Notes under the pieces: generated by a model
Told to the model about the DNA's origin: nothing
The model's input: the letters and a program-made list of their open reading frames with translations, nothing else
Database searches by the model: none
Shown here: piece by piece, positions 1 to 64,000 of the stretch
Layout of the letters: each line of letters begins with the position of its first letter
Position numbering within the stretch: position 1 is the stretch's first letter
Made by a program: the position numbers and the translations under genes
Origin: Pseudidiomarina terrestris
GTDB taxonomy: Bacteria; Pseudomonadota; Gammaproteobacteria; Enterobacterales; Alteromonadaceae
Assembly (NCBI RefSeq): GCF_030466405.1
Contig: NZ_JAGGJF010000001.1
Coordinates: 248,001 to 312,000 of the forward strand
Direction of reading: 5' to 3'
DNA length: 64,000 bases

Positions 1-975
1 CGGGTTACCAAAGTCGAAGAACGCTTCGATACCGCCTGGGTTGGCACTGTCAATCCAGCCGAACATGTTGTCGCCAGAAAGAGTGAACACGATTTTTTCA
101 GCTGGATCCTGGTCTACCTGAACAACGAAATCCCACGCCGAAGCGTTATCATCAGCTGGGCTACCAGCATCAGGGTTGTCAGTAGTTACTACCCAGAATT
201 CGCCATCATCAGTCGAGTAGTTGTTACCGTGAGAGGCACCGTTAACACGGAATAAACGACGGTATTCCCAAACATCCAACTCACCGCTGTATTCTTGTTC
301 AACGCGCAGTTCGAACTGTGGACCCATTTTGAACAACTGAGTGTTGTCGACCATAGGTGAAGTTACAGTGTCAAACGGCCATGGGTTGGTGTTCGTTGGC
401 CATGGCTGATTATCCAGACGTGAGAAGGTGTCAAACATAACACCAGACTGAGCAACAACTACAGGTGCATCAAAGTTGAAGCGACCGAAGTCTAACTCGA
501 TACCGTAAGTGGTGTCGTTAGAAGCAGTAGTTTCATCACCGAAGATGTTCGTTACACGGTAGATAAGAACGGTGTTGTTATCGTCGTCAGCAGTCTGAGC
601 TACGAAATCAAGAGTCATACCCTTGTTCACGTCTTCCAGGTCGCCATCGTCGTTGTAACTGCCTGCAGGAGGCATAATCACACCGTTGCCCGCGAAGTTG
701 CCTTCATCAAACTGCTCACCGAAACCAACTGTTAGCTGATCCGGGTGGCCATCGATGTATGCACCGTCTTCGAAGCGGAGGTAAACGTAATCACCCTCTT
801 TGTATTCGTCGTTCAGGGTCAATACGATATTTTTCGACAAGATTTCATCCATGGTAGACATGAATTCATTTGTCGCATAAGTAGTGTCTGTGAGAGAGAC
901 GTCTGCAGCCATCGCTCCCGTGCTAGCGCCGGCAATTGCCAAAGCTACTAGCGAACGTTTAAACATGTTTGTCAT
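1..975 (-). CDS. S-layer-like secreted surface protein, 3' end outside window
   Basis: Open reading frame of 325 codons read from the complement and still open at base 1, so the C-terminal part is missing. The start at 975 is preceded by GGAGA at five bases. It begins with a Sec signal peptide (MTNMFKRSLVALAIAG, probable cut after AMA at about residue 23). The visible mature part is rich in Asp, Thr, Asn and Gly, contains no cysteine and has no catalytic motif that I recognise. It lies directly downstream of, and in the same direction as, a type II secretion-like gene set ending in a secretin. That position and composition suggest an abundant exported surface protein; proteobacterial S-layer proteins such as SLR4 of Pseudoalteromonas tunicata are the obvious comparison. 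The S-layer role is inference, not sequence proof. Confidence 0.6.
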   Translation of the reverse strand, partial: MTNMFKRSLVALAIAGASTGAMAADVSLTDTTYATNEFMSTMDEILSKNIVLTLNDEYKEGDYVYLRFEDGAYIDGHPDQLTVGFGEQFDEGNFAGNGVIMPPAGSYNDDGDLEDVNKGMTLDFVAQTADDDNNTVLIYRVTNIFGDETTASNDTTYGIELDFGRFNFDAPVVVAQSGVMFDTFSRLDNQPWPTNTNPWPFDTVTSPMVDNTQLFKMGPQFELRVEQEYSGELDVWEYRRLFRVNGASHGNNYSTDDGEFWVVTTDNPDAGSPADDNASAWDFVVQVDQDPAEKIVFTLSGDNMFGWIDSANPGGIEAFFDFGNP

Positions 976-1047
976 GATGTTCTCCAATTTCATGAAATAA
1001 GAGCTTCCAGCTAATAAACAAGCTTTCACTCCTGTAGTTATCAAATT

Positions 1048-1066
1048 GACCTCACCAAATGAGGTC
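1048..1066 (-). other. Short stem-loop in the leader of the S-layer-like gene
   Basis: GACCTC and GAGGTC form a six-base stem around a seven-base loop. Read on the minus strand, no T-tract follows, so it is a poor terminator for the upstream secretin gene. It may be a 5' mRNA structure, which often stabilises abundant transcripts. Function is inferred only. Confidence 0.3.
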
Positions 1067-1113
1067 CCTTCGATTTTTTTCGAACTTTCAGTCTTTTAAG
1101 AGTCGCAGGTCCG

Positions 1114-1138
1114 GTAACGAGGTGATTAATCACGTTAC
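1114..1138. promoter_or_regulatory. Palindromic candidate operator
   Basis: A perfect 12-base palindrome GTGATTAATCAC (1122-1133) is bracketed by GTAAC (1114-1118) and GTTAC (1134-1138). Its placement about 150 bases upstream of the S-layer-like start suits a transcription factor site. No regulator is identified. Confidence 0.3.
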
Positions 1139-1280
1139 AGAACACTCTATTCAAGATGAGAGTCCAAAATACTTCGTTGACTCTTTACCGAGTCCCCTAA
1201 TTGCTTTGCCGTTGAGGTTGTTAATTATGGTTTTTCTATACATCCATATGCTCAACATTTTTGCAAAGTTGCTAGCAAGA

Positions 1281-3302
1281 TTAGTCGTTAACCGAGATAG
1301 TTGTCAAGCCATCCGCAATGGTTTTTCTTATTTCTTCCCACTGTTCCGTACGTTCAATGATGCGTGGGGTAATGAAAATCACCAACTCGGTTTTTTCATT
1401 CGATTCTTTCTCAGATTTAAATAAATTACCGAGTAATGGAATATCCCCCAGTAATGGCACTTTACTGTCACCACTGGAGTTATTTTCCGAGATTAAGCCA
1501 CCTAATAGTATCGTCTGTCCGCTTTGCGCAATGACCTCGGTTTGGATTGCGCGCTCGAAGATACTTGGATTCCCGGCAACCGAAGGTCCGGTCGGTGAAG
1601 TGTTTGAAATCGTTTGATTAATTTGCAGTACCACCAAGCCTTGTGCATTGATGGTCGGAGTGACGGTAAGCTGCACACCGGTTTTACGGTATTCAACCGA
1701 CTGCGTCTGGCTTTCCAGATTCGGTGTAAAGGTGGTCGAACCCACTGTTGGAATGTCATTACCGACATTGATCGAGGCCGCAACACCATCGCGGACCACC
1801 AAAGTTGGATTCGAGATCACATTGACTAAATTCGAGCTTTGCTGCAGGTTGGCAATGAATCTGTCGAAGCCATCGACCCAGCTTAAGCGTAAACCGCCGA
1901 TATCTTGAGCCCCTAAAGTACCAAGAGTACCGCCACTAAAATTACCGTTGCGGAAGGCAAATTCAAAGCCTTGCGCGAATTCATCGGTCAGGGTCACCTC
2001 AGCAATGGTCGCATCGAGTACGATTTGCTTCGGCATCACATCGAGCCGGCGCACCACCGGCAACAAGGCTTTATAGTCGCCACCAGTGGTATAAAAAATA
2101 ATCGAGTTCGAGCGTTCATCGACGGTCATGCGCATGTCTTCATTACTTGCGGTCATACCACGCTGTCCGCTTTGCCCCGTCGCTCCACCCTGTGCAGATT
2201 GCGTGTCACGGGCAGTATTACCGCCCATTTGCGTGCTGCCCATCAGGTTACCGATGGACGCACCTAGATCCGAGGCACGCGCGTAACGCGGATGATAAAT
2301 GTAATACCCTCTTTCAGGACCTTTGCTCGGTTGGTCAATTTGCTGTGTCCAGTAGCGCGCCCGATCCAGAACTTCTTCGTTAGACGCAAACATCGCCACG
2401 GCACCAAGCTGGGCCACCGGCACAGTTAACACAGCCACTCCCATACCGGCCTGGCGACCGACGCTAACGCCTTCGGCTTCCATTAATTCTTTGATCTGGT
2501 CAATGTAATCCATCGGCGACAAATACGTCAGCTCAACCATTGCCACATGTCGGCCGCGATTGGCGGGTACATCCAGGAGGTGAACCAGGTCTAAGAATCG
2601 AATAATTTCAGCACGGTTACCTTCGACAAAAAAGGCATTCTGCACCTGATCGGCTGAAACTTTGACGCTGGAAAGATTACGCAAGGTACGCTCTAGTGAT
2701 GTCTTCAAGCCGTATTTGAGCGGAATCACTTGCATGATTTTTTGCGCGGTATCCGGCACATCAGCGTAGCGACGGCCAAATCCAATTACGATATCCGTAC
2801 GCGCATCCGTTCTTGGATAAATGTAATAGGTCCCATCGCGCAAGGATACATCCAGACCGTTATCGATCAGTAACTGACGCGACAGCGAGAAGAGTTCTCT
2901 CGAGCTAACACTGTTGGATAAATTCAGCGTGACGTTTTGCTTTAAGTCACCCTGCGTCGCTATCACGTAATTTGCTTGTAATGCAGTGCCGAACACCGTC
3001 TCGATAAAATTGCGCAGCGGCAATTCATTAGCATTAAGCGAATGTGAGTCGGTGGTGCTGAACTCTTTGGCTGGATCCGTATCACTACGTTTCAAGTAAT
3101 TTTCATAGTCCATCGAACGCAGCTGCTGAAAGCCTTTGGTCTCAAGCGTAGGCTCATCGCGCGTTTCGTTGTCTGAGTAATTGATATCATTCGCTTCGAG
3201 GCGTTTCGGGTTGACCTTTATCGGCTCAGGCGTTTGTGCGCAACTCAGCACGCTGCATGCGGCGAGTAGTGCGACACAGTATTTTAGGTGCGTTCGGCTC
3301 AT
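1281..3302 (-). CDS. MshL/GspD-type outer-membrane secretin (lipoprotein)
   Basis: 673 residues. The N-terminus carries a lipobox (LLAAC, Cys16), so it is probably a self-piloting secretin lipoprotein. A short N-terminal secretin domain spans about residues 95-165. A Gly/Gln/Ser-rich insert lies at about 355-390. The C-terminal beta-barrel region carries the family hallmark [14 protein letters not shown] at 615-628, followed by ELVIFITPRII. The architecture is closer to MshL/PilQ-type secretins than to GspD with its several N-domains, and it lacks GspD's long N0-N3 region. GAGGAAATT precedes the ATG. It forms the outer-membrane pore of the machine encoded upstream and is the last machine gene before the S-layer-like gene, so that protein is its probable cargo. 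Confidence 0.85.
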   Translation of the reverse strand: MSRTHLKYCVALLAACSVLSCAQTPEPIKVNPKRLEANDINYSDNETRDEPTLETKGFQQLRSMDYENYLKRSDTDPAKEFSTTDSHSLNANELPLRNFIETVFGTALQANYVIATQGDLKQNVTLNLSNSVSSRELFSLSRQLLIDNGLDVSLRDGTYYIYPRTDARTDIVIGFGRRYADVPDTAQKIMQVIPLKYGLKTSLERTLRNLSSVKVSADQVQNAFFVEGNRAEIIRFLDLVHLLDVPANRGRHVAMVELTYLSPMDYIDQIKELMEAEGVSVGRQAGMGVAVLTVPVAQLGAVAMFASNEEVLDRARYWTQQIDQPSKGPERGYYIYHPRYARASDLGASIGNLMGSTQMGGNTARDTQSAQGGATGQSGQRGMTASNEDMRMTVDERSNSIIFYTTGGDYKALLPVVRRLDVMPKQIVLDATIAEVTLTDEFAQGFEFAFRNGNFSGGTLGTLGAQDIGGLRLSWVDGFDRFIANLQQSSNLVNVISNPTLVVRDGVAASINVGNDIPTVGSTTFTPNLESQTQSVEYRKTGVQLTVTPTINAQGLVVLQINQTISNTSPTGPSVAGNPSIFERAIQTEVIAQSGQTILLGGLISENNSSGDSKVPLLGDIPLLGNLFKSEKESNEKTELVIFITPRIIERTEQWEEIRKTIADGLTTISVND

Positions 3303-3326
3303 AATTTCCTCATTTCTTCTACGGCG

Positions 3327-3848
3327 CTAATAGTCGAACACCGGAATCGTGACAGATTCGTCGTCACCACCGATAAAGGTGACACTATTGACGTTAATTT
3401 TGCTGACAGTGTAGCCATTCAATTCGAAGCCTTCGCTGATCTCTGTGATCTCGACTTGGCGACTTTCAATTTGCTGAGTATCAATCAGAGCGATACGCGC
3501 ACCGCCGGTTGCGGCTTCACTTGCCGTATACACGCCTCGTACCCGGACTCGCATGTCACCTAAGTTCACCCCACCTTCGAGCAAGGCAGCTTTGGGCTCA
3601 CTTACTGCCACTTGTTGTTCTTGTTGACTTTTTTCTGCTTCTTCGCGGCGCTGTTGCAACCAGCTTTTAACTTCCTCACTGGCCTGTGCCGACGCGAACT
3701 CGATGCCAACTCCGGCCATAGGGTCAAAGTTGCGGGAGGCGTCACTTTCTGCGACATATATACGTTGCGCAAAATCGATGACACAGATGATCACCAATGC
3801 CACAGCTATCAGTTTTACGCTTGTTGGGAGCTGCTGCCAAGCTTTCAT
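3327..3848 (-). CDS. PilP/MshK/GspC-like bitopic inner-membrane protein
   Basis: 173 residues with one membrane segment near the N-terminus (about 12-27), then a Gln/Glu-rich linker and a small C-terminal beta domain ending GYTVSKINVNSVTF (about 143-156). That ending resembles the HR/PilP fold of proteins that connect the inner-membrane platform to the secretin. Its start overlaps the upstream gene by four bases and a 24-base gap separates it from the secretin gene. It probably replaces GspC in this machine; no PDZ domain is visible. The family call rests on shape, position and the C-terminal motif. Confidence 0.65.
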   Translation of the reverse strand: MKAWQQLPTSVKLIAVALVIICVIDFAQRIYVAESDASRNFDPMAGVGIEFASAQASEEVKSWLQQRREEAEKSQQEQQVAVSEPKAALLEGGVNLGDMRVRVRGVYTASEAATGGARIALIDTQQIESRQVEITEISEGFELNGYTVSKINVNSVTFIGGDDESVTIPVFDY

Positions 3849-4396
3849 AACGGCCCTCCCTGCTCGCGCACAGCCACCTGTAAGATTATGGTCAGCTCGT
3901 GGACATTACCGCGGCGCCGTTGCGATGGCCGTAACTCAATACTTTGTTGCCGCACGAATGGCATTTGCTCCATTAAGGCAAGTTGCGCCTGCGCGACATG
4001 CTCGATGGTGCCGGCGATACGAACTTTGGCATTCAAGGTAGCAATACCAGCGCCTTGGCTTTGTAGTCCTGTCATCCAGTTGAATTCATCGATAGCCACA
4101 GTGTGGGTGCGCAATAGTGTTTCAATCTGGTCCTGCATCTGGATCTGCAGCAGTGTAGTTTCCGTGGCGTTGGGCAAGCTTGTGACTATAGTTGCACGCT
4201 GCTCAACCGCAACCTGATGCGCGGCAATCACTTGCTCAGCATGGGACAAGAGTTGTTCGCTACGCTGCACCTGCCCCTGCGTTAGGCCGAGTTCAGTGGT
4301 CAGGTCATTCTGCCAACTTAGAATAGGTTTCACGACAAATTGCAGCGCGGCCAAAAACGCAGCGAAGATCAGTAGTTGACGTTGCGAGCTGGTCAT
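3845..4396 (-). CDS. GspM/PilO/MshJ-like platform protein
   Basis: 183 residues: a short cytoplasmic N-terminus, one membrane helix (about residues 8-25), a coiled-coil-like stretch (about 30-65) and a ferredoxin-like periplasmic region. This is the usual plan of GspM and PilO proteins, which pair with GspL/PilN-type partners. It overlaps both neighbours by four bases (ATGA), so translation is probably coupled. No catalytic residues are expected. Confidence 0.6.
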   Translation of the reverse strand: MTSSQRQLLIFAAFLAALQFVVKPILSWQNDLTTELGLTQGQVQRSEQLLSHAEQVIAAHQVAVEQRATIVTSLPNATETTLLQIQMQDQIETLLRTHTVAIDEFNWMTGLQSQGAGIATLNAKVRIAGTIEHVAQAQLALMEQMPFVRQQSIELRPSQRRRGNVHELTIILQVAVREQGGPL

Positions 4397-5508
4397 TGGC
4401 CACCTCCTTGCTGCAGCAAGGATAAATCTATGCGAAACCGCTGTTTGCCGCTACCACCGCGCACCGGAGATGCGAATTCAGCTTTTTCAACCTGGGGTAA
4501 ATCATGCAAGGTTTTCAATAATTCCAGAGCATTTTCGGTCTGACCACCGACGCTGAGTTGCTTGCCGTCACCCTGCATAAACGACAGGCTGACCTGATGC
4601 TGTTCGATGACCGCGAAGACTTCCCAGAAACCGTTAATAGTGTCGGCATTTACATAGACCTGACTGAGCTGTTCAATACTGTCGCTAACGCTTGCCAATT
4701 CATTCTGCCGGGTGAGCAGTTCACTGACTTCGGGGGTAATGGCTTCGAGTTTATGATTAAGCCAACTGCGCTCAAGCATTAAATAACCGCTGCTTAGCGC
4801 TAAATAAATCGCACCAATAACAGCGATAACGGCGAGGGCCGGTTGCCAGGCAAAGGATTTACTGCTCGCAGATTTTTGCCAGCCCTGGCGCCAATAATGG
4901 CTACCCAGCTTGCTTACGCCACGCGTGATCAGCGGGCCGAGCTGGCTATCATTGATTTGGGTGATCGGGCTGCTGCTTGGGCACCCCAGTGCCAGCTGCG
5001 CACGCTGCGCGTCACGCATCATGCTTGAGCGCACGGCGGTTTGCCACTGCTGCTCTTGATTAAAGAGGAAGTAGCAATGCTCGCCGCTCTCTATTTGGTA
5101 GAAGCCTTCAGTTAAGGCGGCGCTAAGCACCAGCGATTCCGGTAACACGACAAAAGCTCTACTGAGCAGCGCCTGCCCCTCATCATTTAGCGTCAGCGTC
5201 AGGACGCGTCGCTGGCCGTCTTGCCAGGGACCGATAAAATGCTGTTGACTGGAGCTTGTCGCTTTTTGCTTGAGGACTTTTCTTAAACCGTTAAACGATC
5301 GGATAGTGAAGGACTGCCAACTTTCCTGATAAAAGCTGCGCGCCAGCACCAGACAAGCTACCCGACGTTTGGGGGGCGCCGAGGGCTTAGTGTTCTGACC
5401 CTGAAACCACTGGCCTTGTTGATTGACACGCCAAACCAAAGTCGTCATGCCGCCTTTCAGCTGACGCTGAAGCGATGCTTTGGTTTTCGTCGAAGTTGCA
5501 GCTACCAT
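4393..5508 (-). CDS. GspL/MshI-like inner-membrane assembly protein
   Basis: 371 residues. A cytoplasmic N-terminal domain of about 215 residues is followed by one hydrophobic helix (about 220-245, ALAVIAVIGAIYLAL) and a periplasmic C-terminal domain. This matches proteins that join the ATPase to the periplasmic platform (GspL, MshI, PilM/N). The chosen ATG has no clear ribosome site. A second ATG at 5448, preceded by AAAGGCGGC, could be the true start and would give 351 residues. The next gene downstream overlaps by four bases. Confidence 0.6.
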   Translation of the reverse strand: MVAATSTKTKASLQRQLKGGMTTLVWRVNQQGQWFQGQNTKPSAPPKRRVACLVLARSFYQESWQSFTIRSFNGLRKVLKQKATSSSQQHFIGPWQDGQRRVLTLTLNDEGQALLSRAFVVLPESLVLSAALTEGFYQIESGEHCYFLFNQEQQWQTAVRSSMMRDAQRAQLALGCPSSSPITQINDSQLGPLITRGVSKLGSHYWRQGWQKSASSKSFAWQPALAVIAVIGAIYLALSSGYLMLERSWLNHKLEAITPEVSELLTRQNELASVSDSIEQLSQVYVNADTINGFWEVFAVIEQHQVSLSFMQGDGKQLSVGGQTENALELLKTLHDLPQVEKAEFASPVRGGSGKQRFRIDLSLLQQGGGQ

Positions 5509-5539
5509 TTTGTTATCGTTGTACTTATTGTTTTACTGG

Positions 5540-6415
5540 TTATTGTACGGTTCGTTGTGCCTGCTGAAAGTGCTTAGCATGCAAACGCAATGGGATTGGC
5601 TGCCGCGGTCGATAGTCGATGCGCCGATACAGCTGCAACCCGCCAGGCTCTGCAGTGATGCGAATGCGCTGCTGTTCCCCCGGAAAAATATCACTATCAA
5701 GAGCACCCTGTAAATTAATGAACTCTTGTAGCATTCCCACAGCATTATCATTACTTTTTCTTAATGCTTGGATAGTATCAGCTTGCCCCTGGGTTAGCAA
5801 TATGGTCAAAACTTCGTCTGGAGCCCAGGCTGGATTATGGATGTTAGCGTCTAAGGTCGTGTAGGGACGGATTAAATTCACATCCCGCATGGTCCAGTTG
5901 TTAAGGTGAGCTAAGTCCGAAAATGATTGGAAGAACAGCTGATCAGGCTGCATAAGCCACTCTCGTAACTCGCGTGTCATGAGTTCGGCGCGCTGCGGTG
6001 CAACATCGAGCTGTACCAGCAGGTCAGCCAGCTTGTCCGTCTCAAAGCTAACATTCAGCAGACTGCTCTCATTTTGCATCTGTAGGCTCACTGCTGATCC
6101 TAACGGCTCGAACGCAACGCGATTTGGTAGCGGTAAGGAGTGAGGATAGTTATAGAAGTTCACTCCGGCCAGCGGACTCTCAGGGTTATTGCGAGCCAGC
6201 AGCCAGTCATTGCTTAATAACAGAGCATCCAGATAGTTTGCCGTCGACTCCAGTGCTAGTTGCAGTTCGGCTTGATCCTGCATGGCCTGCGCGCGCTGAA
6301 CGGAGGAGCGCGTTTGCTGACTCATTACCAATAGTAAAACTGAAATAATGGCAACCATGAGTAGCACCTGAAAAAGTGCCATGCCTTGTTGGGTTTCGAG
6401 GCGTTGCTTACACAT
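5540..6415 (-). CDS. GspK-like minor pseudopilin
   Basis: 291 residues from the ATG at 6415, which overlaps the upstream gene's stop by eight bases; an upstream in-frame ATG at 6451 lies inside that gene and is less likely. A type III signal is present: a short basic leader, then QQG before MALFQVLLMVAIISVL. Position +5 is Gln instead of Glu, and absence of Glu5 is typical of GspK. The large C-terminal domain is consistent with the alpha-helical insert that lets GspK cap the pseudopilus tip. It follows the H, I and J-like genes as in classical operons. Confidence 0.75.
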   Translation of the reverse strand: MCKQRLETQQGMALFQVLLMVAIISVLLLVMSQQTRSSVQRAQAMQDQAELQLALESTANYLDALLLSNDWLLARNNPESPLAGVNFYNYPHSLPLPNRVAFEPLGSAVSLQMQNESSLLNVSFETDKLADLLVQLDVAPQRAELMTRELREWLMQPDQLFFQSFSDLAHLNNWTMRDVNLIRPYTTLDANIHNPAWAPDEVLTILLTQGQADTIQALRKSNDNAVGMLQEFINLQGALDSDIFPGEQQRIRITAEPGGLQLYRRIDYRPRQPIPLRLHAKHFQQAQRTVQ

Positions 6416-7094
6416 CACGGGTATACCTCGACAGTGCTGATTCAACTGCATCGGGAACCTCGATCAGCCAACGGAAGCCATTCAGGTCGACTTCAATGGC
6501 TTGCGGGTGCAACACGCGCTGCATACCATCATAGTCATTAAACCATTCCAGACTGTAAGCCTGTGCCGCTTCCGCAGATACTGTATCATTGCGTTCACGC
6601 AGAGACTGATAGCCGTAATACCGAAAGTCGATGCGACCGATGTTGTCATACAGAATGCGGCGAAAGTTAAAGGGTAATTCTTGCTCTTCACGACTGAGGT
6701 AAACGTCCGTCAGCACCGCTTCTTCATACACCAGCCGGAAGGTGCCATCGCCATTGGCTTCACGAAATAGACGGTAGACCGCAGCCGCGTCAGGATTCTG
6801 CACGCTGGTGTGAGACACCGCGGTAAAACCCTCCGCGCGCCCCAGAAAATAGAAGCCCAGGCGGTCGTTCTCACCGTAGACCGCTTTCGAGTAGGTGTTC
6901 CAGGTCACTTTCTGCACTAAGCTGGCCAAATGATGACGCTCCCCAGAGCTCTCGGCGAGGCCCTTATTGCGCTGCCAGTTTTGACTGAAATAATCGTAGG
7001 CGAGTGCGCCACTAATCATCAGCAGTGACAGCAGCACCATCGCAATCAGCGTCTCAACTAGGGTGAAGCCGCTTGACGAATTGTTTCGTCCCAT
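6408..7094 (-). CDS. GspJ-like minor pseudopilin
   Basis: 228 residues. The leader ends SSG and is followed by FTLVETLIAMVLLSL, so prepilin peptidase cleavage and Glu5 are conserved. Length is close to GspJ (about 200). It overlaps the I-like gene by 37 bases and the K-like gene by eight. It should form the pseudopilus tip complex with the I-like and K-like subunits. Confidence 0.75.
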   Translation of the reverse strand: MGRNNSSSGFTLVETLIAMVLLSLLMISGALAYDYFSQNWQRNKGLAESSGERHHLASLVQKVTWNTYSKAVYGENDRLGFYFLGRAEGFTAVSHTSVQNPDAAAVYRLFREANGDGTFRLVYEEAVLTDVYLSREEQELPFNFRRILYDNIGRIDFRYYGYQSLRERNDTVSAEAAQAYSLEWFNDYDGMQRVLHPQAIEVDLNGFRWLIEVPDAVESALSRYTRDV

Positions 7095-7495
7095 ACCAGC
7101 TCCTCGTAGTTAAATGTGCGTTGGGTACTACCGTAGTTCATGTTCAGAGTGATCGCGTAGAGTCGATAGCGTTGACCATACTGATTATAAGCGCCTAGTC
7201 CATCATCATAGAAAGGTGCTGGTGGCAGATAGGCAATTTGCTCAGCCTGCCACGCGATCTCTACGTCTTGGCTGAACAGCTCGCTGCCCGACGTTTGGCC
7301 GTCATGCTGCAAGTTGAATTTAATATTGCTGCGCACGGTATCGAGCTGCGTCAGAATATGGGTGACCTCTGCCGCCTTCACCGAATTCTGCATATTATTC
7401 TGAAATGCCATCACGCCGGTGACCACCGTTGCGAATAAAATGGTCATCGCCACCAGGATTTCGATCAAGGTAAAGCCGCTAGTCGCGCGTCGCAT
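7058..7495 (-). CDS. GspI-like minor pseudopilin
   Basis: 145 residues. Leader MRRATSG is followed by FTLIEILVAMTILFATV, giving a prepilin peptidase site with Glu5. Size and position between the H-like and J-like genes fit GspI. Both ends overlap neighbouring genes, which suggests translational coupling within the run. Confidence 0.75.
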   Translation of the reverse strand: MRRATSGFTLIEILVAMTILFATVVTGVMAFQNNMQNSVKAAEVTHILTQLDTVRSNIKFNLQHDGQTSGSELFSQDVEIAWQAEQIAYLPPAPFYDDGLGAYNQYGQRYRLYAITLNMNYGSTQRTFNYEELVWDETIRQAASP

Positions 7496-7967
7496 TGCTC
7501 ACCTCCTCGCCAAGCTCGATCAGCGTCATGTTCAGTTCCCGCCCGAGCTCACGTTCGCCTTCCTGCCAACGCAGGTTAGCTGGTGTCCAGAACCCATTCC
7601 GGTTCAGCGCCAACCGCTGCCCTGGAAAACTCAGATAGTCGAACTCCACCACCTCGCCCCCGCTCTGCTGCAAGTTATCCACAAAGGGCAGCCCTTTCTT
7701 ATCCACAGAGGGCTGCCCTTTCTGGATAAGTAGTTGGTTGGTGTGGGTGGTGAGGGTGTAGGCTTGGTTTTGGCTGTAGGCCTGAAATTGATAGTGGTCG
7801 AGCAGGCGCAGCAGGGCCTCGCGTTCGGCGGTGGCTTTGCTGCGGTCGTACTGGCTTAGGGCGACGGGGCCGATGAGGCTGGCGGCAATGCCAATAATCA
7901 CCAGCACCACCAATAACTCGATAAGGGTGAAGCCGCGATAAAGCTTATCGGCAGCAGCGCGCATCAT
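7479..7967 (-). CDS. GspH-like minor pseudopilin with an internal repeat insertion
   Basis: 162 residues. Leader MMRAAADKLYRG is followed by FTLIELLVVLVIIGIA, a standard class III signal with Glu5. The body has a tandem peptide QKGQPSVD/KKGLPFVD at about residues 83-98, encoded by the 24-bp tandem repeat at 7675-7722. The repeat belongs to a palindromic family seen elsewhere in this window. The frame stays open through it, so the gene is likely functional and the insert probably sits in a surface loop. It overlaps the F-like gene by four bases. Confidence 0.75.
   Translation of the reverse strand: MMRAAADKLYRGFTLIELLVVLVIIGIAASLIGPVALSQYDRSKATAEREALLRLLDHYQFQAYSQNQAYTLTTHTNQLLIQKGQPSVDKKGLPFVDNLQQSGGEVVEFDYLSFPGQRLALNRNGFWTPANLRWQEGERELGRELNMTLIELGEEVSNATRD
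7675..7722. repeat. 24-bp tandem duplication containing AAGGGC-n-GCCCTT palindromes, inside a gene
   Basis: Two adjacent 24-base units, TTATCCACAAAGGGCAGCCC... (7675-7698) and TTATCCACAGAGGGCTGCCC... (7699-7722), differ at two positions. Each contains a near-perfect palindrome. The unit length is a multiple of three, so the reading frame survives. Related cores occur at 41758-41848 and 50695-50751. Confidence 0.9.
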
Positions 7968-9163
7968 ATAGGCATGTCTGTGACGGCGGAAATACTTAGC
8001 ATCATAATGACCACTATGGTGCCGACCACAGCTCCCATGAACAAGATAAGGGCGGGTTCGAGCAAGCTGGTAAAGCGCGTCACCCAGCTATAGAAAGTAC
8101 GACGTGAGCGATCGGCGATTTCGCCAAATACCCGCGCCAGCTCGCCACTTTCTTCACCAATGCTCAACAGTGCGGCGAAGTACGGTGGGTACAAGCGTGA
8201 CTCACTCAAACATTCAGCCAGGCTTTCGCCGCGGTTAACACGCTCAGCGGCACGACGCACTTCCGCCCGTAAAGATTCGGTACGTAAAGTTTTGGCGGCG
8301 AGCTTCATGCTGCGGTCGATGGCTACGCCGGCACTTAACATGACATGCAAGGCTGCATTAAAGCGGATCCGTTCAACCAATAAGTTGGCACCGGACACCA
8401 CCGGCAAGCGCTCGCGACACCAGGTACCTAAGGCTTGCACCCAGGGCTGGTCACGGTAATGCCACAGAGCAAAGCCGCCCCCAATCAAGCCTAACGCCAG
8501 CCACAACTGGTAGTTGAGGAAGAACTCACTAACGGCCAATAAGGCAATGGTATACCCAGGTAAATTCTCCTGGTCCTGAAACAAGGTGGTTAAATTCGGG
8601 ACGACGAAATTAAAAATGAAAACGATGGCAGCAATACACACCGTCAGAATAACTGCGGGGTAGACCAGCGCTTGTTTGATTTTCTCGCGCAGCTCCATTT
8701 GGTAATGCAGCTCGTCAGCAAGGCGCTGGAAAGTTGCCGCTAGCTCGCCGGTTTCTTCGGCAATCTGTACCAGCCCCACATAAAGCGAGCTAAAAACCGG
8801 GAATGCCGCCAGGCTGTCTGAGAGCTTGTGGCCCTGCTTCAGTTGTTGCAGCACGTTTTGCAACATATCGCGTAATGCCGGTTTTTCGACATTGTGCAAG
8901 AGGATCTCTAAGCCTTTATCAACGCGCAGGCCAGAGGTAAGCAGTAAACTGATTTCGGCAGTAAAGAACTCAACATCGCTGATGTTAAGACCGCGCTCGC
9001 CAAAGACGTTAGCATTGAGTCCTGTCGAGGCTTCCTTGATGTCGGCGACCAGCAGTTGCTGGCTTTCCAGGCGGGCTTTGGCCGTGGTCATGTCGACCGC
9101 GTCGATGCGACCTTTCTGCTCAACGCCACTGGTGTTATAGGCGACGTAAGTGAACAGAGCCAT
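7964..9163 (-). CDS. gspF: GspF-type inner-membrane platform protein (second system)
   Basis: 399 residues with the duplicated T2SF layout: two cytoplasmic helical domains (about 65-190 and 265-390) and hydrophobic segments near 170-190, 215-235 and 370-395. The N-terminal MALFTYVAYNTSG is typical of GspF/PilC/MshG. Each half carries a GEESGEL or AEETGEL motif (about 135 and 335). It forms the polytopic platform core with the ATPase. It shares one base with the upstream ATPase gene. Confidence 0.9.
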   Translation of the reverse strand: MALFTYVAYNTSGVEQKGRIDAVDMTTAKARLESQQLLVADIKEASTGLNANVFGERGLNISDVEFFTAEISLLLTSGLRVDKGLEILLHNVEKPALRDMLQNVLQQLKQGHKLSDSLAAFPVFSSLYVGLVQIAEETGELAATFQRLADELHYQMELREKIKQALVYPAVILTVCIAAIVFIFNFVVPNLTTLFQDQENLPGYTIALLAVSEFFLNYQLWLALGLIGGGFALWHYRDQPWVQALGTWCRERLPVVSGANLLVERIRFNAALHVMLSAGVAIDRSMKLAAKTLRTESLRAEVRRAAERVNRGESLAECLSESRLYPPYFAALLSIGEESGELARVFGEIADRSRRTFYSWVTRFTSLLEPALILFMGAVVGTIVVIMMLSISAVTDMPI

Positions 9164-10860
9164 TAGCCTGCAACCCTCACCACTTCAGCTAACGTGGTTT
9201 CGCCACGAAGGGCTTTTAGAACGCCATCTTCGAGCAGGTTACGGTAACCACGTTCACGGTTCAGCCGGCGGGCTTTGGTCAGAAATTCGGCGTCACCAAG
9301 TAACGCGGTAAGTTGCTCATCACAGCGCATGTACTCGATGAGTGCGACCCGGCCTTTGTAACCGGTATTGGCACATTGGTCGCAGCCAACTGCTTTGTGT
9401 AAGGCTGGCGTCACCGCAAAGCGTTCCTGCAACCAGTCCATTTTCATATTGCGGAAGTTCGCTGCAGCGTCAGGATCAGGCTGTTTACAGTGCGGACACA
9501 GCTTACGTGCCAAGCGTTGCCCAACAATGACTTTGATCGCTGCCGATAACAGGAATTCTTCTACGCCTAAATCGAGTAAGCGGGTATAAGCACTGGCGGC
9601 ATCATTGGTGTGCAAGGTACTAAATACCAGATGCCCCGTTAATGCGGATTGCAGCGCAATACCGGCTGTTTCGGCATCACGGATCTCACCCACCATAATG
9701 ATGTCGGGGTCTTGTCGTACCACCGAGCGCAACGCGTTAGCGAAGGTAAAGCCGATGTCACTTTGTACGTGGACCTGATTGATGCCGTCGAGTTGATACT
9801 CCACGGGATCTTCGATGGTAATAATTTTGACGTCAGGCTCATTGCGACGCGATAAAAACGAGTAGAGGCTGGTGGTTTTACCCGAGCCCGTTGGACCGGT
9901 CAGCAGAACGACCCCTGAGGTCGCCTGAATGTCGCGCAATAATTCAGCTTCAACATCTGGCTCAATACCCAGGGTCTTCACATCATAGGCGAGGTTATCT
10001 TGTAGCAAGAAGCGCATCACCACGCTCTCGCCCTCACCTACTGGCAATGCCGAAACCCGCACGTCCACATTGAGACCATCGATACGCAATTCTATTTTGC
10101 CATCCTGGGGCCGACGCTTTTCGGCGATATCCATGCTCGACAGTAATTTCAGTCGGGTGACTACGGGCAGCACCATGTGCATGGGAATAAAATCGGCTTC
10201 GTGCAAGACGCCATCAATACGATAGCGAACCCGCCCTTTGCCTTTCCAGGGCTCGATGTGCATGTCTGACGCACGGCGCCGCAGTGCTTTGGCGATAAGA
10301 TTATTGAGCAGGTTGACCGTGGGCGCCTCAGACGCGAGTTCACGCAGACGGTCTTCTTCGAGCATGGTCAGACCGGCATCTTCGCTCGGTCCCTCACTTT
10401 CCTGCTGCCAGCGATTCTTAAGCTGGTTGTAAACATCATCACCCACTACCACCAACTGCAGGTCCAGCGCACCAAGGTTGGCAACAAACTCAAGCAAGGC
10501 TGGCTGGCTGGGATTGGTACATACGACTTTTAGAAGCGGTTGGTCGGGACTGTAGGCAATGGGGACACATTGCTGGGCGACAGCTTTACTGGCGAGTTCT
10601 GCTGGCAGTTGTTCATGCAGCTGAGTCCAGTGCTCGTCGTCGTCGAGCAAGGCTTGTTGCTCATCTTCGCCAAGTCGCTGAAGTTCATAAACCTCAGCGT
10701 AATAGGCGGGTAAGTATTCTGAGCTCAACGCGCCCATGCGCACCAATATCTGCTCCAGCTGGCCGCCATTGCGACTCTGGAATTGCAACGCTTTGGTCAG
10801 ATCATCCTGATTGACCCGAAAGCGCTCCGTAAACAGCTGGGTGACGTTGGCTGTACTCAT
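9163..10860 (-). CDS. gspE: GspE/MshE-type secretion ATPase (second system)
   Basis: 565 residues. An N-terminal T2SSE_N/MshEN-like region covers about 1-150. The ATPase core has Walker A GPTGSGKT (322-329), an Asp box near 348-352, and DPDIIMVGEIRD (384-395). Four cysteines (455, 458, 493, 496) form the usual zinc site. The protein powers pseudopilus assembly at the inner membrane. In the N-terminal repeat the RLG triplet of the c-di-GMP-binding MshEN motif looks degenerate (NVT), so nucleotide control is doubtful. It overlaps the pseudopilin gene by four bases. Confidence 0.9.
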   Translation of the reverse strand: MSTANVTQLFTERFRVNQDDLTKALQFQSRNGGQLEQILVRMGALSSEYLPAYYAEVYELQRLGEDEQQALLDDDEHWTQLHEQLPAELASKAVAQQCVPIAYSPDQPLLKVVCTNPSQPALLEFVANLGALDLQLVVVGDDVYNQLKNRWQQESEGPSEDAGLTMLEEDRLRELASEAPTVNLLNNLIAKALRRRASDMHIEPWKGKGRVRYRIDGVLHEADFIPMHMVLPVVTRLKLLSSMDIAEKRRPQDGKIELRIDGLNVDVRVSALPVGEGESVVMRFLLQDNLAYDVKTLGIEPDVEAELLRDIQATSGVVLLTGPTGSGKTTSLYSFLSRRNEPDVKIITIEDPVEYQLDGINQVHVQSDIGFTFANALRSVVRQDPDIIMVGEIRDAETAGIALQSALTGHLVFSTLHTNDAASAYTRLLDLGVEEFLLSAAIKVIVGQRLARKLCPHCKQPDPDAAANFRNMKMDWLQERFAVTPALHKAVGCDQCANTGYKGRVALIEYMRCDEQLTALLGDAEFLTKARRLNRERGYRNLLEDGVLKALRGETTLAEVVRVAG

Positions 10861-11270
10861 TGTAAAATGATATCTGCGTTATTCTCTTCGCCGCCTTCGC
10901 GGCCATCAGCTCCATACGACAATAAAGTAAAAGGAGCACCATCGTCACCCGGCATACGGTAAACATAGTCGTTGCCCCAAGGATCCGGTGGAACGTCTTT
11001 CGGAAAGTAAGGCCCCTGCCAGTTCACATCATCGCTGGTCAAAAGCTGGTCTAGGCTATCGGGGTAACGCCCCATATCCAGACGATAGGTACTCAATGAG
11101 GTTTCCAGCATCTTCATCTGGGTTTCAGCAGTTTTGATTTTCGATGAATCAACTTTTCCGAACATCTGCGGCGCCACCAGGCTTGCTAATAACCCCAAAA
11201 TCACAATAACGATCAACAGCTCAATCAAGGTAAAACCACGTTGCTTGACCACTAGCGCACTAGGTTTCAT
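10857..11270 (-). CDS. gspG: GspG-type major pseudopilin (second system)
   Basis: 137 residues. Leader MKPSALVVKQRG is followed by FTLIELLIVIVILGLLASLVAP, with Glu5. The C-terminal half has the GspG pattern DPWGNDYVYR and an acidic DGREGGEENNAD end that fits the calcium site of major pseudopilins. It is the first machine gene here, 22 bases after the YjbH-like gene, and has its own GGAGTG ribosome site. That suggests the polysaccharide genes and the export machine share a transcript. Confidence 0.88.
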   Translation of the reverse strand: MKPSALVVKQRGFTLIELLIVIVILGLLASLVAPQMFGKVDSSKIKTAETQMKMLETSLSTYRLDMGRYPDSLDQLLTSDDVNWQGPYFPKDVPPDPWGNDYVYRMPGDDGAPFTLLSYGADGREGGEENNADIILQ

Positions 11271-11292
11271 TGTTCACTCCACTATTCTGTAA

Positions 11293-13455
11293 TTATTCTT
11301 TATAAAACGGACTCCGAAGATCCGTTGCATGGAACAATTGCACACTGCGGCCTAGCATCTGACCACCATCACGCGTGAGCGGTGTCCAGCCAATGAAGCC
11401 GCGGTTAGGACTATGTTCCGTTTGTAAGATGTCGATTGGGAAACTTATGTAGAAACCCTTGGTAAAGCTACCTTCACCATACTCGCGAGAAGAAACATTG
11501 GTCTTCGCCGCGTAGGCCCCAACTATGACACCACTTTTAAACTTATGTTCAACATTTAACTGCAGACCGTTGTCTTGTGCAAGGAATTTACCAAATGCAG
11601 CCTTAATTAATGTGTTGGGCATAAATTTTGGCTCATAGTAGCCGGTAATATGACCGGTAAAGGTATCGTAGTCGAGAAAGCCTGTGTGACTTTCATAATC
11701 ACGCTGTTTCACCCAGTTCAGATCGACGCCAACGGCCCAGTTGCTGTCCAACTCACGATACAACAACTCGGTTCCGACACCACCGAACATGCGCTCGAGG
11801 TAACCGGCATAGACACTGGTGTAAACATTAGGTGCGAGCTGATTGATGTGGCTCAGCTGCAAGCTGTCCATCCAGATATCACTGAAGGTCGTGTACTCGC
11901 GGACGTAGGTACGGACACGCGGTAACTTCGACTGAAAACCATCGACAAGGAAGTTAAAATCGTCGAAGTTGGTGAGCAGGTTACCGCTGATGGTTCCGTG
12001 CGCAAACGTACCCGGCGCCAGCCACATGGATGCGTTGAGATCGAGACCAAACTGGTACATGTAGAAATTCTCAGGGTTACCGAAGCTCTGGTCCAGGAAC
12101 GGACGGACGCTGAAACGCGGCCAGCCCCGACGGTACTTCGCTTCATACAAACCCTCATCTGCTCTGGCGCTAAGGTCGGTATTCTGGCGGCTGAAAGCAT
12201 CTGCTAACTCAGTATCAAAGTCCGTGTTATGGATGGCTTTGCGCGCGATTTCGAGATCAATTTTGGTGGTCGCAAGCTGAATTTGGTCGTTCTGCTCGAC
12301 CACTTCTACGTAGTTGTAGTTCTCTGGCAGGCTTTGATCGGCGATACGTGCGACCTGACGGATCCCCTCTTCATAGTCGCGGTAATAGCGCTGGGTGCCA
12401 TAAATACGCAAGGTATCTATTCCATCAGCTTCTGCGGAACTCTCGTTTTGCAGCTCACTGACGGTGATCCCCGCGAGCCGCCACACATTACCGCGCAATT
12501 TGCGGGTGCTTTGCTCGGTTTCGAGGTCTTCGGCACGCGCTAATGCGGTGCGGGTGTTAGGAGTGGGTACCCGCCGGTTGGCTGTTTTTACCTGGCCAAG
12601 ACTATTGAGATCGAGGGCTCCGGAAAAACCGAACATGAAGGTATTGCCACGCTCGTAACTCAGTTTTAGTGTCCAGGTATCATCAATCTGATAATCAGCG
12701 CCGAAGTTCCAGGCTGAGTCCACGTCAAGTCGACCGAGGAAACGCTCATCACTGTAATCATTACCATCGTATTCAGCCTTTAAGACCAATGGGGCAAACG
12801 GCGTCTGGTATTGGATGCCTCCAAACACTGATGTTTCGCCACGAAACCACTTGTCCGTTTCAAATCGACCACCGCTGCCACTAAATCCTGGCTCTCGGAC
12901 ACAAAAGCGATCTGAAACTTCACAGAAAGGGTTAGTGATGTTATCGCGGCGGCCCATATAGCCCCACCCTAAACCTAAAGTGAGGTCAACGGGGCCAAAC
13001 CTTTTACTTGCGACAACATACTCGCTGGCAAAGATCCCTGTACCTGCCAAATCACGCCAACCTACAGCAACCTGCGGTAGCCAATAGCTTTCCTGGAGCA
13101 GCCGCAACTTGACATCAAAGCCTTTGTCTTTACCCGTTTGATCGCCACTAAAATCCGGGTCGGAGCTATATTTTATCGGTCGTATATCGTTGTAGCGAAC
13201 CGTGGTCTCTAACCAAGGAAACAGCTGCAAACTTATGGCAAGTCGACGATATTCTTCGTTGTCATAATACAAGCCCGTCAAGGTTCCATAATCAGCAAAA
13301 CGGGCATTTGGCATTTGCATCAAGCCAACACCACCGAAATCCGATTGGCTGGCGTACTCATCTGCCATCACCACAGGTGTTGCTACAACAGCACTGAGCG
13401 CTAAAGCAACGGCCGAAAGCTTACGAGGAGATGAAGGAAAGCGTAAAAACGTCAT
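11293..13455 (-). CDS. yjbH: YjbH/GfcD-like outer-membrane polysaccharide protein
   Basis: 720 residues from the ATG at 13455, which overlaps the upstream stop by four bases; a longer open frame begins at 13512 but leaves the signal peptide internal. The signal peptide (MTFLRFPSSPRKL... to about VVMA) is followed by GGVGLMQMPNARF, characteristic of the YjbH family. The remainder alternates aromatic and polar residues as expected of an outer-membrane beta-barrel. In E. coli, YjbH/GfcD belongs to an operon for extracellular or group 4 capsule polysaccharide. It is third of three consecutive yjbFGH-type genes here. Confidence 0.85.
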   Translation of the reverse strand: MTFLRFPSSPRKLSAVALALSAVVATPVVMADEYASQSDFGGVGLMQMPNARFADYGTLTGLYYDNEEYRRLAISLQLFPWLETTVRYNDIRPIKYSSDPDFSGDQTGKDKGFDVKLRLLQESYWLPQVAVGWRDLAGTGIFASEYVVASKRFGPVDLTLGLGWGYMGRRDNITNPFCEVSDRFCVREPGFSGSGGRFETDKWFRGETSVFGGIQYQTPFAPLVLKAEYDGNDYSDERFLGRLDVDSAWNFGADYQIDDTWTLKLSYERGNTFMFGFSGALDLNSLGQVKTANRRVPTPNTRTALARAEDLETEQSTRKLRGNVWRLAGITVSELQNESSAEADGIDTLRIYGTQRYYRDYEEGIRQVARIADQSLPENYNYVEVVEQNDQIQLATTKIDLEIARKAIHNTDFDTELADAFSRQNTDLSARADEGLYEAKYRRGWPRFSVRPFLDQSFGNPENFYMYQFGLDLNASMWLAPGTFAHGTISGNLLTNFDDFNFLVDGFQSKLPRVRTYVREYTTFSDIWMDSLQLSHINQLAPNVYTSVYAGYLERMFGGVGTELLYRELDSNWAVGVDLNWVKQRDYESHTGFLDYDTFTGHITGYYEPKFMPNTLIKAAFGKFLAQDNGLQLNVEHKFKSGVIVGAYAAKTNVSSREYGEGSFTKGFYISFPIDILQTEHSPNRGFIGWTPLTRDGGQMLGRSVQLFHATDLRSPFYKE

Positions 13456-14324
13456 GATTGCGGATTCCAATAGCGCGCTAACGCACTGATTTGCTGATTC
13501 AGGTTCTGCCATTCGTTATCCAGGCTGCTCAAATCCAACGGCACAAAAATCAATCCATGGACTGGGGGTAATGCCTTGGCATCATTGTAATAAGCAACTT
13601 TAGTGCGCGCTGAAAGGCCAGTGATAGCAATCAGCTCGACTTCGGTAAGGTTATAATCTTGCCTGAATACGTCGCCTCGTTTCAATATCGAGCGGACGGT
13701 ATCCTGTTCCGTAAACTGCAACTGCTGAACACCATCAGCAGAAATTAAAGTAACTTGCCAGGGGCCGAGAGCTTTGGGTGGCAGCAACTGATAATCGCCG
13801 GCAGGTAACAACGGATTGGCATCCATATCACTGGCTGCCGCGCTAAAACTACTAAACAAGGATTTGCGCTCAACATCGACCCCACTTTGCACTTCCAGAC
13901 TGTCATCAATCTTAGTCAGGCCAATCCATTCCGCGCCTACTAATGGCCACTGGTGAATTTGCTCTGCGTAAGCTTGAGCAGCTTGAGCTAATTCCAACTC
14001 GCCTGAGGCTGTAGCAATCTGAGTAAGCCGTTCAAGGCGCTGCAAAACATGCTGCCGGCGTTGCTTTAGCTGCTCCGTCTGACGCACACTAAGCAGTCGA
14101 GTCGACGCCCAGTAGGCCGCTGGAGCGAGCTCTGCAGCTTGATAGATTTTTAGGAGCCGGGGCCGCTCGCTGAAAGCGTAAACCTGATTACCCACTGTCA
14201 CAGTCACGGGCGCAGCGCCAGTCGCCGCCTGCTCCTGAGCCAGCCCCACTCCAAGGCCGCCAAAACCCAGAACCAAAAAAGTGACTAAGTGACACGCGAA
14301 CTGATAGCAACGGCGAACCATCAT
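13452..14324 (-). CDS. yjbG: YjbG/GfcC-like periplasmic capsule biogenesis protein
   Basis: 290 residues with an N-terminal signal peptide (cut near LAQ, about residue 30). The segment AAYWASTRLLS (about 69-79) is typical of GfcC. A following Gln/Arg-rich helical region and a C-terminal beta domain (LKRGDVFRQDYNL) complete the family pattern. Family members work in the periplasm in export of group 4-type polysaccharide. It overlaps both neighbours by four bases, so yjbFGH are probably translationally coupled. Confidence 0.82.
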   Translation of the reverse strand: MMVRRCYQFACHLVTFLVLGFGGLGVGLAQEQAATGAAPVTVTVGNQVYAFSERPRLLKIYQAAELAPAAYWASTRLLSVRQTEQLKQRRQHVLQRLERLTQIATASGELELAQAAQAYAEQIHQWPLVGAEWIGLTKIDDSLEVQSGVDVERKSLFSSFSAAASDMDANPLLPAGDYQLLPPKALGPWQVTLISADGVQQLQFTEQDTVRSILKRGDVFRQDYNLTEVELIAITGLSARTKVAYYNDAKALPPVHGLIFVPLDLSSLDNEWQNLNQQISALARYWNPQS

Positions 14325-15010
14325 TGCAGATCTCCATCAAAAGGCTTCATCTCACGCCAGACTGCGTAACCAATACCAGGCGAGACCCATTGCTTTGCAT
14401 ACACAATACGACCATCAACGGCATAAAAGGTGTTACTAAATTCTTGTCGGTTCGCTTGCCCTTGCTCGCGAATCTCGATCACCCGTAGTTGGGTTCCGTC
14501 GGGATGTTGATAGTCACGTTCTGTACCTACGCTAAACCTCGAACTCACCTGCCATTTGCTGATGTCGTTCTCACCGTAATTGCCAACTTCAACCTGGCGT
14601 TGCCAGGTGTTGTCGCATTCTGTCGCGGTTGTCCTGGCGGCATGTTTTGCGTAGCAAACGAGCGGGTCAGTGGACCAGGCACTCGTGAAAAGCGGCATTC
14701 CGGGAATGCCGGCGGCGGTTAAAATGCGACCATACTGCGTGGTGATGGCTTCTTCACCGCCAGTGCGATAGACCCTCTGGGAACCAACAGCGCGATCTAA
14801 AACAGCTACCACTTGTGGAAATTTATCAGTGCGGACATAAGCCGCAGCGTAAGGGTAATCTGAGACTTCCTCGACAGTCAGTTCGAGTCCCTTGTGTCCA
14901 AAAAAGGCGGTTTCTGCAGTATCCACCATATTCTTAACACGGGTACTGCAGCCAGCAAGAACCAGCAAAGAAAGTGCAGAGGTGACGAGGAGTCGGGAAT
15001 TGATTCGCAT
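14321..15010 (-). CDS. yjbF: YjbF/GfcB-like lipoprotein
   Basis: 229 residues. Lipobox LAGC places the lipidated cysteine at residue 21. The remaining sequence matches the YjbF/GfcB family in length and in its DYPYAAAYVRT start to the mature domain. Family members are outer-membrane-associated lipoproteins of exopolysaccharide operons. It lies after a strong stem-loop at 15058-15090 that separates it from the small YjbE-like gene. Confidence 0.8.
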   Translation of the reverse strand: MRINSRLLVTSALSLLVLAGCSTRVKNMVDTAETAFFGHKGLELTVEEVSDYPYAAAYVRTDKFPQVVAVLDRAVGSQRVYRTGGEEAITTQYGRILTAAGIPGMPLFTSAWSTDPLVCYAKHAARTTATECDNTWQRQVEVGNYGENDISKWQVSSRFSVGTERDYQHPDGTQLRVIEIREQGQANRQEFSNTFYAVDGRIVYAKQWVSPGIGYAVWREMKPFDGDLQ

Positions 15011-15057
15011 ACAAAGTTCGCTTTCTGGTTGTTGGCTACTTTTTGTTCAGCACCTAA

Positions 15058-15090
15058 AAAAATACCGCAGTGCGCACCTGCGGTATTTTT
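15058..15090 (-). terminator. Strong hairpin between the YjbE-like gene and yjbF
   Basis: A 13-base perfect stem (AAAAATACCGCAG with CTGCGGTATTTTT) closes a seven-base loop and gives U-rich flanks in both directions. It sits 18 bases after the YjbE-like stop and 47 bases before the yjbF start. It probably acts as a leaky terminator that makes the small first gene more abundant than the rest. Confidence 0.85.
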
Positions 15091-15108
15091 CAGTTCATCG
15101 ACGCTAGA

Positions 15109-15429
15109 TTAGAAACCTGTTGTCGTAGTTACCACTGGAGCCGTTGTCGTGGTTACCGGTGGCTCAGGTTCTGGTTCTGGCTCTGGCTCCGGCTCAGGTT
15201 CTGGCTCTGGTTCCGGCTCAGGCTCCGGTGGCGGAGTCGCGTCTGAGTCGTCGTTGTCAAGTGTCGCAGCGATTGTTAACGCTACGATACCAGCCGCGGC
15301 TACAGAACCTTTAGTGATGAAACCACCACCGTCACTGTCGCCTTCTGCGCTGGTTGCACCTGTCTGAGCAAATGCAGCTGGTGCTAACACCAAGCTGATT
15401 GCTGCAGCTAATGCAGTACGTTTGATCAT
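15109..15429 (-). CDS. YjbE/GfcA-like small secreted protein with Glu-Pro repeat
   Basis: 106 residues from the ATG at 15429, which has GAGGTG eight bases upstream; the longer open frame to 15501 lacks a ribosome site. It has a signal peptide (cut after AFA, about residue 21), a Gly/Ala-rich hydrophobic stretch (about 36-57), an acidic link, about twelve Glu-Pro dipeptides, and a Thr-rich tail VTTTTAPVVTTTTGF. YjbE/GfcA proteins are also short, exported and Thr-rich, and precede yjbFGH. The assignment is by position and composition, not by a detailed match. Confidence 0.6.
   Translation of the reverse strand: MIKRTALAAAISLVLAPAAFAQTGATSAEGDSDGGGFITKGSVAAAGIVALTIAATLDNDDSDATPPPEPEPEPEPEPEPEPEPEPEPEPPVTTTTAPVVTTTTGF
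15161..15228. repeat. 6-bp degenerate microsatellite encoding Glu-Pro repeats
   Basis: About eleven copies of GGYTCN in tandem on the plus strand encode Pro-Glu dipeptides on the minus strand. Units vary only at synonymous or near-synonymous positions. Slippage by whole units would change the linker length without a frameshift. Confidence 0.85.
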
Positions 15430-15452
15430 AATAAATACACCTCTATGTGCTT

Positions 15453-15480
15453 GATTGGCCAATCTTTGGAAATGTTCCAA
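15453..15480. promoter_or_regulatory. Two adjacent palindromes upstream of the YjbE-like gene
   Basis: GATTGGCCAATC (15453-15464, perfect) is followed immediately by TTGGAA-ATG-TTCCAA (15466-15480). They lie 24-51 bases upstream of the start, between mscS and the surface operon, where an operator is expected. Both contain TTGG/CCAA cores. The regulator is unknown. Confidence 0.4.
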
Positions 15481-15507
15481 GATTACTTTAAAGATTAGCA
15501 CCTTGTT

Positions 15508-16335
15508 CTAATTCTGTGAAGCCTCTTTATGTAAATGCACATCCATTTGTGGATAAGGAATGCCGATATCGTTTTTATCAAGAGCAATCTTGATTTCACG
15601 CATCAGATCCCAGTACACCGGCCAATAATCACCGACGTTAACCCACGGACGCACAATAAAGTCGACTGACGAGTTGTTCAGTGCGTGCACCTGAATATTC
15701 CAGGCGGGATCTTCCAGCAAGCGGTCATCCGCTTTCAGCACAGACTCCAGAACTTCTTTGGTCTTATGTAAATCCGCGTCGTACGAGACGCCAATTAACA
15801 AGTCAACGCGGCGCGTGTCTTCGCGGCTGTAGTTGGTAATTGGCTGACTGGTGATCTGCGCGTTAGGTACAAAGACTACCTTATTATCAGGGGTCTTAAG
15901 GACCGTTTGGAAAATATTTACTTCCTGAACTGTACCTGCAACACCACCTGCTTCAACATACTCCCCGGCCCGGAAGGGGCGGAAGGTAATGATCAGTACC
16001 CCGGATGCCATGTTCGACAGTGAGCCTTGCAGTGATAAACCTATCGCCAGACCCGCAGCACCTAAGATCGCGATAAACGAAGTGGTTTGCACCCCGACCT
16101 GGGATAGTGCCATCAGTACGGCAGCAATAAAAATAACGCTTTTGACAATGGCGCTAAGGAAACTAATCACGGCACCATCGACACCTTTACGCTCCATGCC
16201 CCGGCCAATCAGTTTGGCGACACTGTTCGCAATCATCTTACCGATGATCAGGATGAGTATTGCGACAACAAACTTAATCGTGTAGCTCACGATAAGCTCC
16301 TGGTTGTCGGTTACCCAGGTCAGAAATTTCTCCAT
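15508..16335 (-). CDS. mscS: Small-conductance mechanosensitive channel
   Basis: 275 residues, close to E. coli MscS (286). Three N-terminal membrane helices are followed by the Gly/Ala-rich pore helix (LGAAGLAIGLSLQG, about 94-107), the beta domain (FRPFRAGEYVEAGG) and an alpha/beta C-terminal domain ending PYPQMDVHLH. The channel releases solutes on hypo-osmotic shock. GGAGAG lies seven bases before the ATG. It follows gspN by 50 bases and may be co-transcribed with the gsp operon, although its role is unrelated. Confidence 0.92.
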   Translation of the reverse strand: MEKFLTWVTDNQELIVSYTIKFVVAILILIIGKMIANSVAKLIGRGMERKGVDGAVISFLSAIVKSVIFIAAVLMALSQVGVQTTSFIAILGAAGLAIGLSLQGSLSNMASGVLIITFRPFRAGEYVEAGGVAGTVQEVNIFQTVLKTPDNKVVFVPNAQITSQPITNYSREDTRRVDLLIGVSYDADLHKTKEVLESVLKADDRLLEDPAWNIQVHALNNSSVDFIVRPWVNVGDYWPVYWDLMREIKIALDKNDIGIPYPQMDVHLHKEASQN

Positions 16336-16385
16336 TACTACTCTCCTTTATTACTTCTTAATTGGTCGAACTATCAAAACTTGGC

Positions 16386-17159
16386 TCAAAACTGCAATTT
16401 AAAGGGATAGGCACCCGTCGCATCGGCTCTGCCCAGAAACACTAACACATCTGCAATGGCACGGGGGGTTTGCACTCCAGGCTGCAACTTGCCGTTAATA
16501 ACCACCTGAGGTCGTTGGTAACTGCCTGCCAAACGCGTCTCAAAACTTAACCCGACACTGTTGTTACCTTTCATAGTAGCAACAATTTCGTTATTTGCTG
16601 TGCAGCTCAAGGCCGTGGCAAACGTACCGAGGTCCGTCCATTGGCGATTAATACGAACCGCCGTGCCCCGCGTATCCAGTTGCCCTAGCAATTGATTACA
16701 CCAAAGGCCACTGCTTAGATCAGCAAGCTGGAAATTCTCTAGCTTGAGTGACCAGCGCCCGTCGACAGTCACTGGAACAGGTAGCTGGTACGCAACCACC
16801 GCCTGCTGCAGATTACCGCCGAACTCGCCCGAAATTTGCACATCACCACCCCAGCCCAACTCAGCCCTGGCGTCCCCTGCCACCACATTGGTCGCTGGGA
16901 TTTGCAAATCAAGCACTGCCTTGCCACTTAGCAGTGCGGTTGGCGCCAACTTCCAACTGACCTCATTAAAGACCAGGTTTTGCTGCGCTGAAACTTTATA
17001 GCTGAGGTTGGTCTGTCCTTGCCACAAACTACCTTCTACAGCAGTTAGCTCAACACCACTGTTCGCCGGCACGAACCACAGCAACAAACGTGCTGGAGCG
17101 AAAACGATCAAGCCGACCAGATAAACCGGAATTAACCAGAGTAACCAACGCCAACTCAT
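16386..17159 (-). CDS. gspN: Type II secretion protein GspN
   Basis: 257 residues: one N-terminal membrane helix (about 5-24) then a beta-rich periplasmic domain ending FLGRADATGAYPFKLQF. Length and place at the end of the operon fit GspN, an accessory inner-membrane subunit of uncertain role. It overlaps gspM by four bases. Confidence 0.85.
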   Translation of the reverse strand: MSWRWLLWLIPVYLVGLIVFAPARLLLWFVPANSGVELTAVEGSLWQGQTNLSYKVSAQQNLVFNEVSWKLAPTALLSGKAVLDLQIPATNVVAGDARAELGWGGDVQISGEFGGNLQQAVVAYQLPVPVTVDGRWSLKLENFQLADLSSGLWCNQLLGQLDTRGTAVRINRQWTDLGTFATALSCTANNEIVATMKGNNSVGLSFETRLAGSYQRPQVVINGKLQPGVQTPRAIADVLVFLGRADATGAYPFKLQF

Positions 17160-17668
17160 GCCAGGCCGACCTTCAACCGCCGCACGTGTACGTGGCCTGG
17201 TGTGTTGCCGCGAGTGATATCGAGTTGTTCAATACTCAGCCCCGATTCAGCCTGAAGCGCATCAAGAAGTGCCAACACCCGTTCGAAGGGGACATCATTG
17301 AGCACCACAACTAAGCTATCGCCTTCCGGATTCATCCGTCCGACGTCAAGTTGCTGGGCTCGCGCAAACTCGGTGACCAGCCGCGGAATATCGCCAAGTT
17401 CATTCGCACGCCGCGCAGTAGTTCCCGTTTGAGGTTGTCCTGACTGTTGCTTGAGCGCCAGGTAGCGACCTGTGTTCTCACGCACCCAGGACAGAGTTTC
17501 CAGCTGTGCGTCACGCTGCAACTGACGCTGCTCGATACCACTTTGCAGCGGTTGCCAAAGGGCAAAATAGACGACACTGATAGCCAGTACGATGCCAGCC
17601 AAACTTACCAATAACCGCTCACGGTTATTGAGCTGTTGCCAACGTAGTTGAAGTTGTTCATGCAACAT
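17156..17668 (-). CDS. gspM: Type II secretion protein GspM
   Basis: 170 residues. A cytoplasmic start (WQQLNNRERLLV) precedes one membrane helix (about 19-37) and a ferredoxin-like periplasmic domain. GspM stabilises GspL in the inner-membrane platform. Three bases separate it from the gspL stop and it overlaps gspN by four bases. Confidence 0.88.
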   Translation of the reverse strand: MLHEQLQLRWQQLNNRERLLVSLAGIVLAISVVYFALWQPLQSGIEQRQLQRDAQLETLSWVRENTGRYLALKQQSGQPQTGTTARRANELGDIPRLVTEFARAQQLDVGRMNPEGDSLVVVLNDVPFERVLALLDALQAESGLSIEQLDITRGNTPGHVHVRRLKVGLA

Positions 17669-17671
17669 CGC

Positions 17672-18811
17672 TTAACTCTCCTCACGCACTTCGAAATTGC
17701 CGGTGACCACACCGTCTTGATTGGTCACTTGCCCCTGTTTCACTGACAAACCTGACTGCCCGGCAACCTCCTGAAAGCGTTGCAAAGTGTCAAAATCATC
17801 GGCATTCACCTGCAAGGTCAACGCTTGATTACTGTACCGCAGTAATTCTACCTGTAACTCAGGTGTTGCACGAAATGCCGAATCAAGCTGTGCCAACAGG
17901 TTCAGTCCTGACTGAGACGCTGCGCTGGACGTTGTCGCACTACTACCCACCTCAGCTAAGTGCTGGCGTAACTGGCTACGCACATTGACAATGCGTGACT
18001 CGTTTGGAAACGCCGTCAGGTAGGTTTCGTTAATGGCCGTGTTTAGCGCTTCATTTTCCTGACCGAGCTGAACATAGGTCACCAGCTGTTGAGCAAAAAG
18101 TGCGACCAGCGCGATAGCCGCGGCAATGCCTGCAGCACGCCATGGTAGCTTAAATTGCTGCTTACTACGTTTGCGCGCTACCCTAAACTCGCCGTGACGC
18201 AAATTAATACTGCCAGTGGCATGACCCAGTGACGCCACTTGCAACGGGAGTTCAAACTGCTCGCTGATGTTCTCGCCAGCAATCGGAAACACGGGCGGAT
18301 AGTCCACACTGTAGGCCTGCCATTGCCCCTGCCGAACCAGGATAGATTGACCCAGCTCTAACTGACAGCCTTGCTCCATTACGGGCAACATGAAGTAATC
18401 TGGGTAAATCGCTTCGCATTCGATTCCGGCGGCGTCGAGGGCGCTCACCCAGTCTTGCATCCGTTGCCGCTGTACTACAGTGACCGGTATCGGCTGTTCC
18501 ACGCCGGCAGGTTTGGCATGCGCCGGCCAGGCAAAATGTAAACTCTCAATCTCGCTGGCAAGTTCATCTTCAAGTGCGTTAGGGATCAGTTGCGGCAGCA
18601 GACGTTGTGAACCTGATGGCAAGCGGACCTCGGTCAAGCTGACCTCCTGACCTGGTACGAACAGCGTCACTTCGCAGCGCTGCGCCTGCTCACGTAGCTG
18701 TGAGAGCGCTTGCGCATCTGCCAGTTCACCACTGGCGATGACTTCCCGCTGACCAGGATGCCAGATCAGCCATTGCACCGGCTGCGCCAAATGAATATAC
18801 AGTTGTTCCAT
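17672..18811 (-). CDS. gspL: Type II secretion protein GspL
   Basis: 379 residues. The N-terminal actin-like cytoplasmic domain (about 1-220) begins MEQLYIHLAQPVQWLIW. A single membrane helix follows (about 228-247), then a periplasmic ferredoxin-like domain. GspL tethers the GspE ATPase to the inner-membrane complex. The start shares one base with the gspK stop. Confidence 0.9.
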   Translation of the reverse strand: MEQLYIHLAQPVQWLIWHPGQREVIASGELADAQALSQLREQAQRCEVTLFVPGQEVSLTEVRLPSGSQRLLPQLIPNALEDELASEIESLHFAWPAHAKPAGVEQPIPVTVVQRQRMQDWVSALDAAGIECEAIYPDYFMLPVMEQGCQLELGQSILVRQGQWQAYSVDYPPVFPIAGENISEQFELPLQVASLGHATGSINLRHGEFRVARKRSKQQFKLPWRAAGIAAAIALVALFAQQLVTYVQLGQENEALNTAINETYLTAFPNESRIVNVRSQLRQHLAEVGSSATTSSAASQSGLNLLAQLDSAFRATPELQVELLRYSNQALTLQVNADDFDTLQRFQEVAGQSGLSVKQGQVTNQDGVVTGNFEVREES

Positions 18812-19890
18812 TAAGGTTCTCCTAACCCACGCATGAGCACCACGGTCTCGTCGGTACCTATGTAGAGTTTACTTTGCCCGCGTAGCACCATATCGCCTAC
18901 GCTAACATGGGTATCTAATTCAAAATAACTACTTTTTACCACCAGATCGTCGAACATGCCGCCGATGGTTTCAGCCGTAACGCCGCTCGCTTGCGGAACG
19001 CCACCAAAGTCCGGCCGAATGGTCTGCTGTGCCGCTTGCTGTAAAATCGAGTTGCTTTGCGTATCTTCAACACGGTCGTAGCCGTCGTCCGGACGTTCCA
19101 CTAGTGCTGCATTCCCCGCATCTGTCGTCAGCCCGCCAAGGCTCACCGCATGCAAGAGCTCGCCGTGTTCCTCGGCGACCGTATTAAAGTTCAAGCGCAG
19201 CTTATTGCTGTTCGGAATCACACAAACAAACGGCTTCAGCGCTTGAAAGATCGGCTGAGTGACGCCACGAATAAGCCGTAGCTCGCTTTCATGCACTAAA
19301 TAGTCGTTAGCGGCCTGGTACGGCACTGCGAGACTCTCATAATCCGCGCGCTCTGCACCATAGCCGCTACTGAGTCGGTCATCTTTATCCAGCCAATCGG
19401 CCAGACTCTCGACAATAGTATCGGCAGTATACGCGTCCATGTCGGGTACTGCCGCCAGTAGCAACATACGAAACTGTACCTTGCGTCGCGCCAGCTGCTC
19501 GTTGCTAAGACCGTCACCCTTGAGTGCGTTTAAATTAAAGCAACTGTGCAGATCTTTAATGCCGACCCTGACCAAGCCGCCACCTTCGATCGGGTACACC
19601 CGTTCGTCCTGCGTCTGCTGATACCAGACTTGCTCCTGATGCACCACACCATCGCTTTCATCAAGTTGCAGCTGTAATAAGTTGCGGGCGATTTCTTCGG
19701 CGCTCAACATGTACCAATACGCCTGCTCGGTTTGCTGGTAGTTCATGGTGCGAACAACGTTCATTTGCAACTTTTCACTGAGCTGCACCGCCAACACCGT
19801 TACCAGTGCCACCACCAGTAGCACCATAATCAGCGCCACGCCCTGCTGACGTTGCGGTGACGAGCGATTCAGATCAAATTTCCGGTTCAC
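18811..19890 (-). CDS. gspK: Type II secretion minor pseudopilin GspK
   Basis: 359 residues from a GTG start at 19890, preceded by GGAGG at eight bases; the longer open frame to 19926 lies within gspJ and lacks a ribosome site. The leader VNRKFDLNRSSPQRQQG is followed by VALIMVLLVVALV. Glu5 is replaced by Met, as usual for GspK. The large C-terminal body with NLNAL near the pilin core is the insertion domain that caps the pseudopilus. It overlaps gspJ by 17 bases. Confidence 0.88.
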   Translation of the reverse strand: MNRKFDLNRSSPQRQQGVALIMVLLVVALVTVLAVQLSEKLQMNVVRTMNYQQTEQAYWYMLSAEEIARNLLQLQLDESDGVVHQEQVWYQQTQDERVYPIEGGGLVRVGIKDLHSCFNLNALKGDGLSNEQLARRKVQFRMLLLAAVPDMDAYTADTIVESLADWLDKDDRLSSGYGAERADYESLAVPYQAANDYLVHESELRLIRGVTQPIFQALKPFVCVIPNSNKLRLNFNTVAEEHGELLHAVSLGGLTTDAGNAALVERPDDGYDRVEDTQSNSILQQAAQQTIRPDFGGVPQASGVTAETIGGMFDDLVVKSSYFELDTHVSVGDMVLRGQSKLYIGTDETVVLMRGLGEP

Positions 19891-20449
19891 TGAAATCGCC
19901 TCCGTTGAGCACAAACACCCGAACAATGGTGCCCCAACGCTCGGTTTCGAGAGTCACTTCTAAACCATCAGGAATCGCCATCGACTCGCTATCTTCAATT
20001 TCGGCGGCCATGCTGGCGCGATCCTGACCTTCTTCGCCTTTAATGATCGGCTCCACCTGGAAACTGGTGACCCCTTTTAAAATCACCCGTTCTACGGGTT
20101 CCTGGCTGGCACTCATATCGACATAAATGTAGTGCTGCCGGACCAGGTTTTTCTGATCATCGATCTGGTAACGCACCGGTTGTAATTCGCTACGCGGCAG
20201 TAAATTGCCGGGATTAAACCAACCGGCACGGACATAATAGTCGCCCTCTGGGGTGCGCCGTGACACCGCCTGGCGCAGGTCCTGCTCCAATAAAAACATG
20301 GCCTGTTGTAATTCTGCCAGCTGTTCGCGTGCTTCGGCGCTTTGCTCGTTGGTTCGCATCATGGTGTTCACCACTGCGGCACTGGCTAAACCGATGATGG
20401 CAAACACCACCATCGCCACTAAAACTTCGACCAGCGTAAAGCCTCTCAT
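19874..20449 (-). CDS. gspJ: Type II secretion minor pseudopilin GspJ
   Basis: 191 residues with a very short leader (MRG) before FTLVEVLVAMVVFAIIG, Glu5 present. Length fits GspJ. It joins GspI and GspK in the tip complex. It overlaps gspI by four bases. Confidence 0.9.
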   Translation of the reverse strand: MRGFTLVEVLVAMVVFAIIGLASAAVVNTMMRTNEQSAEAREQLAELQQAMFLLEQDLRQAVSRRTPEGDYYVRAGWFNPGNLLPRSELQPVRYQIDDQKNLVRQHYIYVDMSASQEPVERVILKGVTSFQVEPIIKGEEGQDRASMAAEIEDSESMAIPDGLEVTLETERWGTIVRVFVLNGGDFSEPEI

Positions 20450-20811
20450 GGCTGCACCTCGAGGTACCGGCCAAGGACATAGCTGGAGTCAGTACTCTCT
20501 ACGCTGGGTCTGACGGTCACTTCGACGTAAAGCACATCGCCGGTGACAGTTTCGGTAAAGGTCGCGCGCCAATGCCACTGTCGATCGCCCACGGTTTCTG
20601 CGCCCTGGGTCAGTTTTTGCGGCTCTTCGCGGAGCGATAATCGTGCCAGTGCATTGCTCGCTGCGTAACGCGCCAGTGTCCGTTCTTGCATGTAAGCTAA
20701 GTCATTCAGGTGACTCGTCGCTGCGGCAACTCCGGCCAGCGCAGCCATAGCAAAAATGGCCAAGGCGGCCATGACTTCAATGAGCGTGAATCCGGACGAC
20801 TTAGGCTTCAT
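20446..20811 (-). CDS. gspI: Type II secretion minor pseudopilin GspI
   Basis: 121 residues. Leader MKPKSSG precedes FTLIEVMAALAIFAMAAL, with Glu5. Length is typical for GspI (about 120). It overlaps gspH and gspJ by four bases each, consistent with coupled translation of the tip subunits. Confidence 0.9.
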   Translation of the reverse strand: MKPKSSGFTLIEVMAALAIFAMAALAGVAAATSHLNDLAYMQERTLARYAASNALARLSLREEPQKLTQGAETVGDRQWHWRATFTETVTGDVLYVEVTVRPSVESTDSSYVLGRYLEVQP

Positions 20812-21383
20812 TCATTCACCGGCTCTAAGCTAACCTGGTAACCATCTTCACTGGCCAGACGCCAGCTGCGACTGGTAAACACATCCATCGAACCAAGCGT
20901 CAGGGTAAATACCGAAATGTCGCCGCTGCCGAGGATCCATAACTGCGGCATCACCGCCTCTTCGTCATCGTTGTTACGCTCCTCTTTCGGAGCGAAAAAG
21001 GATTCTACGGCATCTTCATCCTGCCCGAGCAGTTCTTCGGTTTCGCTATCGATTTCCCAAACCATGCCCTCGGGCCAGTTTTGCGCCCGTAGGCCCCGTT
21101 GTTCGATGGGTTGCCATTGCTGCTCGCGCCACTGCAGAAATCGGTAGCCATCCTGAGTCAGATGTAACCCGAGAATGGCATGCCGAACGAGTGCATATTC
21201 CTGTGCATAACGAATGCGTTGATGCAGGTCTTCAGCGGTCTCGCTGATTTGGTCGTCCTGTTGGTCGGGAATGACAAAGGACACCGTCATCGCCAACACT
21301 CCGATGATGGCAATGGTCACCATGATTTCGACAAGGGTGAACCCTGCCTTAGTTCTGTTCAAGGTTCCAGTTGCCGATGTCAT
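20808..21383 (-). CDS. gspH: Type II secretion minor pseudopilin GspH
   Basis: 191 residues from the ATG at 21383; the open frame extends to 21443 inside gspG, and a TTG nearer the pilin core is also possible. The leader ends NRTKAG before FTLVEIMVTIAIIGVLA, with Glu5. An acidic insert (QDEDAVESFFAPKEERNND, about residues 116-134) is longer than usual. Start choice is the main uncertainty because no clear ribosome site is visible. Confidence 0.85.
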   Translation of the reverse strand: MTSATGTLNRTKAGFTLVEIMVTIAIIGVLAMTVSFVIPDQQDDQISETAEDLHQRIRYAQEYALVRHAILGLHLTQDGYRFLQWREQQWQPIEQRGLRAQNWPEGMVWEIDSETEELLGQDEDAVESFFAPKEERNNDDEEAVMPQLWILGSGDISVFTLTLGSMDVFTSRSWRLASEDGYQVSLEPVNE

Positions 21384-21771
21384 CTTCGGTGCCTGGCTGA
21401 CGGTCTTCACCGGCTGAGAAAATATCGATATCACTGTACTCACCTGGGCTCAGCAACAAATAATCTGAACCGTACGGGTCTTGCGGCAACCGCTGAATGT
21501 AACCACCACGGCGGTAGTTACGCGGTGTAGGTTCCGTGGTAGGTTCATTCAGCAATGCTTCGAGCCCCTGCTCGGTGGTAGGGAACATACCGTTATCGAG
21601 TTTATACTGCGATAAAGCGTTCTCCAGCGCCACAATATCTGACTTCACTTTTTGTCGATTGGCTTGCTCTGCTGAACCCAACACGTTCGGCAAAATCATC
21701 GTTGCCAAAAGGCCCAAAATGACAATGACCACCATCACTTCGATCAGTGAAAAACCTTTTGCTTTTGTCAT
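21349..21771 (-). CDS. gspG: Type II secretion major pseudopilin GspG
   Basis: 140 residues. Leader MTKAKG precedes FSLIEVMVVIVILGLLATMILP, with Glu5. The rest follows the GspG pattern: QYKLDNGMFPTTEQGLEAL, DPYGSDYLLLSPG and the calcium-binding acidic end GTEDDIGNW. It forms the pseudopilus shaft. The gene lies 12 bases after gspF. Confidence 0.95.
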   Translation of the reverse strand: MTKAKGFSLIEVMVVIVILGLLATMILPNVLGSAEQANRQKVKSDIVALENALSQYKLDNGMFPTTEQGLEALLNEPTTEPTPRNYRRGGYIQRLPQDPYGSDYLLLSPGEYSDIDIFSAGEDRQPGTEDDIGNWNLEQN

Positions 21772-21783
21772 ACTTCCTCCAGA

Positions 21784-23028
21784 TTACAGGCCGACCGCCT
21801 GATTCAATTGCAAGATCGGCTGAATAATAGCCATCACGATGACTAGGACCACCGCAGCCATCACAATGATCAAGGCCGGTTCAAATATTTTTAATGCCAC
21901 ATTCATAGTGTTTTCAAAATCGCGATCCTGGTTGTCCGCCGCGCGACCCAGCATCTGTTCCAACTGACCGGACTTTTCACCCGCCGCAATCATGTGCAAC
22001 ATCATCGGCGGGAACAATTTGGTTTGCGCGAGCGCGGCGCGTAACGACGAGCCTTCGCGCACGCGATCCGCCGCGTCATTGACAGCAATCTGCATGGCGC
22101 GGTTACTTAGTACGCGACCGGTGATCTGTAAGCCTTCCAATAGCGGCACGGCAGATGCAGTCAAGATACTCAGAGTACGCGCAAATCGTGCCGTGTTCAC
22201 ACCCTTTATGACACCACCAATCAGCGGCAGTTTCAGTTGCCACGCATGAAACTTATCGCGGCGCTTATCATTGCGGAGCATCTGTCCAAGGACCACCAAC
22301 GCCAGCAAACCCGCCACCAGAATAAAGGGACCGAAGAACTGCAAAAACTCGCTCACCGCCAACAAGGCTCGCGTGATAAAGGGTAAGTCCTGGCCAATAT
22401 TGCTAAATTGCTCGACAATTTGCGGTACCACAGACACCAGCAGGAAAATAATGACACTAATCGCCACGAAGGTCAGCACGAACGGGTACACCAGAGCCTG
22501 AGTCAGCTGGCCTTTTAGTTGGTGGCGCTGCTCGGTGTAATCGGCAAGGCGATTGAGCACTTCATCAAGGTGGCCCGAGCGTTCGCCCGCGGCCACCATT
22601 GCGGTAAAAAGCTTATCGAAGATGTGCGGATAGTCGGCCATAGCTACCGCCAGTGAATACCCTTCCACGACCCGTGAGCGCACTGCCATGACGAGCTTCT
22701 GCAGGCGTGGTTTATCGGTTTGTTCCGCGACCGCCAGCAAGGCCTGCTCAATCGGCATGGCTGCTGCAACTAAGGTCGCCAACTGGCGTGTGATTAGAGC
22801 CAGATCAGAGGAGCTGATTTTCCGTATCTTCCGCCGCGCCCACCAACCACTGAGGCCAGCTTCGCCCGCACTTGTTGCCGTTGAACTTTGTTCGGCGACT
22901 TCAACGTTAACCGGCAATAAGCCCTGGTCACGCAATAACTGACGCACCTGGCGCTCAGTATCCGCTTCAAGTACGCCGGTCTTTTTACGTCCGTTGGCGT
23001 CCAACGCATGATAGGAAAACGCGCCCAT
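21784..23028 (-). CDS. gspF: Type II secretion inner-membrane protein GspF
   Basis: 414 residues beginning MGAFSYHALDANGRKKTG, typical for GspF. Two repeated cytoplasmic domains each carry a GERSGHL/GEKSGQL motif (about 152 and 356), and hydrophobic segments lie near 180-200, 230-250 and 385-405. It is the polytopic core of the platform. Two bases separate it from gspE. Confidence 0.95.
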   Translation of the reverse strand: MGAFSYHALDANGRKKTGVLEADTERQVRQLLRDQGLLPVNVEVAEQSSTATSAGEAGLSGWWARRKIRKISSSDLALITRQLATLVAAAMPIEQALLAVAEQTDKPRLQKLVMAVRSRVVEGYSLAVAMADYPHIFDKLFTAMVAAGERSGHLDEVLNRLADYTEQRHQLKGQLTQALVYPFVLTFVAISVIIFLLVSVVPQIVEQFSNIGQDLPFITRALLAVSEFLQFFGPFILVAGLLALVVLGQMLRNDKRRDKFHAWQLKLPLIGGVIKGVNTARFARTLSILTASAVPLLEGLQITGRVLSNRAMQIAVNDAADRVREGSSLRAALAQTKLFPPMMLHMIAAGEKSGQLEQMLGRAADNQDRDFENTMNVALKIFEPALIIVMAAVVLVIVMAIIQPILQLNQAVGL

Positions 23029-23030
23029 AG

Positions 23031-24506
23031 TTATTCCTCGCGCGTCACACGCAACACTTCTTCGCGTGTGGTGATGCCTTGCATGACTTTATCCAGCCCG
23101 TCCTGACGGATGCTCGGTGTGGTTTTACGGACATATTTTTCAATGGCCTGTTCGCCATGACCGTTGTGCACCAGCTCACGAATATGTTCATCCACCACCA
23201 GCAGTTCGTGAATACCGGTTCGTCCGCGGTAGCCAGTATGGTTACATTTATCACAACCCACAGCCCGGCACTCCTGACTTTCTGCAGTGATTTGAATTTT
23301 GCAGTCTTCACACAAGGTGCGCACCAAGCGTTGCGATAACACCGCAAGCAGCGATGAGCTCAATAAGAACGGCTCAACCCCCATATCTTCAAGACGCGTG
23401 ATGGCACCTGCTGCGGTATTGGTGTGCAAGGTTGAGAGCACCAGGTGACCGGTTAAGGAAGCCTGTACGCCAATTTGCGCTGTCTCCACGTCACGGATCT
23501 CACCGACCATCACCACATCGGGATCTTGCCGCAGTATTGCCCGCAAACCACGGGCAAAGGTCATGTCCACGCGCGGGTTGACCTGCATTTGGCCGATCCC
23601 GTCAATGGCATACTCGATGGGGTCTTCGACGGTCAGAATATTGCGGTCTTTGGAGTTGATCTCCATCAAACCGGCATACAGCGTGGTTGATTTACCTGAC
23701 CCCGTGGGACCAGTGACCAAAATAATGCCGTGGGGTTTGGTAATCAGCTGGGCAAAAATATTGCGGTTGGCCTCGGTCATCCCCAGCTGTTGCAGGTTTA
23801 GACGGGCGTTATTCTTATCTAACAGGCGTAGCACCACCCGCTCACCGTGATTTGACGGCATGGTTGAAACCCGCACATCGACCGCTCGGCCAGCAATAAG
23901 CAAGCTAATGCGGCCATCTTGCGGCACGCGTTTTTCCGCGATATCGAGCTGTGCCATAACCTTAATCCGCGAGACCAGCAACGAGCTGAGCTTGCGGTTA
24001 GGACGAATCACTTCACGCAAGACGCCGTCAATACGGAAGCGGATGAGCAGGTCCTTTTCAAAAGTCTCGATATGAATGTCCGACGCCCCTTCTTTAATCG
24101 CTTCTGACAACATGGCGTTGATCAGTTTGATAATGGGCGCATCGTCTTCACTTTCGAGTAAGTCTTCTGTTTGCGGCAGCTCATCGGCTAATGAAAATAA
24201 ATTGGTCTCATTACCAATATCCTCCATCAGCTGCTTCGCTTCGGAGGAATCACGCTGATAGGCCTGGGTCAGAATCGCCTCAAACTCATCGGCTTGGTGC
24301 TCAATCACGGTAAATGGCATGCCTAAGGCACGCCGCACCTCAATCAGTACACTTCGTTCGACATCGTTCCGGCAGTGCACAGTGCAATGCGCATCTGCTT
24401 CGCCCTCAGCCTGCACGTCTGCGACCACCACGCCATAGCGCTTGGCAAAGCCAAACGGCAGGCGCCGTGGCGCAATTCGCGCTGCGACTTCGGCAACATT
24501 AGTCAT
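23031..24506 (-). CDS. gspE: Type II secretion ATPase GspE
   Basis: 491 residues from the ATG at 24506, which has GGAGG eight bases upstream; the open frame extends to 24578 inside gspD. The N-terminal domain (1-100) binds GspL. The ATPase core has Walker A GPTGSGKS (266-273), [12 protein letters not shown] (328-339) and zinc cysteines at 399, 402, 418 and 421. It drives pseudopilus assembly. It overlaps gspD by eight bases. Confidence 0.95.
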
Positions 24507-26610
24507 TGCCGTTGCCTCCGTTATGCTTATCGAGATACTCCTGTAACTCCGGTGGAATAGCCAATTCTGACTCTTCAAACTCAGACAGTACCGGCGTATC
24601 CGTATTTGGCATTAAGGTGATGCCCTTATCCTGACGCTTCAGTTGCTGGGCGCGCATGTAGTTATATTTGCGGCTACTCAGACCTTGCGCGGTCGAAGTA
24701 TCGCGAACGATGGTCGGGCGCAGAAATATCATCAAGTTACGTTTCTGACGAGTAGTTGAAGTACTGCGAAACAGTGCGCCGACCAGGGGTATGTCACCCA
24801 ACAATGGGATCTTCGACTCACTTTCTTGCACGTCTTCATCGATCAGGCCACCAAGCACAATGGTTTCGCCATCGTCAGCCATCACTGTGGTTTTCAGTGA
24901 GCGTTTGTTGATAGTGATATCTACTGCGGTAGCGCCACTCAGGCTGGAAACTTCCTGCTCGATAATCAGCTGCACCGCGTTGCCTTCATTAATCTGCGGC
25001 GTCACTTTAAGCTTGATACCAATATCTTCACGTTCGACCGTCTGGAACGGATTGGTATTGTTATCGCCAGCTGTAGCACCGGTAATGGTCGGTACCGACT
25101 GACCCACTAAGAAAGAAGCTTCTTCGTTATCGACGGTCATAATACTCGGCGTAGCAAGGATATTTGAGTTGGTGGTGGTCGACACGGCTTGCAAGATCGC
25201 ACCCCAATCGTTTTTCACCACCCCAATCATCATACCGTTCACGTTGCCCAACAGCTCCGCGAGCAAGCTCACGTCGCCGGGTTCATCAGGCTCGGTGGTC
25301 GTGACCAGATTACTGTCAACGATGGTCTGGGTGGTACGCCCTTCCCGCTCACGCGCCTGATAAGCGGCCGCGGCGAGTGGACCAATAGGCACCTGACGAC
25401 CATTCGAGTACTGCACCATACCGCCGTCTTCGGAAATCCACTGCAGGCCAAGGTCAATCCCGTCGCCTTCCAGAATCTCAACGATAATGGCCTCTACGTG
25501 TACCTGAGCGCGACGGATATCCAGTTGACGGATCACGTTTTCCAGATTAGCCAACAAATCAGGCTGGGCAGTAATCACTAATGAATTACTGTCTTCGTGT
25601 GCAGATATATTGATTTGCGAATTATTCGGTCCACCACCACCTGTGCGCGTCATCCGCGCTTGCTGATTCGGTGCCCCGGCACTGCTCATTTCTGCCTGAA
25701 TGCTCTCGCTGACGCCCTGTAGCACCTCTACCAGCTCTTTGGCTTTGGCATACTTTAAGTAATACACCCGGGTATTGCCTTCGCTTTTCAGGTCCTGGTC
25801 GAGACGGTTAATCAGCTCCACGACGCGTTGGCGGGCGCGCGGCTCACCACTGACAATCACGGAATTGGTGCGTTCATCGGCAACCACTTTCGGGATCAAC
25901 AAGGGGGGCGTACCTTCATTCGCTTTTTCATAGAGCGCCGAGGCGATGCGCACGATTTCCGCGGCAGACGCGTATTCAAGCTTCACCACGTCAACGTCCT
26001 GATTACCGGCACGGTCAACGCGCTCAATAATTTCAGTCAGACGCTGCACGGTTTCGCTGCGACCGGTGATCATAATGACGTTTGAGGGGTCGTAGCTAAC
26101 CACATTACCGCCACCGCTGCTGTCCGCCAGCAACCGCAATAGTGGTGCGAGTTCACGTACACTGACATTGTTCACCGGCACAACGCGAGTCACCAAGGTA
26201 TCACCACCCAATGCATTATCATCCACTACGGGGATCGCACCGTTACGCGCATCTTTGTCACGCATGACTTTGACCACGCCGGATTCCATAGTGACCGTAG
26301 CAAAGCCATAGACTTCCAGTACGTTCAGGAAGAACTGCCAGTACTGTTCTTCAGTCATTACATCGTAGCTGCGCACATCAATGGTTCCGCGCACATCGGG
26401 ATCGATAATCATGGTCTTTTCCAGGTTTCGACCGACGACCTGAATGAACTCGGTAATATCTGTATTTTTGAAGCTGGCAGCGTATTCAACAGGCTGCTCG
26501 TTAGTACTTCCACGTTGGGCTTGTTGCGCAAAAGCACTGGCACTGACGCCAAGAGCGCAGGCTAAACTCATGCTGGTGAGCCAAATCGATGCGGTGGTGA
26601 AAATGCGCAT
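24499..26610 (-). CDS. gspD: Type II secretion secretin GspD
   Basis: 703 residues with a cleaved signal peptide ending SASAFA (about 28). The N-terminal periplasmic domains begin [20 protein letters not shown] (N0), followed by N1-N3 repeats with the usual Asn-rich loop (about 325-345). The C-terminal secretin barrel carries [15 protein letters not shown]. It forms the outer-membrane pore. No pilotin gene is in the window. It lies 13 bases after gspC. Confidence 0.95.
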
Positions 26611-26623
26611 AGTTGGTCCTATT

Positions 26624-27559
26624 CTAGTTAGCGTTCGGTTGCTCGTCAGGAACAGTAAGTTCCAGATCGAGATAATTATTATCGCGCAACACCGTCACAA
26701 TGACTTGGCGCGCTTGTCGAAGTTCATCGATTGCCACTTGGGCACTTGCTACATTGGTTAAATCCTGGCCATTGATTGCCACCGCAATATCGCCGGGTTG
26801 AAATCCAGCGGCCGTAAATAGCTCCGGATTATTTCCTGGTGATAACCGGTAGCCTTGCAAACCCTCACCGGACATTGCGGGGATAATGCGAATCACATCC
26901 ATTAACGCCGTGGCGCCGCCGGAACGCACACGCTGCATGGCTTGGCGCTGGGAGGGGTCATAACGACTGCCTCTGTCCGCCCAATCGGTTTGCTGTTCAG
27001 GTTCTCGTTGTGCTGACTGCTGGCTATCCAGCGTCAATGATAATCCCTCACTCAGTTCGCCAATACCTTCCAGTTCGAGCGTTTCCAATACACCGCTATT
27101 ATTGAGAATTACGCGATCCGCGTAAATCTCTTCGATGGTGACTTGGGTGCCTGCTATTTTATCGCCCACTACGTACACTTCCTGATTGCGATCCTTTTCA
27201 ATAATGGCCGCCGAACGTGCCGGCACGGAGCTCGCCGTTACCCCGAGCAAACGTACATTAAGGTTGGTTTTAGGTGCGCGACTGGAGTCTTGCTTGACGG
27301 TGGTGGTGCCAAAAAGATTAAGATCGGCGAGGCTGGCAACGCGACCTTGGCTGCCCTGAGACTGTTGCGTAAGCTGTACCACCAAGGGTCCGCTGGCAGG
27401 TGCTTTCGCAGGCGCAATCAGTTGCCAGGTAAGCTGCGCCAACAGCCAGACTGCATAGACCGCAAACAATGCAGTCAGCATCCAGAGTAAACCACGAAGA
27501 ATTCGCGGTTCGCTAACCAGTGTGAATAGACGCTTTAATTGTGGATTCTGAATCTGCAT
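26624..27559 (-). CDS. gspC: Type II secretion protein GspC
   Basis: 311 residues. An N-terminal membrane helix (about 25-45) is followed by the HR domain (LFGTTTVKQDSS to about residue 165) and a C-terminal PDZ-like domain (GYRLSPGNNPELFTAAGFQ, about 232-250, then GDIAVAINGQDL). GspC links the platform to the GspD secretin and helps select substrates. First gene of the gspCDEFGHIJKLMN run and divergent from hslO, a linkage common in Alteromonadales. Confidence 0.93.
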   Translation of the reverse strand: MQIQNPQLKRLFTLVSEPRILRGLLWMLTALFAVYAVWLLAQLTWQLIAPAKAPASGPLVVQLTQQSQGSQGRVASLADLNLFGTTTVKQDSSRAPKTNLNVRLLGVTASSVPARSAAIIEKDRNQEVYVVGDKIAGTQVTIEEIYADRVILNNSGVLETLELEGIGELSEGLSLTLDSQQSAQREPEQQTDWADRGSRYDPSQRQAMQRVRSGGATALMDVIRIIPAMSGEGLQGYRLSPGNNPELFTAAGFQPGDIAVAINGQDLTNVASAQVAIDELRQARQVIVTVLRDNNYLDLELTVPDEQPNAN

Positions 27560-27691
27560 GCTTGGTTTCGTTATAATTTTGTGACAACACAGAGTTGAAA
27601 TTCATTCTAACCCCTTAGGTGCGAACTGAACAGATCAAATTAGGTGAATATGGTATTATGCGTACAAAATATTACATAGTGATGAAGTGAC

Positions 27692-28519
27692 ATGAACTAC
27701 CCCACTGACCAACTTTACCGATATACCTTTTCTGAGCAAGACGTGCGCGGCGAGCTTGTACAACTAAGTACCAGTTATCAGCGCATGCTGCAAGGGCATA
27801 ACTATCCGGCGCCAGTGCAACGACTGCTCGGTGAGCTTATGGCGACCACGGCGCTGCTCAGCGCAACCTTGAAGTTTGAGGGCCATATTAACCTGCAAGT
27901 TCAGGGCGATGGCCCGATTAATTTTCTTGCCGTAAATGGCTCCCATGAACAGGACTTGCGGGGCCTGGCCCGCTTGCGTGCTGATATTGCTGATGACGAA
28001 AATGATTTTCGTACCTTATTAGGTAAAGCGGTGATGGTCATCACCATCACGCCTGACCAAGGCGAGCGTTATCAGGGCGTGGTTGATGCCAATGCTGATA
28101 GCCTGGCGCAAGTGGTTGAAAATTATTTTGCACAATCTGAACAATTGCACACGCGGATCTGGCTTAACGCTGATGGCGAATATGCCGCGGGAATGATGCT
28201 ACAGGTGCTGCCCGCAGCAGGGCATGACCTTAGTGCGTTTAAACATCTGGAAACGCTGACTTCAACTATGACCGCGAATGAGCTGTACACACTGCATGGC
28301 GAAGAGATCTTGCACCGCTTGTATCATCAGGAAAAGGTCGAAGTTTATGGTGCCCAGCGGGTCAACTTCCACTGCGGTTGCTCACGTGATCGCACCCTTG
28401 CAGCTTTAGCTACGGTTCCTGCTGAAGAAATCACTGAAGTCTTGCGTGAGGAAGGCGAAATTGTCATGACCTGTGACTATTGCCTGACTGAGTACCGTTT
28501 CACTGAAGCGGATCTGTAA
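27692..28519 (+). CDS. hslO: Redox-regulated holdase chaperone Hsp33
   Basis: 275 residues. The C-terminal redox switch has Cys228-x-Cys230 (CGC) and Cys261-x-x-Cys264 (CDYC), the four zinc ligands. The N-terminal substrate-binding domain has the family pattern VQGDGPINFLAV. Oxidative stress releases zinc and activates the chaperone. GAAGTGAC precedes the ATG. It is divergent from gspC and convergent with hslR. Confidence 0.97.
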   Translation: MNYPTDQLYRYTFSEQDVRGELVQLSTSYQRMLQGHNYPAPVQRLLGELMATTALLSATLKFEGHINLQVQGDGPINFLAVNGSHEQDLRGLARLRADIADDENDFRTLLGKAVMVITITPDQGERYQGVVDANADSLAQVVENYFAQSEQLHTRIWLNADGEYAAGMMLQVLPAAGHDLSAFKHLETLTSTMTANELYTLHGEEILHRLYHQEKVEVYGAQRVNFHCGCSRDRTLAALATVPAEEITEVLREEGEIVMTCDYCLTEYRFTEADL

Positions 28520-28542
28520 ACCCGCACTATCTCCTATACCGG

Positions 28543-28563
28543 GCCCGCAGTTTGACTGTGGGC
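28543..28563. terminator. Possible terminator between convergent hslO and hslR
   Basis: GCCCGCAG and CTGTGGGC pair (one G-U) around a five-base loop, 24 bases after hslO. No T-tract follows on either strand, so it is weak. Confidence 0.35.
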
Positions 28564-28581
28564 TTCGCTCGTCAATTAGCG

Positions 28582-28956
28582 TTAACGCTTCATTTTAAGC
28601 AGCTGTCTGCGCTCTTTTTTGTCGGGCTTATGATCGGGGTGTGGATTGTTCATCGCATTCATTTTGCGTAGCTCGGTTTCGCGTTCACGACGCTCGATGG
28701 ATTCCGGTGTTTCCTGATAAAGCTTTTGCGCCTCAGGTGCTCCGCGGCGTTGATCACTGAGCTCAAGCACTTCTACTTCCATGACGCTGCTGCCCTGGCT
28801 CAGTTTTATCAACTGCCCGGTAACAATGGTTTTCGCTGGCTTGGCCCGCTGGCCGTCGACCTGGACCTTGCCTGACTGAACCATCTGCCTCGACAACGAA
28901 CGCGTTTTATAAAAGCGTGCCGCCCACAGCCATTTATCAAGACGTACGTTTTCCAT
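28582..28956 (-). CDS. hslR: Ribosome-associated heat shock protein Hsp15
   Basis: 124 residues. An N-terminal S4 RNA-binding domain (VRLDKWLWAARFYKTRS to about residue 70) is followed by a basic, charged C-terminal tail. Hsp15 binds 50S subunits carrying stalled nascent peptide. Partnership with hslO is common in gammaproteobacteria, although here the two genes converge. Confidence 0.93.
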   Translation of the reverse strand: MENVRLDKWLWAARFYKTRSLSRQMVQSGKVQVDGQRAKPAKTIVTGQLIKLSQGSSVMEVEVLELSDQRRGAPEAQKLYQETPESIERRERETELRKMNAMNNPHPDHKPDKKERRQLLKMKR

Positions 28957-29057
28957 AGGGGATCCTGATTATCCTTTTTAAGCTACTCATGCTCGCTACT
29001 AAAAAGATAGTCGAGTCGACACCTCACATCAATTTCAGCGCATAGGTATGCGCCAGA

Positions 29058-29076
29058 CCCGAAGTAAAACTTCGGG
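29058..29076 (-). other. Stem-loop after der
   Basis: CCCGAAGT and ACTTCGGG form a perfect eight-base stem with a three-base loop, 24 bases after the der stop. There is no U-tract on the minus strand, so termination is uncertain. Confidence 0.4.
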
Positions 29077-29099
29077 CAGCAGTTCAGGTAGCAACCAAT

Positions 29100-30572
29100 T
29101 TATTTTTTCTTGATGAACTTCATCAAGCGCTTGCGCTTACGCAGCTGAGTGGTGGTGAGCTTATTCTTGCGACCGGCGAACGGATTTTCCGATTCGCGGA
29201 ACTCAACTTTAATCGGCGTTCCCATGATCCCCAGCGACTTACGGAAATAGTTGGTCAGGTAACGTTGATAGGAACCTGGTAAATCTGTGACCTGATTGCC
29301 ATGAATAATCACCCGGGGCGGATTGTAGCCACCCGCGTGAGCATATTTAAGCTTCACCCGGCGACCGCGCACCAAGGGGGGCTGATGCTCGTCAACCGCA
29401 GTTTCCAGGATACGGGTCAGTTTCGAAGTGCCGACCCGTTGCGTGGCACTGGCATAAGCTTCGAGCACCGATTCAAAGAGATTACCAACACCGCTGCCAT
29501 GCAAGGCAGAGATGAAGTGCACCCGGGCAAAATCGACAAAACCAAGACGGCGGTCGAGCTCACGCTTAATCTCTTCGCGATGATCATTTGTCAGACCATC
29601 CCACTTATTCACCGCGATAACAATGGAGCGCCCGGCATTCAGGGCAAAACCAATCAGGTTCAGATCTTGATCGGAAATCGTCTCCCGCGCATCGACCACG
29701 CAGATGACCACGTTGGCGTCGTCAATTGCCTGCAGGGTCTTAATGACCGAGAATTTTTCTACGGTTTCGTCGATTTTGCCGCGCCGGCGCACGCCAGCGG
29801 TATCGATCAAAATGTACTCGCGCCCATCACGTTCCATGGGGATGTAAATCGAGTCACGGGTGGTGCCTGGCATGTCAAACACCACCACCCGCTCTTCACC
29901 AAGAATACGGTTAGTGAGTGTTGACTTACCCACGTTCGGACGGCCGACAATAGCCAGCTTCAACGGCAGGCTGTCGTAGTCGATCTGGTCGTGGGTTAAA
30001 TCCTCGCTCGCCTCGACGGCTTCGCCATCGACAGTAGCTTCAGCGGTTGCGCTGTTGGCCACCAAAAGCTCCGGGTAGTCATCCGTCAGCGGAGTAAAGC
30101 AGCGTGTCAGCAGCTGTTCAACGCCGCGTCCATGCGCAGCAGCGATACCATAAATCTCGCCTAAGCCCAGCTCGTAAAAATCCGCCTGTGCCGCTTCAGC
30201 GTCAATACCATCGATTTTATTCGCCACCACATACGCTTTCTTACCGATATTGCGCAGATGTTTGGCAATGCCCATGTCGGCGCTGGTGATGCCATCGCGG
30301 GCATCGACCATGAACAACACTACATCGGCTTCGTCGATAGCGCGCAGAGACTGCGACGCCATCTCGGCATCAATACCTTCCTCATCGCCATGAACACCGG
30401 CGGTGTCAATAACGATAAATTGATAACCATCGTAATTCGCGCGACCGTATTTACGATCGCGCGTCAGACCTGGGAAGTCTGCTACCAGTGCGTCCCTTGT
30501 TCGGGTAAGCCGGTTAAACAGGGTAGATTTGCCCACATTCGGGCGGCCGACCAAGGCCACAACAGGTAACAT
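29100..30572 (-). CDS. der: Ribosome biogenesis GTPase Der (EngA)
   Basis: 490 residues with two tandem GTPase domains. G1 motifs GRPNVGKS occur at 9-16 and 210-217, each followed by DTAGV and a NKxD motif (NKID, NKWD). A C-terminal KH-like domain and a basic tail ([13 protein letters not shown]) complete it. Der acts in 50S assembly. It follows bamB by two bases, as in most gammaproteobacteria. Confidence 0.97.
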
Positions 30573-30574
30573 TC

Positions 30575-31771
30575 TTAGTTAGTCCTTACCGCGAGTAATG
30601 TGCCGTCGCGTGTTTGCAGATAAAGCTTGTCTTCGGCAACCACAGGTGCCACGTAGATGGGGTCACCCACATCTAAACGGCCTGCCATTTCACCGGTTTT
30701 TGCATCGATAAAGTGTAAGTAGCCAAAGTCGTCACCGACCACGATCTGGCCGTTGAAATAGACCGGAGCAGTCAGCTCGCGACCTTCTAAATCGTCATTG
30801 ACCCAGTTTTCAATACCGCCGTCGGTATTAATTGCATAGACGCGATCATCAACGTCGGTCACGTACAGGATCGAGCCTTGTAATGCCAGATTCTGGAAAG
30901 ACGAATACTCGCGCTGCCAAATGACCCGGCCGTTGCGGATCTCTACCGCAGCCAGCTGGCCATTATAGGCGACGTTGTAAATGGTATTGCCACGCACTAA
31001 AGGTGTGCTGTCGACATCCACCAGTCGTTGTAATTCGGTGGCGCCTTTTGGCACCGCAAGACGCGTTTCCCAGGCCTGTTGACCATTGCTGGTGACCACG
31101 ACGCTAAGTTTACCCGTGGCCGTACCAAAAATGGCACCACCTGACGCGAGCGTAGGTGATGCAGTGCCGCGCAAGGTGAGTGCCGGTACATCCGTTGGCA
31201 GACTCCACAGTGGCTCACCGTCATCCATCGAGAACGCAAAGATTTCGCCGTTGCCGGCGGCAACCACTGCGTGGGTCGCATCCAAAGCTGGATTCGAAAG
31301 AATTTCTGCGTTGATTTTTTGATGCCATAGCACCTGACCATCAGTAGCGTTCAGGGCAATCAAGTCACCGTTTTCCGTGCCCAACACGACCTTGTCGTTG
31401 TATTCGCTTAAACCGCCGCTAATCCGAAGCGACTCGGCCCGACCTAGCCAACCTTCGCCAGACTGGGCAAATTCAGCCTGCAAATCACGCTGCCAGACAC
31501 GGTCGCCCGACTCGCGATCAAAAGCTGTGACCCGACCGGCGCGATCTGCTGCAATCACCAGATTGTCAGAAACCACCGGGTTCAAGCGGGAGAAAAAGTC
31601 GTCAATACCGCCGCCGGCAGACTCATCCCAGACCACCTCAGGAGTTACGGTCTCATTAAAAGGTTGCAGTTCTTTGTAGGTGAGCTCGTCACCACCAAAG
31701 ATTGAACAGCCGCTCAGGCTAAGTGCCACAGCTGCCAGGAGCGTGCCCTGCAGGTACTTAATTGGTTTCAT
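30575..31771 (-). CDS. bamB: Outer-membrane assembly lipoprotein BamB
   Basis: 398 residues with lipobox LSGC (Cys22). The body is an eight-bladed PQQ-type beta-propeller with repeated [15 protein letters not shown]-like units. BamB is a BAM-complex lipoprotein that assists insertion of outer-membrane barrels. It overlaps yfgM by four bases. Confidence 0.96.
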
Positions 31772-32388
31772 GATGCCGCCGGAATGCTGTTGAGTTTCGT
31801 TTCAACAAGTACTGTTGAACCGTCGTCTTCTGCTGCCGCAATGGCGTCCTGATAAGCTTGACGCGCACCGCTGGTGTCGCCCTGCTCAAGCAAGATATCA
31901 CCACGTAGCTCAGCTGCTTTGCTGGCAAAACCTGCTGCTGTGCTCACTTCTGTTAAAGCGTTAAGCGCCGCATCGTAATTCTGTTGCGCTAACAGCAAGC
32001 GCGCCTGACGCAAATCAGCAACGAACTTCAGTGCACCGCTCTGGTGATCACGCGCCGTTTGCAGAGCAGTAATCGCCGTCTCTAAATCACCTTTGTTAAC
32101 CGCATCTTGTGCGAGTTCAAAAGCTGCTAAAGTCGCGTAAGTGCTGCCTTTTTCGTTTTCAACGAACTGTTTCGCCGCAGTGAGTGCTGCCTCGCCGTCC
32201 GTTTCCAGCTGGACCACGATCTGCTGATACTGTTCTGACTGAGCTTCTTGCGCTGCTACTGTTTGCGCATCGTAATAACGCCACCCGTAAAATAGTGCAA
32301 AACCTATCACCAGACCGGCAACGATACCCTTGCCATGCTCATTCCAGAAGGTTTTTAACTGCTCAATTTGTTGTTCTTCTGTTTCCAT
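31768..32388 (-). CDS. yfgM: YfgM-type periplasmic TPR protein
   Basis: 206 residues. A cytoplasmic N-terminus (METEEQQIEQLKTFWNEHG), one membrane helix (about 20-38) and TPR-like helical repeats. YfgM works with the Sec translocon and PpiD and influences Rcs signalling. It lies between hisS and bamB as usual. Confidence 0.93.
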   Translation of the reverse strand: METEEQQIEQLKTFWNEHGKGIVAGLVIGFALFYGWRYYDAQTVAAQEAQSEQYQQIVVQLETDGEAALTAAKQFVENEKGSTYATLAAFELAQDAVNKGDLETAITALQTARDHQSGALKFVADLRQARLLLAQQNYDAALNALTEVSTAAGFASKAAELRGDILLEQGDTSGARQAYQDAIAAAEDDGSTVLVETKLNSIPAAS

Positions 32389-32433
32389 TTCGACCTCTGT
32401 ATTAAAAACTAATGTTCGTTATCGCTCATGCCT

Positions 32434-33690
32434 TTACTGGGCTACGATGCTTGCTACGTCCGCAATAGTGGTTGCGATACGGTCGGCTTGTTCGCGGTCA
32501 CGTAAATGCTTCACTTCATAATCATCGCCACGCACAATCACGGCGTAATCCGCACCGGATTTGTCCGCTTTGGCGAGCTTTTTCTTCATATTCTGACTGC
32601 CGCTATGCAACTGTACTTTCAATCCCTGCGCTTGGCTACGGAGATTTTCGGCAACAGCCGGCGCGATTAGTTCCGCGTCGTCATTCAGGGCAATCACGTA
32701 GACGTCAACGCTTTGATGGGCCGGGATCTTATCCTGCGACTCGAGCAATAGCACTAAACGCTCAATGCCCATCGCAAAACCCACGGCAGGCGTCGGCTTA
32801 CCGCCCAGCTGTTCCACTAACCCATCGTAACGTCCGCCTGCGCAAACCGTGCCCTGGGCACCCAGTTCAGTGGTGACCCACTCAAATACCGTACGGTTGT
32901 AATAATCAAGGCCGCGCACCAGACGTTCGTTTAAGCGGTACTTAATTCCGGCCGCATCAAGGCGTTTGCATAAGCCCTCAAAGTGCTCCCGTGAGGCATC
33001 GTCCCAGTACTCAGATAATTTTGGCGCCTGTTCCAGCACCGCCTGCGTTTCTGGTGACTTGCTATCCAGCACGCGCAACACGTTGGTGTCCAGACGACGC
33101 TTAGAGTCCTCGTCCAGGTTAGCTTCGTGGGCACGTAAAAATTCACGTAGAGCTTCGCGATAATTTGCGCGCGCTTCGTTCGACGCCAGTGAGTTCAGTT
33201 GCAATTCCACCTGTTCGCTAATGCCAAAGGCTTGCCATAAACGAGCGGAGAAGAGAATGACTTCAGCGTCGATATCAGCGCCGTCCATGCCAAAGGCTTC
33301 CAGACCAAACTGGTTGAACTGACGGTAGCGACCTTTCTGTGGGCGTTCATGGCGGAACATCGGGCCCATGTACCACAACCGTTGGGTCTGATTGAACAGC
33401 AAGCCGTGTTCATTGCCGGCACGCACACAGCTGGCAGTGCCTTCCGGGCGCAAGGTCAGGCTGTCACCATTGCGATCGTCAAAGGTGTACATTTCTTTTT
33501 CGACGATATCAGTGACTTCACCAATGGAGCGCTTGAACAGATCGGTGCTTTCCAGCACCGGCATCCGAATTTCCTGGTAGGTGTAGGCTGCTGCGACGTC
33601 GCGCAGCACGCGCTCGACATACTGCCAGGCCGGGCTTTGGCTGGGCAGGATGTCGTTCATTCCACGAATTGCTTGAATAGTTTTGGCCAC
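32434..33690 (-). CDS. hisS: Histidyl-tRNA synthetase
   Basis: 418 residues, a class II synthetase. Visible motifs include IRGMNDILP at the start, motif 2 around [17 protein letters not shown] (about 110-126), [15 protein letters not shown] (about 257) and motif 3 [16 protein letters not shown]-terminal anticodon-binding domain follows. It attaches His to tRNA-His. Confidence 0.98.
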
Positions 33691-33745
33691 GAGCTAACTT
33701 ACCGTTTCGTTTAAATTCAAAAATGGCGGGTAGTATACCGCAGCT

Positions 33746-34858
33746 TTACGCTTGCTTCACAGGAATCTGTTCGGCTTCCAGCTGTTTCACGCGGGCACGG
33801 ATGTGGCGTTCGAGCTGATCAACTAAATCTTTGTTGTCGAGGCGCTCTTTCTGCCGCTCACCGCCGATGTAAAAACCGCTCTTGTTCTTCGCTCCAGCCA
33901 GGCCGATTTCAGCAATAAGGGCTTCTCCCGGACCGTTGACGACACAACCAATAATCGAAACATCCATTGCTGTGGTCACGTCTTCCAGGCGCTGCTCGAG
34001 GGCATTAACGGTATTGATCACGTCAAATTCCTGGCGTGAACAGCTTGGGCAGGCGATAAAGTTAATACCACGACTGCGAATACGCAGAGATTTTAAGATA
34101 TCGAAGCCAACTTTGACTTCTTCAACGGGATCCGCAGCCAGTGAGATCCGCAAGGTATCGCCGATGCCTTCTGCTAACAGCATGCCTAAGCCAATGGAGG
34201 ATTTCACCGAACCGCTACGCAGACCCCCCGCTTCGGTGATACCAAGGTGGAGCGGCTGCTCAATTTGTTTTGCCAGCAGGCGATAGGAATCCACCGCCAG
34301 AAACACGTCAGATGCTTTTACACTGACTTTGAAGTCCTGGAAGTTGAGACGGTCCAGAATATCGACATGGCGCATCGCCGACTCGACCAGCGCGGCTGGC
34401 GTTGGCTCGCCATACTTTTCCTGTAAATCTTTCTCTAATGAACCGCCGTTAACGCCGATACGAATCGGGATGTTGCGGTCACGTGCGGCATCAACTACCG
34501 CGCGAATACGTTGCTCGTTGCCAATGTTGCCGGGATTGATACGCAGGCAATCGACACCGTACTCAGCTACCTTCAGCGCGATGCGATAATCGAAGTGAAT
34601 GTCTGCCACCAACGGCACCGGGCTTTGTTGCTTAATAAATTTAAAAGCTTCTGCGGCGTCCATGGTCGGCACCGACACCCGCACGATATCGGCACCTGCA
34701 GCGGCAATCGCCTGCACCTGCCGGACGGTCGCTTCCACGTCAGTAGTTTCGGTATTCGTCATCGACTGTACAGCGATAGGGGCACCATCGCCAATGGGTA
34801 CATTGCCGACATAAATGCGTCGTGAGGGACGACGTTTTATAGGATTCTCATGCATCAT
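33746..34858 (-). CDS. ispG: 4-hydroxy-3-methylbut-2-enyl-diphosphate synthase IspG
   Basis: 370 residues. It converts methylerythritol cyclodiphosphate to HMBPP in isoprenoid synthesis. The [4Fe-4S] ligands are Cys270, Cys273 (CPSC) and Cys305 (GCVVNGPGE), with the conserved Glu after NGPG. The N-terminal TIM barrel starts [13 protein letters not shown]. It lies between rodZ and hisS, the standard arrangement. Confidence 0.98.
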
Positions 34859-34877
34859 TTTGGGTACTTCGTTTCGG

Positions 34878-35963
34878 TCAGTCGAGCGTCAGTGTCACGC
34901 TGCGATCACGTACATAATTGTCTAAGTTCACAGCGTCACCGCGATAAGTGATGTTCACTGCTTCAGGTCTGCACAAGATGATAGCAAAAGGCGGCTCGCC
35001 CGTCAGCGGCATGCGATAACCTGCAGCTTTCACACCAATGGCAATGTCTTCTCCGGTGGCGTCGGTAACTTTTACCCAGCACGCTTCGTTGAAGGTAAAT
35101 ACCAGCTGTTCTGCCGCCGGTGCGGGCTCAGCAGCAGCCGGCTGGGCCTGCGGTTCGGCTGCGCTTGCAATGGAGGGTTGCTCATTCAGCTCTGTAGCTG
35201 GCGTGTCACTTGCACTCTCTGTGGTGTCTGTGGTGTCGTCAGCCAACTCAGACAAACTTTCGTTGTCATTGAGCGACAGGCCGGCAGGACTGGTGTCATC
35301 CGTTTCCGGCTGCGTCAGAGTGGGTGGCGCGTTGGGGGTTTGCGCGGATTCCACCGACACCGTCGATGTGTCGCCTGCGGCCACGTCTTCTTCAGTTAAA
35401 CGCTGCTGCGACGAACCATTTCGCTGTCGCACGACTTGCGGGATGGCGCCGGAATCTTCACGCAGTTGCTGGGCTTCCTGCTCTGTTGGCGCATCGTCAC
35501 TGCCGGTAATGGTGCTGAAGCTGAAATTACTCTCCTGCCACCACCAGATAAGTACCATCGCAATCACAACGATAATAATGCCATAGCTCATCATCATCAG
35601 ACGATTGTCATTACGCTCTTTGACCTTACGTCGTGAAAAGCTTTGCATCTGCACCGTGTTCGGCGCAACGTGCTCATGGCCATGGGCGCGATAGGCAGCG
35701 AAAACCTCGTTTTCGTCAAGCTCCAGCGCTTTGGCGAGTGAACGCAGATAGCCACGAACAAAGGTTGCCGAAGCGAGCTTGTCAAATTCATCGGCTTCAA
35801 TAAACTGCACCACAACCAGACGTAGGCGCAAACTATCTGCGACCTGCTGTTGCGTCAGTCCCTTCGCCTCGCGGGCTTGCTTAATTAAATGCCCGGGCGA
35901 AATCGAGTCCGGCTGTTCCGGCTCGTGCTGGTTTTTCTCAAAAAGATCATTATCCGTGGTCAT
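34878..35963 (-). CDS. rodZ: Cytoskeletal protein RodZ
   Basis: 361 residues. A cytoplasmic Cro/C1-type helix-turn-helix (about 23-90, [16 protein letters not shown]) precedes a basic link, one membrane helix (about 122-143) and a low-complexity Thr/Asp/Ser/Glu periplasmic linker (about 155-280). It ends with the DUF4115 beta domain ([10 protein letters not shown]). RodZ couples MreB to the elongasome. It sits 11 bases after pilW. Confidence 0.95.
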
Positions 35964-35974
35964 GGGCTACTTCG

Positions 35975-36763
35975 TTATGAATTAGGTTCTGAAGTCCGCG
36001 CTTGATAGTCACGCGCCTGGCGCGACTCGGGAAAGCGCGATAATAGTAGTTCAATAAAACTTAATTGCCGGACTTTATTATTCTGGTGCTTAGCCAGCTC
36101 GATCTCGAGCCATAAATACTGCGCTGATAATTGCGGCAAGTCGGCACGTCTGGCGAGTACCTGCGCCAGCTGTTCAAACCGTCCCTGTTCTAACAATACC
36201 GTAGCGTAACTTTCAAGAATAGTGCTATTTCGGCCACTGTGATTCAAGGCGCGCTGAAAGTACTCATCTGACTTTTGAATATCACCGGCTTTGGCAGCAC
36301 ATCGGGCCGCATTCTCGTAGGTCGATGCTACTTTGACATAATCAGGAATTGCCAGGGCTTGCCGAAAATATTGATCGGCTTCGGCAAAACGCCCCATGGT
36401 ACAGAGCAAGGCACCGAGGTTGTTGTACGTATCACCGTTATCAGGTTGCAGGCGAATAGCATTACGGTAGTAACGTTCGGCGTTCTCGTACTCTTTTACC
36501 TGCTGGTAATAATACGCCAGAGCGGTATGAACGGATGGGTTTTCCGGAGTGTAGTCACGAGCACGCTCGAGATTGGCGCGGGCCTGCTGATAGTTGCCAG
36601 ACTGCAGGTATTGTAACCCCAATGCCAGGCGCGTATCGGCGGCTTCTTGAGCGTTAAACTGCTGTGCTGGCTGATCTTTACCATCAACCGTGCGCTGGCT
36701 CACGCATCCCACCGCCAGAAAAGCTAAACTGGCCACTAGCAAACTTCGCTGGAGTCGTCGCAT
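35975..36763 (-). CDS. pilW: Type IV pilus secretin pilotin lipoprotein PilW/PilF
   Basis: 262 residues, lipobox LAVGC (Cys20), then about six TPR repeats (for example ALAYYYQQVKEYENAERYY). PilW/PilF guides the type IV pilus secretin PilQ to the outer membrane. Its place between rlmN and rodZ is standard. Whether it also serves the MshL-like secretin in this window is unknown. Confidence 0.93.
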   Translation of the reverse strand: MRRLQRSLLVASLAFLAVGCVSQRTVDGKDQPAQQFNAQEAADTRLALGLQYLQSGNYQQARANLERARDYTPENPSVHTALAYYYQQVKEYENAERYYRNAIRLQPDNGDTYNNLGALLCTMGRFAEADQYFRQALAIPDYVKVASTYENAARCAAKAGDIQKSDEYFQRALNHSGRNSTILESYATVLLEQGRFEQLAQVLARRADLPQLSAQYLWLEIELAKHQNNKVRQLSFIELLLSRFPESRQARDYQARTSEPNS

Positions 36764-36833
36764 TACAGGTCCTCTTAGGTTGTTCGCAATGCTACCCTGA
36801 ACCGTCCCGCATGCCTACGCCAGCGCTGCATAT

Positions 36834-37967
36834 TTACGAAACCTTGACGTCGATTCCGTTACCACCACGCTGGGCTTGCTGCTTCTTCAGGATTCGTTTC
36901 GTGCGGTCAATGACGTCGCCGACCAACTGGCCACACGCAGCATCGATATCATCGCCACGAGTTTTCCGCACTGTGACGATATAGCCTTTTTCTATCAGAA
37001 CCTTAGCAAAGCGGTCAATGCGAGAATTACTGGAACGACCGTGGTCGTTACCCGGGAATGGGTTAAATGGAATCAAGTTGATTTTGCAGGGCGTGTCTTT
37101 TAGCAATTGCGCCAGCTCTGCGGCTTGATCCATCGAATCATTCACGTGATCGAGCATAACATACTCAATAGTGATGTTCTTATTTGCTTTTGAGCCATCA
37201 ATGTAATGGCGGCTGGCTTCCAGAAACTCCTGAATATTGTACTTCTGGTTGATAGGTACAATCTCATTACGCAGTTCATCATTCGGCGCGTGTAAGCTAA
37301 TCGCCAAAGCGATATCAATTTCTTCTTTTAGCTTATACAGCGCAGGGACGACGCCAGATGTACTCAGCGTGACACGGCGCTTGGATAAGCCAAAGGCGTT
37401 GTCATCGAGCATCAGCTCCATTGCCGGAACCACATTCTTCAAATTCAGCAGAGGTTCTCCCATGCCCATCATGACGACGTTGGTCACGGCTTTGATGCCG
37501 GTTTCACCGTAGGCGCCCAGCAACTTGTTCACCCGCCAGACCTGACCGATGATTTCTGCAACTCTTAAATTACGATTAAAGCCTTGTTGGCCGGTACTGC
37601 AGAAAGTGCATTCCAGCGCACAGCCGACCTGAGAGCTGACACATAAAGTTGCGCGGTCAGCTTCCGGGATCCAGACGGATTCAACATCCTGACCATCAAA
37701 CAGCGTCATTGCGAACTTGATGGTACCGTCGCTTGACTGTTGCTGCATGCGCACTTCTGGTGCCCGAATCTCAGCGATTTGCTTAAGCTTTTCCCGCAAA
37801 CCTTTGTTCAGGTTGGTCATGTCATCGAAGTTGTCGACACAGTAGTGATACAACCATTTCATCACCTGATCGGCACGAAAAGGTTTCTCACCAAGCTCCT
37901 TGAAAAACTCGCGCATAGCCTGGCGATTCAAGTCAAGGAGGTTCACTTTTTTGTCAACTGCGTTCAT
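36834..37967 (-). CDS. rlmN: Dual-specificity RNA methyltransferase RlmN
   Basis: 377 residues. The radical SAM cluster motif CALECTFC gives Cys116, Cys120 and Cys123; the catalytic cysteine is Cys345 (DIDAACGQL). The glycine-rich GMGEPLLN follows at about 168. It methylates C2 of A2503 in 23S rRNA and A37 of some tRNAs. Flanked by ndk and pilW as in other gammaproteobacteria. Confidence 0.97.
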
Positions 37968-38010
37968 ATAGACCTATAACCTAAAAGCGTTATTCGTAAT
38001 TAAAGCGTTC

Positions 38011-38034
38011 GCTTCGCTGCCGTAACAGCGAAGC
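38011..38034 (-). terminator. Hairpin after ndk
   Basis: GCTTCGCTG and CAGCGAAGC pair perfectly around a six-base loop, 37 bases after the ndk stop. The minus-strand 3' side lacks a clean U-run, so termination may be partial and rlmN may receive read-through. Confidence 0.5.
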
Positions 38035-38070
38035 GCCCGAAACATAGCTGTTACACTATGCAAGTTTGTC

Positions 38071-38502
38071 TTAGCGAGTACGCGCGCAGATTTCTTCATC
38101 AGAGAAGAAGTATGCGATTTCGCGTGCTGCAGACTCTACCGCGTCAGAACCGTGAACCGCGTTCTCGTCGATAGTTTCAGCATAGTCAGCGCGTAGCGTT
38201 CCTGCCAGTGCTTCCGTTGGGTTCGTTGCACCCATGATTTCACGGTGACGCAGAACGGCATTTTCGCCTTCCAGTACGCTGACCATGATAGGACCAGAAG
38301 TCATGAACTCAACCAGCGCGCCAAAGAAAGGACGCTCTTTGTGTTCAGCATAGAAGCCTTCAGCTTGTTCTTTGCTCAAGTGCATCATTTTCGCAGCAAC
38401 GATACGCAGACCAGTGGTCTCGAAACGGTTGTAGATACCGCCGATAACGTTTTTGCCAACTGCGTCTGGTTTGATAATAGATAAAGTACGTTCTAAAGCC
38501 AT
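38071..38502 (-). CDS. ndk: Nucleoside diphosphate kinase
   Basis: 143 residues from the ATG at 38502, which is preceded by GGAG; a GTG four codons upstream overlaps that site. The active-site His is His117 ([12 protein letters not shown]), and the start [12 protein letters not shown] is typical. It balances NTP pools. A promoter with a perfect -10 lies upstream. Confidence 0.98.
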
Positions 38503-38554
38503 GATTTTCTCCACTATGCTTTAAGTTTGGATGCTTAGAATTGAAGTCGCGCGG

Positions 38555-38584
38555 ATTATACATGTTTGCAGAACTGACTGCCAC
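38555..38584 (-). promoter_or_regulatory. Sigma70-type promoter for ndk
   Basis: Minus-strand TATAAT (38555-38560) is a perfect -10, with GTGGCA (38579-38584) at 18 bases as a four-of-six -35. The transcript would start about 45 bases before the ndk ATG. The -35 lies in the stem-loop at 38579-38603. Confidence 0.55.
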
Positions 38585-38603
38585 CGCTGTTACTGCGGTG
38601 GCA
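38579..38603 (-). terminator. Stem-loop after the heparinase-like gene
   Basis: TGCCACCGC and GCGGTGGCA form a perfect nine-base stem around a seven-base loop, ten bases after the stop at 38613. No U-tract follows, but the position fits a 3' end structure. Confidence 0.5.
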
Positions 38604-38612
38604 TTGCCGATT

Positions 38613-41057
38613 TTAGTTGAGGAGTCTTACTTCAAACATTGGACTCTCGCTATAGGGTGAGGTGATAATTATTTCATGGTTTCCTGCGGTGATCTTGTAC
38701 CCGTCAATTAATCTTTCATAGCTCGCTGGGCCGCCGGCCGTTTGTAATGCGGTTAGAATCTCCACCTCAGAGCCTTTAAAACGGTAGTTTAACGTTGGAG
38801 CTGGAGTGCGGGTGCCAAATTTCGGCTGCACCCAGCCCTGTTGATAATCACCATCGTCAAATCCTTTATAAAGCGTTCGCGTGGCTGCTAAGCTCGACTG
38901 GATTATCAGGGAAAAGGTGTCGAGTTCTGGGTGTGTGAACTCACAGCTGTCGAGACCGCTATCCCCCGCTATGCAAGATGAGTTAGAGACATCTGGGGCA
39001 AGATGCCAGTTGAGTTGAATCTCATCATTGGCTTCTGCCCCAATAGTTTTTATCAGGTCAAAAACATAGAGCTCAACGGTTTCACTTTCTGGCGCAAACA
39101 CCAGTCGCCTATGCACGTATTGAGTTTCGGCGAGTTCACCAAATGTGTAGCATCCACTTGCAATGCAAGCAGCCTCGATGACTTCGGCTTCATTCTCAAC
39201 TCTGATAAGCCCATTGATAATTGGCACATTATGAGACAATTTACTGTCGAAGAAAACGCGCTCTCGACCTTGGTAAAGGTAGGGTCCACCAGCGTCGACG
39301 AAAATCTCATGTCCATTTAAAGCATAGGTCACATGACCGGCATCGTGGTGACCATGGGAAATTTTTGGCAGTCCGAAATCTACCAGAGCATACTGCTCAA
39401 CGCTAGCCTCCGTCTGGCTGTTTGGCCTTAAAATAACTACGCCCTCAGTGTCCTCTATGTAAACCCGCTCAAGTAATTCTGTGTTTACCGTACCCGAAAC
39501 TCGATCAAAGTATTCGGAGTCGAGGTTGCCGTTGTTTATTATCGTATTCAGTCTTCTGAGAAATGATTTTACTCCGAAGTTTGTATCGCCCATTGCCGGA
39601 GCTCCGCCATTGCGGTAGATCAGATGAGCCGCGGCATCCACCATCCGGTTCAAGCGCTCGAGACTTGTGTCTGTACTTGAATTTTGGATCCTCTGCAGGA
39701 ACTGACCTGCGCTTATGAATAGTTCCATCGCGACAAAGTGATAACCTGTCGACTGCTCACGCGAGAAACCAGTTTCTGGAACCACCATCGAGGTGAAGAG
39801 GGTTTCAATCCGTTCTCGTGCGGCTGCAGCGTAATCAGTTTCCGCAAACACGTCTGGCATTATCAGAACCAGATTTAACAGCGAAACAGAGTGGAACATA
39901 CTGTGGTTGTGAGAATAATAGGCGTCTAAATCAAGTAGGTACCTAAGCTCTGCAGCATGATCTTCCAGATTTGCCTGAACCCACGCTGACTCTTCAGTGG
40001 TTAGCTCATTCTTTAAAAATTGTTGGTAAAAATAACTGATAACATCGACTCTTACAGCTACCGAATGATCGTTCCAACTCATGTAGTTAACTGGGTTGTG
40101 TCTTGGAGACTTGGCAAGATAATCTAGGATCAACCTTTTGATCTCATCGCGGTACTGCTGCTCTCCGGTCTGCGCATAATAATATTCGTAAGCATGGAGC
40201 CAAGCGAGAGAGTGGTAATAGAGTAACCAGGTATTGTTATTAAAAGGGTCTTCTGACCAGTCAGGGTTAAGAGGGATTGTCCACCCCGGGAAACTAGTCC
40301 AGTTCAGCAGAAATTCTCGCTCATTAACTACATCATCGGCCCTACCTTCCTGATACCAAATTGAGCGGATGGTATTATAGAGCTCATTTGGCTCAGGTGT
40401 GTTTGAGTAAACATAGTCGAGGGTCAGTTCTTCGCCGTTAAGGACGAATACGAGCTTTTCTGAGCTTGGGATTAGATAGTTAGGGGTTGCATTGTTGTCA
40501 CTTGGTGTATAGGTCCAGTTGACTATTCGTTCATTGGTGTTTCCGGAAAGAGTAGCTAGCTCTTCACGCTCTCCACTCGTTCGCTGGACCAGCACCTTGA
40601 CCATCGATTCTTGTAACGGCAACAAAAGTTCAAGTGTGACTGCGTAGCCTGACCCTTCCACCAGATGTTCCTTGGCTAACCTCGCTGACTTAAACCCGTT
40701 GTGAAGTTGAATCGTGACCCGAGTGGGGGCCGATGTCGCATTAGCAGTAACGACACGGTATGAAAACTCCTCATCGACCTCTTGCTCTGGAGCTGTATAA
40801 GTGAGCGTTCGTGATGTCACCTGGATTGAGCCTGATTTTGGCCCCTCGACCACCTCTAAACGGACGAAGTCATCCACCTGATCATTGCTCAACACATCAA
40901 GTTCTAAAGTTTCGACCCAGCTCTCCTCAAACATATCAGCTGCCGTTACTAAGCTCGGTGGGGTTTCAGGGCGCTGTTCTTCACTTCCACCACAACCTGA
41001 CAGGTAAGCCAAAATAAATACAATGCAAAAAATACGTTTCATCATCTCATTCGTCAT
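38613..41057 (-). CDS. Heparinase II/III-like polysaccharide lyase lipoprotein
   Basis: 814 residues; the start may also be an ATG a few codons downstream. A lipoprotein signal (LSGC, Cys22) precedes a cadherin-like/Big_9-type beta domain (about 50-118, LDVLSNDQ ... TYTAPEQEVDEEFSYRV). A helical alpha/alpha-barrel region (about 230-520) includes WNDHSVAVR and YYSHNHSMFH. The heparinase II/III beta-sandwich follows with ISHGHHDAGHVTY, VDAGGPYLY and SKLSHNVPIING. His and Tyr residues in these motifs are the expected elimination catalysts. The substrate is probably an anionic uronic-acid polysaccharide at the cell surface. By eye it is more AT-rich than its neighbours, and it interrupts the usual ndk/isc linkage, so acquisition is possible. 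Confidence 0.8.
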   Translation of the reverse strand: MTNEMMKRIFCIVFILAYLSGCGGSEEQRPETPPSLVTAADMFEESWVETLELDVLSNDQVDDFVRLEVVEGPKSGSIQVTSRTLTYTAPEQEVDEEFSYRVVTANATSAPTRVTIQLHNGFKSARLAKEHLVEGSGYAVTLELLLPLQESMVKVLVQRTSGEREELATLSGNTNERIVNWTYTPSDNNATPNYLIPSSEKLVFVLNGEELTLDYVYSNTPEPNELYNTIRSIWYQEGRADDVVNEREFLLNWTSFPGWTIPLNPDWSEDPFNNNTWLLYYHSLAWLHAYEYYYAQTGEQQYRDEIKRLILDYLAKSPRHNPVNYMSWNDHSVAVRVDVISYFYQQFLKNELTTEESAWVQANLEDHAAELRYLLDLDAYYSHNHSMFHSVSLLNLVLIMPDVFAETDYAAAARERIETLFTSMVVPETGFSREQSTGYHFVAMELFISAGQFLQRIQNSSTDTSLERLNRMVDAAAHLIYRNGGAPAMGDTNFGVKSFLRRLNTIINNGNLDSEYFDRVSGTVNTELLERVYIEDTEGVVILRPNSQTEASVEQYALVDFGLPKISHGHHDAGHVTYALNGHEIFVDAGGPYLYQGRERVFFDSKLSHNVPIINGLIRVENEAEVIEAACIASGCYTFGELAETQYVHRRLVFAPESETVELYVFDLIKTIGAEANDEIQLNWHLAPDVSNSSCIAGDSGLDSCEFTHPELDTFSLIIQSSLAATRTLYKGFDDGDYQQGWVQPKFGTRTPAPTLNYRFKGSEVEILTALQTAGGPASYERLIDGYKITAGNHEIIITSPYSESPMFEVRLLN

Positions 41058-41175
41058 GTTGAGTTTTTATTAAATATATCATTTTACCTCATCGAGAAAC
41101 ATAAAATTAGCGCCACTACTGTATTGGTGTTGCCATTTATGATATAGATGTCTAAACGTCTACTAGGAGTAACGT

Positions 41176-41706
41176 ATGACTCAACAAATTACATTAGCTG
41201 GCGGTTGTTTTTGGTGCATCGAAGGGGCTTTTAAGCAAGTCCGAGGTGTTTTAAAGGCTGAGTCCGGCTACGCTGGCGGGCACAGAGAGAACCCTACCTA
41301 CGAGCAGGTGTGCGCTGGCGAGACGGGTCATGCTGAAGTCGTGCAAATCACCTTTGAGCCTACGGCGCTCTCGACTCGTGAAATTTTGGAGATTTTCTTT
41401 GCCCTTCATGACCCTACCCAGTTAAATCGCCAAGGTAATGATGTTGGCACCCAATACCGTTCGGCTATTTTTTATCAGAGCGAAGAGCAGCGTGTTGCGG
41501 CGGAAGATATTATTGCGGAAATGCGTGACGAGGGAACCTGGAACGATGAGATCGTGACGGAAATCGAGCCGCTGGAAAAGTTTTGGCCCGCCGAGGACTA
41601 TCACGATAATTACGTTGAGCGTAATCCGCGAAATGCCTATTGTCAGGCTGTGGTCAGCCCCAAGCTTGCGAAGTTCAAACGTACTTTTGCCGAAAAGCTC
41701 GAGTAA
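41176..41706 (+). CDS. msrA: Peptide methionine-S-sulfoxide reductase MsrA
   Basis: 176 residues. The catalytic motif GGCFWC (Cys11) is near the N-terminus, and GTQYRSAIFY and EDYHDNYVERNP follow as in the family. It reduces Met-S-sulfoxide in proteins. AGGAGT precedes the ATG. It is the only plus-strand gene between hslO and the DUF3545 gene, and converges on fdx. Confidence 0.97.
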   Translation: MTQQITLAGGCFWCIEGAFKQVRGVLKAESGYAGGHRENPTYEQVCAGETGHAEVVQITFEPTALSTREILEIFFALHDPTQLNRQGNDVGTQYRSAIFYQSEEQRVAAEDIIAEMRDEGTWNDEIVTEIEPLEKFWPAEDYHDNYVERNPRNAYCQAVVSPKLAKFKRTFAEKLE

Positions 41707-41757
41707 AGATGTTCGCCATCCACCCTCGAAGTGGATGGCATCTCTCACATAATCTAG

Positions 41758-41848
41758 AAAGGGCTGCCCTTGGTAATTGGGCCGCCCTTTTTTAGAAGGG
41801 CTGCCCTTTCTGATTGGGCCTGCCCTTTTTTGGGAGGGCTGCCCTTTC
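41758..41848. repeat. Array of five GGGC-n-GCCC palindromes between msrA and fdx
   Basis: Cores begin at about 41761, 41779, 41798, 41816 and 41836, with a period of 18-20 bases, each followed by T-runs. Three copies carry the exact AGGGCTGCCCTT core. The array ends four bases before the fdx stop. Lying between convergent genes, it probably works as a bidirectional terminator, but its tandem form and the copies elsewhere point to a spreading repeat family. Confidence 0.85.
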
Positions 41849-41852
41849 TTTT

Positions 41853-42191
41853 CTAGTGGTTTTCTTTGACCATGTTGACGGTGTATTTGGGGATTTCGAC
41901 GACCAGGTCTTCGCCATTGAGGCGAGCCTGGCAGCTGAGGCGTGAGTCGGGGTCGAGGCCCCAGGCTTTGTCCAGCATGTCATCTTCATCATCGTTAATT
42001 TCAGCGAGTGAGTCATAACCTTCGCGCACGTACACGTGGCAGGTCGTGCAAGCACAGACTTTCTCACAGGCATGTTCAATGCCAATACCGTTGCGCAACG
42101 CAACGTCGAGGACAGTTTCGCCGTCACTTGCTTCTACTGCGGTTCCCTCAGGGCATAGCTCATCATGGGGTAAGAATACGATTTTTGGCAT
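41853..42191 (-). CDS. fdx: ISC-type [2Fe-2S] ferredoxin
   Basis: 112 residues. Cluster ligands Cys42, Cys48, Cys51 and Cys87 are in place (ACEKVCACTTC, LSCQAR). The acidic EINDDEDDMLDKAWGLDPDS loop is typical of ISC ferredoxins. It supplies electrons for Fe-S cluster assembly on IscU. It follows hscA; iscX, often next, is absent. Confidence 0.97.
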   Translation of the reverse strand: MPKIVFLPHDELCPEGTAVEASDGETVLDVALRNGIGIEHACEKVCACTTCHVYVREGYDSLAEINDDEDDMLDKAWGLDPDSRLSCQARLNGEDLVVEIPKYTVNMVKENH

Positions 42192-42206
42192 TACTATTAC
42201 CTCGGA

Positions 42207-44102
42207 CTAAAGTTCGTTGACATTACTGCCAGACAGCGCTTTGCGAATTCCGGCATCCATGCGGCGTGCGGCGAAATCTTCGCTGGCTTGGTCGACAGCT
42301 TCAATGGCTTTCTCGATAGCATCGGCGCTGGTGCCGGCTCGGGCTGTGCGTAACGCTGACATCGCATTGTCGAGACGTTCCCGCTCTTGTTCATCAAGCA
42401 GCTCGCCATCAGCAGCTAATGCGCTGCTGAGCGCTTCCAGGACCCGATCGGCTTCGACCTGCTGTTCACGTAACATACGGGCCGCCATATCTTCCTGGGC
42501 ATTGCTCATTGATGACTGAATCATACTGGAAATATCTTCATCCTTCAGGCCATAAGACGGTTTGACTTGAATCGAAGCGCTTACGCCACTGGATTTCTCC
42601 ATAGCTGTAACACTCAGCAAGCCGTCCGCATCCACCTGAAAGGTGACCCGTATGTGGGCTGCACCAGCGGCCATCGGCGGGATATCACTGAGCACGAAGC
42701 GGGCTAAAGAACGACAGTCATCAACCAGCTCGCGCTCGCCCTGTACGACATGAATCATCATCGCCGTCTGGCCGTCTTTAAAGGTGGTAAATTCTTGCGC
42801 TTTAGCGACTGGAATGGTGGTGTTGCGGTCAACAACTTTTTCGACCAGCCCACCCATGGTTTCCAATCCTAACGATAACGGAATGACATCGAGCAACAGC
42901 ATGTCGGAGTCTGGCTTATTGCCTGCCAGAATGTCCGCCTGCACTGCAGCGCCGATAGCCACGACCTGATCGGGATCAATAGATGTCAGTGGTGCGCGAC
43001 CGAAAAATTCTCCGACAGCCTCGCGCACACGTGGTACCCGGGTGGAACCGCCGACCATGACGATTTCAAGCACTTCGTCCGCCTTCACGCCGGCGTCTTT
43101 CAGTGCTCGTCGGCAGTTCACCAGAGTGCGTCGTACCAAGGGTTCAATTAACGCGTCGAGCTGTTCCCGGGTTAGTGTCGTACGTAACTGCGAACCAGCG
43201 GTGATGCCCTCAATGCTGCTGCCAGGAGTGACGGTGACCGCGGTGCTGTCGGCATCGGTCAGAGCTTCTTTTGCCGCTTTCGCGGCGTTGATTAGGTCAC
43301 GCTCGAAACGGGCCGGCACATCACCGGGTAAGTCCCATTCGGCTTTTAAGTGATTGACGATAAGCTGGTCGAAGTCATCGCCGCCAAGGGCGCTGTCTCC
43401 GCCGGTGGCCAGAACTTCAAATACCCCGCCCTGCAAGCGCAACAGCGAAATATCAAAGGTACCGCCGCCTAAGTCATAAACCGCGATCAAACCTTCCTGG
43501 CCCGAATCCAAACCGTAGGCTACCGCCGCTGCGGTGGGCTCGTTCAATAAGCGCAACACGTTGAGTCCAGCCAGCTGCGCAGCGTCTTTCGTGCTCTGCC
43601 GTTGGGCATCATCAAAATAGGCTGGAACCGTAATGACCACGCCGGTGAGCTCGCCACCAAGCGCTGCCTGCGCACGGGCAGACAAGGTGCGTAAGATATC
43701 TGCAGACACTTCGACGGCATTTTTTTCGCCGGCAGCCGTGTGAAAGACTGGCACGCCGTTGTCTGTTTCGCTCATGCGATAGGGTAAGTTGGAAAAGTTG
43801 CGCTGCACATCGGCCACGGTGCGGCCAATAAAACGCTTTACTGAAACGATGGTGTTTTCTGTTTCGATGGAGGCATCGGCATGCTTTGCTAATGCTTCAT
43901 GTCCGGTGAGAACTTCGTCGGCACCGTAGTAGACAACTGACGGCAAGATTGCGCGCCCTTGTTCATCTGTTAATACTTGAGATTCACTGCTACGGACCGT
44001 CGCTACCAATGAGTTGGTCGTCCCGAGGTCAATGCCTGCAGCCAGGCGGTGTTGGTGCGGTGCGGTGCTTTGTCCAGGTTCTGCGATTTGCAGTAATGCC
44101 AT
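42207..44102 (-). CDS. hscA: Hsp70-type chaperone HscA for Fe-S assembly
   Basis: 631 residues. The nucleotide-binding domain has [12 protein letters not shown] (about 24), [12 protein letters not shown] and [14 protein letters not shown]. The C-terminal substrate domain is shorter than in DnaK, as in HscA. It binds the LPPVK motif of IscU with HscB to speed cluster transfer. It lies between hscB and fdx. Confidence 0.97.
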
Positions 44103-44143
44103 TGAAAACCTCGTTAATCGTTATTCGTACGCGTCGCTGTTGC

Positions 44144-44644
44144 TTATTCGTCTTCCAACGCTTCTAGTTCGCGGCCCAGCTTTTGCATAAACTTAAGCTT
44201 ACGAATGGTATCGGCAGCCTCTTCATTGGCGTTCGCTTCGATCTGCTGCTCTAAGGTGTTTTGCAACAGTTTCGTTTCTCGCTCGAGGTCCGCGAAAGCT
44301 TCGTCAATCGCTGCAAAATCACCGACGTTCAGCTCTTCAACCCGCTCGCGCCAAGCCATTTGCGCCATCAGAAATTCAGGATCCTGCAAGGTTTTTTGTT
44401 CATGCTGCATATCCACACCACGCAGCGAAACAATGTATTCGGCACGCAGCAAGGGATCGCGCAGCGTGTGATACGCATCATTCAACTGCGATGTGCGCTG
44501 CACGGCCAGCAACTTGTCGCGCTCACTGGCGTTGGCGAAACGGTCGGGATGCATGGCCTGTTGCAGCTTGCGGTAGCGCAGCTGCAAATCGGCCAGATCA
44601 AGAGCATAAACCGGGGTGATATCGAACAATTCGAAATGGTTCAT
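44144..44644 (-). CDS. hscB: J-domain co-chaperone HscB
   Basis: 166 residues from the ATG at 44644; the open frame begins with a TTG two codons earlier that overlaps iscA. The J-domain HPD triad is at 32-34 (AMHPDRF). A C-terminal three-helix domain binds IscU. It stimulates HscA ATPase. Confidence 0.95.
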   Translation of the reverse strand: MNHFELFDITPVYALDLADLQLRYRKLQQAMHPDRFANASERDKLLAVQRTSQLNDAYHTLRDPLLRAEYIVSLRGVDMQHEQKTLQDPEFLMAQMAWRERVEELNVGDFAAIDEAFADLERETKLLQNTLEQQIEANANEEAADTIRKLKFMQKLGRELEALEDE

Positions 44645-44646
44645 GC

Positions 44647-44970
44647 TCAAACGTTAAAGCTCTCGCCACAACCGCACTCGCCTTTCGCATTCGGGTTGTT
44701 GAACTCAAAGCCCTCGTTCAGACCTTCTTTGACGAAATCAAGTTCAGTACCGTCAAGGTACACGAGACTCTTGCCGTCAATGATGATCTTCACACCTCTT
44801 TCTTCAAAAACGGTATCGGTTTCGTCAACTTCGTCAACGAACTCCATTACATAGGCAAGGCCTGAGCACCCGGTGGTTTTTACGCCCAAACGGATGCCCT
44901 CACCTTTACCGCGCTGTTCCAAAAACGAGCGGGCACGTTGTGCCGCTGCTTCGGTCATGGTAATTGCCAT
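44647..44970 (-). CDS. iscA: A-type Fe-S carrier IscA
   Basis: 107 residues. The three cluster cysteines are Cys35 (TTGCSGL), Cys99 and Cys101 (GECGCGESF). It delivers iron or clusters to apo-proteins. It lies between iscU and hscB. Confidence 0.97.
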
Positions 44971-44995
44971 TGCTTACCCTTTAGCTCTTTTAGCC

Positions 44996-45379
44996 TTAAC
45001 CTGCGTGTTTCTTTTTGTAGTCTTCAAGCGCTGCTTTGATGGCGTCTTCCGCCAGAATCGAACAGTGAATTTTCACTGGTGGCAACGCAAGCTCTTCAGC
45101 AATCTGAGTATTCTTCAGTTGCGAAGCTTCTTCTACAGACTTGCCTTTCACCCATTCTGTTACCAGAGAGCTTGAGGCAATCGCAGAACCACAGCCGTAG
45201 GTTTTGAATTTGGCATCTTCAATAATGCCGGCGTCGCTAATTTTTAACTGCAACTTCATTACATCACCACACGCTGGAGCACCTACCATACCGGTAGCAA
45301 TCGAGTGGTCATCCTTGTCGAATGCGCCCACGTTACGCGGGTTTTCATAATGGTCGATTACTTTTTGACTATATGCCAT
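44996..45379 (-). CDS. iscU: Fe-S scaffold IscU
   Basis: 127 residues. Cys37, Cys63 and Cys106 are the scaffold ligands, and LPPVKIHCS contains the HscA recognition motif LPPVK. It builds nascent [2Fe-2S] clusters from IscS sulfur. Confidence 0.98.
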   Translation of the reverse strand: MAYSQKVIDHYENPRNVGAFDKDDHSIATGMVGAPACGDVMKLQLKISDAGIIEDAKFKTYGCGSAIASSSLVTEWVKGKSVEEASQLKNTQIAEELALPPVKIHCSILAEDAIKAALEDYKKKHAG

Positions 45380-45394
45380 AACTGATTACCTCTC

Positions 45395-46609
45395 TTAGTG
45401 TGCCGCCCATTCGACGCTGTCTAAATCAACGCCATCTTTGAACATTTCCCATAGGGGCGACATGTCGCGCAAGCGACCAATTGATTTCTGAATCTGGCTA
45501 ATTGCATGGTCCACTTCTTCTTCGGTCGTGAAACGACCAAAACTGAAGCGGATAGAGCTGTGTGCTAATTCGTCATTGCGGCCTAGCGCACGAAGTACAT
45601 AAGACGGCTCAAGACTCGCTGAAGTACAGGCTGAACCCGATGATACTGCAAGATCTTTAAGTGCCATAATCAGGCTCTCACCTTCAACAAAGTTAAAGCT
45701 GATATTGAAAATGTGCGGAACGCCCTGTTCCATATTGCCGTTGATGTAAACCTCTTCGATGTCTTTCACGCCGTTCCATAACCGGTCGCGCAGCGCACGG
45801 AAACGTTCGCGTTCTGCGGCCATTTCTTGTTTGGCGATGCGTGCAGCTTCACCCATACCCACGATTTGGTGGGTCGGCAAAGTACCAGAACGCATGCCGC
45901 GCTCATGACCGCCACCGTGCATCTGTGCATTCAAACGAACCCGCGGACGACGGCGAACATAAAGGGCGCCAATACCTTTCGGGCCATACATTTTGTGGCC
46001 AGAGAAGCTCATCAAGTCGACCGGCAAGTTTTGCAAATCAATCTCAATTTTACCTGCACTTTGCGCCGCGTCGACATGGAAAATCGTCTTATTCTCGCGA
46101 CACAGGTTACCGATTGCTTCGATGTCCTGAATGACGCCAATTTCATTGTTAACGTGCATGATGCTCACCACTACGGTGTCTTCACGCAGGGCTTGCTTGA
46201 ATACGTCTAAATCAAGCAGACCATCTTCTTTTACATCAAGATAGGTCACTTCGAAACCTTCGCGCTCAAGCTGACGACAGGTATCGAGTACCGCCTTATG
46301 CTCGGTTTTCGCGGTGATGATGTGCTTACCTTTCTTCTGATAAAACTCAGCAGCGCCTTTGATACCGAGGTTATCTGACTCGGTTGCGCCTGAGGTAAAC
46401 ACAATCTCACGTGGATCGGCATTGACTAACTCAGCGATCTGGTTACGAGCGATGTCGATAGCTTCTTCCGCTTGCCAGCCAAACCGGTGCGAACGGGATG
46501 CAGGGTTACCAAACTGACCATCTGGGGTCAGAAATTGCATCATTTTCTCGGCTACTCGCGGGTCAACCGGAGTGGTAGCTGCGTAATCAAAATAAATCGG
46601 TAGTTTCAT
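45395..46609 (-). CDS. iscS: Cysteine desulfurase IscS
   Basis: 404 residues. The PLP lysine is Lys206 (SGHKMYGP) and the persulfide cysteine is Cys328 ([20 protein letters not shown]), both at E. coli positions. It supplies sulfur to IscU, tRNA thiolation and others. It lies 15 bases before iscU. Confidence 0.98.
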
Positions 46610-46639
46610 TCAGTGCTACTCCTTAAGTTGTCAGACTGC

Positions 46640-47128
46640 TTATAACTGACAATTCAGTGCAATTTGTTGTTCGCGTTTCTTCTGCTCGGCGATAGAGGCA
46701 TTTTGACGCTGTGCAACTTCATGAACGTCTTGCTGTTTCACCAGTTCCGCTAAGCTAATGTTCGCGAGAAAGTCTTCAATTCGATCACTTAGGTTTGACC
46801 AAAGCGAGTGGGTTAAGCAACGGCTGCCACCCTGACATCCGCCCTGTCCGCCACATCGTGTTGCATCAATACTTTCATCGACCGCTTGAATCACTGCGCT
46901 AATTGAAATTTCCTGCGGGCTAAAGCCCAGACGGTAACCACCGCCAGGTCCGCGCACACTGCTTACCAGACCATGCTTACGTAAGCGTGCGAATAATTGT
47001 TCAAGATAGCTCAGTGAAATTCCCTGCCGCTCCGAAATATCGGCCAGCGGCACGGGGCCTTGTTCTGTATGCAGCGCTACGTCTAACATTGCGGTTACGG
47101 CGTAACGTCCTTTCGAGGTTAAGCGCAT
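46640..47128 (-). CDS. iscR: Fe-S-responsive repressor IscR
   Basis: 162 residues from the ATG at 47128, which has GGAGG ten bases upstream; the open frame begins further upstream at 47167. The winged-helix N-terminus ([15 protein letters not shown]) is followed by cluster ligands Cys92, Cys98, Cys104 and His107, matching E. coli numbering. It represses isc genes when loaded with a [2Fe-2S] cluster. It heads the operon. Confidence 0.97.
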
Positions 47129-47165
47129 AGCTAGTTTTCCTCCACGTTTATACCGTAATTTTCGC

Positions 47166-47190
47166 ATTCCCGAGTATTTTAGTCAAGTAT
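47166..47190 (-). promoter_or_regulatory. IscR type 1-like operator overlapping the iscR promoter
   Basis: The 25-base site, read on the minus strand, starts ATACTTGACTAAAAT and continues ACTCGGGAAT. It resembles the type 1 IscR box upstream of E. coli iscR. Its TTGACT (47182-47187) serves as -35; a weak -10 GAAAAT follows at 17 bases. This predicts autoregulation of the isc operon by holo-IscR. Confidence 0.65.
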
Positions 47191-47220
47191 TACCAAGGCG
47201 GTATAACCTGAGCTGCCTGC

Positions 47221-47940
47221 TCAGCTTTTTTGCTGCTTATCAATTGAGGCAAGCATGCCGCGCAGAATATTCAGCTCGTTGGTCTCGGGGCGTGCCCGAT
47301 TGAACAAACGGCGTAACTTAGCCATGACCTGTCCCGGGTGGTTCTTGATGATAAAACCGGTCTCTGTCAGGGTCTGCTCAAGATGTCCGTAAAAGCGCTC
47401 AAGGTCTTCTGTGAGTGGGTACTCACTCTCCGCGCCCGGTGGATGTTGATTTGCTTCAAGCCACTGCATGCGGACTTCGTACGCCAGGGTTTGTACCGCC
47501 ATCGCCAAATTCAGCGAGCTGTAATCCGGGTTTGAGGGGATGTGAACATGGTGCGTACACTGCTGCAATTCGTCGTTAGTCAGGCCGCTACTCTCGCGGC
47601 CAAATACTAGTGCCACCTTATAGTTTGCGCTTTCCGCCAGCACTTGACGCGCTGCCTCGCGGGGGCCCAGCAATGGCCAGTCGAGGGTGCGATTACGCGC
47701 GCTGGTACCAATCACCAGCCCGCAATCGGCAATGGCGCTGCTTAGATCGTCAACGATGGTCGCGTTATGCAATACGTCGGTAGCTCCGGCCGCAAGTGCT
47801 GAGGCGTGACTATCTGGTTTCTGCACAGGATCCACCAGCGTCAACTGACTCAGCCCCATGGTTTTCATCGCTCGCGCCACCGACCCTATGTTGCCGGTGT
47901 GCGAGGTGTTGACCAGTACAATTCGGATATTATCCAGCAT
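47221..47940 (-). CDS. trmJ: tRNA (cytidine/uridine-2'-O-)-methyltransferase TrmJ
   Basis: 239 residues of the SpoU/SPOUT family. The N-terminus [22 protein letters not shown] and [13 protein letters not shown] and [15 protein letters not shown] are the three SPOUT motifs. It methylates position 32 of several tRNAs. Its stop lies 93 bases before the iscR start, and it follows suhB by six bases. Confidence 0.95.
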
Positions 47941-47946
47941 AACCGT

Positions 47947-48747
47947 TTACTTCATGCTTGTTGGAAGATGAGGACGAGCTTTGGTCAGCAAGTGCTGAAC
48001 TACCTTCGGGTTGCCAGCAACCAGGTGCCCACTTTGCATAAAACCATGACCGCCAGCAAAGTCGGTTACCAACCCGCCAGCTTCACGCACAATCAGGCCA
48101 CCCGCGGCGATATCCCACGGCTCCAGGCTAAATTCCCAGAACCCGTCAAACCGACCGGCGGCAACGTAAGCCAGGTCGAGCGCTGCTGCGCCAGCACGGC
48201 GCATGTCTGAGGTGTGCTCGAATAAAGCACCAAATACCGCCTGATAATGCGTTTGCAGGTCTTTGCGTTTGAACGGGAAACCGGTCGCCAGTAAAGCGCC
48301 ATTAAGATCACGCTGGCTCTTCACCCGCAGGCGTTTGCCGTTCAGTTGTGCACCGGAACCTTTGGTCGCTGTGAAGAGCTCTTCACGCAACGGGTCATAG
48401 ACGACCGCAGCTTGCACTGAGCCTTTATGCAGGTAAGCGATAGATATTGCGAAATGAGGAATGCCGCGCAGGTAATTGGTGGTGCCATCAAGCGGGTCAA
48501 TGATCCACTGATGTTCGGGTGTGCTGCCCTCGATCACGCCACTTTCTTCCGCCAGAAAGCTGTGATCCGGGAAGGTCTTTTTAATCGTGTTAATGATCGC
48601 CTGTTCGGCTGCCTGATCGATTTCGCTGACGAAATCATTTTGGCTTTTCGCCTGAACATTGAAGTCGGCTTCGACACCGAAATTCTTAGTTAAGATTTTG
48701 CCCGCCGCACGCGCAGCGCGCACCGCGATGTTTAACATGGGATGCAT
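47947..48747 (-). CDS. suhB: Inositol-1-monophosphatase SuhB
   Basis: 266 residues from the ATG at 48747; longer frames run through the promoter at 48791-48819 and are wrong. The metal and substrate motifs are EE at 67-68, DPLDGTTN at 84-91 and WDIAAGGLIV in the C-terminal half. SuhB also works in rRNA antitermination in E. coli. Length matches E. coli (267). Confidence 0.96.
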   Translation of the reverse strand: MHPMLNIAVRAARAAGKILTKNFGVEADFNVQAKSQNDFVSEIDQAAEQAIINTIKKTFPDHSFLAEESGVIEGSTPEHQWIIDPLDGTTNYLRGIPHFAISIAYLHKGSVQAAVVYDPLREELFTATKGSGAQLNGKRLRVKSQRDLNGALLATGFPFKRKDLQTHYQAVFGALFEHTSDMRRAGAAALDLAYVAAGRFDGFWEFSLEPWDIAAGGLIVREAGGLVTDFAGGHGFMQSGHLVAGNPKVVQHLLTKARPHLPTSMK

Positions 48748-48790
48748 ACCAATATACCTGTGCTGTAAAAGAACGATTTTGTGGCCGCGG

Positions 48791-48819
48791 ATTATAGTGG
48801 TTTCTGTACTCATCCGCAA
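48791..48819 (-). promoter_or_regulatory. Sigma70-type promoter for suhB-trmJ
   Basis: Minus-strand TTGCGG (48814-48819), a 17-base spacer and a perfect TATAAT (48791-48796). The start of transcription would be about 35 bases before the suhB ATG. Confidence 0.65.
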
Positions 48820-48948
48820 GAAATCCATGCCTGCTTCTGCACGAATCTCCGGTGATATATCGCACAAGCCTCTTGTCTTTTTTATCGGCAGGTGTTATTA
48901 AAGTGTTGCGCTATGCCTAAAATAACAACTATAAGCTAGGAGGATCCA

Positions 48949-49119
48949 ATGGATCATTCACAAGAGCTAAACGGTGTTGAAGCAAAACAAACCAAGTCAC
49001 GTCGCAGTAAACGTAAGTGGCGGGAAATCGAAGCGCTAAAAGAAAAATACCGACTTCGCGACGAACTCAAAGACATGGACCACGGTCTCGATCTGGAGCT
49101 CGACGAACTCGAGTTCTGA
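48949..49119 (+). CDS. DUF3545-family small protein
   Basis: 56 residues, preceded by a strong AGGAGG site at the right distance. The core KSRRSKRKWREIEALKEK (about 16-33) is highly basic and predicted helical, followed by an acidic tail DLELDELEF. This composition matches the DUF3545 family of small proteins found in Vibrio and Alteromonadales, whose function is unknown. It is divergent from suhB and convergent with ung. Confidence 0.8.
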   Translation: MDHSQELNGVEAKQTKSRRSKRKWREIEALKEKYRLRDELKDMDHGLDLELDELEF

Positions 49120-49159
49120 TGATACCACCCCGGTTCGTGCTTTGAAGTATTGAACGACG

Positions 49160-49807
49160 CTACCAGTGAATCGGTTGCTCCAGCAGCTCGTTGGTGCGAC
49201 GGAAGTGTCCGCACGTGAGGAAGCCGCGGTGCGCTGATAATGGCGACGGATGAACTGCTGTCAGTACATGATGGCGTTGCCGGTCAATCAGCGCCCCTTT
49301 CTTCTGCGCGTGAGCGCCCCAAAGCAGAAACACAATGCCTTCACAGTGCGCATTGACCTGCTCTATTACCTTGTCGGTAAAACGTTCCCAGCCCCACTTT
49401 GCGTGCGAGCCTGCCTGCCCCTGTTCTACGGTCAGAACTGTGTTTAACAGCAACACTCCTTGTTCTGCCCAATGCGTTAGATCCCCGTGTTCTGGGATTT
49501 CATAAGCGGGGTAATCATGTTGCAAGGCTTTAAAAATATTCTTCAGCGACGGTGGTGCTGCCACTCCCTTGGGCACTGAAAAACAAAGTCCATGGGCCTG
49601 CCCTGGGCCATGGTAGGGATCCTGACCCAGAATCACCACCTTCAGCTGCGCCAGCGGGGTGAGCTTGAACGCGTTGAAAACTTGCTCCGGCGGCGGGTAA
49701 ATCACCTTACCCTGGTCACGTTCCATTTGCACACGCTGCATCACTTCCTGAAAATAGGGCTGCTGTTTCTCTTCAGCAAGTAAATCGCTCCAACTTCTGT
49801 CGCTCAT
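49160..49807 (-). CDS. ung: Uracil-DNA glycosylase
   Basis: 215 residues from the ATG at 49807, which has a ribosome site; an ATG six codons upstream does not. The catalytic loop GQDPYHG gives Asp63 and His66, and [11 protein letters not shown] is the DNA-intercalation loop with the second catalytic His. It removes uracil from DNA in base-excision repair. Confidence 0.97.
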
Positions 49808-49918
49808 GCTCTGCCTTTTCTTCATTTGGGTTTGGGTTTCACCTTGAGGCGATTGTGCCTGATGGCTTATTTTGCGGTATGATTATGCGGTCTATAGAGT
49901 AACAATGCGAGGCTTTGC

Positions 49919-50698
49919 ATGTCAGCAAAAAATGACGTTCCGCCAATGAGTGTCTTTGTCATCACTCTTAACGAGGAAGCGCACTTAGATGAAGTGCTTG
50001 AGAGCGTGCGCGGGGTTGAAGAAATTGTCGTGATTGACTCAGGCTCTACGGATCGTACACTCGAGATTGCCGCAAAGCATGGAGCACGGGTTGTCCACAA
50101 CGACTGGCCTGGCTATCCGAAACAAAAAGAGTTTGGTATTGCCCAGTGTACGCACAACTGGATCCTGAATCTGGATGGCGACGAAGTGATGCCTGCCGGT
50201 GGCTTACAGATGATTCGTGAGCGTATCGCAGAGGGTGATATTAACGGGATCTGGATCCATCATGACGATATTTTTATGGGCGAGAGTTTGCGCAAGGCGC
50301 GTCACCACAAGTATCGCCGGGTGTACCGTAAAGACAAATGCCACATGAATACCGATGTCCTGGTGCATGAGCATATCGAAGTTGAACCGCCCCTTGCCTA
50401 CCTGCCGATTTATCTCAAGCACTATGGTTACGATACCGCACACGGCTACATGGATAAGCTCAATACCTACTCATTGCTAAAAGCCAAACAACGTGAACAA
50501 CAAGGACGGCCTTGCAGCCTGCCTCGTTTACTGCTGATCTTCCCGCTCATGTTCCTAAAGTTTTATTTAGGCCGGCAAATGATCTGGTCCGGTTGGCGCG
50601 GCTTTATCAAAGCCAACATCGATGCTTTCCACTTTTTCCTGACCGAAGCCAAACTCTACGAGATCGCCTACCGCAGCAAACAAACCCAAAAAAAATAG
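49919..50698 (+). CDS. Family 2 glycosyltransferase, WaaE/KdtX-like
   Basis: 259 residues. GT-A fold motifs: VFVITLNEEAHL at the start, VVIDSGSTDRT (about 36-46) and the metal site LNLDGDEVM (about 79-87). A C-terminal amphipathic or hydrophobic region (LLLIFPLMFLKFYL) would attach it to the inner membrane. Relatives add glucose to the LPS inner core. The sugar and acceptor here are not determined. Confidence 0.85.
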   Translation: MSAKNDVPPMSVFVITLNEEAHLDEVLESVRGVEEIVVIDSGSTDRTLEIAAKHGARVVHNDWPGYPKQKEFGIAQCTHNWILNLDGDEVMPAGGLQMIRERIAEGDINGIWIHHDDIFMGESLRKARHHKYRRVYRKDKCHMNTDVLVHEHIEVEPPLAYLPIYLKHYGYDTAHGYMDKLNTYSLLKAKQREQQGRPCSLPRLLLIFPLMFLKFYLGRQMIWSGWRGFIKANIDAFHFFLTEAKLYEIAYRSKQTQKK

Positions 50699-50720
50699 GA
50701 GGGGCAGCCCTCCTATTTTT
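50695..50720. terminator. Bidirectional terminator between convergent genes
   Basis: ATAGGAGGG and CCCTCCTAT pair perfectly around a four-base loop; T-runs follow on both strands. It overlaps the stop of the plus-strand glycosyltransferase and also serves the minus-strand S9 peptidase gene. Its centre contains the GGGC-n-GCCC core of the window's repeat family. Confidence 0.85.
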
Positions 50721-50735
50721 CACGTCCTAAAATTG

Positions 50736-50751
50736 TAAGGGCTGCCCTTTC
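50736..50751. repeat. AAGGGCTGCCCTT palindrome copy
   Basis: A single copy of the same core as at 41758-41848 and 7675-7722, four bases before the S9 peptidase stop. The next bases (CTTTGTTAGTGGGTTTC) closely resemble those after the last copy near fdx. Confidence 0.75.
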
Positions 50752-50755
50752 TTTG

Positions 50756-52774
50756 TTAGTGGGTTTCGAACCAGTGGAGGATGTAGGCGACTTTGCCGAT
50801 CAGGTTCGAGGGGCGGCTGTAGATGCCGTGCGGGGCGTCAGGGACGCGTACCATTGCGGTTTCAACACCTGCCAGTTTCAAGGCCTGATAGTACTGTTCC
50901 GACTCGGAGATTGGTGTGCGATAGTCAGCTTCGCCGGTCAGTAACATGGTAGGCGTGGTCACATTCCCCACGTAGCTAATCGGTGAGTACTTCATGTAGT
51001 GCTCCAGGTTCTCCCATGGTAGGCCCGGGAACCAGTACTTGGTGAAGTAATTGTACATATCCGCGGTTAGCACAAAGCTGTACCAGTTAATCACAGGCTT
51101 GGCGACCACCGCCGCAGCAAAACGATCCGTATGACCGACGATCCAGGCAGTTAGCACACCGCCACCACTACCACCGGTGACGTACAGACGCTCTTCGTCA
51201 ATGAAGCCTTTGGCAATCACGGCATCAACACCATCCATCAGATCATCATAATCCTGGCTTGGGTAGTTATGATGGATCTCCTGAGCGAAGGCTTCACCGT
51301 AGCTGGTGCTGCCACGCGGGTTGGTATACAAGACCACGTTACCAGCTGCTGCCATAAGCTGGACTTCAGCGGAAAAGCTCTCAGCATAGGCAGTATGGGG
51401 GCCACCATGGATTTCCAGAATTAACGGATACTTCTCTTCTGGATCGAAATCGGGTGGATACACAACCCAGCCCTGGATTTTGTAGTCACCATGTTTGGAG
51501 TCATACCAGATCTCTTCTACCCGGCCGAGCTCCTTATGCGCAAACAAATCTTCGTTTAGATGCGTCAACTGACGCGTCACTTTATTATCTTTCAGCATCA
51601 GGTCAGCTGGGCGCTGCGGATGCGCCAGTGTATAGACCAGCTGGCCATTACCCTGCACATCAAAGGCGCCGCCGCTATAGGGGCGTCCATAGCTCAAGCC
51701 ACCCATATCGTCGGTGAGCTGGCTACGCTTGCCATTCAGGTTCTGATACACCACATGACCTTCACCATGACGATCATAGGAGAAGTAGACCCCGCGGCTG
51801 TCACCGGCCCATTTCACCTCATCGACACTGTAATCCAGGTCGCTGGTGAGCAAACGAGGCTCGTCGCCACCTAAGTCCATGACATAAAGCTGAGTCAGCT
51901 GGTGGCTCATCATTTCATCGTCATAACCTAACCAGGCTAGCTTTTTGCCATCCGGGCTGACACTGGGCGAACGATCCGGACCGACCCGGTCGGTCAACTG
52001 CTTGATGCTGCCGTCTTCCAGAGCGACGCGATACAGCTCTGAGTTCGCCGGTTGGTCAAAAGCATCCTCGCGTAAATTCGCCGAGAAGATGATAGATGCG
52101 CCATCCTTCGACCACGCCAATTGTCCGCCATGGTTGTACTCGTCCGTGGTCAGTTGTCGTGGCGTACCACCACTTGCTGGCATCACATAAATTTGGGTGT
52201 AACCGTCTTTCGCGTAGCCACCGCCATCAAAACGATAGTTGTCTTTATCAATGTACTTTGGCGGTGCTGCCCATTCCGCCCCTTTTGGCGCTTTGGGCAG
52301 GCTTACCGGAGGCTTTTCCGGAGCGGGCGTAAACATGGTAAACGCCAGCCATTTCCCGTCAGGTGACCAGCTTAAGTTGCCAGGTGACCCTGTCAGCCGA
52401 GTCACCGGCGCTTGATCGCGGGTGTCTGTCCAGTACAAGTGGATCTGGTTGCTGCCACTACGATTCGACACAAAAGCCAGTTTGCTGCCGTCCGGCGACC
52501 AGGTTTGCGAATGATCATTTGCGTCACCACCAATTAAGGGACGCATCTCACCTTTATGGTCAACGCGCCACAACGTACCGTATTTACGGTCGGACATAAT
52601 ATCCATGTAGTTGCGCACAAAGACGGTGTAATCACCCTTTGGATGAATCGTGGGTGAGCTGGCGTACTCCAGCTGAAATACGTCTTCAGCGGTAAAATGA
52701 CTGCTGTTTTCGGCAGCGTTCGCGATGGCGGGAAACGCCAAAGTCGCAAGCGTTAACGCGAGCACTTTTTTCAT
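50756..52774 (-). CDS. S9-family prolyl oligopeptidase-type peptidase
   Basis: 672 residues with a signal peptide (cut near ANA, about residue 20). WD40-like beta-propeller blades (about 50-400, with repeats such as WSPDGSKLAFVSN and WSPDGKWLAF) precede the alpha/beta-hydrolase domain. The catalytic triad is Ser536 (GGSGGG), Asp617 (GEADYRTP) and His649 (DAPHG). It is probably a periplasmic or secreted acylaminoacyl- or dipeptidyl-peptidase acting on short peptides. It lies alone, with a terminator shared with the convergent glycosyltransferase. Confidence 0.92.
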   Translation of the reverse strand: MKKVLALTLATLAFPAIANAAENSSHFTAEDVFQLEYASSPTIHPKGDYTVFVRNYMDIMSDRKYGTLWRVDHKGEMRPLIGGDANDHSQTWSPDGSKLAFVSNRSGSNQIHLYWTDTRDQAPVTRLTGSPGNLSWSPDGKWLAFTMFTPAPEKPPVSLPKAPKGAEWAAPPKYIDKDNYRFDGGGYAKDGYTQIYVMPASGGTPRQLTTDEYNHGGQLAWSKDGASIIFSANLREDAFDQPANSELYRVALEDGSIKQLTDRVGPDRSPSVSPDGKKLAWLGYDDEMMSHQLTQLYVMDLGGDEPRLLTSDLDYSVDEVKWAGDSRGVYFSYDRHGEGHVVYQNLNGKRSQLTDDMGGLSYGRPYSGGAFDVQGNGQLVYTLAHPQRPADLMLKDNKVTRQLTHLNEDLFAHKELGRVEEIWYDSKHGDYKIQGWVVYPPDFDPEEKYPLILEIHGGPHTAYAESFSAEVQLMAAAGNVVLYTNPRGSTSYGEAFAQEIHHNYPSQDYDDLMDGVDAVIAKGFIDEERLYVTGGSGGGVLTAWIVGHTDRFAAAVVAKPVINWYSFVLTADMYNYFTKYWFPGLPWENLEHYMKYSPISYVGNVTTPTMLLTGEADYRTPISESEQYYQALKLAGVETAMVRVPDAPHGIYSRPSNLIGKVAYILHWFETH

Positions 52775-52934
52775 TATGAACTCCTTTTACGGAAGGATAC
52801 TTAAGGGCGAGATACGGCAACCATCACCCTGATGATGTTGTCATCTCACTTTAGTCTAAATTTTTTATTTTTACGTCTACTACAAGTACGAAGAATTAGG
52901 CACTTACGCAAGTGAAGTGGGATGAAAGGCACAA

Positions 52935-52958
52935 AAAAACCCGCCGAAGCGGGTTTTT
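52935..52958 (-). terminator. Rho-independent terminator after the DUF1302 gene
   Basis: AAAAACCCGC and GCGGGTTTTT form a perfect ten-base stem around CGAA, 17 bases after the stop, with U-rich flanks. Confidence 0.88.
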
Positions 52959-52975
52959 GGTATCAGCAACAAGAC

Positions 52976-54820
52976 TTAGAAGCTGTAGCTAAAGCTTACT
53001 GATGCGAAGTCACGATCACTGGCTGGCTCATAATCGCCACCCGTGTTGATGTTGTAACCCACGCCAATTTTGTACGACGACAGGTAGCTTGCATCGACAC
53101 TTAAGCCAATGGTCTTACGACCTTCAATAAAGTTACTGTTCGGCGAGTAACCTTTTACATCGTGTCCAAAGGCCAGCGTCGGCGTTAAGTTCCAACCGGC
53201 TACAACGTTGTTGTACTCCGCAACAAAGCGGGTGCGATAGCCCCATGAAGATGCAGTAACAAAGCCTTCACAGTTAATATCAGCAGCTGGCGACGGGTTG
53301 CCCAACATCTGTTGGTCAGCCTGAGTCAGACACTTACCGTAAACTGGGTTACGACCGTAACGCTGTTCATCAAGGCTTGGCAGCGAATGAACTTTGTTCA
53401 TCGCAACTTCACCGATAAAGGTCAGACGGCTTGCGCCCAAAACGTTATCAAGGAAACGAATACCAGTCAGCTGGAACTGACTTACATCCAGCTCATCGTA
53501 ACCAGGCTGAAGTTCACCTAAGTTAGTAATCGCACCTGTCTCATCACGACGAATGCGGTTTGAGAATGTGCTCGGCACCCCAGCCCGCAAACCGGCAGTT
53601 AAGATTTCAGTGGTGTTGATTTGTACCGCCAGATCTGGACGGAAACTGTATTCACCACCGACCGACCATAGACCAAAGTTCGTACTGAAGCTGGCACCCA
53701 TGATTTCTTGATCTTCAGGGTACTGCAACACATAGTTTGGACCTGCAATGGGCAAACCATCAGGGTGGCTTAGTCCTGGGCTTGGCTGCTCAACCCAGTT
53801 ATAGGCTGAAATAATTGGCGTCTGGTTGTGAATGTTCATGTAGTACACACCAAACTCAACATCGAGGTCCATGTTGTAATGGCGCAGGGCAAAACCATAC
53901 TGGCCACCATCATCAGGCTCGATATTAGGTGAACGGTCGAGGTAAGTACCAAATTCCACAGACTCACGGTCGCTCAAGCTGCTCGACGGCTGACCGGGTA
54001 CCAAAGTAGGGTTCAGCGTGACCTTATTACAGCCCGGTCCGCCAAGAATATCGACGGTCGAGAAGAAAGTACCACAACCATCAAGCTTGGTGTTGTCCCA
54101 CTCGTACTGATAGAACATGTCTAAGCTGGTTTCGTCAGTTAAACCTAAATTCAGGTTTACCATGCCTACTGGTAACAAAGCTTCTTTGATTTCAACACCA
54201 GGACGACGTACAGCGTTTACATCGATAGGGTTGATGGAGTTCACACCGTTAAAAATAAAGGTGCTTTCACCCCAACTTAATACCTGCCGACCCACCCGCA
54301 GGTTAGCTGGCATATCACCCAAATCAAAATAGGCGTAGACAAAAGCATCAAGTAACTCAAAGCCTGAACCTGTCGAATAGTCATCCAGACCATCGTTGTT
54401 CAGGGTTACGTCGGGAAAGTAATTGGTGGCTGTGTGACCATGGGGAACTTCATTGTTCTTGATGACATCATCATACCAATACTTGAAACGGACAAAGGCA
54501 CCGTAATCGCCGCCGTCAATACTGAGGTCATGCACACCTTTGACAACCGAGGAAACAAGATCGCCCTGGTCGTAGTTCAGGTTACCGTCATCAGCAACAC
54601 CTGACTGGCCCATGCCACCATCCATATTGCCGGGATGGATCAGGCGCATATCACGGTCTTCCATACGCCATGCAGCGCCGTATGAAATAATCGAATCGAA
54701 CTTCACGCGGAAGTCACCCACTTCAAATTCTGCAGCGTGGGCCCCTGCACTTCCTGCGAATGCCAGCGCTATGGCTGTAGCGAGAGGTAATTTTTTTAGC
54801 ATAGTTGTTCTTCTTTTCAT
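52976..54820 (-). CDS. DUF1302-family exported outer-membrane-type protein
   Basis: 614 residues from the ATG at 54820, which has AGGTGG at the right spacing; a GTG three codons upstream is covered by that site. A signal peptide (cut near AHA) precedes FRVKFDSIISYGAAWRMEDRDMRL, typical of DUF1302. The family has alternating hydrophobic strands and the protein ends SVSFSYSF with a terminal Phe, as in outer-membrane barrels. DUF1302 genes often pair with DUF1329, which is absent here. Function is unknown, with links to lipid-like compound handling in other bacteria. Confidence 0.85.
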   Translation of the reverse strand: MKRRTTMLKKLPLATAIALAFAGSAGAHAAEFEVGDFRVKFDSIISYGAAWRMEDRDMRLIHPGNMDGGMGQSGVADDGNLNYDQGDLVSSVVKGVHDLSIDGGDYGAFVRFKYWYDDVIKNNEVPHGHTATNYFPDVTLNNDGLDDYSTGSGFELLDAFVYAYFDLGDMPANLRVGRQVLSWGESTFIFNGVNSINPIDVNAVRRPGVEIKEALLPVGMVNLNLGLTDETSLDMFYQYEWDNTKLDGCGTFFSTVDILGGPGCNKVTLNPTLVPGQPSSSLSDRESVEFGTYLDRSPNIEPDDGGQYGFALRHYNMDLDVEFGVYYMNIHNQTPIISAYNWVEQPSPGLSHPDGLPIAGPNYVLQYPEDQEIMGASFSTNFGLWSVGGEYSFRPDLAVQINTTEILTAGLRAGVPSTFSNRIRRDETGAITNLGELQPGYDELDVSQFQLTGIRFLDNVLGASRLTFIGEVAMNKVHSLPSLDEQRYGRNPVYGKCLTQADQQMLGNPSPAADINCEGFVTASSWGYRTRFVAEYNNVVAGWNLTPTLAFGHDVKGYSPNSNFIEGRKTIGLSVDASYLSSYKIGVGYNINTGGDYEPASDRDFASVSFSYSF

Positions 54821-54910
54821 GTTAGCCACCTAATCCCATTAGGATGTTATTAGCCCAATCATGTCCGATGAGTTGCAAATATGCAAGTGGTGTATTGAGA
54901 AAAATCGAAC

Positions 54911-55876
54911 CTAGCGCGGCCGACGTGAATGATACCCAACTTGCGATGCATTGCGTAATACATTGGCCTCTTCCAGGCTTATGGAGCCGTCGTCATTGAG
55001 CTGTTTTATAAGCTTCATCGTGCAGTTTGCAGCTGTGTTACAGCGGGCGAACTCATCGCTTATAGTACAACCATCAGCGAATGCATAATTTGTCACCCCT
55101 GAGTCGTTCCAATCAAATACAACTGTTGAGCGGGTGTCAGAAGCAGGGCAGCTATCGGCATCATCAGCAATACCGTCCGCGTCAGCATCATCACCGCCGT
55201 AAGATACCCTCGTCGCATAACCTTGAACCATGCCCATGTCGCCGGCACCGGTAATGTTATCGATGGTGTTGTCGTAATAAAGGAAGGTGTAGTTGTAACT
55301 CCCCTCAGCTAACACGGGATAACCCGATGTATCTGTAAATAAGGAACTAACGCCGGCTGTTACCTCTGCTAACCCACCAAGGTTACGATTAAAAATACTT
55401 TGTCCCAAGGTGATCTCACGGCGAATGAACTGCTCATCGGAAGCTGAAATAATAGCCCATAGAGCGCTGCCTGAGGGCTCATCGCTGCCTTGCGCGTCAC
55501 TACTAAAGAGAAACCACGAGAGCGCATCAACGGAAGCAGCAACTGGGAGATTATCGACATCGACGGTGCGATCATAAAGTACATCGCCAGCCGGCCCTGT
55601 TATTTCCATACGTAATGCCAGCGTCGCATTTAAGTAGTCTGTACCTAAACTGAAGAATCCAGCCGGCACAGCCTGCTCCGGATCTTGTACCACTGTCGCA
55701 GTAAAGGTTAATGGCTGGCTCAAAGGCCCTTGGTGATCCACTAAAGCAGGTAGGCTTGAGAACAGCAGCTCACCCTTAATTTGAATCGTTTCCTCAGCGG
55801 CAAGCGCCATAGGAGCGGCTGTAACTGACCCCATCAAAACGCTGCCAAGCAGAGCCCGGCGGATAGTTGTGCGCAT
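54911..55876 (-). CDS. Paralogue 1 of a tandem secreted family (divergent C-terminal module)
   Basis: 321 residues from the ATG at 55876, which has AAGGGG nine bases upstream; the open frame reaches 55966. The signal peptide ends near ALAA. The mature start ETIQIKGEL matches the [V/I]xIEG start of the other four copies, as does FTDTSGYPVLAEG. A thrombospondin-3-like calcium motif DADADGIADDADSC is followed by DSGVTN and GCTISD. Unlike the others it lacks the SPWGWFQPVYSG segment, and the final helix reads DDGSISLEEANVLRNA. The end is Arg-rich (HSRRPR). It is the most divergent copy and may have lost or never gained the aromatic segment. Confidence 0.8.
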   Translation of the reverse strand: MRTTIRRALLGSVLMGSVTAAPMALAAEETIQIKGELLFSSLPALVDHQGPLSQPLTFTATVVQDPEQAVPAGFFSLGTDYLNATLALRMEITGPAGDVLYDRTVDVDNLPVAASVDALSWFLFSSDAQGSDEPSGSALWAIISASDEQFIRREITLGQSIFNRNLGGLAEVTAGVSSLFTDTSGYPVLAEGSYNYTFLYYDNTIDNITGAGDMGMVQGYATRVSYGGDDADADGIADDADSCPASDTRSTVVFDWNDSGVTNYAFADGCTISDEFARCNTAANCTMKLIKQLNDDGSISLEEANVLRNASQVGYHSRRPR

Positions 55877-55990
55877 ACTGTTCCCCTTACTTATTTTTTG
55901 TTTTTTTGGAACGAGCTTCAGTGGCCCGCATGTCATCAACTTAATTGAAAACGGTTCGCTGCACAATATTCGAGCGGGTGTTAAGCAATA

Positions 55991-56025
55991 AAAAAGGCAA
56001 TCTCCACCAGGAAGACTGCCCTTTT
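55991..56025 (-). terminator. Terminator after paralogue 2
   Basis: An imperfect hairpin with GGCA/TGCC core and AAAA/TTTT base, followed on the minus strand by a T-run. It lies 47 bases after the paralogue 2 stop. Confidence 0.6.
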
Positions 56026-56071
56026 ATGACTTTCCAGTCATTTTACTGAAAAGTTTCGCCTATCGGCTTTC

Positions 56072-57112
56072 TTAGTTATAAGAAGTATTTAACGCATTAC
56101 GCAACATACGACCTTCGGTATAATCAATCACACCATCGTCTTGCAGACCATACACAACCTGTTTTTCACAGTAGCTAGGTCCGCTATACACTGGCTGGAA
56201 CCAGCCCCAAGGTGATGATGGCTCTTCAGCTGCTTCAGCTTCACACTTCGCATAACGATCCATGATCGAGCAACCGTTCTCATCAACCCGGTTTGTCACC
56301 CCGGAATCCACCTCACCGAACAGCACGTTTTCATTAAGGATCGACGCCGGGCAGCTATCTACCAAATCCGGAACCCCGTCACCATCTGAGTCGAGATCGC
56401 CGTAACTTATAGCGAGTGCAATACCGCTCGCAAAACCACCAGTGCTCGCTACTTCCCGCTCTAGCATTGGCTCGTCATTGTCAAAATTATATTGAAACGG
56501 CTGGAATGTCTCGCCAGTTGCAAGTACCGGATAGTTGGTTGTATCTGCAAAAAGTGAACCCATTCCCGGAAAGATTAGCATGGGGACTGGCCCATTTTCA
56601 CCTTGTGGCTCCTCTGGCCCACTGCTAAATGGGGTGTTACCTAAAGCGATCTCATGGCGTTGAAATCCCGCCTCTGAACTCAGCATAGCTCCCCAAAAAG
56701 CCCCCTCCATCATTTGTTCTAATTCCTCACCAGAATTAAAGGTAAATGCAGCAATATTCTCGCCGAATTCTTCACCGGAAGCGCCTTCAATATTCAAGCT
56801 CTGCTCAAAAATAAGATTATTATCCGGACCAAATATTTGCATGGCTATCTCGAAGGTCGAGGACCAATAAAATTTAGCATTTGGCTCATCGAACATCAGT
56901 TGAGCGGTAGCTGGGTTCTCACCCACACTCGCAACAAAACGCAGCGGGAAAAATTCCTGGTATGGCTGCAGTTCTGCGATATTGCTTTCAAAAATATCCC
57001 CTTCAATCACCACGGTCTGTTGCCCGGGTGCTTGTGCGTGTAGCGGCTGACTGAAAAGAGAAGTAACGGCTATAACACCGCTGACGAGAAGGAATGAGCA
57101 AATTGAGCGCAT
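56072..57112 (-). CDS. Paralogue 2 of the tandem secreted family
   Basis: 346 residues from the ATG at 57112, preceded by AAGGTG; the open frame extends to 57202 without a ribosome site. The signal peptide ends LHAQ. The mature protein starts QTVVIEGDIF, then a beta-rich region with TTNYPVLATGETFQ. The C-terminal module has DSDGDGVPDLVDSC, VDSGVTN, NGCSIMDRYAKC, SSPWGWFQPVYSGPSYC and DDGVIDYTEGRMLRNAL. The last part resembles the second half of an EF-hand or dockerin loop. It is the longest copy. Confidence 0.85.
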   Translation of the reverse strand: MRSICSFLLVSGVIAVTSLFSQPLHAQAPGQQTVVIEGDIFESNIAELQPYQEFFPLRFVASVGENPATAQLMFDEPNAKFYWSSTFEIAMQIFGPDNNLIFEQSLNIEGASGEEFGENIAAFTFNSGEELEQMMEGAFWGAMLSSEAGFQRHEIALGNTPFSSGPEEPQGENGPVPMLIFPGMGSLFADTTNYPVLATGETFQPFQYNFDNDEPMLEREVASTGGFASGIALAISYGDLDSDGDGVPDLVDSCPASILNENVLFGEVDSGVTNRVDENGCSIMDRYAKCEAEAAEEPSSPWGWFQPVYSGPSYCEKQVVYGLQDDGVIDYTEGRMLRNALNTSYN

Positions 57113-57233
57113 AGTATCACCTTGTAAAGTCTTATTATTTGCGAATAGAAAGATACGATTGCTAAAAGTAGACCTTGTGCATTTTTTATACAACCGTATC
57201 ATTGCCGTGATCTAATGTTTTATTTATGTTAAA

Positions 57234-58178
57234 TCAAAACATAGAGGAGTCATGAGACAGGCGCAAAGCATTACGCAACATGCGGCCTTCGCTGTAATCA
57301 ATTATGCCCTCGTCCTGGAGCTGATAAACCACTTGCGATTCACAGTAGCTTGGACCGCTATAAACCGGCTGGAACCAGCCCCAAGGTGATGATGGCTGCT
57401 GTGCTTCGTCAGCTTTACATGCTGCGTAACGATCCATAATGGTGCAGCCGCTGGCATCGGTATAATTCGTCACACCTGAATCTACCCAATCAAACATTAC
57501 GGTTTCACTTTCCAGTGAAGCAGCACATTGGTCGAGGTAATCAGGAACACCGTCATTATCGGTATCGACGAACACTACACTAATGGTATCGACATTACCC
57601 TCAGCTGACATGGAGATACCTCTACCTTCGTCACCGTTCATAACATAGAACGAGAACAACGCATCTACAGCTCCTTCGGCGATCGCTGGATAGTTCGACG
57701 TATCAGTAAGCAGAGTCTGGGTGGTTTCGCTCAGGTTGATCGTGGTATCCATATTGCGGCCATTGATGTCCATGCCTTGCATGGCGTAAGTAGCTTCTTC
57801 AGCAACCTGAGGGTCAAACCAAAACTGTGCTGTGCGTGAGTCAATGGAGGGCATGGTCGTCGACGAGTAGGTGGTGACCACAGGTGTTGAGATTGGCACG
57901 CCTTGATCGTCATAAAACATGACTTCCATTTGCAACACGGCATCCTCATAAAACTTCATGGTGGCCGTTGCCGAGCTTTCTGTCGCGGTACGATCTTGCT
58001 CAATTGTCACCACAAACCTTGAGCCAGGCGCTAATTGCGCAGGCCCCTGGAAGCTGTTCTCCAGTTGCGTAAGTTCACCTTCAATAGTAACGGTATCGGT
58101 TAGAGTTTGTGCCTGGCCTAAGCCGGTGAAGAGAGCAAGCCCGCAGCCTGCGATCATAGAATAGAGTGAAACTTTCAT
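57234..58178 (-). CDS. Paralogue 3 of the tandem secreted family
   Basis: 314 residues. AAGGAATTGTT precedes the ATG. The signal peptide ends GQAQ, followed by DTVTIEGELTQLEN. The N-terminal region has FVVTIEQDRTATESS and TSNYPAIAEG. The C-terminal module is complete: DTDNDGVPDYLDQC, VDSGVTNYTDASGC, DRYAAC, SSPWGWFQPVYSGPSYC, DEGIIDYSEGRMLRNAL. Four cysteines in the module are shared with its siblings. No clear terminator was seen between it and paralogue 2. Confidence 0.85.
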   Translation of the reverse strand: MKVSLYSMIAGCGLALFTGLGQAQTLTDTVTIEGELTQLENSFQGPAQLAPGSRFVVTIEQDRTATESSATATMKFYEDAVLQMEVMFYDDQGVPISTPVVTTYSSTTMPSIDSRTAQFWFDPQVAEEATYAMQGMDINGRNMDTTINLSETTQTLLTDTSNYPAIAEGAVDALFSFYVMNGDEGRGISMSAEGNVDTISVVFVDTDNDGVPDYLDQCAASLESETVMFDWVDSGVTNYTDASGCTIMDRYAACKADEAQQPSSPWGWFQPVYSGPSYCESQVVYQLQDEGIIDYSEGRMLRNALRLSHDSSMF

Positions 58179-58490
58179 AACAATTCCTTGGTAGAGTTAG
58201 TGCGAAAAGCATGACCTCTGCTCTACTTCCTACGCTGAAATGTGTAATCCTGCTCAGCATGGACGCTAAACCCAAGCCAAACAACATGAAGTTAGTGTAG
58301 TCGATATGTGAGCATCATGTTAAACAAGAGTCTCAAGTATAGAACCCTCAGAGCCTGTCAGAAACAAAAAATCCCGCATAAAAATGCGGGATTTCAGTAG
58401 ATACAAATGTCGGAAAGTCGCCATATTCCCCCTTGTCGAGCGGGCCGTCCAAGGAGGGGCTTTTAGCAAACATCTCAAACGTTACATAAC
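58179..58490. other. Intergenic region between paralogues 3 and 4
   Basis: About 312 bases without a supported gene. It holds the terminator of paralogue 4 (58369-58394) and, by position, the promoter of paralogue 3, for which no clear hexamers could be picked. Nothing else was recognised. Confidence 0.5.
58369..58394 (-). terminator. Rho-independent terminator after paralogue 4
   Basis: AAATCCCGCAT and ATGCGGGATTT pair perfectly around a four-base loop, followed by TTTGTTT on the minus strand. It is about 96 bases after the stop. Confidence 0.85.
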
Positions 58491-59486
58491 TTATCGACGC
58501 CGGCCGTCCGAGCTATATGACAGGCTTAACGCGTTACGCAGCATACGACCTTCGGTATAATCGATCACGCCTTCATCCTGTAGCTGGTAAACAACCTGCT
58601 TCTCGCAGTAGGTTGGACCGCTGTAAACTGGCTGGAACCAGCCCCACGGTGATGTTGGCTCTTCAGCTTCTGCAACTGCACAGGCTGCGTAGTGATCCAT
58701 GATTGCACAGCCACTTGCGTCAACATAGTTGGTCACCCCAGAGTTCAACCAACCATCGAACATCACAGTTTCGTCCATCAGCGAGGCTGGGCAAGAGTCA
58801 GCACTATCGGCGAAACCGTCACCATCCGCATCAAGCTCAGTCGCCAAAATGCTGGTTACCGTGCCGTAAAAGCTAAGATAGTAGTAGTCTTCCTCACCGT
58901 AACCATAGGATTCGAGCCAACCATTAAATTGTTGGTTCACGGGCGAAGTAGCGCTCAAAAGTAACGGATACGGGGTAAACTCAGCAAAAAAAGGAGCCAT
59001 CCCATTATTCGTTATATAGCCGCTAAGACTGTTCCAATCGTTCGTCTCATTGGTCGTTTTACGGCCCCACCATTGCATGTATTTGTAGTCGTTTGTCACA
59101 CCTCGTTCGGCATAGACATAAGTCTCCAATAATTCTTCCGCAGTCAGCTCTAAATCAAGAGTTGCAGGCGCAGTTATCTCTGCCCCAGCAGCATCATAGA
59201 AGGTATAAGATATATTATAGAGGTTTTCTTGAAATTGCTGGTACTCATAAGATGAACCTGAGTAAACGTAGAACGGTAATACCGATGTATCCTGCTCGAC
59301 AACAAATTTAAAGCTGACAGCATTTTCCAGTTCAACCGGCACTTGGTTGTAATAGTAATGGCTGTAGAAATCCGTCACAGTCCCTTCAATTTCAACAGAT
59401 TGAATTGTTTGCGCTTGTACCGCCGCAGCTCCCAAAGCTAAAAGACCAACAGCGCCTTGCACTGCATACCTTAGTTGTTTTTTCAT
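58491..59486 (-). CDS. Paralogue 4 of the tandem secreted family
   Basis: 331 residues. The signal peptide ends AVQAQ, then SVEIEGTVTDFYS. The N-terminal region is rich in Tyr (for example SHYYYNQ, YGYGEEDYYYL). It has TPYPLLLSATSP where siblings have NYPVLA. The C-terminal module is complete: DADGDGFADSADSC, NSGVTNYVDASGC, DHYAAC, TSPWGWFQPVYSGPTYC, DEGVIDYTEGRMLRNAL. It ends in DGRRR, another basic tail like paralogue 1. Confidence 0.85.
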   Translation of the reverse strand: MKKQLRYAVQGAVGLLALGAAAVQAQTIQSVEIEGTVTDFYSHYYYNQVPVELENAVSFKFVVEQDTSVLPFYVYSGSSYEYQQFQENLYNISYTFYDAAGAEITAPATLDLELTAEELLETYVYAERGVTNDYKYMQWWGRKTTNETNDWNSLSGYITNNGMAPFFAEFTPYPLLLSATSPVNQQFNGWLESYGYGEEDYYYLSFYGTVTSILATELDADGDGFADSADSCPASLMDETVMFDGWLNSGVTNYVDASGCAIMDHYAACAVAEAEEPTSPWGWFQPVYSGPTYCEKQVVYQLQDEGVIDYTEGRMLRNALSLSYSSDGRRR

Positions 59487-59656
59487 TTTTATTTTTCTCT
59501 AACTCGTTGCTCTATGAGCATAATGATTGAGCCGATAGATACCGCGCAGCTCCCCTAAACTTTTGTTAGATTACACTGAGAACGCTTAGGATACAGCCAT
59601 GATAATTGCGTTACTTATTTGTATTTTTTTTGTTCAGCGTTCACATTCTCATAAAA

Positions 59657-59680
59657 AAGCCCGCAGTGTTATGCGGGCTT
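59657..59680 (-). terminator. Rho-independent terminator after paralogue 5
   Basis: AAGCCCGCA and TGCGGGCTT pair around a six-base loop, with a T-run on the minus strand, 27 bases after the stop. It is nearly the same sequence as the etfA terminator. Confidence 0.85.
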
Positions 59681-59706
59681 ACTGTCATTGATTTTGCACT
59701 CTGTGA

Positions 59707-60654
59707 TTAAGAGGGCCCCTGTGAGCTATGCGAAAGATTCAAAGCATTACGCAACATCCGACCTTCTGTGTAGTCGATGATGCCGTCATCCTGCAGCCCG
59801 TAGACGACTTGTCGTTCACAGTAGGTTGGACCACTGTAGACTGGCTGGAACCAGCCCCAGGGTGATGTTGGTTGGGTTGCTTCTTCAGCTTCACAAGCGG
59901 CATAACGATCCATAATAGTGCAGCCACTTTCGTCAACATAGTTAGTAACGCCTGAGTCGACCCAGTCGAACATAACCGTTTCATCAGTCAATGAGAACAT
60001 GCACGAATCGTTCAGGTTCGAGATACCATCATCATCAAAGTCTTCGTTCAAGCCACCGTAGTAGACGAAGTCGGGTTGGAATCCAACAGTACCGCTGCCT
60101 TCCATAGCTGTAAAAATATTGAGAGAACCTTGCAGATTGCCGTCACCGAAGTACTCAACATACCTAAAGGTTCCATTTACGTCTTCAAATACAGCTTGAG
60201 AGTTGTCACCGCTGTTCGTCACATCAACATAATAGGTGAACGACTCCATTGCTGCTGTTTCATAGTAGGTGTCAGAGAGTACAATCTGGCTTTGCGACTG
60301 AGCGGGTAACGGACCATCGAAATAATGCCATGAGCCGGTCAAAGTACCGTTTGCGTCAGTGGTTAATAGCGTTGGAAACGTCTGCGGAACTTCTACACCT
60401 GAACTATCCAAAAACTGAAGCTGGACAGACAGAAACGTATCCGTAAATGTCGCGGAGCCGGCGTAACCTGCAGTACTCATCATGCTTGAATCATAGGTAA
60501 TTATTGCCCGCACCCGATCTATATCGCCTACGTCACTCAATACATTGCCAGAGGAGTTTATAAACCCCCCTTCAATAACAACGGTTTCTGTGGTCTGTGC
60601 CCAAACTGGGTTCATCGCAAAAGCCAGCAGCACAGTAATCATAAAACGTTTCAT
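59707..60654 (-). CDS. Paralogue 5 of the tandem secreted family
   Basis: 315 residues. A signal peptide (MKRFMITVLLAFAMNPVWAQ) precedes ETVVIEGGFINSS. The N-terminal region is beta-rich and diverges from the others after the start. The C-terminal module is complete: DFDDDGISNLNDSC, VDSGVTNYVDESGC, DRYAAC, TSPWGWFQPVYSGPTYC, DDGIIDYTEGRMLRNAL. First copy in transcription order and closest to etfA; it has its own terminator. Confidence 0.85.
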   Translation of the reverse strand: MKRFMITVLLAFAMNPVWAQTTETVVIEGGFINSSGNVLSDVGDIDRVRAIITYDSSMMSTAGYAGSATFTDTFLSVQLQFLDSSGVEVPQTFPTLLTTDANGTLTGSWHYFDGPLPAQSQSQIVLSDTYYETAAMESFTYYVDVTNSGDNSQAVFEDVNGTFRYVEYFGDGNLQGSLNIFTAMEGSGTVGFQPDFVYYGGLNEDFDDDGISNLNDSCMFSLTDETVMFDWVDSGVTNYVDESGCTIMDRYAACEAEEATQPTSPWGWFQPVYSGPTYCERQVVYGLQDDGIIDYTEGRMLRNALNLSHSSQGPS

Positions 60655-60799
60655 AATTTTGCCTCGCTAGATTGTTATCAACTTGAAAACTTGCGTTGAT
60701 GCGCTGACTTCCAACTAGCGCTGTTCAAAAAGTAGTCGCATCGCGGAAATTAGCAACGTTACAAAGCGAAACCCGTAATGTTTTTTTAATGTAAAAAAA

Positions 60800-60822
60800 A
60801 AGCCCGCAACAGGTGCGGGCTT
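60800..60822 (-). terminator. Rho-independent terminator after etfA
   Basis: AAGCCCGCA and TGCGGGCTT close a five-base loop, with a long T-run on the minus strand. It lies 28 bases after the etfA stop. Confidence 0.87.
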
Positions 60823-60849
60823 CTTACCAATCAGAGACCTAAAGAACAA

Positions 60850-61779
60850 TTACAACTGCTTCTCTAACTCCGGCAATACCTCAAACAAGTCTGCCACTAA
60901 ACCATAATCAGCGACCTGGAAGATCGGTGCTTCTTCGTCTTTGTTAATCGCGACGATGACCTTCGAGTCTTTCATACCTGCCAGATGTTGAATTGCGCCA
61001 CTGATACCTACCGCGATGTAGAGTTCAGGAGCAACAATCTTACCGGTTTGGCCGACTTGCATGTCGTTTGGAACGAAACCTGCGTCCACTGCCGCACGGG
61101 AGGCCCCTACCGCAGCGCCAAGCTTGTCAGCGACTTTCTCCAGCAAGTGGAAGTTCTCGCCATTTTGCATGCCGCGACCACCAGAAATCACCACGCGCGC
61201 CGAGGTTAAATCAGGACGCTCAGATTCCGCCAGCTGTTCGCCAACAAACTCTGACTTATCATTTTCAATCACGGTATCTACGGTTTCCGTAGCAGCACTA
61301 CCGCCTTCTGCAGCGACAGCATCAAAGGCTGTGGCTCGCACGGTAATGACTTTAATGGCATCTTCTGACTGCACCGTAGCGATCGCGTTACCCGCGTAGA
61401 TTGGACGCTTGAAGGTATCCGCACTTTCCACTGCAATGATGTCTGATACTTGTGCAACATCCAGCAAGGCCGCCACACGCGGCATAAAGTTCTTACCCGT
61501 GGTGGTCGCAGGAGCCACGATATGGCTGTAATCTTTGCCCAGCTCAGCGACTAACGCGCCCAGATTCTCGGCCAGGAAGTGGCCGTAGACTGCGTTATCA
61601 GCAACGCGAACTTTGCTTACACCTGCTACTTTAGCGACTTCATCAGCGACGGACTGACACTCGTGCCCCGCCACTAATACTTCAACCTCGCCGCCCATTT
61701 GCTGAGCAGCTGCCAGAGTTTTCAGTGTCGCCGTGCTTAATTCATTATTGTCGTGTTCGGCAATGACTAAAATGCTCAT
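60850..61779 (-). CDS. etfA: Electron transfer flavoprotein subunit alpha
   Basis: 309 residues. The C-terminal FAD-binding domain has [58 protein letters not shown], all family motifs. With EtfB it passes electrons from acyl-CoA and other dehydrogenases to ETF-ubiquinone oxidoreductase. It overlaps etfB by four bases. Confidence 0.97.
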
Positions 61780-62525
61780 AAAACTTTTGCCTCGTTCTTC
61801 AATTTGTCCACCAGTTCAGCAACGTCGGCAACTTTAACACCGGCACTGCGTTCTGCTGGAGACTCAACCTTAAGAAGTTTCACCGTACGGCTGATACTCA
61901 CGCCCAGCTCATCCGCTGACGTAACATCAAGCGGCTTACGTTTGGCCTTCATGATATTCGGCAGCGACGCGTAGCGTGGCTCATTCAAGCGCAAGTCAGT
62001 AGTGACAATCGCAGGTAAGCTGAGTTTTACCGTTTGCAAACCGCCATCAACTTCACGGGTCACATTTACGCTGCCATCGGCCATATCGACTTTCGATGCG
62101 AAAGTCCCTTGTGGCATTCCGGTCAAGGCGCCGAGCATCTGTCCCGTCTGGTTGTTGTCAGAGTCGATAGCCTGTTTACCTAAAATCACCAGGTTCGGCT
62201 GTTCTTTCTCAACCACGCCTTTTAATAGCTTAGCGACAGCCAAAGAATCAGGCATATCTTCAGTTTCAACCTGAATCGCGCGATCCGCGCCCAGTGCTAA
62301 AGCAGTGCGCAATTGCTCCTGCACAGCTTTCGGGCCAATCGAGACCACCACCACTTCTTCGGCGATGCCTTGTTCCTTCAGTCGTACTGCTTCCTCAACC
62401 GCGATTTCACAGAACGGGTTCAGGGCCATTTTCACGTTGGCCAGATCAACGTCAGATTGGTCAGCTTTGACCCGCACTTTAACGTTGTAATCAATGACGC
62501 GTTTGACCGCCACTAATATTTTCAT
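61776..62525 (-). CDS. etfB: Electron transfer flavoprotein subunit beta
   Basis: 249 residues. Typical motifs: [30 protein letters not shown] and [22 protein letters not shown]. It binds AMP and forms the ETF heterodimer with EtfA. AGGA lies nine bases before the ATG. First gene of the pair, divergent from csdE. Confidence 0.97.
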
Positions 62526-62654
62526 GTTGTCGTTCCTGTTACGTTATTTGGATTCACGTTATATCTTAGACTGCCCAAGATTAACATTTTTCGCGGCAAA
62601 AATGATACTATTCGGCTATCTTTTGCCTTGCGTGAGCGCAATTTTAGAGCTGCT

Positions 62655-63053
62655 ATGGTGTACGGAAAATTAAACGAAAGTGATCTCTCAGCGCTGCAGT
62701 GGGAAGCTCAACAGCATCCTCAGCGGCTGAAATTTCTAATCGAACAAGCCGCCAAACTGCCGCCATTTCCACCAGAGAAGCGCGTACCAGAACATGAAGT
62801 GCACGGCTGCGAGGCTAAAGTCTGGCTGCTCTGTGAATGGCAAAACGAGCGTTTACTGCTGCAGTTGGACTCCGCCTCACGCGTTGTGAAAGGCCTGCTG
62901 GCGCTAATCTTCTTGGCCCTGCACCAGGCGACCCCAGCGCAAGTCGCAGCCTTCGAACTCGATGCCCTGCTGCACCAACTTGGCCTGCAGGATCTTGTCA
63001 GTACATCGCGGCGCAATGGCCTGCGCGCCGTGGTCAGTGCTATCCAGAATTAA
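62655..63053 (+). CDS. csdE: SufE/CsdE-family sulfur acceptor
   Basis: 132 residues from the ATG at 62655; a TTG at 62628 would add nine residues. The active cysteine is Cys52 in VHGCEAKVWL, the SufE/CsdE motif. These proteins accept sulfur from a desulfurase (SufS or CsdA). CsdE and TcdA (CsdL) are linked in E. coli, which supports the CsdE name, but no csdA gene is in view. Confidence 0.85.
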   Translation: MVYGKLNESDLSALQWEAQQHPQRLKFLIEQAAKLPPFPPEKRVPEHEVHGCEAKVWLLCEWQNERLLLQLDSASRVVKGLLALIFLALHQATPAQVAAFELDALLHQLGLQDLVSTSRRNGLRAVVSAIQN

Positions 63054-63088
63054 AAGCAAGCAACTTGCCTGCCGGCACCGGCGGATGC

Positions 63089-63589
63089 CTACGCAATGAC
63101 CTCGTAGCCTGACCAGTCAGGAACTAAAGGTTGCTCGACACCATCTTTTACCAGTTTGATGTGCCAGCCATCCAGCAAGTCCAGATTAAGACAATTATCC
63201 ACATCGTAAAGATCATCTTTGTGCTGCTCGACACTGTCCGTCAATAACCGCTGATACCCCACCCGCTTGGCCTCGTCAGCAGATTTTGCCACCACCAGCG
63301 TAAAGTCATGAAATTCCGCCAGCCGATTTGGATAATAGCCGCCAAAATTAACAAACCACAGCTTCTCGGCTTGTTCCACCGGCGCCTGACTCAGCTCAAT
63401 GCGGTAACCGTCGACATGATGCACCTGCACATAACTGTCCAGATGCAACCCTTGCAACGTGCCGTACCAATTCTTACGCAGCGCCGGATAGCAGTCCGCA
63501 ACCGACTCGCCAGCCACAAACCGCACATCGTGCACCTCAATGTTCGCGCCCGGCGCCGAACCACCAATGTAAAACATATAGAGTTTCAT
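63089..63589 (-). CDS. DUF1543 domain protein
   Basis: 166 residues from the ATG at 63589, preceded by GGAGCG and overlapping the tcdA stop by four bases. MKLYMFYIGGSAPGANIEVHDV is the typical DUF1543 start, and a second similar half begins near KLWFVNFGGYYPNRLAEFHDF (about 104). The two halves look like an internal duplication. Function is unknown; the overlap suggests co-expression with tcdA. Confidence 0.85.
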   Translation of the reverse strand: MKLYMFYIGGSAPGANIEVHDVRFVAGESVADCYPALRKNWYGTLQGLHLDSYVQVHHVDGYRIELSQAPVEQAEKLWFVNFGGYYPNRLAEFHDFTLVVAKSADEAKRVGYQRLLTDSVEQHKDDLYDVDNCLNLDLLDGWHIKLVKDGVEQPLVPDWSGYEVIA

Positions 63590-64000
63590 TTGCGCTCCAG
63601 TTTTTCTAACAACAACGCCACCGCCTGCATCGCAAAAGTACAAGTCACCGGCATCGCCGCACCGAAGCCCGTACTGCAATCCATCCGCATCGAACCAGCG
63701 CCTGGCTTAGCATGACTCCAGCTACCATCACCTACCGGATAACGTAACTGCTCCGTAGAGTACACCGCCTTAACACCAAAGTTACGGCTTGGATTGCGCG
63801 AAAAATTGTAATCGCGCCGCAGCATCGAGCGCACTTTCGCCAATAATGGGTCCTGCGTCGCCTTCGCCAGATCCGCCGAGGTAACCTGCCCCGGATCAAC
63901 CTGCCCACCAGCACCACCACACGTCACCAGCGGCAGCTTGCGACGCTTACACCAGGCAATTAATGCCGCTTTAACCGGAACACTATCAATAGCATCGAGC
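63586..64000 (-). CDS. tcdA: tRNA threonylcarbamoyladenosine dehydratase TcdA (CsdL), 5' part outside window
   Basis: C-terminal 137 codons of a gene whose start lies beyond base 64,000. LDAIDSVPVKAALI, LVTCGGAGGQVDPGQV, DLAKATQDPLLAKVR and FGVKAVYSTEQLRYP match the E. coli protein closely. TcdA uses ATP to cyclise t6A37 in tRNA to ct6A. The linkage to csdE on the opposite strand is the csd cluster partnership. Confidence 0.93.
   Translation of the reverse strand, partial: LDAIDSVPVKAALIAWCKRRKLPLVTCGGAGGQVDPGQVTSADLAKATQDPLLAKVRSMLRRDYNFSRNPSRNFGVKAVYSTEQLRYPVGDGSWSHAKPGAGSMRMDCSTGFGAAMPVTCTFAMQAVALLLEKLERK

What the first reader, a model, noticed from the sequence alone, without database searches (positions are those of the whole stretch)
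1..15429. Polysaccharide genes, a type II-like export machine and an S-layer-like protein in one run
A YjbE-like gene, yjbF-yjbG-yjbH, eleven secretion-machine genes and a large exported protein gene all lie on the minus strand with overlaps or gaps of at most 31 bases from 15,010 to 3,303 (22 bases between yjbH and gspG). I infer one functional unit: a dedicated machine that exports the surface protein while the Yjb/Gfc proteins make or export a glycan that might anchor or coat it. The yjb/gfc families and T2SS are known separately; their joint role here is my hypothesis.
Basis: partly seen in the sequence, partly recalled or inferred. Interest (0 to 1): 0.85.

Follow-up and report, generated by a model that had tools for sequence, protein, structure and literature searches.

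The report
S-layer export genes amid polysaccharide genes
A marine bacterium keeps the gene for its crystalline protein coat, the pump that probably exports it, and genes that make and export a sugar polymer side by side, and relatives in many genera keep similar sugar-polymer genes near the same pump, which suggests, but does not prove, that the polymer helps hold or cover the coat.

Summary
The gene run is real. The protein cut off by base 1 is a full Slr4 S-layer protein (PF19526, 95 bits, cut-off 25). A T2SS gene cluster directly upstream of slr4 is already published (PMC7821379). The organism is a Pseudidiomarina. yjbH lies 12-30 nt before gspG in 10 of 10 Pseudidiomarina slr4 loci examined; of 80 upstream loci surveyed only the six of this genus have it there. 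YjbH is rarer in slr4-positive family genomes (24 of 70) than in the rest (135 of 225), so Yjb is a lineage-specific partner, not a requirement. The wider pattern is stronger: 67 of 72 slr4 genomes (30 of 33 genera) have an OPX-exporter or WecA-like gene before the T2SS, or a Wzx-flippase or pyruvyl-transferase gene within 25 kb. Most likely a dedicated T2SS exports Slr4 while the flanking locus makes a glycan that tethers or coats the layer. Linkage is shown; export route and tethering are inferred. Aeromonas offers a precedent: its S-layer T2SS and vapA sit inside the O-antigen cluster (PMC4413209, PMC4483657). New variant of a known kind.

The parts
1..975 (-). slr4, N-terminal 325 codons; the gene continues 779 bases left of the window (L002:11221-12975, G000:C6:247221-248975), 584 aa
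   Evidence: PF19526 Slr4, 95.4 bits, cut-off 25; signal-peptide-like N-terminus MFKRSLVALAIAGASTGAMAA (sequence); AF2 model resembling tandem Ig-like beta-sandwiches
976..1280 (-). 305-nt leader between gspD and slr4, partly conserved in ten Pseudidiomarina
   Evidence: alignment A5; consensus structure weakly supported; no Rfam match near gathering score in L002:10900-13400, best E 0.047 at half the gathering score
1281..3302 (-). gspD, secretin with a lipobox-like N-terminus (LSC)
   Evidence: PF00263 163.7 bits; TIGR02517 332.8 bits, below its cut-off of 351.35; matches solved GspD chains
3327..3848 (-). small gene between gspM and gspD, gspC/xpsN-like by position
   Evidence: no family hit over cut-off; homologue detected in 13 of 80 loci only; same position as Orf2 of the Aeromonas sps cluster (PMC4413209)
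3845..4396 (-). gspM-like
   Evidence: NF040576 XpsM-type GspM 32.1 bits, below cut-off 60; homologue in 64 of 80 loci
4393..5508 (-). gspL-like by position
   Evidence: no Pfam or NCBIfam hit; homologue in 63 of 80 loci
5540..6451 (-). gspK-like
   Evidence: NF037980 26.2 bits, below cut-off 130; homologue in 63 of 80 loci
6408..7094 (-). gspJ-like pseudopilin
   Evidence: N_methyl motif PF07963 over cut-off
7058..7495 (-). gspI-like pseudopilin
   Evidence: N_methyl over cut-off; TIGR01707 26.5 bits, below cut-off
7479..7967 (-). gspH-like pseudopilin
   Evidence: N_methyl over cut-off; TIGR01708 47.3 bits, below cut-off
7964..9163 (-). gspF-like inner-membrane protein
   Evidence: position and sequence; homologue in 71 of 80 loci; not itself scanned against Pfam
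9163..10860 (-). gspE ATPase
   Evidence: Walker A GPTGSGKT in the sequence; matches solved PilB and GspE chains
10857..11270 (-). gspG major pseudopilin
   Evidence: PF08334 109.6 bits
11293..13512 (-). yjbH/gfcD outer-membrane protein, S-layer-linked copy
   Evidence: PF06082 759.8 bits; 12-30 nt before gspG in 10 of 10 Pseudidiomarina loci; own clade, 100/100 support
13452..14324 (-). yjbG/gfcC
   Evidence: PF20616 31.4 bits (cut-off 22.1) and PF06251 20.6 bits (cut-off 20)
14321..15010 (-). yjbF/gfcB lipoprotein
   Evidence: PF11102 70.7 bits; lipobox-like LAGC in the sequence
15109..15429 (-). yjbE-like small exported protein (assignment by position)
   Evidence: no specific family hit; signal-peptide-like start
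15508..16335 (-). mscS-type channel, conserved upstream neighbour
   Evidence: PF00924 78.2 bits; next to yjbE in all six upstream loci of this genus

Best explanation
The run is an S-layer biogenesis module. Slr4 crosses the inner membrane by its Sec-type signal and is carried across the outer membrane by the gspG-to-gspD T2SS encoded directly upstream. The flanking polysaccharide genes make and export a surface glycan that tethers or coats the lattice. In many genera the T2SS run is headed by an OPX-exporter gene and often an initiating WecA-like transferase gene, and Wzx, chain-length, glycosyltransferase and often pyruvyl-transferase genes lie beyond slr4. In Pseudidiomarina the upstream slot is taken by yjbE-F-G-H, whose GfcD-type outer-membrane protein I take to be the exit port for that glycan. 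Shown: protein family, gene order, its recurrence, and the tight yjbH-gspG spacing. Inferred: that this T2SS exports Slr4, that Yjb exports the glycan, and that the glycan binds or covers Slr4.
For: Slr4 match. D, E and F in the upstream region in 70 of 80 slr4 loci. yjbH 12-30 nt before gspG in 10 of 10 Pseudidiomarina loci. An SLBB/OPX gene upstream on the T2SS strand in 44 of 71 loci with gspE (23 of 32 genera), 42 of them within 2.5 kb of gspG; a WecA-like gene within 600 nt of gspG in 29 of 71 (12 genera), touching or overlapping it in L061 and L126. Pyruvyl-transferase gene within 25 kb of slr4 in 41 of the 54 slr4 genomes that have one (42 of 81 hits; about 1 expected by uniform placement; 34 genomes downstream, 7 upstream), and a Wzx flippase within 25 kb in at least 45 of 72. 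Some such linkage in 67 of 72 genomes. Where slr4 genomes have YjbH it lies within 60 kb in 19 of 22, on different sides in different genera. Precedents, seen as passages: S-layer T2SS inside the O-antigen cluster and the A-layer tethered by LPS in Aeromonas (PMC4413209, PMC4483657); GfcD modelled as exporter of lipid-anchored polysaccharide (PMC11494523).
Against: YjbH is depleted among slr4-positive genomes (24 of 70 against 135 of 225). Presence of a pyruvyl transferase differs only modestly (52 of 70 against 128 of 225), and 18 of 72 slr4 genomes lack one. 5 of 72 show none of the polysaccharide genes scored. 25 of 71 loci have neither OPX nor WecA-like gene upstream, six of them this genus. 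In two loci (L128, L129) the T2SS is on the strand opposite to slr4. slr4 has a 305-nt leader and a terminator-like site after it, so slr4, the T2SS and wzx may be separate transcripts. The published S-layer had to be stripped of a capsule to be seen (PMC7821379), which fits a coat at least as well as a tether. The genomes share ancestry, so the counts are not independent, and no matched control family was run for the distances. No carbohydrate-binding domain appeared among the Pfam hits or listed fold matches of Slr4.
Confidence: 0.55

Rival explanations
1. Shared island only: S-layer genes and polysaccharide genes gather in the same variable surface locus because both are swapped by recombination, with no working link between glycan and lattice.
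For: Polysaccharide content differs between genera and gene order shuffles. In Aeromonas the S-layer genes appear inserted into the O-antigen cluster and loss of vapA does not change LPS (PMC4413209).
Against: Same-strand touching or near-touching of wecA-like genes with gspG and of yjbH with gspG, kept across species, and linkage in 30 of 33 genera, are tighter than a shared hotspot needs.
Confidence: 0.25
2. Coat without tether (a sub-case of the best reading, overlapping its odds): the glycan is an outer capsule that covers the S-layer; co-localisation serves joint regulation.
For: The P. tunicata S-layer was hidden under a capsule (PMC7821379). The own downstream locus has Wza- and Wzc-type genes over cut-off and a Wzi-like gene below cut-off.
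Against: A coat-only function gives less reason for polysaccharide export genes to be joined to the T2SS genes.
Confidence: 0.3
3. The linked glycan is transferred onto Slr4 (S-layer glycosylation) by the O-antigen-ligase-like protein encoded downstream.
For: O-antigen-ligase-like/Wzy_C protein at L002:5734-7002, PF13425 31.8 bits (cut-off 31) and PF04932 25.7 bits (below its cut-off of 31.7).
Against: The same gene fits a Wzy polymerase; in the downstream regions read, strong matches were only in this genus.
Confidence: 0.1
4. The T2SS is not dedicated: Slr4 leaves by the canonical gspC-N system next door and this T2SS exports something else.
For: A second, canonical T2SS gene set lies at window 16386-27559.
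Against: D, E and F of this divergent T2SS upstream of slr4 in 70 of 80 loci; the Aeromonas sps system is called essential for its S-layer (PMC10765051, passage).
Confidence: 0.07

Closest known systems
Slr4 S-layer locus of Pseudoalteromonas tunicata (PMC7821379; Pfam PF19526)
   Same: Same protein family, T2SS gene cluster directly upstream; dedicated secretion already proposed there; Idiomarina already listed as a carrier (passages)
   Different: Main text has no hits for Yjb, Gfc, SLBB, Wza, Wzx, WecA, flippase, glycosyl or transferase, nor has the AnnoView paper PMC11094555 for Yjb, Gfc, SLBB, polysaccharide, glycosyl, Wzx, WecA or pyruvyl; figures and supplements not seen, and their neighbourhood figures may show some of these genes
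Aeromonas vapA/sps S-layer system inside the O-antigen cluster (PMC4413209, PMC4483657; passages)
   Same: T2SS E-F-G-H-I-J-K-L-M-Orf2-D followed by the S-layer gene, embedded in polysaccharide genes; A-layer tethered by LPS
   Different: There an ABC-transporter (Wzm/Wzt) O-antigen; here Wzx-type and OPX genes; gspG stands first here; homology of VapA and Slr4 not tested
gfcABCD/yjbEFGH of E. coli (PMC8592465, abstract; PMC9603273 and PMC11494523, passages)
   Same: YjbF, YjbG and YjbH families met
   Different: Here joined to a T2SS and S-layer gene; no gfcE-etp-etk directly beside this copy; the genome's second yjbH copy is the one next to Wza and Wzc genes
NpdA S-layer with upstream gsp genes (PMC10765051, passages)
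   Same: S-layer gene with an upstream cluster of 12 gsp genes
   Different: Named by its authors as a different S-layer protein from Slr4 (homology not tested here); 'polysaccharide' does not occur in the text searched

Membership tests
Slr4 S-layer proteins (PF19526) | Match over the curated cut-off | tested here: met
   95.4 bits, cut-off 25, residues 117-561
Slr4 S-layer proteins (PF19526) | T2SS cluster directly upstream | tested here: met
   window 1281-11270
Slr4 S-layer proteins (PF19526) | Forms a paracrystalline lattice on cells | not testable with these tools
   needs electron microscopy
Slr4 S-layer proteins (PF19526) | RsaA-like beta-helical fold, as threaded in PMC7821379 | tested here: inconclusive
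   AF2 model with 69 rows (pLDDT 77.2, pTM 0.74) gave best matches to tandem Ig-like beta-sandwich proteins over residues 14-426 at middling scores
Type II secretion system | Secretin, ATPase and major pseudopilin | tested here: met
   PF00263 and PF08334 over cut-off; gspE matches solved PilB/GspE
Type II secretion system | GspD equivalog model TIGR02517 over its cut-off | tested here: not met
   332.8 against 351.35; a divergent T2SS-type secretin
Type II secretion system | Prepilin peptidase in the genome | tested here: met
   one, G000:C6:376736-377065, outside the cluster
Yjb/Gfc polysaccharide export proteins | YjbF, YjbG, YjbH families over cut-off | tested here: met
   PF11102, PF20616, PF06251, PF06082
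Yjb/Gfc polysaccharide export proteins | YjbE/GfcA | tested here: inconclusive
   only compositional-looking hits below cut-off
Aeromonas-type S-layer T2SS (sps) | T2SS genes ending in D then the S-layer gene, inside a polysaccharide cluster | tested here: met
   gene order here against PMC4413209; gspG is first here, third there
Aeromonas-type S-layer T2SS (sps) | Sequence homology to SpsD and VapA | not tested
   sequences not fetched
Group 4 capsule operon | gfcE-etp-etk in the same operon as gfcABCD | tested here: not met
   gspG follows yjbH directly; the Wza and Wzc genes identified adjoin the second yjbH copy

The most novel reading that the evidence does not exclude
Slr4-type S-layers of marine Gammaproteobacteria are held by a dedicated glycan made and exported by genes built into the same locus as their secretion system. 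The glycan is often pyruvylated, so the attachment is functionally like the pyruvylated polymers that bind SLH-domain S-layers in Gram-positive bacteria, and in Pseudidiomarina it is set into the outer membrane as a lipid-anchored polymer by YjbH.
Probability: 0.15. Interest if true: 0.8.

Novelty: new variant of a known kind. Interest (0 to 1): 0.52.

Why it matters
To my knowledge (recalled, and the introduction of PMC7821379), attachment of Gram-negative S-layers is understood in only a few cases, through LPS. If the linked glycan anchors Slr4, a widespread marine S-layer gains an attachment mechanism, the poorly understood YjbEFGH/GfcABCD exporters gain a physiological partner, and both become testable with single gene deletions in harmless marine strains.

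Tried and rejected
Single-protein search with the own Slr4 across the order found only 4 of 247 genomes; the protein is too divergent, so the Pfam profile was used (14 of 247 order genomes, 70 of 295 family genomes). First AF2 model with six rows was poor (pLDDT 42.5) and was replaced by one with 69 rows. Idea that the genome's second yjbH is a recent duplicate of the window copy: rejected, the window-type copies form one clade with the own second copy outside it, though the program warned of long branches, so deeper placement is unsure. Idea that YjbH is generally needed for Slr4: rejected by depletion. A structured leader RNA before slr4: not supported enough (8 of 29 pairs with a two-sided change, covariation term -0.4; no Rfam family near its gathering score). 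RsaA or another S-layer protein did not appear among the listed fold matches; absence there proves nothing. Terminator-like sites around slr4 were 4 against a shuffled mean of 2.0, so the count itself is weak evidence; the recurrence of one site in ten species (own script, no shuffled control) is the stronger point.

Rows dropped and limits: of 77 slr4-positive genomes (70 family, 7 order), G308 (fragment) was left out of the upstream survey (80 loci, 76 genomes), and G308, G387, G424, G434 and G467 (fragment or weak) out of the 72-genome counts. Seven of the 80 upstream loci are shorter than 20 kb at contig ends. Of the 10 loci without D, E and F all found, some are second slr4 copies, weak slr4 hits or contig ends. 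The Wzx and, YjbH listings were truncated by the tool, so Wzx counts are lower bounds. Some YjbH matches counted as present are divergent and weak. Two of the WecA-like hits (G367, G464) are weak. The tallies use positions and genus labels copied by hand. Binomial P values printed ignore shared ancestry and are not used. Downstream regions of the 20 genomes were not obtained, and those of several second loci were not asked for, so one search covers the rest only.


Full report
What is there. The window is G000:C6:248001-312000. Extending to the left (L002) completes the truncated protein: 584 aa, PF19526 Slr4 at 95.4 bits against a cut-off of 25. The genome belongs to Pseudidiomarina: five sampled members of its genus have contigs of the same length as named Pseudidiomarina records found with the gspD alignment (P. 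piscicola, sp. CB1, P. homiensis, P. aestuarii, P. aquimaris).

The secretion genes. gspD and gspG pass Pfam cut-offs, gspE matches solved PilB/GspE chains, H, I and J carry the prepilin motif. K, L, M and the small gene before gspD score below curated cut-offs or not at all; gspF was not scanned. gspD misses the GspD equivalog cut-off (332.8 against 351.35), so this is a divergent T2SS. A second, canonical T2SS gene set lies just beyond mscS at 16386-27559: N, M, L, K, J, I, H, G and F by Pfam and a secretin, with E- and C-sized ORFs not scanned. The only prepilin peptidase found is elsewhere.

What is already known. T2SS genes directly upstream of slr4, and the proposal of a dedicated T2SS, are in PMC7821379 (abstract and passages) and repeated in PMC11094555 (passages). 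In Aeromonas the S-layer T2SS plus vapA lies inside the O-antigen cluster and the A-layer is tethered by LPS (PMC4413209, PMC4483657; passages). The S-layer-T2SS half of the finding is therefore not new, and an S-layer-T2SS-polysaccharide arrangement has a precedent.

The Yjb part. yjbF, yjbG and yjbH are sound family members; yjbE is by position. yjbH stands 12-30 nt before gspG in 10 of 10 Pseudidiomarina slr4 loci examined (nine named plus the own). Among 80 upstream loci from 76 slr4 genomes, only the six of this genus have yjbH there (seven loci are shorter than 20 kb). In Rheinheimera aquimaris and an Aliidiomarina MAG, where slr4 follows the T2SS, yjb genes instead lie about 4 kb beyond slr4. 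Of 22 slr4 genomes with YjbH, 19 have it within 60 kb of slr4. Against a general need: 24 of 70 slr4-positive family genomes have YjbH, against 135 of 225 of the others. The window-type yjbH copies form a clade with full support; the genome's second yjbH (G000:C6:220380-222575), next to Wza and Wzc genes, is outside it.

The wider polysaccharide link. Downstream of slr4 in the own genome follow wzx, a nitroreductase-like gene, two Wzz-like genes (both below cut-off), an O-antigen-ligase/Wzy-like gene, a polysaccharide pyruvyl transferase, glycosyltransferases (one of them labelled by eye), UDP-GlcNAc epimerase, WecG-like, UDP-sugar dehydrogenase, WecA-like and a 918-aa SLBB/OPX gene. In many other genera the OPX and WecA-like genes stand before gspG on the T2SS strand: OPX in 44 of 71 loci with gspE (23 of 32 genera), 42 within 2.5 kb; WecA-like within 600 nt in 29 (12 genera), touching or overlapping gspG in L061 and L126 if the first possible start codon is used. 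25 of the 71 have neither, six of them this genus. A pyruvyl-transferase gene lies within 25 kb of slr4 in 41 of 54 genomes that have one, downstream in 34 and upstream in 7, and a Wzx within 25 kb in at least 45 of 72 (truncated listing). Together 67 of 72 genomes and 30 of 33 genera show at least one of these; 40 genomes show both kinds. Presence alone is less telling: pyruvyl transferase in 52 of 70 slr4-positive and 128 of 225 other family genomes. Shared ancestry means these are not independent events, and the only null used for distance was uniform placement in a 4.2-Mb genome.

Transcription. yjbF to gspD is tightly packed. A 305-nt leader precedes slr4 and a GC hairpin with a T run follows it. 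The same kind of site follows at least the first slr4 copy in 10 of 10 Pseudidiomarina loci, including species with three or four tandem slr4-like copies, though not after every later copy. So slr4 probably has its own transcript end, and wzx is probably a separate unit. These are sequence patterns, not measurements.

Slr4 itself. Across 69 aligned proteins the mean column identity is 17%. AF2 gives pLDDT 77.2 and pTM 0.74. Foldseek's best rows are integrin legs and adhesin Ig-like arrays with E down to 7.6e-7 but TM-scores of 0.25 or less; VIA-align gives Z 9.0 at most with rmsd above 11 for the top rows, residues 14-426. This differs from the RsaA-like beta-helix threaded in PMC7821379, but the matches are middling and settle nothing.

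Mechanism and verdict. The best reading is a dedicated T2SS for Slr4 within a glycan locus, the glycan tethering or coating the lattice, with YjbH as its exit in this genus. GfcD, the YjbH relative, has been modelled as an exporter of lipid-anchored polysaccharide (PMC11494523, passages) and grouped with polysaccharide porins (PMC9603273, passages); both are computational for this protein. Biochemically, GfcB, GfcC and GfcD bind one another at the outer membrane (PMC8592465, abstract). In E. coli, yjbEFGH mutations alter colanic-acid anchoring (PMC8117528, passages). Tether, coat, protein glycosylation and mere co-residence are not separated by sequence. Searches for a published Slr4-polysaccharide link (listings) found none in this open-access library; of the six papers holding both 'Slr4' and 'S-layer' four were opened in passages and two not. 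Subscription papers, figures and supplements were not seen.

Noticed in passing
window 16386-27559: A canonical T2SS gene set (gspN, M, L, K, J, I, H, G, F by Pfam; then E-, D- and C-sized ORFs, the D with a secretin hit) lies next to the divergent S-layer T2SS, separated by mscS and yjbE-H.
   Followed up: partly
L193, L194, L195, L197 about 12-22 kb: Several Pseudidiomarina carry three to four tandem, divergent slr4-like genes, most followed by a terminator-like site; possible variable or multi-protein S-layers. One copy in L194 is split into two frames.
   Followed up: partly
window 976-1280: Partly conserved leader of about 260-320 nt between gspD and slr4 in ten species; possible mRNA-stability or control element.
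   Followed up: partly
L002:4614-5762 and 8612-9703: A nitroreductase-like gene and a polysaccharide pyruvyl transferase, often close to each other and to wzx, recur downstream of slr4 in several genera; the role of the nitroreductase-like protein is unknown.
   Followed up: partly
L170:14572-15981: The second yjb locus has a single ORF matching YjbF in its first half and the GfcC (YjbG) N-domain in its second half, an apparent fusion.
   Followed up: no
L128 and L129 (G075, G150): In these two loci the T2SS run is on the strand opposite to slr4, unlike 65 of the other loci where both strands were known.
   Followed up: no
L100 (G230): A divergent slr4 locus has T2SS order E-F-G-H, as in Aeromonas sps, rather than G-E-F-H.
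   Followed up: no
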